From positions 1-22,156 of IMG/VR virus record IMGVR_UViG_3300009431_000149: DNA of 22,156 nt. One strand, written 5' to 3'. A program made the translations under genes and the position numbers. The DNA comes from a virus. The notes under the pieces are model-generated. The model saw only the letters and a program-made list of their open reading frames with translations. It searched no databases and was not told the DNA's origin. Each line of letters starts with the position of its first letter. Positions within the stretch are counted from its first letter, which is position 1. Of the stretch, positions 1 to 22,156 are shown piece after piece.

Positions 1-7
1 GTAACAA

Positions 8-35
8 CTTTGTGCCCTTTGTGTCCTTTGTGGCC
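8..35. repeat. Class A 9-nt repeat, right-arm orientation
   Basis: Three units of CTTTGTGNC/CTTTGTGGC lie ahead of the first gene. They are the reverse complement of the ACAAAG units seen at later junctions, so the left arm probably lies upstream of the window. The frame reading FVPFVSFVAKP through the array stays open until a TGA at 57-59, which overlaps the ATG at 56 as ATGA. Confidence 0.8.
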
Positions 36-55
36 AAGCCGTTGGAGGCAGCGAC

Positions 56-388
56 ATGATTTCCAGAGAGACGGCCGAGTCCAGGCGGATCAGGCAGGAC
101 ATACTGCGGACGATCTGCAACGCCTTCGCGGCGAATCCCGACGTCGGCCTGCTCGCAGACCAGATATATGGCGCGTTCGCCACATCCGCCATCCAGCACG
201 ATCGCGGCGAGATCGACGCCGAACTCGTCGACATGATCGACGACGGCCTGCTGGTGGTCGAAGACGCGCCCGGCTTCACCGGGCCGATGCCCAAGAAGAT
301 CTATAGATCCACGTCCAGAGGCCGCGACTTCCACCGGGCCGGATGCCCGTGGGGCAAGATCGACGAGTTCACCGGCGGGCAGAGATGA
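56..388 (+). CDS. Small phage protein, probably winged-helix
   Basis: This is a 110-residue soluble protein preceded by a good Shine-Dalgarno (TTGGAGG, 42-48) seven bases before the ATG. Two helical stretches (about residues 8-26 and 53-66) are followed by a GLLVVED strand and a YRSTSRGRDFHRAGCPW segment. This is the pattern of a winged-helix fold with a C-terminal T-x-x-G-R-D-F wing. Mu-like late clusters often have a small protein of this kind just before the small terminase, and that is its place here. The specific role is not known; DNA binding during packaging or late regulation is possible. The coding call is secure from spacing, Shine-Dalgarno and codon use; the fold is an inference. 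Confidence 0.75.
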   Translation: MISRETAESRRIRQDILRTICNAFAANPDVGLLADQIYGAFATSAIQHDRGEIDAELVDMIDDGLLVVEDAPGFTGPMPKKIYRSTSRGRDFHRAGCPWGKIDEFTGGQR

Positions 389-443
389 CGGCAATCACCA
401 TGGCCACAAAGTGCACAAAGGTCACGAAGGAAGGGCCCGTTTG
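389..443. repeat. Class A junction element with mini-ORF
   Basis: After the stop of the first gene comes GACGGCAATCACC, then ATGGCCACAAAG and two further ACAAAG/ACGAAG-type units (402-430). The same lead-in recurs at 16414, 20811 and 21664. The ATG at 400 opens a 14-codon frame, MATKCTKVTKEGPV, whose TGA (442-444) overlaps the next ATG as TGATG. The last unit supplies AAGGAAGG, the likely Shine-Dalgarno of the next gene. Confidence 0.85.
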
Positions 444-737
444 ATGAGTACGGACGGATACGACTTCCAGGTACCTGAATGCAGGGACTGCGGGCACAAG
501 CAGACACTCAAGGAGATTCTGTCCGGAGCGCGGATCGCAAGCGCGATGGGCGGACGCCTGAGATGCCCCAAGTGCGGATCGGCGGACCTGGTCCTGCATC
601 CCGCAGGTCCCGACGACGCTGTCCACGCCGGGACATACGCGCAGCAAGGCGCGGTGCGATCACTGCTATCCCGGTTCCTGGAGTCGTTAAGTGCCCAGTG
701 CCCAGTGCCCAGTGCCCCCGGAGGGCGAACATCGTGA
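444..737 (+). CDS. Zinc-ribbon protein
   Basis: This is a 97-residue protein with two CxxC knuckles, C13-C16 (CRDCG) and C41-C44 (CPKCG). The spacing is typical of a rubredoxin-like zinc ribbon; residues 20-38 between them look helical. The start at 444 is chosen over the upstream in-frame ATG at 411 because that one lies inside the repeat, while 444 has AAGGAAGG upstream and the TGATG overlap. The last dozen residues (about 83-92, SAQCPVPSAP) are encoded by a GTGCCCA heptamer array and are probably not part of the fold. The stop overlaps the GTG of the next gene as GTGA, implying coupled translation. Such proteins in terminase clusters may bind DNA or protein partners; the exact role is unknown. 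Confidence 0.7.
   Translation: MSTDGYDFQVPECRDCGHKQTLKEILSGARIASAMGGRLRCPKCGSADLVLHPAGPDDAVHAGTYAQQGAVRSLLSRFLESLSAQCPVPSAPGGRTS
691..717. repeat. Heptamer array GTGCCCA
   Basis: There are just under four tandem copies of GTGCCCA inside the 3' end of the zinc-ribbon gene, immediately upstream of CGGAGGG (719-725), the Shine-Dalgarno for the GTG start at 734. Because seven is not a multiple of three, every frame through the array yields the same cyclic heptapeptide (S-A-Q-C-P-V-P). Confidence 0.9.
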
Positions 738-1372
738 GCCCCCGCGTCCGACACAGCGCGGCCTATCGGGAACTGGCGGTCAAGGCGTGCCGCGTCGCGG
801 CACTGCCCGGCGGGCACAGCGCCGAGTGTGCGGCCGAAGATCCCGAGGCCTGCGACGTGCGCAACGGACTGTGGGCCGAATACGAGGCGAGACTGAGGGA
901 CACGCAGACATATACGATCGACGAGATCGTGCTGTGGCTCAAGTCGCACGACGTGCACGTCGGCAGGACGTCGGTACACAGGGACCGCAAGGCGCTGCTG
1001 GCCGCCGAGCGGTCGATCGTCCTGGCCGCCGAGAAGGCCAAGCGGATCTGCGACCTGATCGGCACGGACAACGAGGCCGACCTGATGCGGGGCGGGCGGA
1101 TCGCCATCGCACAGTTGCTGTTCGAGGTCATCACCGATCTCGGCCCCGAGGCCCTGGCCGGGATGACGCCGACACAGATCATTAAGTTAATGAACACGGG
1201 CACGCAGATCGGAAAGGTCCACGCCGAGACGGAGCTTTTGAATATCAAGCTGGACGAGATGAAAACGGCGTTTGACGACGCGGTCGCGGGCGCGAAGAAG
1301 AAGGCGAAAACGTCAGACGGGTCGCTATCGGCCGAGCAGATAGCACAGGTCAGAGCGGCGGTTTTTGGTTAG
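734..1372 (+). CDS. Terminase small subunit, Mu gp27 / DUF3486-like
   Basis: This is a 212-residue, mainly helical protein. Residues about 60-90 (IDEIVLWLKSHDVHVGRTSVHRDRKAL) match the DUF3486/Mu gp27 pattern: a helix-turn-helix in which a short acidic helix is followed by a recognition helix of the S-x-H-R type. Small terminases bind the phage DNA and recruit the large ATPase/nuclease subunit. A second helical block (150-190) fits oligomerisation. The GTG start at 734 has CGGAGGG eight bases upstream and overlaps the preceding stop (GTGA); the frame is open further up but with no comparable signal. The family call rests on the motif and on the position directly before a gp28-like large terminase. 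The TAG stop forms the first bases of the next repeat. Confidence 0.75.
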   Translation: MSPRVRHSAAYRELAVKACRVAALPGGHSAECAAEDPEACDVRNGLWAEYEARLRDTQTYTIDEIVLWLKSHDVHVGRTSVHRDRKALLAAERSIVLAAEKAKRICDLIGTDNEADLMRGGRIAIAQLLFEVITDLGPEALAGMTPTQIIKLMNTGTQIGKVHAETELLNIKLDEMKTAFDDAVAGAKKKAKTSDGSLSAEQIAQVRAAVFG

Positions 1373-1470
1373 CAACAGAGGTAGCAGAGGCGGCAGAGGA
1401 AACCGAACGGAATGGTTGAGGCACAACAAAACGAAGCGCCGTCCTCCGCTTCCTCCGCTACCTCCGTTGC
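1371..1470. repeat. Class B inverted repeat holding the terminase start
   Basis: The left arm (1371-1402) is made of GCAACAGAGG, TAGCAGAGG and CGGCAGAGG units. The right arm (1442-1470) is the inverted TCCTCCGCT, TCCTCCGCT, ACCTCCGTTGC. The two arms can pair. The loop contains the ATG at 1412, and the last left unit gives AGAGGAAA (1395-1402) as Shine-Dalgarno. The left-arm frame ATEVAEAAEE ends in a TGA (1417-1419) just inside the terminase gene. Confidence 0.9.
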
Positions 1471-2872
1471 GGATCCACAGGCCAGTGTTATCCAATGGCT
1501 GCCCTGGCAGGATCGGTTCTTCCGTGACAAGGCGCGCGTGCTGGTCGGCTGCGCGCACCGGCAGAGCGGCAAGGATTTTGTCGCCGCCGGCAAGGCCGTC
1601 GACGATGCACTGCTCGACGGCGACGACTGGTTCATCGTCTCGCTCACTCAGCGCCAGGCGGACGCCACGTTCCGCAAGTGCGAGGACTTCGCCAAGGCCC
1701 TGAAACTCGCCGCAAAGCTCTCCGGCGAGATCACCATGTCCGAAAGGGAATTCGTCGAGTACGACAAGCAGCTCGACCAGTCGTTCAGGTGCACGGCACG
1801 GACGCTCCACCTGCCCGGCGGCGGATCCGTTACCGCCCTGCCCGGGCGCGATCCGGATACGCTGGCCGGCCTTACCGGCAACGTGATCTTCACCGAGTTC
1901 GGCCTGTTCCCCAACGGCGGGTACGACCACTGGCGGGTTGTCTTCCCGCTGTCAACTCGCGGCTACCAGGTGATCGTGATCTCGACGCCCCGAGGCCGCA
2001 ATACCAAGTTCTGCGAACTGGTGTCCGATCCTGAGACCTACAGCGTCCACTTCCAAACGATCGAGGATTCGGTACGCGAAGGCTTCATTCTCCGCGACAA
2101 CAACGGCGAGCCGACCGACATCGAGACGTTCAAGCGGCTGTACGGCGATGAGTCGGGCTGGCGCCGCGAGTACATGTGCGAGTTCACAGGCGACCTCGAG
2201 GCGCTCATCAAGTGGGCACAACTGCAGGCGGCGGCCGAGGACACACTGGCCGGCGACTTCGAGATCATCGAGATCACGGACGACGCCGGCTGGGATCCGA
2301 GGGTGCTGAACGGATTCGACCCGGCCAACGGCCGCTTGGAAGTCGGCTGGGACGTGGCCCGGCACAGCGACCTGTCGTCCGTCTGGGCGAATCAAATCTC
2401 GCCCAGGCAGCAGGGCCGCCGTGCACTGCGGTACCTGATAATCATGCGCCGCTGCACGTTCTCTCTGCAGAGAGAAGTCGTCACGTCGCTGATGCGGACG
2501 GACTCACGCAACGTCGGCTGCGGGGACGCCTCGGGCCTGGGCATGGACTCAAACGAGACTCTTTCAAACAGGTTCGGTGCCCGATGGCAGCCGGTTACGT
2601 TCACGGCCAAGTCGAAGGCCGAACTGGGATCGTTGGCGCGGACGGCGTTCGACGACGTCGACCAGGTCATACCGCCGATGGACGGTGATACGAAATATGT
2701 AGCCACGGACATCTACGCCGTACAGGCCGACACGTCCGGCGACCGCCTGAAACTGATCGAGACCGAAAACCCCCTGCTGCCCGAGAGCCACTGCGACATC
2801 TTTTGCAGCTTCGCACTGTGCCGCATGGCGGCGGGGATCGCGGCCGCACAGCCGTTCCTCTCGGTGCATTGA
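1412..2872 (+). CDS. Terminase large subunit, Mu gp28-like
   Basis: This is a 486-residue packaging motor. It hydrolyses ATP to push DNA into the prohead through the portal and cuts it at the end. The ATPase domain has Walker A AHRQSGKD (48-55; K54), a Walker B region NVIFTEFGLFP (157-167) in which the usual Asp-Glu is Thr-Glu, and a coupling motif STPRGR (191-196). The RNase H-like nuclease domain follows, with likely metal ligands D314 (GWDVARHSD), D372 (CGDASGLG) and D462 (HCDIFCSF). The length is normal. Residues 1-20 come from the class B repeat and precede the first family-like sequence (WLPWQDRFFRDK). No other in-frame ATG exists before residue 109, so the repeat-coded N-terminus is probably made. 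The ATG has AGAGGAAA nine bases upstream. Confidence 0.92.
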   Translation: MVEAQQNEAPSSASSATSVADPQASVIQWLPWQDRFFRDKARVLVGCAHRQSGKDFVAAGKAVDDALLDGDDWFIVSLTQRQADATFRKCEDFAKALKLAAKLSGEITMSEREFVEYDKQLDQSFRCTARTLHLPGGGSVTALPGRDPDTLAGLTGNVIFTEFGLFPNGGYDHWRVVFPLSTRGYQVIVISTPRGRNTKFCELVSDPETYSVHFQTIEDSVREGFILRDNNGEPTDIETFKRLYGDESGWRREYMCEFTGDLEALIKWAQLQAAAEDTLAGDFEIIEITDDAGWDPRVLNGFDPANGRLEVGWDVARHSDLSSVWANQISPRQQGRRALRYLIIMRRCTFSLQREVVTSLMRTDSRNVGCGDASGLGMDSNETLSNRFGARWQPVTFTAKSKAELGSLARTAFDDVDQVIPPMDGDTKYVATDIYAVQADTSGDRLKLIETENPLLPESHCDIFCSFALCRMAAGIAAAQPFLSVH

Positions 2873-2879
2873 TGGATTG

Positions 2880-2978
2880 GCAACAGAGGTAGCAGAGGCA
2901 GCAGAGGAAGACATAACGCATGGATGCGAGACAACAAGACAAAAGGACATCCTCCGCTTCCTCCGCTACCTCTGTTGC
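2880..2978. repeat. Class B inverted repeat holding the portal start
   Basis: The left arm is 2880-2910 (GCAACAGAGG, TAGCAGAGG, CAGCAGAGG), the right arm 2950-2978. The loop carries the ATG at 2920 with AGAGGAAG (2903-2910) as Shine-Dalgarno, the same spacing as at the terminase. The loop sequence (GAGACAACAA...) is also related to the loops at 1403-1441 and 19094-19131. Confidence 0.9.
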
Positions 2979-5484
2979 TACAGCCGCCGCCGCGCTCGCC
3001 GAAATGGCCGACCGCACAGCCCCCGCCGCCGACATCGCCGAAAAAGACACGCTGTCCCAGTACGCTCGGATGTTCCTCAGTGGCCTGGACACCCTCGGCG
3101 GCCAGTCGCTGGGCGGGCCGTCCGAGCCCTACAACGAGCACGTCTGGACGCACGCCTGCATCTTCGCACTGCACTCCAACGCCGCACGCGTGCCGATACG
3201 GCTGTCGCGCGGCGAGCCTGCAGGGACCAGCCGAGTCTGGGGCCAGAAACACATCAGGGCCGGCCTGCACCGCAGGAGGGAATTGTTATCAAGGCGCCTG
3301 GGCCCCAATGAAAAAGCCGCAGTATATAAGGCCCATGAAGGCGAGATCGTAGAGACCGGCGAGCTGCACGCGCTGCTCGAGCGCCCCAACGCCGAGCAGA
3401 CCTGGCCGCAGTTCGTTACCGAGACCGTCTGCCTGATGTACACCTGCGGGTCGGTTCACTGGCTGCTGCTGGACATGGTCGGCCGCCGGCCGCGTGAGAT
3501 CATTGCGGTACCGGGCCACAAGTCCACGGCCGTCGTCGACAAGTCCGGCATGGTCGCTCGCCTCGTCGGCTGGCAGATACGAGACCCGCACGGAACGCCG
3601 CGCACCGTGACGCTCGACGAGTGCATCACGTTCTCCCTCTACAATCCGCGCGACCGCAATCGCGGCCTGGCGCCCAGAGAGCCGGCGTCGCTGGCCATCG
3701 CGTCCGACTACAACGCCTCTATCTACAACGCCGCGATGTTCCATAACTCCTGCGAGCCCGGCGGGCTGCTCGAGACGGAAGCCCCGTACAACGAAGAGCA
3801 GGACTCCCAGATGTGGGCGAAGTGGCAGCAGCGGCACGGCGGGCCGTCGAACGCCCGCAAACTGGCGATCCTCTGGGGCGGGCTCAAGTACAAGCAGATG
3901 GCCAACTCGCTGACGGAAATGGTTTACCCCGAAGGTAAACGCCTTTCGCGCGAAGAGGTCTGTGCAGTGTTCCGCGTACCGGCATCGGTGGCCGGGTTCG
4001 TGGGCGTAACGGGCGACTCGACCGCACTTGTCGGCGCCGAGCTGCAGCGGTTCTGGCAGGATACGATGGCGCCGCTTGTCGGCCGGATCGCCGAGGGGAT
4101 CGACGTCCACCTGGCCCCGCGATTCGAGGGCAGCCTCGAGGCGTGGGCCGACGTCGAGGACGTCCCGGTCTACCAGGAGATGAGGCTGGCGAGGCTCGAC
4201 GCGGCCGACAAGCTGTTTGCCAAGGGCGTGCCGATGAGCGACGTCGACGCCATGCTCGACCTGGGTTTGCCGCAGCGCCCGTGGCATGATGTCGGCTTCT
4301 TGCCGATGAACCTCGTGCCCGCCCAGGAGGCGGCCGAGGGAAATGTGGTTGAGCCGGTGGATGAGAATCCTCCGGAGGACTCGGACGAGATCGGGCAGAG
4401 CGGGTTTAGCAACAGAGGTAGCGGAGGAAGCGGAGGAAACCAAGACCAGGATGGGGTTAAACCAGAGACGTCGCCGCCCTCCGCTTCCTCTGCTACCTCC
4501 GTTGCCAATACCAAAGCCTCCGAGGCCGGCAAAAAACGCATCTGGAAAAGCTGGATCACATCCTGGTCGCCGCTGGCCAAGAGATTCCGCGGCATGCTCC
4601 GCACGCACTATTCACGGCAGGAAGAACAGATCCTCAAACTCCTGCGGAGGGCAGTGAGCAATGAGCAATTAACAATGAGCAAGGCCGATGAATCGGCCAT
4701 CAACAGCATCTTATTCCAGGTGTTCGGCAAGCCTGACTCCAAGAAAAAATTCAGAGGCCGCATCAAGGCGTTTATGGCCGACGCTTCTAAATTAGGTATC
4801 CGCCAGGCACTGGTCGAGGCGGGTCTCGAAGGCGAGCAGCTCGCCGCCGCACTCAAGGAGTTGATGTCGTCGGGCGCCATCACTTCGGCGATGGCCTCCG
4901 ACTCGGTGCGGATCTCGACGCTCGTGGACAACAAGACGCGGCAACATCTCAAACGGACGCTGATGGAAGGGATCGACGACGGCGAGGGCATACGCAAACT
5001 GACTAGCCGCGTGCAGGAGATCATGGGCTCGTCGCGCCGGTCGGCAATGGTCACGGCACGCAACGCCGTCGGCCAATCGCTGAGCCGTGCCCGGCACGCC
5101 GGGCACAAGAAGGCGGGCATGACTCACAAGACATGGCTGCACTCGCGCGGGCCGGGCGAACGCCGCGAGGCGCACGTCGCGGCCGAGTCGCGATACGCGG
5201 GCGCCAACGCGATCCCGCTCGACGAGCCGTTCGTCATCAACGGCATCCCGCTGATGTACCCCCGCGACTTCGCATCCGGCAGCCCGGCAGAGACGGTCAA
5301 CTGCCAGTGTCTGCAGCTCGCCGCTCGCAGGCGCAAGGGTGCCGAGGTACCGGCCTCAGAGATCATTGAGAGTTACGACAACGGCATAGGCTTTGCCACA
5401 GAGGGCACAAAGGACACAGAGGACGGCGAGGCGCTTTGTTTAACGGCGGACGGCACGTCCGCCCCAGGAGATTCCAATGCCTGA
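2920..5484 (+). CDS. Portal protein fused to MuF head-morphogenesis domain
   Basis: This is an 854-residue fusion. Residues about 45-470 are an HK97-type portal: YNEHVWTHACIFALHSN, the W-x-x-L clip region, then YNPRDRNRGLAPREPASLAI, LTEM, and VPASVAGFVG before the long helix. The portal is the dodecameric DNA gate at the capsid vertex. Residues about 540-805 are a MuF (Mu gp30-like, PF04233-type) domain with a helical lead, TARNAVGQSLSRAR, KTWLHSRGPGERREAH and the diagnostic NCQC (794-797). Portal and MuF are normally separate neighbouring genes. The linker (about 497-530) is encoded by a class B repeat, residues 579-587 by AATGAGC heptamers, and residues 825-849 by class A and C elements. 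The N-terminal 20 residues are also repeat-coded. The gene ends eight bases inside the protease gene. Confidence 0.9.
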   Translation: MDARQQDKRTSSASSATSVATAAAALAEMADRTAPAADIAEKDTLSQYARMFLSGLDTLGGQSLGGPSEPYNEHVWTHACIFALHSNAARVPIRLSRGEPAGTSRVWGQKHIRAGLHRRRELLSRRLGPNEKAAVYKAHEGEIVETGELHALLERPNAEQTWPQFVTETVCLMYTCGSVHWLLLDMVGRRPREIIAVPGHKSTAVVDKSGMVARLVGWQIRDPHGTPRTVTLDECITFSLYNPRDRNRGLAPREPASLAIASDYNASIYNAAMFHNSCEPGGLLETEAPYNEEQDSQMWAKWQQRHGGPSNARKLAILWGGLKYKQMANSLTEMVYPEGKRLSREEVCAVFRVPASVAGFVGVTGDSTALVGAELQRFWQDTMAPLVGRIAEGIDVHLAPRFEGSLEAWADVEDVPVYQEMRLARLDAADKLFAKGVPMSDVDAMLDLGLPQRPWHDVGFLPMNLVPAQEAAEGNVVEPVDENPPEDSDEIGQSGFSNRGSGGSGGNQDQDGVKPETSPPSASSATSVANTKASEAGKKRIWKSWITSWSPLAKRFRGMLRTHYSRQEEQILKLLRRAVSNEQLTMSKADESAINSILFQVFGKPDSKKKFRGRIKAFMADASKLGIRQALVEAGLEGEQLAAALKELMSSGAITSAMASDSVRISTLVDNKTRQHLKRTLMEGIDDGEGIRKLTSRVQEIMGSSRRSAMVTARNAVGQSLSRARHAGHKKAGMTHKTWLHSRGPGERREAHVAAESRYAGANAIPLDEPFVINGIPLMYPRDFASGSPAETVNCQCLQLAARRRKGAEVPASEIIESYDNGIGFATEGTKDTEDGEALCLTADGTSAPGDSNA
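4409..4505. repeat. Class B repeat forming the portal-MuF linker
   Basis: The left arm, 4409-4440, is read in frame as SNRGSGGSGGN; the right arm, 4478-4505, is read as PSASSATSVA. The loop has TGGGGTTAAACCAG. The TTTAGC at the left edge (4405-4410) resembles the TAG stop plus CAACAGAGG arrangement at 1370, 9596 and 19061, but here the TAG is out of frame. Confidence 0.9.
4654..4681. repeat. AATGAGC heptamer remnant inside the MuF region
   Basis: GTGAGCAATGAGCAATTAAC followed by AATGAGC is an imperfect array of the same heptamer as 10306-10327. A perfect array has TGA in every frame; the deviations here keep the frame open (VSNEQLTMSK). Confidence 0.75.
5395..5463. repeat. Class A plus class C elements at the portal-MuF C-terminus
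   Basis: Class A units (5395-5422, ACAGAGG/ACAAAGG) are read in frame as ATEGTKDTED. The class C hairpin 5445-5463 (GGCGGACG, loop GCA, CGTCCGCC) is read as ADGTSA. CAGGAG (5465-5470) right after the hairpin is the Shine-Dalgarno of the protease gene. Confidence 0.9.
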
Positions 5485-6448
5485 CGGTAAGACAAAGATC
5501 ACAGGGCTCGAAAGCGGCGTCATTGAACGCTCGTCAAAAGACGCTCAAGGGCGGTTTATCAAGGGTTTTTCAAAGGCCGTCGACGTAGAGAAACGCACGA
5601 TCACGGGCGTCGCGTCTACGATCAATCTCGACAGGCACGGCGACGTGATCCTGCCGTCGGCAGTCGCCGCTCACGCTGAGGCGTTCATGGCGTCAAACGC
5701 CCCGTTCCTGTCTGCCCACACTCACCGCACGTCCGAAGGCGCGCCGTCGCAAATTGGGTGGGTGACGGACATGAAGATCGACGCCGAGAAGGTCCTGTGC
5801 GAGTTCAAGTTCGCGCGCACGGCGGCCGCCGAGGAGTGGTGGCGGATCGCCTCGGACCGCGACGGCAAGGGCATCGCGTTCTCGATCGGTTTCCTGCCGA
5901 TCCGCTACATCTACGGGACCGTCAAGGACATCATCAAGGAGTTCCCCGAACTCGGCGGCCCGCTGGCCGGCATGAAGGACGACGACAAATTGTGGGTCCT
6001 GACCGAGATCGAGCTGATCGAGATCTCGGCGGTCCCCTGCCCGGCGAACCGCGAATCGCTGCAGGAACTGGCGCAGAAATTCTTCGACGGCGACGACACG
6101 GAGGCGAAGGCCCCCAAGCGAGGCGACGGCGACCACCGGATGCAGAAGCTCGTCGACGCCCTCACTGAATCGATCGGGGACGCCCTCGGCGAAAAGCTCC
6201 TGGAGGAACTCGGAACGCAACTGGAAGTCCACCGGCGGTGCATCGCCGAGCAGTTGGACGATGCGATAAGCGAAATGAAATCGATCACCACCGGAGACGC
6301 CCTCGGAGGCGGCTGCCACGCGGAAAACCTTGACTGCGATGACAGCGATCCCGACGACGGCGCCGGTGATGAGGATCAGGGCGACAATGCCGTAGCGGAC
6401 GCCTGCGACGGCCTATTGGCGACCGCAGGCGGATGTACTCCTGTTTAA
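5477..6448 (+). CDS. HK97-family prohead protease (S78-like)
   Basis: This is a 323-residue capsid maturation protease, cleaving scaffold parts of the head proteins after assembly. The protease core spans about residues 10-200: RTITGVASTINLDRHGDVI, the catalytic His in FLSAHTH (H81 or H83), the catalytic Ser in GIAFSIGF (S136), and EISAVPCPANRES (182-194), the usual third-residue region. Residues 215-270 look helical and coiled-coil-like. The C-terminus (285-323) is acidic and Cys-containing and has no counterpart I recognise. The ATG at 5477 has CAGGAG six bases upstream and overlaps the portal-MuF stop by eight bases, so the two are probably coupled. The TAA stop lies in the TTTAAC lead of the next class C element. 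Confidence 0.92.
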   Translation: MPDGKTKITGLESGVIERSSKDAQGRFIKGFSKAVDVEKRTITGVASTINLDRHGDVILPSAVAAHAEAFMASNAPFLSAHTHRTSEGAPSQIGWVTDMKIDAEKVLCEFKFARTAAAEEWWRIASDRDGKGIAFSIGFLPIRYIYGTVKDIIKEFPELGGPLAGMKDDDKLWVLTEIELIEISAVPCPANRESLQELAQKFFDGDDTEAKAPKRGDGDHRMQKLVDALTESIGDALGEKLLEELGTQLEVHRRCIAEQLDDAISEMKSITTGDALGGGCHAENLDCDDSDPDDGAGDEDQGDNAVADACDGLLATAGGCTPV

Positions 6449-6468
6449 CGGCGGACGGTACGTCCGCC
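6442..6468. repeat. Class C hairpin before the capsid gene
   Basis: TTTAAC precedes the hairpin GGCGGACG (6450-6457), loop GTA, CGTCCGCC (6461-6468). The TAA of the protease gene is inside TTTAAC. The frame FNGGRYVRPSTRTLT runs from the element to TGA 6489-6491, overlapping the capsid ATG at 6488 as ATGA. Confidence 0.92.
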
Positions 6469-6487
6469 CCAGCACAAGGACACTCAC

Positions 6488-7840
6488 ATGACACAGATAA
6501 TGAAACTGTTTGCGGCCCTGGTGGCCATGACGTCCATGCCCGCATCAAAGCGCGACGACGGTCACGAGGCAAAAATCGCCGCAAAGCTCAGGGAGGTCGA
6601 GGATGCACTCAAGGCCTTCGAGGCCGACGGCGACCTGGCGGCCGACAAGGTCAAGGAACTCCAGTCACAGGCCGACCAGCTCCGCAAGGACCTGGACGCC
6701 TCGATCGAGGAGACCAGGCGAATCAAGGCATCCGGCCTGGGCGTCGCCGGCGGGCGGATAGTCGTGCCCGGCGGCAAGGCCGCCCGCCTGGAGATGCTCG
6801 CCGACAGGCGGTGCTTCCTGGACAATGAGACGGCCAAGCGGTTCGGCGCATACGGCGCGTACCTGCACCTGAAGATCAACAACAAGATGGAGCTCTGCCC
6901 GTCCTACGTCAAGGACATCGCCGAGGACGTGTTCAAGTGCCAGAAAGACCTCGACCCGAACGTCGACGCTTCCGGCGGCTATATCATCGCCGACGAGTTC
7001 CGCCCCGAACTGATACGCAACGTCGAGGCCACGGGCATCTTTTTCCCGCAGTGCCGCCGGATCCCCCTGACGACGCTCGGCACGATGAGCATACCCAAGC
7101 GGACGGGCGGCCTTACGGCCTACTGGACGGCAGCCGGGGCGCAGGGCACGCGGTCGACGCCGACACTGGACCTGATCCAGATCCAGCCCGAGAAACTCAT
7201 GGCACTGGTCGCCATGCCCAACGAGTTCCTGCGATCGAGCCTCCTGACCGACCTGGGCAACTGGCTGGGCATCGAGCTGGTCTACTCGCTGAAGTACGCA
7301 CTCGACAACGCCATCATCAACGGCGACGGGTCGGCCGATTACGGCGGAATCACGGGCATTATGCAGTCGGCCAATATCTCCGAGGTCGCCGCCGCCGCCG
7401 GCAACACGACGCTGGCGACGCTGGAGGGTTTCGATATCTCCAACGCGATCGCGGGGATCACCAAAGATTACGGGTTCCGCGATCCGCAATGGGGCATGAG
7501 CCTCTCGGTCCTAATGAAGCTCCGCGCGATCCAGGACGACAACGGCCTGCCGCTGTACGAGCGGGCGAGCGGCCAGATGCCGGCGAACATCGACGGCTAC
7601 CCGTTCACAACCGGCAACACGATGACCGCCGCCGGCAGCGTCTCGGCCGACACGGCCTACGCGTGGTTCGGAGACCTGGGCGTCTCGCACATCGTCGGGA
7701 TGCTGCACGACATCAATATCTCGGCCTCGGAGCACGTAGTGTTCGAGTCCGACATGCACATGATGCGGGCCATCATGCACGTGGACATCCAGGAAGCCGA
7801 GACCAACGCGATCGTCAGGGCCGCGACGGCGGCGTCTTAA
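6488..7840 (+). CDS. Major capsid protein, HK97 fold
   Basis: This is a 450-residue shell subunit. Residues 25-80 form a charged, heptad-like helical region, the scaffolding delta domain expected to be removed by the upstream protease (cleavage somewhere about residues 80-110 is inferred from the family). The capsid body runs from about residue 155 (DPNVDASGGYIIADEFRPELIRN) through IPLTTLGTMSIPKRTGG, WTAAGAQGTRSTPTLDLIQIQPEKLMALVAMPNEFL, ALDNAIINGDGSADYGGITGI and YPFTTGNTM to the C-terminus; these are hallmark Phage_capsid (PF05065-type) segments. The gene order protease-capsid is canonical. The start at 6488 has AAGGA (6476-6480) upstream; an ATG at 6500 is an alternative. Confidence 0.95.
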   Translation: MTQIMKLFAALVAMTSMPASKRDDGHEAKIAAKLREVEDALKAFEADGDLAADKVKELQSQADQLRKDLDASIEETRRIKASGLGVAGGRIVVPGGKAARLEMLADRRCFLDNETAKRFGAYGAYLHLKINNKMELCPSYVKDIAEDVFKCQKDLDPNVDASGGYIIADEFRPELIRNVEATGIFFPQCRRIPLTTLGTMSIPKRTGGLTAYWTAAGAQGTRSTPTLDLIQIQPEKLMALVAMPNEFLRSSLLTDLGNWLGIELVYSLKYALDNAIINGDGSADYGGITGIMQSANISEVAAAAGNTTLATLEGFDISNAIAGITKDYGFRDPQWGMSLSVLMKLRAIQDDNGLPLYERASGQMPANIDGYPFTTGNTMTAAGSVSADTAYAWFGDLGVSHIVGMLHDINISASEHVVFESDMHMMRAIMHVDIQEAETNAIVRAATAAS

Positions 7841-7929
7841 CGGCAACGGCCTGGCCACAAAGGGCACAAAGAGCACAGAGAACACCAAGGACAATGAGGT
7901 CCTGTTTAACGGCGGACGGCACGTCCGCC
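7841..7929. repeat. Class A plus class C junction element
   Basis: After the capsid stop comes CGGCAACGGCC, then class A units (7853-7890) and a class C hairpin (7911-7929). A frame from CTG 7851 reads LATKGTKSTENTK and continues as LFNGGRHVRP through the hairpin to TGA 7947-7949, overlapping ATG 7946 as ATGA. AAGGAG (7933-7938) follows the hairpin. Confidence 0.9.
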
Positions 7930-7945
7930 CAGAAGGAGCAAAGGC

Positions 7946-8752
7946 ATGAAAGGCATGAAAAGAGCAGCAATACTCACATACATCGCCGTCTGTGTGATGG
8001 CGATCATAGTCGGCGGATTCGTCGGCCTGCAGCACAGGCCCGAGGCGCAGGCCGCGACGCCCGTGACCGGATCGGCCAGGGCGAAGGCCGGGGCCGGCGG
8101 CGTGACGAAAGGGCTGTTCGTCAAGCTCTCGGCGGCCGGGACGATAGTCGCGTCCACGGGCGTCGGCGATTCGGTGATCGGCGTCTGCGAGATGACGGCG
8201 TCGGCAAACGGGTTTACGCGCTACGCACCGGCCGGGACGCAGGCGACGGTAACGTCCGGAGAAGCGATCTCGGTCGGAGACCTGCTGACTACCGGCACGG
8301 GCAGCAAGGCGTTCGTGTTGGACACCGACGACGCCTCCACGCAGCGTGTCGCCGCCATAGCGCTTACGGCCGCGACGGGCGCCGATGAGGATGTGACGGC
8401 TATCATCGCCGTCTCGACCGTGGAGAAACGATTGGCGCTCGGCGGCGCGACGACGTCGGCGGCTGACTCGCTGGCCATACCCGTGACACACGCCATCGTT
8501 ACCAAGACCACAGGCGCCGACGCCGAGGCGTTGACGCTGGCCGACGGTGTGATCGGGCAGGTGCTGGCGATTACGCTAGGCACCGACGGCGGAGGCGACG
8601 GGACGCTCACGCCGACCACGTCGACCGGCTGGGCGACCATCGTGTTTGCAGACGCCGGCGACTCCGCGTCGCTGCTGTTCGTGGACGGCACAGTCGGCTG
8701 GGTGGTCCTCGGCCTGTCCGGCCTGGCGGCGCCGCCGGCCATGACGCAGTAA
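7946..8752 (+). CDS. DUF2190-like capsid decoration protein with signal peptide
   Basis: This is a 268-residue protein in the position where HK97-type phages encode a head decoration protein. Residues about 50-160 (VTKGLFVKLSAAGTIV, GDSVIGVCEMT, GEAISVGDLLTTGTGSKAFV) resemble the DUF2190 beta-rich capsid cement fold. Residues about 165-268 are a second repetitive beta domain rich in Thr, Gly and Asp (TKTTGADAEALTLADG, DGTLTPTT). The N-terminus is unusual for a head protein: Met-Lys-rich residues 1-6, a hydrophobic segment 7-28 and AQA-ATP (34-39), which together look like a Sec signal peptide or a membrane anchor. AAGGAG lies seven bases before ATG 7946; ATG 7955 is an alternative that keeps the hydrophobic segment. 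The decoration call is by position and pattern. Confidence 0.75.
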   Translation: MKGMKRAAILTYIAVCVMAIIVGGFVGLQHRPEAQAATPVTGSARAKAGAGGVTKGLFVKLSAAGTIVASTGVGDSVIGVCEMTASANGFTRYAPAGTQATVTSGEAISVGDLLTTGTGSKAFVLDTDDASTQRVAAIALTAATGADEDVTAIIAVSTVEKRLALGGATTSAADSLAIPVTHAIVTKTTGADAEALTLADGVIGQVLAITLGTDGGGDGTLTPTTSTGWATIVFADAGDSASLLFVDGTVGWVVLGLSGLAAPPAMTQ

Positions 8753-8842
8753 CAGCAACGGCCCTGCCACAAAGGGCACAAAGAGCACAAAGGACGACGA
8801 GGACGACGAGGTCTTTGTTTAACGGCGGACGGCACGTCCGCC
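8753..8842. repeat. Class A plus class C junction element
   Basis: CAGCAACGGCC leads into class A units (8766-8793), a duplicated GACGACGAG stretch, and a class C hairpin (8824-8842) directly joined to AGGAG, the Shine-Dalgarno of the next gene. The ATG seen elsewhere is CTG here with one base missing, and the hairpin frame FNGGRHVRQEND runs in frame into the next gene. Confidence 0.9.
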
Positions 8843-8853
8843 AGGAGAATGAT

Positions 8854-9093
8854 ATGGCAAAAAAGACAGGCAAGCCGCCCGGAAAGGCTGGCATGGTCCG
8901 CGTCGAGGTGACCCAGAAGATGTCGATCGACGGGATCCTGATCTCGCCGGACATCGAGCCGCGCCGCAACGGCCCGCCAAAGATCACGCCGCGACAGGCC
9001 GTGATCCCGCGAGAGCGGGCAAAGGCGCACGGCTGCAAGATCCTCGGCGACGCCACCGGCGGTGTCCGTATGCTGTCGGGCGGTGAGAAATGA
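8854..9093 (+). CDS. Small basic phage protein, unknown
   Basis: This is a 79-residue Lys/Arg/Pro-rich protein with a central strand-rich part (GMVRVEVTQKMSIDGILISPDI). It matches no family I recognise. The ATG at 8854 has AGGAG (8843-8847) six bases upstream; the frame is open into the class C hairpin, so a longer form starting in the repeat cannot be excluded. The stop overlaps the ATG at 9090 as ATGA. Its position after the decoration protein suggests a minor head or head-completion role, by context only. Confidence 0.65.
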   Translation: MAKKTGKPPGKAGMVRVEVTQKMSIDGILISPDIEPRRNGPPKITPRQAVIPRERAKAHGCKILGDATGGVRMLSGGEK

Positions 9094-9224
9094 TCCGGCG
9101 CTACGCAAACAAGCGGGTCGTACCGGCCGCCCACAAGCAGCAGATGGGCGTCGCAGACAAAGGCATTAAACCGCAGAGGACGCAGAGATCTCAGAGGGCG
9201 GTACGGCCACAACAAGGCAAGTAA
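9090..9224 (+). CDS. Possible 44-residue basic peptide
   Basis: A short ORF starts at the ATGA overlap with the preceding gene. The product (begins MIRRYANKRVVPAAHKQQMG) is strongly basic and low in complexity. Its second half (about residues 28-38) is encoded by CGCAGAGGA/CGCAGAGAT/CTCAGAGGG units, yet another 9-nt repeat. The overlap and the head-module context favour translation, but the repeat-derived tail and small size leave it uncertain. Confidence 0.4.
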   Translation: MIRRYANKRVVPAAHKQQMGVADKGIKPQRTQRSQRAVRPQQGK

Positions 9225-9370
9225 GCCGAGGCTCGCTAGGAAGTCTCGGAACCAACCATCCTCGGCGGCGGAGGCCAGGGATTGCCCCGCCGCCGGCGGA
9301 TGGTTTAACGGCGGACGGCACGTCCGCCTCGATGTGACGTCACGTATGTGACGTCGCATAAGGAGCACCC
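9225..9370. other. Gene-free stretch with hairpins, class C repeat and palindrome
   Basis: CCGAG/CTCGG (about 9226-9249) can pair. AACCATCC (9254-9261) with GGATGGTT (9298-9305), plus inner GGCGGCGG/CCGCCGCC, form a long stem. A class C hairpin follows at 9310-9328. Then a 14-base direct repeat starting ATGTGACGTC occurs at 9332 and 9346 and includes the perfect palindrome GTGACGTCAC (9334-9343). TAAGGAG (9358-9364) is the Shine-Dalgarno of the next gene. The function of the structures is not evident. Confidence 0.7.
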
Positions 9371-9598
9371 ATGCCGCAGGCAAAACTGACAATCGAAGAG
9401 ATCCGCCAGAAGTGCAAGGGCAAGATCACCAAGCGCGAAGCCGACGGCGCCGAGATGGCGGCCGTCAAGGTCATCTGCCCGATGTGCTTCTGCCACGGCC
9501 ACAAACACCCGCGCGGCGATGTCTTCGCGATGGAGATCTCGCTGGTGCCGGCACACGTCGCCGGCGGGCAGGTGGAGATCGTCACGGGCAAAAAATAG
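9371..9598 (+). CDS. Small Cys/His-rich protein, possible zinc knuckle
   Basis: This is a 75-residue protein with a helical N-terminus (LTIEEIRQKCKGKITKREADGAEMAAV) and a compact metal-ligand cluster, CPMCFCHGHKHPRG (about residues 37-50), followed by beta-like sequence. The cluster suggests zinc binding; no known family is recognised. Start ATG 9371 has TAAGGAG six bases upstream. The TAG stop is the first part of the class B repeat that follows. By position it lies between the capsid genes and the connector and might assist head completion. Confidence 0.65.
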   Translation: MPQAKLTIEEIRQKCKGKITKREADGAEMAAVKVICPMCFCHGHKHPRGDVFAMEISLVPAHVAGGQVEIVTGKK

Positions 9599-9691
9599 CA
9601 ACAGAGGCAGCAGAGTAAGCAGAGGACGGCCTGAGACTGGGTTAGAACCAAGGCCGTCGCCTTCCTCCGCTTCCTCCGCTCCCTCCGTTGC
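9598..9691. repeat. Class B inverted repeat before the connector
   Basis: The left arm is 9598-9625 and the right arm 9661-9691. The loop has a small inner stem (GACGGC/GCCGTC with GGTTAGAACC between). One frame is open through the whole element, NRGSRVSRG...SSASSAPSVADT, as in the portal linker and at 17801. The start codon lies downstream of the right arm here, not in the loop. Confidence 0.9.
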
Positions 9692-9708
9692 TGACACCGG
9701 AGAGCGAA

Positions 9709-10305
9709 ATGCTTTGTACTCTCGCACAACTCAAGGCACGCCTCGGCATCGGCGATGAAGACTCCGACACGCTGCTGACCCAGATCATCACGGGCGTGTC
9801 CGGACAACTACAGGGCGAAGGCGGCTGCGGGCGTACACTCTCGCTCGAGTCGGACATCGTCGAGTACAAGACGATCAGGGAGCCGCGCGCCGCTTCGATC
9901 TGGCTGAGCCGCTATCCGGTAGTCTCGATCTCCGAGATCAAGGAAGCGACGTACAACGATTTCGACGACGCCGATGCGCTGACCGCCGATGACGATTTCC
10001 AGTTCGACCCGGACTCGGGCGAGGTCCACAAGACCGGCTGGTGGCTGCGGGGCTTCAGGACGGCAAAAATTACCTACACCGGCGGCTACGTACTGCCCGG
10101 CGACGTCGCCGGCGACGGCGAGACGGAACTGCCCGACGACATAGTCGAGGCGGCGATCGAGCAGGCGTCGTTCGCCTACCAGCGCCGCGACACGCTGGGC
10201 GTATCGGCACAATCCGCCCAGGGCGGATCGGTAACGGCCTACGCCCAGGACAAGCTCCTGCCGGGCGTCCGGACCACCATGCGGCGTTACCGCCGCATGC
10301 TGTGA
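9709..10305 (+). CDS. Head-tail connector protein (gp6-like)
   Basis: This is a 198-residue protein resembling the HK97 gp6/Phage_connect adaptor family, which forms a ring under the portal. It starts with a helical CTLAQLKARLGIGDEDSDTLLTQIITGVSGQLQGEGGCGR. It continues with RYPVVSISEIKEA, GWWLRGFRTAKITYTGGYV and ends with ELPDDIVEAAIEQASFAYQRRDTLG and a basic tail. The order (N-terminal helices, ITYTGGY strand, two C-terminal helices) is typical of the family. ATG 9709 is preferred over TTG 9688 because GGAG (9699-9702) lies six bases upstream and TTG falls in the repeat. The stop is TGA followed at once by heptamers. Confidence 0.8.
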   Translation: MLCTLAQLKARLGIGDEDSDTLLTQIITGVSGQLQGEGGCGRTLSLESDIVEYKTIREPRAASIWLSRYPVVSISEIKEATYNDFDDADALTADDDFQFDPDSGEVHKTGWWLRGFRTAKITYTGGYVLPGDVAGDGETELPDDIVEAAIEQASFAYQRRDTLGVSAQSAQGGSVTAYAQDKLLPGVRTTMRRYRRML

Positions 10306-10353
10306 CAATGAGCAATGAGCAATGAGCGTTTAACGGCGGACGGCACGTCCGCC
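10306..10353. repeat. AATGAGC heptamers plus class C hairpin
   Basis: Three copies of AATGAGC (10306-10327) run directly into TTTAAC and the hairpin 10335-10353. The frame FNGGRHVRPEQP ends at TGA 10365-10367, overlapping ATG 10364 as ATGA. No other Shine-Dalgarno is obvious for the next gene. Confidence 0.9.
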
Positions 10354-10363
10354 CCGAACAGCC

Positions 10364-10969
10364 ATGATCGTTACTATACAACTTGACCCGCAGTCCAAGG
10401 CACTGATTGCCCGGCACAACCGCGCCGCAGATCGCGGCGCCGGCGTCATGGCCTCTGCGCTCGAGTCGGCGGCCGTCGCGGGCTCCGAGGACATTCGCGG
10501 CCAACTGGTCAGGGGCGACCTGGGCCTGGAGATGCGGAACCCCGCGTCCGGCCTGGCGGCGTCGGTACTCGGCTGGATGATCGACACCGACACGCCTCTG
10601 GCGGCGATGGGCGTGCCGGCGGATTCGCCGGCGGCCGACTATGCGAGGATCCTCAACGTCGGCGGGACGATTTTTCCCAAGACGGCCAGGGCACTGGCCG
10701 TGCCGATCTCGGACGAGGCGAAGCGCTACGAATCGCCCCGCGACATGGACGGGCTCGATCTGATACCGCGAAAGGGCAAGCCGCCGCTGCTGATCAGGAA
10801 GCTGACCAAGCGAGGCGATGTTCGCGGCTTCGAGCTGCACTGGGTCTTGGTCCCTTCGGTCCGGATCCCGGCGTTCAGGTGGCTCGACACGGGCGCCCAG
10901 GCGGCCCTGCCTGTGATGCAGGACGCCTTCGGCGACGTGGTGGATACATGGACGGATGAATGGAATTAA
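10364..10969 (+). CDS. Neck / tail-completion protein, virion morphogenesis-like
   Basis: This is a 201-residue protein between connector and tail terminator, the slot of HK97 gp10-like or Mu virion-morphogenesis-like tail-completion proteins. Features are an amphipathic N-terminal helix region with Ala-rich spacing (15-50), then YARILNVGGTIFPKTARALAVPISDEAKR (about 93-121), which resembles the G-x-x-I/P...A-L-x-(I/V)-P block of these families. It also has FRWLDTGAQAALPVMQDAFGDVVDTW, a C-terminal helix. No good Shine-Dalgarno precedes the ATG; translation may depend on the overlapping element frame. Family assignment is moderate. Confidence 0.65.
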   Translation: MIVTIQLDPQSKALIARHNRAADRGAGVMASALESAAVAGSEDIRGQLVRGDLGLEMRNPASGLAASVLGWMIDTDTPLAAMGVPADSPAADYARILNVGGTIFPKTARALAVPISDEAKRYESPRDMDGLDLIPRKGKPPLLIRKLTKRGDVRGFELHWVLVPSVRIPAFRWLDTGAQAALPVMQDAFGDVVDTWTDEWN

Positions 10970-11014
10970 CGGCGGCGAAACCGCTAGCGGTTTAACAAGC
11001 GAAGCGCCGTCGTT
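10968..11014. repeat. Palindromic junction element
   Basis: AAACCGCTAGCGGTTT (10978-10993) is a perfect 16-base palindrome, bracketed by ACGGCGGCG and GCGCCGTCGT, which can extend the stem. This is a different family from class C but also begins with AACGGCGG after the stop. Confidence 0.75.
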
Positions 11015-11025
11015 GTGACTGAGAG

Positions 11026-11439
11026 ATGGCTAACAAGATAAGCACATGCCTGGGCAACATCGAGACGGGCCTCGGGTCGCTCGTCAGCGACACGCTCAAG
11101 GCCGTCAAGCGCGAGGTCATCAATCCGATGACCGAGAAGAACCTGCCGGTCCTGGGCATCTCGATCTCACGCTTCAGGCGGACCGAGGACGACTGCTGGC
11201 ACACCGACGTGCTCCTGCAGCTCGTGGCGTTCCGTGGCGGCGACGAATCGGACGAGACCCTGATCGACCTGGTCAAGGCGATCACGGCCAACATACAGGC
11301 GCTGATAGACGCCGGCAGTGCGGGCGGGCACGTCCACCTGCCGATCTGGGATACCTGGCACACGATGGCGGCCGGCGGCGCGCTGAGGAAGATCGGTGCC
11401 GTCGGGTCACTGGAAATCGTTGTGGCGGATCCGCTTTAA
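11026..11439 (+). CDS. Tail terminator-like protein
   Basis: This is a 137-residue protein in the position of the tail terminator, which caps the tail tube and joins it to the head. The pattern is helix (NIETGLGSLVSDTLKAVKREV), strand (LPVLGISISRFRR), strand (WHTDVLLQLVAFRGG), helix (DETLIDLVKAITANIQALIDAG), then a C-terminal strand (GAVGSLEIVV). This beta-alpha-beta layout with a long acidic-basic helix is that of gpU/DUF1834-like small tail proteins. The start has only a weak GAGAG upstream. The family call is by predicted fold and position. Confidence 0.6.
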   Translation: MANKISTCLGNIETGLGSLVSDTLKAVKREVINPMTEKNLPVLGISISRFRRTEDDCWHTDVLLQLVAFRGGDESDETLIDLVKAITANIQALIDAGSAGGHVHLPIWDTWHTMAAGGALRKIGAVGSLEIVVADPL

Positions 11440-11443
11440 CGAC

Positions 11444-11562
11444 GGGCACTAGGCACTGGGCACTAGGCATTGGGAAACGACATGACGACAACAACAACGG
11501 CACGGCGCGGGCGGGCGGTTCTGGTTTTGACCAGTGCCCAATGCCCCGCGCCCAGTGCCCAG
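11444..11562. repeat. Inverted heptamer arrays GGGCACTAG / CCAGTGCCC
   Basis: The left arm is 11444-11474 (GGCACTA/GGCACTG heptamers) and the right arm 11531-11562 (CCAGTGCCC...GCGCCCAGTGCCC), able to pair. The loop has a short ORF from ATG 11482 (MTTTTTARRG...SAQEI, 29 codons) that ends at TGA 11569-11571, three bases before the next ATG. AGGAG (11561-11565) is that gene's Shine-Dalgarno. Confidence 0.85.
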
Positions 11563-11574
11563 GAGATTTGAAAC

Positions 11575-12009
11575 ATGGCAGCAGGTGACAAGATTTACGC
11601 ATGCCGCAGCGCGACGCACAACTCCGTCGGGGTCGACGGCGTAACACACGCGCAGATCGTGGTCAGGACCACCAGCAGGGAGGGCCGAAACCCCGTCCTG
11701 GGCGGCGTCGAGGATGTGGCCGTCGTCGGCTACGACGTCCGTGTCCGCCTCTTCGGGCACGACCAGAACGCGCTGATCGGTCTGATCGCCGACGCCGCCA
11801 ACGACGCGGTGATCGACACGGTCGGCGAGGCCGGGGCGCTCGAGAAGGTGACCGTCAAAGACGTTATGTTCACGGGCATCCTGACCGACGTCGACATACC
11901 CGAGCGCGACGGCGGCGGCAAGGTCGCACCGTTCGGCATCGAAGGGCCGGCACTGTTCGGCGACTCCGACACGCTGGCGACGATGCTGGTCTGGGCGGCG
12001 GATGCGTGA
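11575..12009 (+). CDS. Tail tube-like protein
   Basis: This is a 144-residue, mostly beta protein with strands at VDGVTHAQIVVRTTSR, VAVVGYDVRVRLFG, KVTVKDVMFTGILTDVDIPERDGG and VAPFGIEGPALFG, and one helix between them (NALIGLIADAAND). The size, beta pattern and location between terminator and tape measure fit a small tail-tube subunit. The ATG at 11575 has AGGAG nine bases upstream. The sequence is too divergent to name a family; it could also be a Mu-type small tube protein. No sheath gene precedes it. Confidence 0.6.
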   Translation: MAAGDKIYACRSATHNSVGVDGVTHAQIVVRTTSREGRNPVLGGVEDVAVVGYDVRVRLFGHDQNALIGLIADAANDAVIDTVGEAGALEKVTVKDVMFTGILTDVDIPERDGGGKVAPFGIEGPALFGDSDTLATMLVWAADA

Positions 12010-12010
12010 T

Positions 12011-12083
12011 AACGGCAGGCGGGAGGCTGTAGGCCTGAGGCTGTAGCCGTCCCTCCAGTCTCCGGCCTCCGGTCTCATGCCTG
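12011..12083. repeat. AGGCTGT-type heptamer element
   Basis: After the stop, GGCAGGCGGGAGGCTGT, AGGCCTG, AGGCTGT lead into CCTCCAGTCTCCGGCCTCCGG and CATGCCTG. Heptamer periodicity and CAGGC/GCCTG ends suggest an imperfect inverted array. It fills the whole gap before the tape-measure-like gene. Confidence 0.75.
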
Positions 12084-12086
12084 AAC

Positions 12087-13712
12087 ATGCGCAGTATGGC
12101 CAAAGACATCGACATCAAGGTCAAGGCATCCGGCGCCAAGAAGACGGCGGCAGACATTAGGGACACCGCGCGCGCCGAACACGACCTGGGCAAGGGCGCC
12201 AAGGGCGCCTCCAAGGGCATCAGGCAGGCGTCCGAGGCGATGGATGAACTGACGCGGGGGCTGGGCGTTAACAAGTCAATATTCACCAACTGGCAGGTGG
12301 GCCTGGCCGCCGGCCTGGCCACGCTGGTCGCAGCACTCAAGGAATCGCATGAGTACCTCAGCCGGATCCACGCCGAGATGCGGTCCGCGTTCCGTGAGTT
12401 CTCCGACCTGACGCGCCAGCCGGGGACCGTCCAGTTGGCCCAGATAAGGGGCGCCACGGAGGCGGCGACTGTGGACTGGATGTACCGCACCGGCGAGAAA
12501 TACGCCATCTCGCCCCAGGAGGCCAGGACGGCCGCGTTCGAGATAGAGTCGGGCCTGGATCCCACGAAAGTCGGCGGCAAGGCCGCGTTCGGCCGGATCG
12601 AGGATGCCGCGTTCCGCGTGATGCGCGGGTTCGGCGCTTCGGGCCGGACGGCTGCGGGCCTGGGCATCGCGGCCTACGAGTCCGGCCTGGCCATGACGCC
12701 CGAGGAGTTCCGCAGGTTCTACGCGCAGGCGGGGATCGCGGCGGGCAAGAGCCGCCTGTCGCTGGAGTCGCTCGGCGGCATACTGACAGAGACGCTGCCG
12801 ATGGCGGTCAAGGCCGGGATACCCGCCGACTATTTCATGGCGCAGGCGTCGGCGATGTCGTTCCGGATAGGCGACCCGTCGCGCCTCCGCACGGCGCTGA
12901 GGCAGATGATAGCGGCCGCCGGGATCAAGGGGCCGTCGCTCGAGCAGTATGCGGCGGCCGCCGGGCGGCAACTGGCCGATATGTCGGCCGTCGACATCAT
13001 GGAGCTCCAATCACGGCAGATATCCGGCGCCCTGGCGTCCGGCGGCCCGCAGGCGGCGAACCTCATGGCCGAGTCGCTGGGACTGCCGCGCGAACTTGCA
13101 CAGGTCTACGGCGCCGCGTTCGACCCGGCGGTGCAGGCCAGGATGCGTGGCCTGCGAGGCATGATCGGCGGCGCCGCCTGGTCGGACGTTGCCGGGCGGT
13201 ACGCCGGGGTGCGAGGCACACAGTCGGCCAGGGAGTACGCGACGCGCATCGGCGAGCAGCGGTCGCGGCAGATGATGGGCAGGTCTCAGGGCCTGATGAC
13301 GGTCGCCGAGAATCTCGCGCGTACCCGTGTTAATACGATGCTGGCGACGGGACAGGACATACCCGGCGTCCTGGAGGACCTGCCCGGCGGCCAGGGCAGG
13401 GCCACACGCATGTACATGCTGCACAGCCTGCAGCGGATACTCGGCGGCATGGCGGCCGACGAGTCGCTGGGCGCCGACGTCCGCGCCGAGGCGGCCGGGA
13501 TGCACGAGGATATATTCGAGGATCGCGGCCTCATCTCGGGCGACATCCCGGGCGGGTATCAGATACTGGGCAACGCGGAACGAGAGGTCATGGGCGCGTT
13601 CCGCTTCGCGCAGACGCACGGCATAACGATCAATAGGTACAACGGCGGCGTGCAGTTCATCGGCCAGTACAGCGACCAGGCCGGGGAACTTGTGCCGAGC
13701 GGAATGGAGTAA
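12087..13712 (+). CDS. Tape-measure-like tail protein (short)
   Basis: This is a 541-residue protein that sits where the tape measure belongs. It opens with IDIKVKASGAKKTAADIRD, a typical tape-measure N-terminus. Charged Ala/Gly helices follow (25-60), then a hydrophobic stretch WQVGLAAGLATLVAAL (about 70-85). The rest is long and Ala/Gly/Arg-rich with few strands. Tape measures set tail length at roughly 1.5 angstrom per residue, so a short tail of about 80 nm would follow. The start is ATG 12087 or, as MAKDIDIK suggests, ATG 12096; neither has a strong Shine-Dalgarno. No frameshifted chaperone pair is seen between tube and this gene. Confidence 0.7.
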   Translation: MRSMAKDIDIKVKASGAKKTAADIRDTARAEHDLGKGAKGASKGIRQASEAMDELTRGLGVNKSIFTNWQVGLAAGLATLVAALKESHEYLSRIHAEMRSAFREFSDLTRQPGTVQLAQIRGATEAATVDWMYRTGEKYAISPQEARTAAFEIESGLDPTKVGGKAAFGRIEDAAFRVMRGFGASGRTAAGLGIAAYESGLAMTPEEFRRFYAQAGIAAGKSRLSLESLGGILTETLPMAVKAGIPADYFMAQASAMSFRIGDPSRLRTALRQMIAAAGIKGPSLEQYAAAAGRQLADMSAVDIMELQSRQISGALASGGPQAANLMAESLGLPRELAQVYGAAFDPAVQARMRGLRGMIGGAAWSDVAGRYAGVRGTQSAREYATRIGEQRSRQMMGRSQGLMTVAENLARTRVNTMLATGQDIPGVLEDLPGGQGRATRMYMLHSLQRILGGMAADESLGADVRAEAAGMHEDIFEDRGLISGDIPGGYQILGNAEREVMGAFRFAQTHGITINRYNGGVQFIGQYSDQAGELVPSGME

Positions 13713-13716
13713 CGGA

Positions 13717-13806
13717 ATTGCGGATTGACGATTGCGGATTGCGGATTGAACGGCAGCGGCGGCGGCAAGCCGTTAGCTGAGAGCTGATAGCTGAGAACTG
13801 ATAGCT
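13717..13806. repeat. GCGGATT and AGCTGAT heptamer arrays
   Basis: ATTGCGGATTGACGATTGCGG plus two more GCGGATT units (13717-13749) are followed, after a short GC spacer, by AGCTGAG/AGCTGAT/AACTGAT units (13773-13806) ending right at the next ATG. Both units contain TGA in some register and neither array is read as protein. Confidence 0.9.
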
Positions 13807-14247
13807 ATGTCTGAGAACGTCGGCGGAAGCGATATATTCGGCAGCGGCCCGCACGTGTGGGTCTGGGGCCGGGCGCAGCAGGTCGCAAAGACCTTGCGCA
13901 CGGTCGGCACGAACGGCGAGGCCCGCTGGCCGCTGCTGAACGCAGGGCGCCCCGGCCGGATCACCGGCGTGAGGGGGCCGGCCGTGCTCAAGGTCGCCGC
14001 GACGCAGAACACGCGGGCCCTTGCCGACGCCGCTATGGACACGCTCGAGGACACGATCGAGGAGCTTAGGAAGCTCGGGACGGTGAGCGAATGGGAGGAC
14101 GATACCGGCCGGACAGGCTCGCAGTTAGTGATAGTCGATTACCGCCCGGCAGGGCGGAGGCATTACATAAGGTCCAGCGACTCCAAGTGGGGCTGCTGGC
14201 AGGAATATCAATGTGCCGTCCGCGAACTGAGCGGAGACATCAGATAA
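13807..14247 (+). CDS. Small tail/baseplate-associated protein
   Basis: This is a 146-residue protein between the tape measure and the hub-like gene. It has an N-terminal strand-rich part (HVWVWGRAQQVAKTLRTVG, ITGVRGPAVLKVAATQNTR), one long helix (ALADAAMDTLEDTIEELRKLG, about 76-96) and a C-terminal sheet (SQLVIVDYRPAGRRHYIRSSDSKWGCWQEYQCAVREL). I do not recognise the family; position suggests a distal-tail or tail-to-hub adaptor. The ATG directly abuts the AGCTGAT array and has no clear Shine-Dalgarno. Confidence 0.65.
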   Translation: MSENVGGSDIFGSGPHVWVWGRAQQVAKTLRTVGTNGEARWPLLNAGRPGRITGVRGPAVLKVAATQNTRALADAAMDTLEDTIEELRKLGTVSEWEDDTGRTGSQLVIVDYRPAGRRHYIRSSDSKWGCWQEYQCAVRELSGDIR

Positions 14248-14350
14248 CGACATGGCCACAAAGGACACAAAGAGCACAAAGAACACCAAGCAAGACGCGG
14301 CCTTTGGTTTTAGGCCGTTACCCCTCTATGACCTTTGTGCCCTTTGTGGC
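14248..14350. repeat. Complete class A inverted repeat with inner hairpin
   Basis: The left arm is 14254-14290 (ACAAAG units) and the right arm 14333-14350 (CTTTGTGCCCTTTGTGGC). Between them GCGGCCT/AGGCCGT form an inner stem around TTGGTTTT. From ATG 14252 a 39-codon frame (begins MATKDTKSTKNTK) crosses the whole element and ends at TGA 14369-14371, overlapping the next start. A second frame from ATG 14328 (MTFVPFVARLCLYGD) ends at 14375. Confidence 0.9.
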
Positions 14351-14364
14351 AAGGCTGTGTCTTT

Positions 14365-16413
14365 ATGGTGACTGAACGAACAACACGGACGCGCCGCCTT
14401 ACACGCTCTGCCATCGGCTACCGCACGGAGCTGTGGGGGATCGCCGCCGACGCCAAAGTCGAAAAGGTCTGGGAACGCAGTAACGAGATCCTCGTCTGTA
14501 ACCAGGTAACCGAGCGGATCGCCCCCAGCATCACCAAGGCAAAATTGCACCTCGCCTCCGAGACGCTCAAGTATTCATGGCAGTGGCGCCAGTTGATTCG
14601 CGGCTATAACATCGTGCGTGTCACCACCGACCACGCCGATCCGGCCGACCGCGACGTCGTGTTCGTCGGCTTCCTGGTCGACCACGAGATGCAGTTTTCC
14701 CAGGGGTCGGACAGCTTCATCGTCACGGCGTGCAGCAACGCGCACCGCCTGTCATCCGACACCTGCGTCTACGGCAGATACATGGTCCCGTCGGACTCTG
14801 AGGCCAACTGGTCGTCGCTGCTGCACTGCACGGGCCTGCGATGTGCGTTCAACGCCGGCGGGCGCCCGAACAGGTACAAAGACTACATCAGCGACTACGA
14901 GATCAAGATCGACGGCGCCGGGGGCGGCGTGGCGACGCCCGTGCCCGTGTTCACATATGACGGCGACCCGGACGCGAAATACTGGACGCTGTATCAGGCG
15001 ATCAGGTACCTCCAGACGTTCTACAACTCCGACGAGACGTGGGTGGCGAATTTCGAGATGACGGATGACGAGGTCGACGCGGCCGCCGCTCCGATCGCGT
15101 TAGACGTCAACGGCAAATCGATGTGGGAGGCCCTGGGCCGGATCTGCCGGCACGCCGGGTACGATGCATACGAATCGTTCGAGCACGTCGAGGCGACGGC
15201 CGATTCGCTGGCGCAGACTAAAATAAAGGTGGTCGCCTGGGACGCCGGCACGCAGCGGTCCGTCAAGCACCAGGCACTCGACATCGACGACAACGACAAC
15301 CTGGTGCTGAGCGGCCTGGACCTGGAAAAAACAAACCTCTTCGGCGCCCAGATCGCAGAGAGTTCGGCCAACTGCATCGCCTCGCCGATCGTCGCCGGCG
15401 GCCGGGAGATCGTCGAGGTTACCGTCAACCTGTTCCCCGCGTGGGATCCGGCACTCCTGAACGTCAGCCAGTCGGATGTGATACTCGCCGGCAAGGAGGC
15501 CGACAGCGACACGGAGACCTACGTCAAACGCTACTGGACGCGGGGTTCCCTGTTCGCGTCCTACGCCGACGTCGGCCGCCTGTGGGATGCCAATACGGAC
15601 CTGCGTTATTCGGGCACGCCGTACAACGCGACGAACGGCGACGACGTCGGCGACCTGGCCGACTACGCCGCCGGGGCCTGGCCGCGAATGCCGTACCCGC
15701 CCAAGCCATGCCTCACGCTCCACCCGAGCGGCTCGGGCGGCCGCTCATCGCGAGAGGCGGTCCTCGAGGTCAGTTTTGATGCGGGCTCGACCTGGCGGCC
15801 GCTGGACGGTTTTTCAGTGCTGCCCCATCGCCTCGGCGTCCGCCTGAAGGCGGCCAACCTGGCGTCGATCCTCAAGCCCGGCGGCGACAAGAGCACGGTT
15901 GCCGACACCTTTATAGGGCAGTTAATCGCCGATTCAGGCCAGGTCAAACTGCGTTTGACGTGCTCGGTAATCAGCCCGTTCAGGCGGATAGTCCAGCCGG
16001 CCAAACGCTCGACCGCCGGGACGCCGCACACGACCGTCAGGTGGTTCGACCGCGCCGCGGCGGATGCCGCCAGGCGGCGCGCGACGTCCAGCATATTCGA
16101 CAGCGGCGCCGCCGGCGACCCGCCGGCGGACGAGATAGACGCCTCCAATAAGCTGACCTTGATCGGCGAGCGGATCCAGTCGGCCCTCGAGGGGCGCGGC
16201 ATCGAGGCGAATCTCCCGATCGAGTGGCCGGATGAAAACCTCAAACTGACGGACCGGATCACGCGGATCGAAGGCATCGGCTATCCGCTCGAAGAGACGG
16301 CGGGCGCCATTAAAAAGTATCCAAGGATCGTGGCGCGGACGTTGATGCTGACTGAACGGACGCACGCCATGTCGATCTCACTTGGCTCGACGCGCAAGGC
16401 GGGGATCGTATGA
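14365..16413 (+). CDS. Tail hub / baseplate-like protein
   Basis: This is a 682-residue beta-rich protein, the largest tail gene. The N-terminal about 130 residues (GYRTELWGIAADAKVEKV, VFVGFLVDHEMQFSQGSDSFIVTACSNAHRLSS) resemble the first barrel of phage hub or late-control-D-like proteins. A middle domain (about 215-290, TLYQAIRYLQTFYN, MWEALGRICRHAGYDAYESF) looks like the helical insertion of a hub. The C-terminal half has sheets and a basic linker. It probably forms the tail tip that contacts the tape measure and fibres. ATG 14365 is used; GTG 14368 overlaps the upstream mini-ORF stop as GTGA. An in-frame ATG at 14335 lies in the repeat and is less likely. Confidence 0.7.
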   Translation: MVTERTTRTRRLTRSAIGYRTELWGIAADAKVEKVWERSNEILVCNQVTERIAPSITKAKLHLASETLKYSWQWRQLIRGYNIVRVTTDHADPADRDVVFVGFLVDHEMQFSQGSDSFIVTACSNAHRLSSDTCVYGRYMVPSDSEANWSSLLHCTGLRCAFNAGGRPNRYKDYISDYEIKIDGAGGGVATPVPVFTYDGDPDAKYWTLYQAIRYLQTFYNSDETWVANFEMTDDEVDAAAAPIALDVNGKSMWEALGRICRHAGYDAYESFEHVEATADSLAQTKIKVVAWDAGTQRSVKHQALDIDDNDNLVLSGLDLEKTNLFGAQIAESSANCIASPIVAGGREIVEVTVNLFPAWDPALLNVSQSDVILAGKEADSDTETYVKRYWTRGSLFASYADVGRLWDANTDLRYSGTPYNATNGDDVGDLADYAAGAWPRMPYPPKPCLTLHPSGSGGRSSREAVLEVSFDAGSTWRPLDGFSVLPHRLGVRLKAANLASILKPGGDKSTVADTFIGQLIADSGQVKLRLTCSVISPFRRIVQPAKRSTAGTPHTTVRWFDRAAADAARRRATSSIFDSGAAGDPPADEIDASNKLTLIGERIQSALEGRGIEANLPIEWPDENLKLTDRITRIEGIGYPLEETAGAIKKYPRIVARTLMLTERTHAMSISLGSTRKAGIV

Positions 16414-16450
16414 CGGCAATCACCATGGCCACAAAGAGCACCAAGAACGG
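16414..16450. repeat. Class A junction element with mini-ORF
   Basis: The lead ACGGCAATCACC and ATGGCCACAAAGAGCACC are nearly identical to 389-417. ATG 16425 opens MATKSTKNGERSCLAA, whose TGA 16473-16475 overlaps the methyltransferase ATG 16472 as ATGA. GAGAGGAG (about 16451-16458) lies inside this frame. Confidence 0.88.
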
Positions 16451-16471
16451 CGAGAGGAGTTGTTTGGCGGC

Positions 16472-17224
16472 ATGAACCTCCACCCCGGCATTGAGGCCGT
16501 ACTGGCCGGCGACTCAGACGGCTGCATCATCCACGGCGACTGCCGGGAAGTGATGGCCGAAATGCCCGCCGGGTGTGTTGATTGCGTGGTGACCGACCCG
16601 CCGTACGGAATCAACATCGCCAAGAACGGTACGATAGGCGTTGCAGGATTGGTGCCTCTAACCGATTACGGCTGCCAGGAATGGGACGCAGAACCGCCAT
16701 CTGTTGAGACCCTAAACCGATTGAGGATAATCGGCAGACTCACCATCCTCTTCGGGGCAAATTACTATTCTGACCGCCTGCCTGCGAGCAAATGCTGGAT
16801 AGCGTGGAACAAGGGGATTCCGAAAGGTTACACGAAGGCGCAAGTTGAATTCGCCTGGACGAACAGCAGCACATATTCACGGCACTATCATGTCCTCTGG
16901 CACGGGATGATACGAGATAGTGGCGAATATCGATACCACCCAACACAGAAGCCGACCCGGCTGATGACTTTGATCGTCCAGGACTTTACAAGCCCCGGCG
17001 ACATCATCCTCGACCCGTTCAGTGGTTCCGGCACGACGTGCGTCGCGGCCAAGAAACTCGGGCGACGGTGGATCGGGATTGAGATTGATGAGGCGTACTG
17101 CCGCAAGGCCCGGGCGCGTGTGAGGGACACCGAAAAACCACTATTCGACCCCGCTGCCGTTGCCGTTGGGTCTCTCACTCCTAACCTCTTACCTCTAACC
17201 AACCCTTTGGAGGCCGCCGAATGA
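16472..17224 (+). CDS. DNA methyltransferase, beta class (N6A or N4C)
   Basis: This is a 250-residue S-adenosylmethionine-dependent DNA amino-methyltransferase. The catalytic motif IV DPPYGI (42-47) precedes the AdoMet motif DPFSGSGTT (181-189), the permuted order of the beta class. HPTQKP (156-161) and IGIEID (201-206) are further family signatures. DPPY favours adenine N6. It has no fused recognition or nuclease domain and no restriction partner nearby, so it is probably an orphan enzyme masking phage DNA or marking host DNA. The central part (about 16600-16960) is visibly less GC-rich than its neighbours, which suggests recent acquisition. C-terminal residues about 234-245 are encoded by CTAACCT-type heptamers. 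The stop overlaps ATG 17221. Confidence 0.93.
   Translation: MNLHPGIEAVLAGDSDGCIIHGDCREVMAEMPAGCVDCVVTDPPYGINIAKNGTIGVAGLVPLTDYGCQEWDAEPPSVETLNRLRIIGRLTILFGANYYSDRLPASKCWIAWNKGIPKGYTKAQVEFAWTNSSTYSRHYHVLWHGMIRDSGEYRYHPTQKPTRLMTLIVQDFTSPGDIILDPFSGSGTTCVAAKKLGRRWIGIEIDEAYCRKARARVRDTEKPLFDPAAVAVGSLTPNLLPLTNPLEAAE
17174..17201. repeat. CTAACCT-type heptamers in the methyltransferase 3' end
   Basis: CTCACTC, CTAACCT, CTTACCT and CTAACCA run in tandem, read in frame as SLTPNLLPLTN. Degeneration avoids the TAA a perfect array would give. TTGGAGG (17207-17213) follows as Shine-Dalgarno for ATG 17221. Confidence 0.75.
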
Positions 17225-17283
17225 TTGCCAGGGCCGACAAGAGAGCCGTTGAGCCAATTACCACAGAGGAGGGCACGGAGTGA
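17221..17283 (+). CDS. Possible 20-residue coupling peptide
   Basis: The ATG at 17221 overlaps the methyltransferase stop (ATGA) and has TTGGAGG seven bases upstream. The frame ends at TGA 17281-17283, overlapping the GTG at 17280 (GTGA). Its 3' half (CCACAGAGGAGGGCACGGAG) looks like a worn class A element (PITTEEGTE against ATEGTK). It may serve translation of the next gene more than the peptide itself. Confidence 0.4.
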   Translation: MIARADKRAVEPITTEEGTE

Positions 17284-17792
17284 CCTACTCCATCACCGCA
17301 AAATCCCGAGTTCGCCTGACGTGGCCCGCCCAGCACCAGGTCCCGCCGGGCGGGTACTATCATCTGTTTCATCGCGTCTCGGGCGGGTCGTGGGACTGGG
17401 GCGTCGCCTCACGGATCAACGTCGATCCGATAGAGGCATGGCCGCAGGGCCGGCATCCGGGCTTCGGCTACGGGCCGTTCGGCCAAAGGGCGTTCGGCTA
17501 CCCGGCGTTCGGCGCCCCGTTCGGATACGGGCCGTTCGGGTCCGGGCCGTTCGGTTTCGGGACTTTTTCACTGGAGTACATCACCGACTGGTACGACGAC
17601 GGCGATCACGAGTTCGCCGCGATCGGATACGACAAGGCCGGCAACGCAGTGACGCCGGCGACGGCCGTCGGCACGGTGACACTGGCCGGTGAGCCGATAC
17701 CGCCGTCGGATCTGTCGGCAGACAGCTACGACAGCGGAACCGACACACTGGCGCTTTCGTGGGCACTGTCGCCCGACGATCAGGATGCATGA
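17280..17792 (+). CDS. Fn3-like tail protein with Gly-Phe repeats
   Basis: This is a 170-residue protein starting at GTG 17280 with AGAGGAGGG six bases upstream. Residues 5-50 (SRVRLTWPAQHQV, YYHLFHRVSGG) and 97-135 (SLEYITDWYDDGDHEFAAIGYDKAGN) look like the two halves of one fibronectin-III domain. Between them residues 60-97 hold repeated FGYGPFG, AFGYPAFG, GPFG and GFG, a flexible aromatic-Gly insertion. A second Fn3-like start (PPSDLSADSYDSGTDTLALSWALSPDD, 141-167) stops after about 30 residues, just before a class B repeat, so the gene may be truncated. It is probably part of the tail tip or fibre. The name is by pattern only. Confidence 0.65.
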   Translation: MTYSITAKSRVRLTWPAQHQVPPGGYYHLFHRVSGGSWDWGVASRINVDPIEAWPQGRHPGFGYGPFGQRAFGYPAFGAPFGYGPFGSGPFGFGTFSLEYITDWYDDGDHEFAAIGYDKAGNAVTPATAVGTVTLAGEPIPPSDLSADSYDSGTDTLALSWALSPDDQDA

Positions 17793-17800
17793 TATGGATT

Positions 17801-17900
17801 GCAACAGAGGTAGCAGAGTGAGCAGAGGACGACAAAGGCACGAGGCATTGGTTTTAACCAAGTCGGCGCCTTCCTCCGCTACCTCCGCTACCTCCGTTGC
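17801..17900. repeat. Class B inverted repeat before the fibre gene
   Basis: The left arm is 17801-17829 and the right arm 17870-17900, with a loop containing TTGGTTTTAACCAA. An ATG at 17789 (overlapping the previous stop) opens MIWIATEVAE, ending at TGA 17819-17821. GTG 17818 overlaps it (GTGA) and opens a 32-codon frame through the rest of the element (SAPSSATSATSVANTQE) to TGA 17914-17916. The fibre ATG follows at 17921. Confidence 0.9.
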
Positions 17901-17920
17901 TAACACACAGGAGTGAGCCG

Positions 17921-19063
17921 ATGGCCTCAACACGCAAAGTCCCGACCGACGCAACACTCAACGCCTTGAGCGCGTCGGAAGATTCGACCTCCGGATTCCC
18001 GTTCATCGAGACGGGAGAAGAGCCGTTCTATACCAACTTCTATAAAATGATGTGGTTCCTCCTGCAGGTGGCGATGCTCTCGGATGAGCTCCGCGTCTAC
18101 AAGGACACAGGCGCCGAACTCGAGTTCGGCGTCAATGCCGGGCGGTGTGTGATCGCCGGGTACGAGGTCAACTACGCGGGCGCCACCGGCCAGTCGCTCA
18201 CGGACGATGCGGACAACTACATCTTTCTCGACGAGGATGGCACGCTGACTGTCAACACGACGGGCTTTCCCGCGGGAACCTGCTACCTGCCCCTGGCCGC
18301 GATCGCCACGGGCAGTGAGTCGGCGCTGGGGACGTCCGGTTTGTATGACTTCGCCGACATAACAGACCATCGAGGCGAGGCGGTTTTTGAATCACTCAAT
18401 CCCTCGGCCGGGCGGTACGAGTATGAGGAAGATTTCAACGCGGCGGCCGGCGAGACCCTTCCGGCCCCGTGGGCGTCGGACACGCAGAACTCCGCGACCG
18501 CCGATTACGTCGACGACGAACTTACCGGCCTGTTTCGCCTGGCGTTGACCAACGCCGATGAGGCACAGGCCGCTCAACTGACGTGGGACAACAACAGGAC
18601 GATCGACACGGACAAGGATCCTGTCGTCGAGTTCGATGTCAAGATCGACGGCGTGGCCGCCCTGACGTCCGTCGAACAGATCGCCATCGGCCTGGTCGCC
18701 GATCACACCAACCCCGAAGATGCACTGGACAACATCGACCACTCCTGCTGGTTCCTCATCAAGGCCGGCGGCCTGGACATCTACTGCGAATCGGACGACG
18801 GCACGACGGACACTGACGATACCGACAGCGGCATCAACATAGTAGACGACACACTGACGACGTTCCGAATCGATCTCTCTGACCTGACGGACGTCAAGTT
18901 CTACGTCAACGGCGTGGCGGCAAGCGGCTCGTATGACATGACGCAGTCGGCAGGCCAGGCGATGCAGCCTATCGTCTGCGCGCAGCGTGCCGACAACAGC
19001 CAAACGGAAGTCGGATTCCAGGTCGAGCTGGATAGGTTCAAGGTTTTGACGAAACGGCAATAG
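17921..19063 (+). CDS. Tail fibre / adhesin with lectin-like C-terminus
   Basis: This is a 380-residue protein starting at ATG 17921 with AGGAG (17910-17914) upstream. Residues 1-60 are helical (NFYKMMWFLLQVAMLSDELRVY). Residues 65-160 are like phage fibre base segments (VNAGRCVIAGYEVNYAGATGQSLTDDADNYIFLDEDG, LPLAAIAT). Residues about 165-380 form a beta sandwich (DDELTGLFRLALTNAD, VVEFDVKIDG, IAIGLVAD, WFLIKAGGLDIYCES, TFRIDLSDLTDVKFYVNGV), the pattern of a LamG/concanavalin-like carbohydrate-binding module. It is likely a receptor-binding or virion-surface protein. The TAG stop is the start of a class B repeat. Confidence 0.7.
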   Translation: MASTRKVPTDATLNALSASEDSTSGFPFIETGEEPFYTNFYKMMWFLLQVAMLSDELRVYKDTGAELEFGVNAGRCVIAGYEVNYAGATGQSLTDDADNYIFLDEDGTLTVNTTGFPAGTCYLPLAAIATGSESALGTSGLYDFADITDHRGEAVFESLNPSAGRYEYEEDFNAAAGETLPAPWASDTQNSATADYVDDELTGLFRLALTNADEAQAAQLTWDNNRTIDTDKDPVVEFDVKIDGVAALTSVEQIAIGLVADHTNPEDALDNIDHSCWFLIKAGGLDIYCESDDGTTDTDDTDSGINIVDDTLTTFRIDLSDLTDVKFYVNGVAASGSYDMTQSAGQAMQPIVCAQRADNSQTEVGFQVELDRFKVLTKRQ

Positions 19064-19160
19064 CAACAGAGGTAGCTGAGGCAGCAGAGGAAACCAAAGG
19101 CATGATTGAGAGACAACAAAACGAAGCGCCCTCCTCCGCTTCCTCCGCTCCCTCCGTTGC
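19063..19160. repeat. Class B inverted repeat holding the next start
   Basis: The left arm is 19063-19093 and the right arm 19132-19160. The loop contains ATG 19102 and AACAAAACGAAGCGCCC, nearly identical to the terminase loop. AGAGGAAA (19086-19093) is the Shine-Dalgarno. Confidence 0.92.
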
Positions 19161-19572
19161 CAAGCCGACGGTGTTTCGCGGGACGTCCGTGGCGATACTG
19201 GAGGCCAGGGCGCGTGACGGCGATACGATCGAGGATTCTACGCTCACCGCGATCGAGAGAGGCACGCCGATTCTGCGCGGCCGCAAGGGCCTGACGTTCC
19301 GCCGGTGCAAGTTCCACCGGACACTTCCGCCGGCGGGCTCCAGGCTGATCGACTGCAGGTCCGTCGAGACCGTTCTGCCGGATCCCGTCGAGGCCGAAGA
19401 GATGCACGTCGTGCCTCGGTCCGAACTCATCGAGATCGTCGAGGCCGCCAGGGACGGGCGGAAAACGGACGTCACGGAATTCTGTCGCCGCCAGGGCCTC
19501 GACGCAGCGGCCGTCGTGGCCAGTGCCCAACCCCCAGTGCCCAGTGCCCGCGAACCGGAGGTTCGCCCATGA
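19102..19572 (+). CDS. Small tail-region protein with repeat-coded ends
   Basis: This is a 156-residue protein of unknown family. Residues 1-20 come from the class B repeat and closely match the terminase N-terminus (xQQNEAPSSASSA). Residues about 138-152 (VASAQPPVPSAR) come from a GTGCCCA heptamer array. The remaining core has a beta part with solenoid-like steps (GDTIEDSTLTAIERGTPILRGRKGLTFRRCKF) and a helical part (RSELIEIVEAARDGRKTDVTEFCRRQG). The location among fibre genes suggests an assembly or adaptor role. The stop overlaps ATG 19569 as ATGA. Confidence 0.6.
   Translation: MIERQQNEAPSSASSAPSVAKPTVFRGTSVAILEARARDGDTIEDSTLTAIERGTPILRGRKGLTFRRCKFHRTLPPAGSRLIDCRSVETVLPDPVEAEEMHVVPRSELIEIVEAARDGRKTDVTEFCRRQGLDAAAVVASAQPPVPSAREPEVRP
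19519..19550. repeat. GTGCCCA heptamer array
   Basis: CCAGTGCCCAACCCCCAGTGCCC followed by AGTGCCC lies in frame at the 3' end of the preceding gene. CGGAGG (19556-19561) directly after it is the Shine-Dalgarno for ATG 19569, the same layout as at 691-734. Confidence 0.88.
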
Positions 19573-20810
19573 CCGACTACTACTGCGACCTATCTGAGGG
19601 CACGTTCGCCGACCGCACGGGCGCCGATTCATCGGCCAACGTACTGACAGGCCCGGCCGGTTTCCAGGCGGCCATACGCGGGACCGGCAACGCCACGGCA
19701 CTTGCGGCCGGGGACACGCTCTACCTCAAGGGCACCGGCGACCAGTCGCGCCTGGTCTGGCTCGACGTCGACACGGACGTCAGCAGTTGGCCCCTGAATG
19801 CGTCCGTGCGAAACGACACAGGCAGCCCCGACGAGTGGATCGGCGTGGTCGTCCAGGTCAACTACAAATCCAACAACGACCAGATACTCGTCTGGCTGAA
19901 CGACGGCTTCACCGAGTCCGACATCGATTTGTCGCACGGAATCTACTATTCAGTCGGCCCCTGGAACCAGGGACTCGACGCCAAGGACACCAAGGGGATC
20001 GAGATCGACACCAACTCCGGCTCGACCGGCTCGCCGATATCGTTTGTCGGCGTCAACTCGAGTTGGGCCGAAGACGGGACGCAGGCGACACTCGACGGCA
20101 ACGACCTGGCGAACGCCAACATCACAAACGCCGGCAAGGACTGGCTGAATTTCCGCAACACGACCAGCAAGGACTCGGCGGGCAACGCATTCGAGGCGAC
20201 CTCGGCCGCGACCGAATGCCACTTCGCCAACTGCATCGCCGACAACCCGGCGACCGGCGGGTTCGAGTACAACGGCGGATACTGGCAGTGGTCGACGTTC
20301 TACCGCTGCAAGGCGTTCGGGTTCACGACATACGGATGGCGGGTCTACCAGACATCTCTGTTCGGATGCGCGGCGTGGGGAGGGACGGGCGGGTGCACGG
20401 GGATGTACCTCAACGCCTCGGCCGCCTCCAACTGCGTCGCCTTCGAACAGGCCGACGGCTACGGCGTCAATATGCTCAACGGCTCGCAACTGGTCAACTG
20501 CGTGCTGGACGCCAACAAGTACGGCCTGACACTGACCGACGACGCCCAGCAGATCGTAGGCAGCCGGATAACCAACAACACGACATACGGGATCGCAGGC
20601 GCCAAGCCGGTAACGGACCTGTACTGCTACTACTCCGGCAACGGCGCGAATTTCCAGAGCGACATCCACCTGGACGAGGACGACGGCTCATCGACCAGGA
20701 CGACGACCGGAACGGTCGGCTACATCGACTCCGACAACGCGACACTGGCCGACCGCAACTACGGCCTGACCAACCAGGCGGCGGCGAGGCGCCAGGAAGT
20801 GGCGCTATAG
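19569..20810 (+). CDS. Right-handed beta-helix tail protein
   Basis: This is a 413-residue protein, probably a tailspike or surface fibre. It begins MTDYYCDLSEGTFADRTGADSSANVLTGPAGF, then GDTLYLKGTGD, the lead-in common to pectate-lyase-like phage proteins. Residues 190-390 show the solenoid rhythm of short strands ending in Asn/Asp/Gly turns (ECHFANCIADN, TFYRCKAFGFTTYGWRV, NCVAFEQADGYGVNMLNGSQLVNCVLDANKYGLTL). Such helices bind or cleave surface polysaccharide. No catalytic site is evident. ATG 19569 is chosen for its Shine-Dalgarno and ATGA overlap although the frame is open far upstream. Confidence 0.75.
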   Translation: MTDYYCDLSEGTFADRTGADSSANVLTGPAGFQAAIRGTGNATALAAGDTLYLKGTGDQSRLVWLDVDTDVSSWPLNASVRNDTGSPDEWIGVVVQVNYKSNNDQILVWLNDGFTESDIDLSHGIYYSVGPWNQGLDAKDTKGIEIDTNSGSTGSPISFVGVNSSWAEDGTQATLDGNDLANANITNAGKDWLNFRNTTSKDSAGNAFEATSAATECHFANCIADNPATGGFEYNGGYWQWSTFYRCKAFGFTTYGWRVYQTSLFGCAAWGGTGGCTGMYLNASAASNCVAFEQADGYGVNMLNGSQLVNCVLDANKYGLTLTDDAQQIVGSRITNNTTYGIAGAKPVTDLYCYYSGNGANFQSDIHLDEDDGSSTRTTTGTVGYIDSDNATLADRNYGLTNQAAARRQEVAL

Positions 20811-20940
20811 GCAACGACAATCACCATGGCCACAAAGGGCACAAAGATCACCAAGAACGAGAGTTTAAGGGCGGACAGTACGTCCGCCCGGCAGCACATG
20901 AGCGTTCGTGAGCAGCTATGAGCGTTCGTGAGTAGCTATG
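20811..20940. repeat. Class A, class C and TATGAGCG arrays in series
   Basis: Class A units (20828-20858) with the ACAATCACCATGG lead are followed by a variant hairpin (GGCGGAC...GTCCGCC, 20870-20888) and AGCTATGAGCGTTCGTGAG repeats (20898-20945). ATG 20826 opens a frame (MATKGTKITKN...) that closes at TGA 20919-20921, overlapping ATG 20918. That one reads MSVRE and stops at 20933-20935, two bases before ATG 20938. Confidence 0.88.
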
Positions 20941-21663
20941 AGCAGTTCAGTATACATAACGGCAGGCCTGGCCGTCCAGAACACGCGGACACCCGAGCCG
21001 TCTGCCATGGCGGCATTCCTGTCCGCCGGCCTGCAGGCTGACGATCTGCCCCACGCCGGATACGAGATCTGTATGGGCACGGGCCCGGTCGAGGCCAACA
21101 TCGACGAGGATAATCCCGTGGCACTTGTCCCGCAGGGCATCAATAGCCTCGATCTGGTCGACGTCGCCGACAACCTGGGCATCGAGTCCGACACCGACTA
21201 TCTCCTGGCCGTGCGTGCAGTCTCCGAGTCGGACGTCGACTCGGAACTGTCCAACGCCCAGAGGATCCGCATCGAATCCGACACGCTCCTGGGCCAGAAG
21301 CCCAACCCGCTTTCATCCGCCACGGCAGAGGCGGTCTCAGGCGGAGAGGTCGCCGTCCGCGTCCAGTACAACACGATAGACGAGCCGGCGGCCGCGACGC
21401 AGGTGAAGGTCGCAAGGTACGACCTCACGACAAAGGCTTACGACTTTGCGTCGCCCGAGGCGACGTTGACCGTCTCGGGGTCCGGCAACATCAAACTGTC
21501 CGACACCATCGGCCCGTACACGCACGGCGACACGGTAAAGTTGGCCGCACGCGCCGTGACGGCCGCCGGCGTGGCGGGCGACGCGACGGCGATCACGCCC
21601 GTGGTCGCGGACACCACAGGACCGGCCGTCGTCGATTCGATGACGGCGACGCAATACGACTGA
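20938..21663 (+). CDS. Fn3-like tail protein
   Basis: This is a 241-residue protein with two beta domains. Residues about 1-115 (AGYEICMGTGPV, TDYLLAVRAVSESDVDSELSNAQRIRI) and about 120-225 (GGEVAVRVQYNTID, TQVKVARYDLTTKAYDF, DTVKLAARAVTAAGVAGDATAITPVVADTTGP) each follow the fibronectin-III pattern with a terminal (V/A)RAV strand. Such domains line phage tail tips and fibres and aid weak surface binding. ATG 20938 is the last of three ATGs in the TATGAGCG array; there is no strong Shine-Dalgarno. Confidence 0.7.
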   Translation: MSSSVYITAGLAVQNTRTPEPSAMAAFLSAGLQADDLPHAGYEICMGTGPVEANIDEDNPVALVPQGINSLDLVDVADNLGIESDTDYLLAVRAVSESDVDSELSNAQRIRIESDTLLGQKPNPLSSATAEAVSGGEVAVRVQYNTIDEPAAATQVKVARYDLTTKAYDFASPEATLTVSGSGNIKLSDTIGPYTHGDTVKLAARAVTAAGVAGDATAITPVVADTTGPAVVDSMTATQYD

Positions 21664-21753
21664 TAACGGCAATCACCATGGCCACAAAGGGCACAGAGGA
21701 CACGAAGGACGACAGAGGCGCGACTTTGTTTAACGGCGGACGGCACGTCCGCC
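21664..21753. repeat. Class A plus class C junction element with mini-ORF
   Basis: ACGGCAATCACC leads into class A units (21680-21708) and the hairpin (21735-21753). ATG 21678 opens a 29-codon frame, MATKGTEDTKDDRG... then LFNGGRHVRPGDL. It ends at TGA 21765-21767, overlapping ATG 21764 as ATGA. Confidence 0.9.
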
Positions 21754-21763
21754 CCGGTGACCT

Positions 21764-21925
21764 ATGAGCAAGCACCAAAAGGCGCTCGTCACAATCTACT
21801 TCCTTGCGGCCGTCGGCAATGCCGTCCTGGCCTGCTGGTACATACCCTCTACGTTTGGCGGCGCGTGCCTAATGGCGGCGGCGGTCTCAGTGATCGACGG
21901 GCTGGAGAAGCTTTGGAATGAGTGA
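21764..21925 (+). CDS. Small two-segment membrane protein, holin-like
   Basis: This is a 53-residue protein with a basic N-terminus (MSKHQK), a hydrophobic segment 7-27 (ALVTIYFLAAVGNAVLACWYI), a short turn (PSTFGG) and a second, weaker hydrophobic segment 33-45. A charged tail (DGLEKLWNE) follows. Two short membrane helices with both ends charged fit a small class II-type holin or another phage membrane peptide, and the position among tail fibre genes is common for lysis genes. No endolysin is visible in the window, so the role is tentative. It starts by ATGA overlap with the element frame and ends eight bases inside the next gene. Confidence 0.6.
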   Translation: MSKHQKALVTIYFLAAVGNAVLACWYIPSTFGGACLMAAAVSVIDGLEKLWNE

Positions 21926-22156
21926 TGACGTCCACCCCGATTATGCCCGCACGCCTGACGGCCAGCCGCCGGCGCCGCCGGCGATGGTCGACCGCAATGC
22001 GTTCTGGGCGGAGATCACGGGCAACGCCGCCGACGGCACGAACCGCTGGAAGTACGCATGGTCCGAGGTCTACAAGGCGTCGGCCGGTTACGGCGGCTGG
22101 TCGGCACTGTCGGGCGGGCGTTCTGGTACCACAACCGCCGATCCGGCGCGGAACAC
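21918..22156 (+). CDS. Tail fibre-type protein, partial (runs off the window)
   Basis: Only the first 79 codons are visible. The start ATG 21918 overlaps the previous gene by eight bases (ATGAGTGA). The sequence opens with a Pro-rich acidic stretch (DYARTPDGQPPAPPAM), then AFWAEITGNAADGTNRWKYAWSEVYK and a Gly/Ser/Thr-rich part. The ITG...RYxW-type segment is often seen in phage fibre or surface proteins of environmental phages. The function is not otherwise determinable. Confidence 0.6.
   Translation, partial: MSDDVHPDYARTPDGQPPAPPAMVDRNAFWAEITGNAADGTNRWKYAWSEVYKASAGYGGWSALSGGRSGTTTADPARN

Follow-up and report, generated by a model that had tools for sequence, protein, structure and literature searches.

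The late genes of a tailed phage are separated by short repetitive elements drawn from a small recurring set. What are these elements, where do they come from, and why do they lie so close to translation starts? Most work on dispersed intergenic repeats concerns chromosomes; in this case a compact phage operon is packed with several families that are unrelated to each other. The window, meaning the whole analysed stretch of 22,156 bp (IMG/VR virus record IMGVR_UViG_3300009431_000149), is a late module with PHROG matches to the terminase large subunit, a portal/head-morphogenesis fusion, a protease, the major capsid protein and a head-tail adaptor. The gene set comprises 25 same-strand genes found by a codon-usage gene caller and 2 small ORFs added by eye, giving 27. 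Searches of phage records with MCP and terL returned only relatives below 30% identity. Among viral contigs, scanning with MCP or portal recovered L006, L026 and one distant contig.

Elements at the gene junctions

The initial annotation had placed elements at most gene junctions, and this is borne out, with 23 of the 26 junctions occupied (Table 1). The three element-free junctions are start/stop overlaps (-3, -4 and -8 nt), and every non-overlapping junction in the window carries an element. The elements take up 74% of the non-coding bases (1,259/1,695) and a further 521 coding bases. Arrays at the junctions were detected by Tandem Repeats Finder together with an inverted-repeat search. At a score of at least 38, the window contains 8 period-7 and 16 period-9 arrays, the latter including a few ordinary coding repeats, while each of 20 dinucleotide shuffles contains none of either period. 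For a phage, such a dense set of genuine elements is unusual. They are also found in coding sequence: an entire B hairpin lies in frame within the portal/head-morphogenesis fusion, and several arrays form the tails of proteins. The arrays, hairpins and junction placement first described are thereby confirmed, with corrections concerning coding copies, the position of the Shine-Dalgarno (SD) sequence and the classes.

Table 1 Elements of the window and the occupants of the corresponding slots in the related phage L026.
Element	Position	Strand	Context	Slot shared with L026	Window / L026 class
Class A 3' arm (CTTTGTGnn array)	8..34	+	5' arm lost at contig end; start 56 next		
Class A single array	403..431	+	Upstream of start 444		
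Class D heptamers (AGTGCCC x4)	690..717	+	In coding tail; start 734 next		
Class B hairpin	1372..1470	+	Loop holds terL start codon (1412); 3' arm encodes SSASSATSVA		
Class B hairpin	2880..2978	+	Loop holds portal fusion start codon (2920); inverted-repeat search	terL/portal junction	B / A
Class B hairpin	4406..4508	+	In frame, portal/head-morphogenesis fusion	Portal linker	B / A array
Class D heptamers	4651..4682	+	Within portal/head-morphogenesis fusion coding region		
A array + C palindrome	5395..5463	+	Coding tail of portal fusion; start 5477 next	Portal/protease junction	A+C / E
Class C	6443..6468	+	Provides TAA stop of protease gene	Protease/capsid junction	C / none (31 nt)
A array + C	7854..7929	+		Capsid/7946 junction	A+C / E+C'
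A array + C	8766..8842	+		8752/8854 junction	A+C / E+C-like
A-like array (CGCAGAG units)	9170..9200	+	Coding tail, small ORF 9091-9225	Tail of 9091 ORF	A / A array
GC-rich hairpin + C + hairpin	9257..9358	+	Upstream of start 9371	9225/9371 junction	Hairpins+C / hairpins
Class B hairpin	9598..9691	+		9598/9709 junction	B / E
D heptamers + C	10306..10353	+		10305/10364 junction	D+C / F
Class F palindrome (GCGAAACCGCTAGCGGTTTAACAAGCGAAGCGCCGT)	10969..11014	+		10969/11026 junction	F / F
Class D hairpin, inverted heptamer arms	11444..11562	+	Inverted-repeat search	11439/11575 junction	D / A+C'
Class D-like hairpin, arms inverted heptamer-type	12016..12078	+		12009/12096 junction	D / A
Two different heptamer arrays	13717..13806	+	Second directly adjoins start codon 13807	13712/13807 junction	D,D / none (15 nt)
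Class A hairpin, complete	14255..14350	+	Inverted-repeat search	14247/14365 junction	A / E
Class A single array	16427..16450	+			
Class D heptamers	17181..17200	+	Coding tail of methyltransferase gene		
Class B hairpin, loop core TTGGTTTTAACCAAG	17801..17900	+			
Class B hairpin	19063..19160	+	Loop holds start codon 19102		
Class D heptamers + small palindrome	19516..19566	+	Heptamers in coding tail; palindrome carries SD of 19569		
A array + C variant	20829..20888	+			
A array + C	21681..21753	+			

Architecture of the elements

Class A is a 9-nt array of CACAAAGnn units and class B a 9-nt array of GCAGAGGnn units. Complete copies of both are inverted pairs, with arms of 27-31 nt placed about 40 nt apart. 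Class E (GGATGAACA-type), found in L026, follows the same plan, and A, B and E constitute a single architecture of 9-nt arrays inverted around a loop. The two arms of any hairpin always belong to one class, and a TTGGTTTTAACC(AAG) core is common to the complete B loop of the window (17850) and the E loops of L026. Class D consists of heptamers, which can likewise be arranged as an inverted pair.

The 19-nt hairpin originally described as class C is real, but the conserved GTTTAAC in front of it had been missed; the full element is GTTTAAC followed by GGCGGACGGCACGTCCGCC. The palindrome GCGAAACCGCTAGCGGTTTAACAAGCGAAGCGCCGT forms a further class, F, absent from that description. Both C and F are short palindromes with their joint at GTTT(T)AAC, which is also where the composites A+C and D+C of the window and E+C' of L026 meet. 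In the window and in L026, GTTT(T)AAC is found within elements and nowhere else. Copies at different junctions of the window are 78-100% identical over stretches of 28-92 nt.

A separate small hairpin (GCYGARGCYCGCTAG...YTYRGC, then CCAACC) is located at 9225-9258 and recurs in L026 as the reverse complement of 7139-7172. Its stem is changed on both sides between the two phages, yet kept. In the window it is the first of four back-to-back hairpins upstream of the 9371 start, and it is possibly a structured RNA, with no match in Rfam. An Rfam search gave chance matches only, under gathering scores.

Position relative to stops and starts

The distance from the element end to the next start has a median of 12 nt and is 10-21 nt at 17 of the 23 junctions, which is the room that an SD sequence needs. 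The upstream side is as tight, with a median of 4 nt from the stop to the element. An SD-like motif precedes 20 of the 25 starts. The SD had been described as lying at or just after the element; a position just after it holds for most junctions, the exceptions being 1412, 2920, 19102 and 13807. At the first three, the start codon is within the loop of a B hairpin and the left arm's final repeat serves as the SD, while 13807 is the only start that adjoins its array. In L026 the start of the portal gene is instead preceded by a complete A hairpin, indicating that in the window, where the start sits in a B loop, the hairpin has taken over the 5' end of the gene.

The close-to-start placement was thus right in outline, but it can arise from tolerance alone, since an element in a one-way operon persists only where ORFs, SD and start remain intact. 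The accompanying argument, that repeats expanding at random would not spare translation starts so regularly, is weak; such a survival filter can give the same pattern.

Related phages carry different occupants

L026 (IMGVR 3300033064_002338) is syntenic with the window from the portal to the gene at 14365. Its proteins are 66-84% identical to those of the window over nearly all shared genes, and 54-64% for two. At most shared slots the class differs, and two L026 junctions are empty (Table 1). C is confined to the window and C' to L026 in this comparison, from which each most simply spread after the split of the lineages. F is nearly identical in the two phages, though their genes are about 74% identical. 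The pair is a natural comparison for the spread of repeats, their tolerance by compact genomes and the creation of starts, stops and protein tails.

In the more distant L175 (IMGVR 3300009431_001360), five of the late genes have homologues at 38-50% identity. Its junctions in the late module mostly overlap or measure 3-39 nt, and a few of them carry F, heptamer+F and E-type elements. The different occupants in L026 and the mostly bare junctions of L175 indicate that turnover is fast and that the elements are not needed for the module.

L006 is the same phage as the window (99.86% identity, gap-free), and none of the 15 differences between them is located in an element. About 10-12 of the 15 fall within 80 nt (13511-13586), near the end of that contig, and this cluster is possibly an assembly end artefact. 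In L026, an 87-nt coding tandem repeat of 4.8 copies (7503-7919) enlarges the homologue of window gene 7946-8752, which has no counterpart of it.

Cellular copies of the element families

The elements had been proposed to be a phage system. This is not supported, as the families are cellular, though far denser in the window. A arrays, often as +/- pairs, are found in MAGs of Phycisphaerae, other Planctomycetota and Acidobacteriota, and C, D, E and F are likewise dispersed in Planctomycetota MAGs. Class B was looked for as a cellular family and not found. Of 392 Planctomycetota genomes sampled, 72 have A arrays, and controls with the reversed pattern stay near zero. The strict A triple occurs in just 25 stretches among 2.9 million viral contigs.

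Two MAGs, G001 and G004, were used as cellular stand-ins for the host. G001 (Phycisphaerae) contains heptamers and E-type pairs; 49 A or heptamer clusters were detected in 681 kb of it, of which 46 are intergenic and 29 are heptamers (class D). Of the intergenic clusters that could be assigned, 29 are in co-directional, 7 in convergent and 1 in divergent gaps, a deficit in the last kind of gap (P 6e-5 counted by bases and 0.005 by gaps). G004 carries six copies of a C variant, GTTTAGC-GGCCGACGGCACGTCGGCC, sometimes directly after heptamers, in which the base changes in the two stem arms match, so that one stem pair is swapped. Variants of F are present in G004 and G005. The exact phage C was found in one of the 392 Planctomycetota genomes (G004, one copy); an extended class C pattern had no match in cellular genome contigs, where a relaxed A pattern did match.

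With identical detectors, the spacing of elements averages 1.6 kb in the window, 2.3 kb in L026 and 13.9 kb in G001. The window is thus about nine times as dense (P 2e-9) as G001, the best cellular stand-in. About 61 kb of distant planctomycete prophages whose capsid protein is related contain no such arrays. It had been suggested that equal density at all host intergenic regions, with no position bias, would make the elements a host-wide feature. The outcome is mixed: the families are host-wide in the stand-ins, but density and start-side position differ.

In another cellular contig (G268:C1, L214-L217), copies of an A-type element lie within a long near-identical repeat found at dispersed sites (CTTATCCACATCTTTAAATAC-CACAAAG...), which may be a dispersed family that is still active.

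Comparison with known repeats

Most REPs lie in gaps between ORFs that run in one direction or converge, close to the upstream ORF's 3' end, and Planctomycetes are among the bacteria that have them (PMC3733652). A REPIN consists of two REPs in inverted orientation, separated by a spacer (PMC3116915). Known REP/REPIN palindromes carry GTAG or CGTC tags (PMC3116915, PMC3733652). The elements described here are similarly short palindromes, many of them inverted doublets with a spacer. They are intergenic, favour co-directional and convergent gaps near the upstream ORF 3' end, comprise several families per genome and have some copies inside ORFs. Unlike REP/REPIN, their arms are tandem 9-nt or 7-nt arrays, the phage and cellular elements inspected have no GTAG/CGTC stem foot (GTAG is seen inside B arms alone and CGTC inside the C stem alone), Y1 genes lack flanking repeats, and the density in the phage genome is very high. 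The elements are REP-like in plan and distribution, and we do not file them as REPs because the GTAG/CGTC foot and the RAYT flanks are absent. They resemble MITEs in being about 95-100 bp, with inverted ends, dispersed and sometimes in frame within genes, but no target-site duplication was seen and no cognate transposase was identified here. A text search with the array sequences matched no bacterial literature.

Tandem heptamers are the STRR type of repeat known from cyanobacteria. Class D is similar to these and to TAACTGA repeats, being tandem heptamers that are mostly intergenic and dispersed. TAACTGA direct repeats of cyanobacteria and Beggiatoaceae consist of one heptamer, mostly end at the start codon and have no SD, and BOGUAY repeats mostly replace the SD (PMC4679880). 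The class D array before 13807 also runs up to its start codon. In contrast, class D has many heptamer sequences, often paired in inverted orientation or attached to C or F, and the starts of the window retain an SD, with this one array alone adjoining its start.

Mobility was proposed from the outset. It is supported indirectly by occupant swaps at orthologous junctions whose slots and genes are kept, by the lineage restriction of C and C' and by cellular dispersal. No transposase has been identified, and the two L026 junctions without an element are too diverged to serve as a clean empty/occupied pair that would reveal a target-site duplication; between the near-identical L006 and window no such pair exists. 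Genomes with arrays more often have Y1 transposase genes (58/72 vs 187/320, P 4e-4, shared ancestry uncorrected), but in array-rich genomes just 1 of 15 Y1 genes lies within about 3 kb of an A array. The presence of Y1 genes correlates with arrays genome-wide alone, and no mobilising enzyme can be named.

Origin and possible roles of the elements

We consider it probable that the elements are cell-derived, REP/REPIN-like dispersed repeats that spread in the phage lineage and were kept where ORFs and ribosome sites remained intact. Their anatomy, their cellular families, the differing occupants and the dispensability in a relative are all observed. Cellular repeats of planctomycete type, as paired inverted arrays or short palindromes, would have entered the phage lineage, whose host would then be a planctomycete. 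The hairpins could form in single-stranded DNA or RNA, and copying within the genome, or recombination, may have spread the elements among the junctions of the one-way late operon, where array and hairpin would often be joined at GTTT(T)AAC. Junctions, inter-domain linkers and protein ends would be the sites that tolerate an element with no ORF destroyed, and the last 10-20 nt before a start would be kept because the SD is there. Occupants would be replaced fast. Where a hairpin overran the 5' end of a gene (terL, portal, 19102), the start codon and SD inside the element would have taken over. If so, this suggests that phages can ferry host-type repeats from cell to cell. Several results weigh against such spreading: the lack of a transposase, target-site duplication or near-identical empty/occupied pair, the single Y1 gene near an A array, and a class B that was not found as a cellular family. 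The exceptional density in this lineage, next to zero arrays in the distant prophages, could also reflect positive selection.

A regulatory role, or one as a seam for module exchange, is possible. As cis-regulatory intercistronic hairpins, the elements would insulate cistrons, stabilise or process late mRNA, or damp initiation and so set expression ratios. The presence of an element at every non-overlapping junction and the matched arm classes agree with this, as does folding: the stability of complete hairpins exceeds that of shuffles (the A, B and D hairpins before 9709, 11575, 14365 and 17921 have z -2.6 to -5.2), and prediction places the best SD of terL and of portal in a paired state (unpaired probability 0.07 and 0.01) with the start codon open in the B loop. 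However, many elements are single arrays, which mostly fold no better than shuffles, the same gene pairs have other classes or none in L026, and L175 runs five homologous genes with mostly bare junctions. The linker dinucleotides display no significant arm-to-arm covariation (P 0.12 and 0.40; 21 pairs), so pairing at those positions is not visibly selected. With mostly bare L175 junctions and no significant covariation, the early suggestion that the elements set expression ratios has no direct support, and we regard cis-regulation as unlikely.

A related and rather improbable possibility is that nearly every non-overlapping cistron boundary is a standard, swappable hairpin part, perhaps supplying stop, SD and start, and tuning late-gene output. 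The arm class would be exchanged while the loop joint and slot are kept, turning repeat DNA into a translation-boundary device.

Recombination seams, through which common junction elements would permit the exchange of late genes or cassettes between phages by homologous recombination, have in our estimate a slim chance. The similar copies at many junctions and the class switches of composites at GTTT(T)AAC would suit them, but gene order and similarity to L026 are fairly uniform: the elements changed and the genes did not. Local tandem slippage or chance repeats with no dispersal would fit the short, imperfect arrays, but this origin is refuted by the empty shuffles and by the recurrence of the same units at many loci, in inverted pairs and in unrelated genomes, and C and F are not tandem arrays.

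Other features of the window

The late module also includes a DNA-methyltransferase-like gene (16472-17224), whose translation has a DPPYG motif. A coding 15-nt repeat at 17463-17554 gives a GYGPFG-type stretch rich in glycine. Ahead of the 20938 gene, a 20-nt unit containing ATGAGC is present in 2.5 copies (20898-20948). It yields two tiny leader ORFs, the stop of the first overlapping the start of the second (ATGA).
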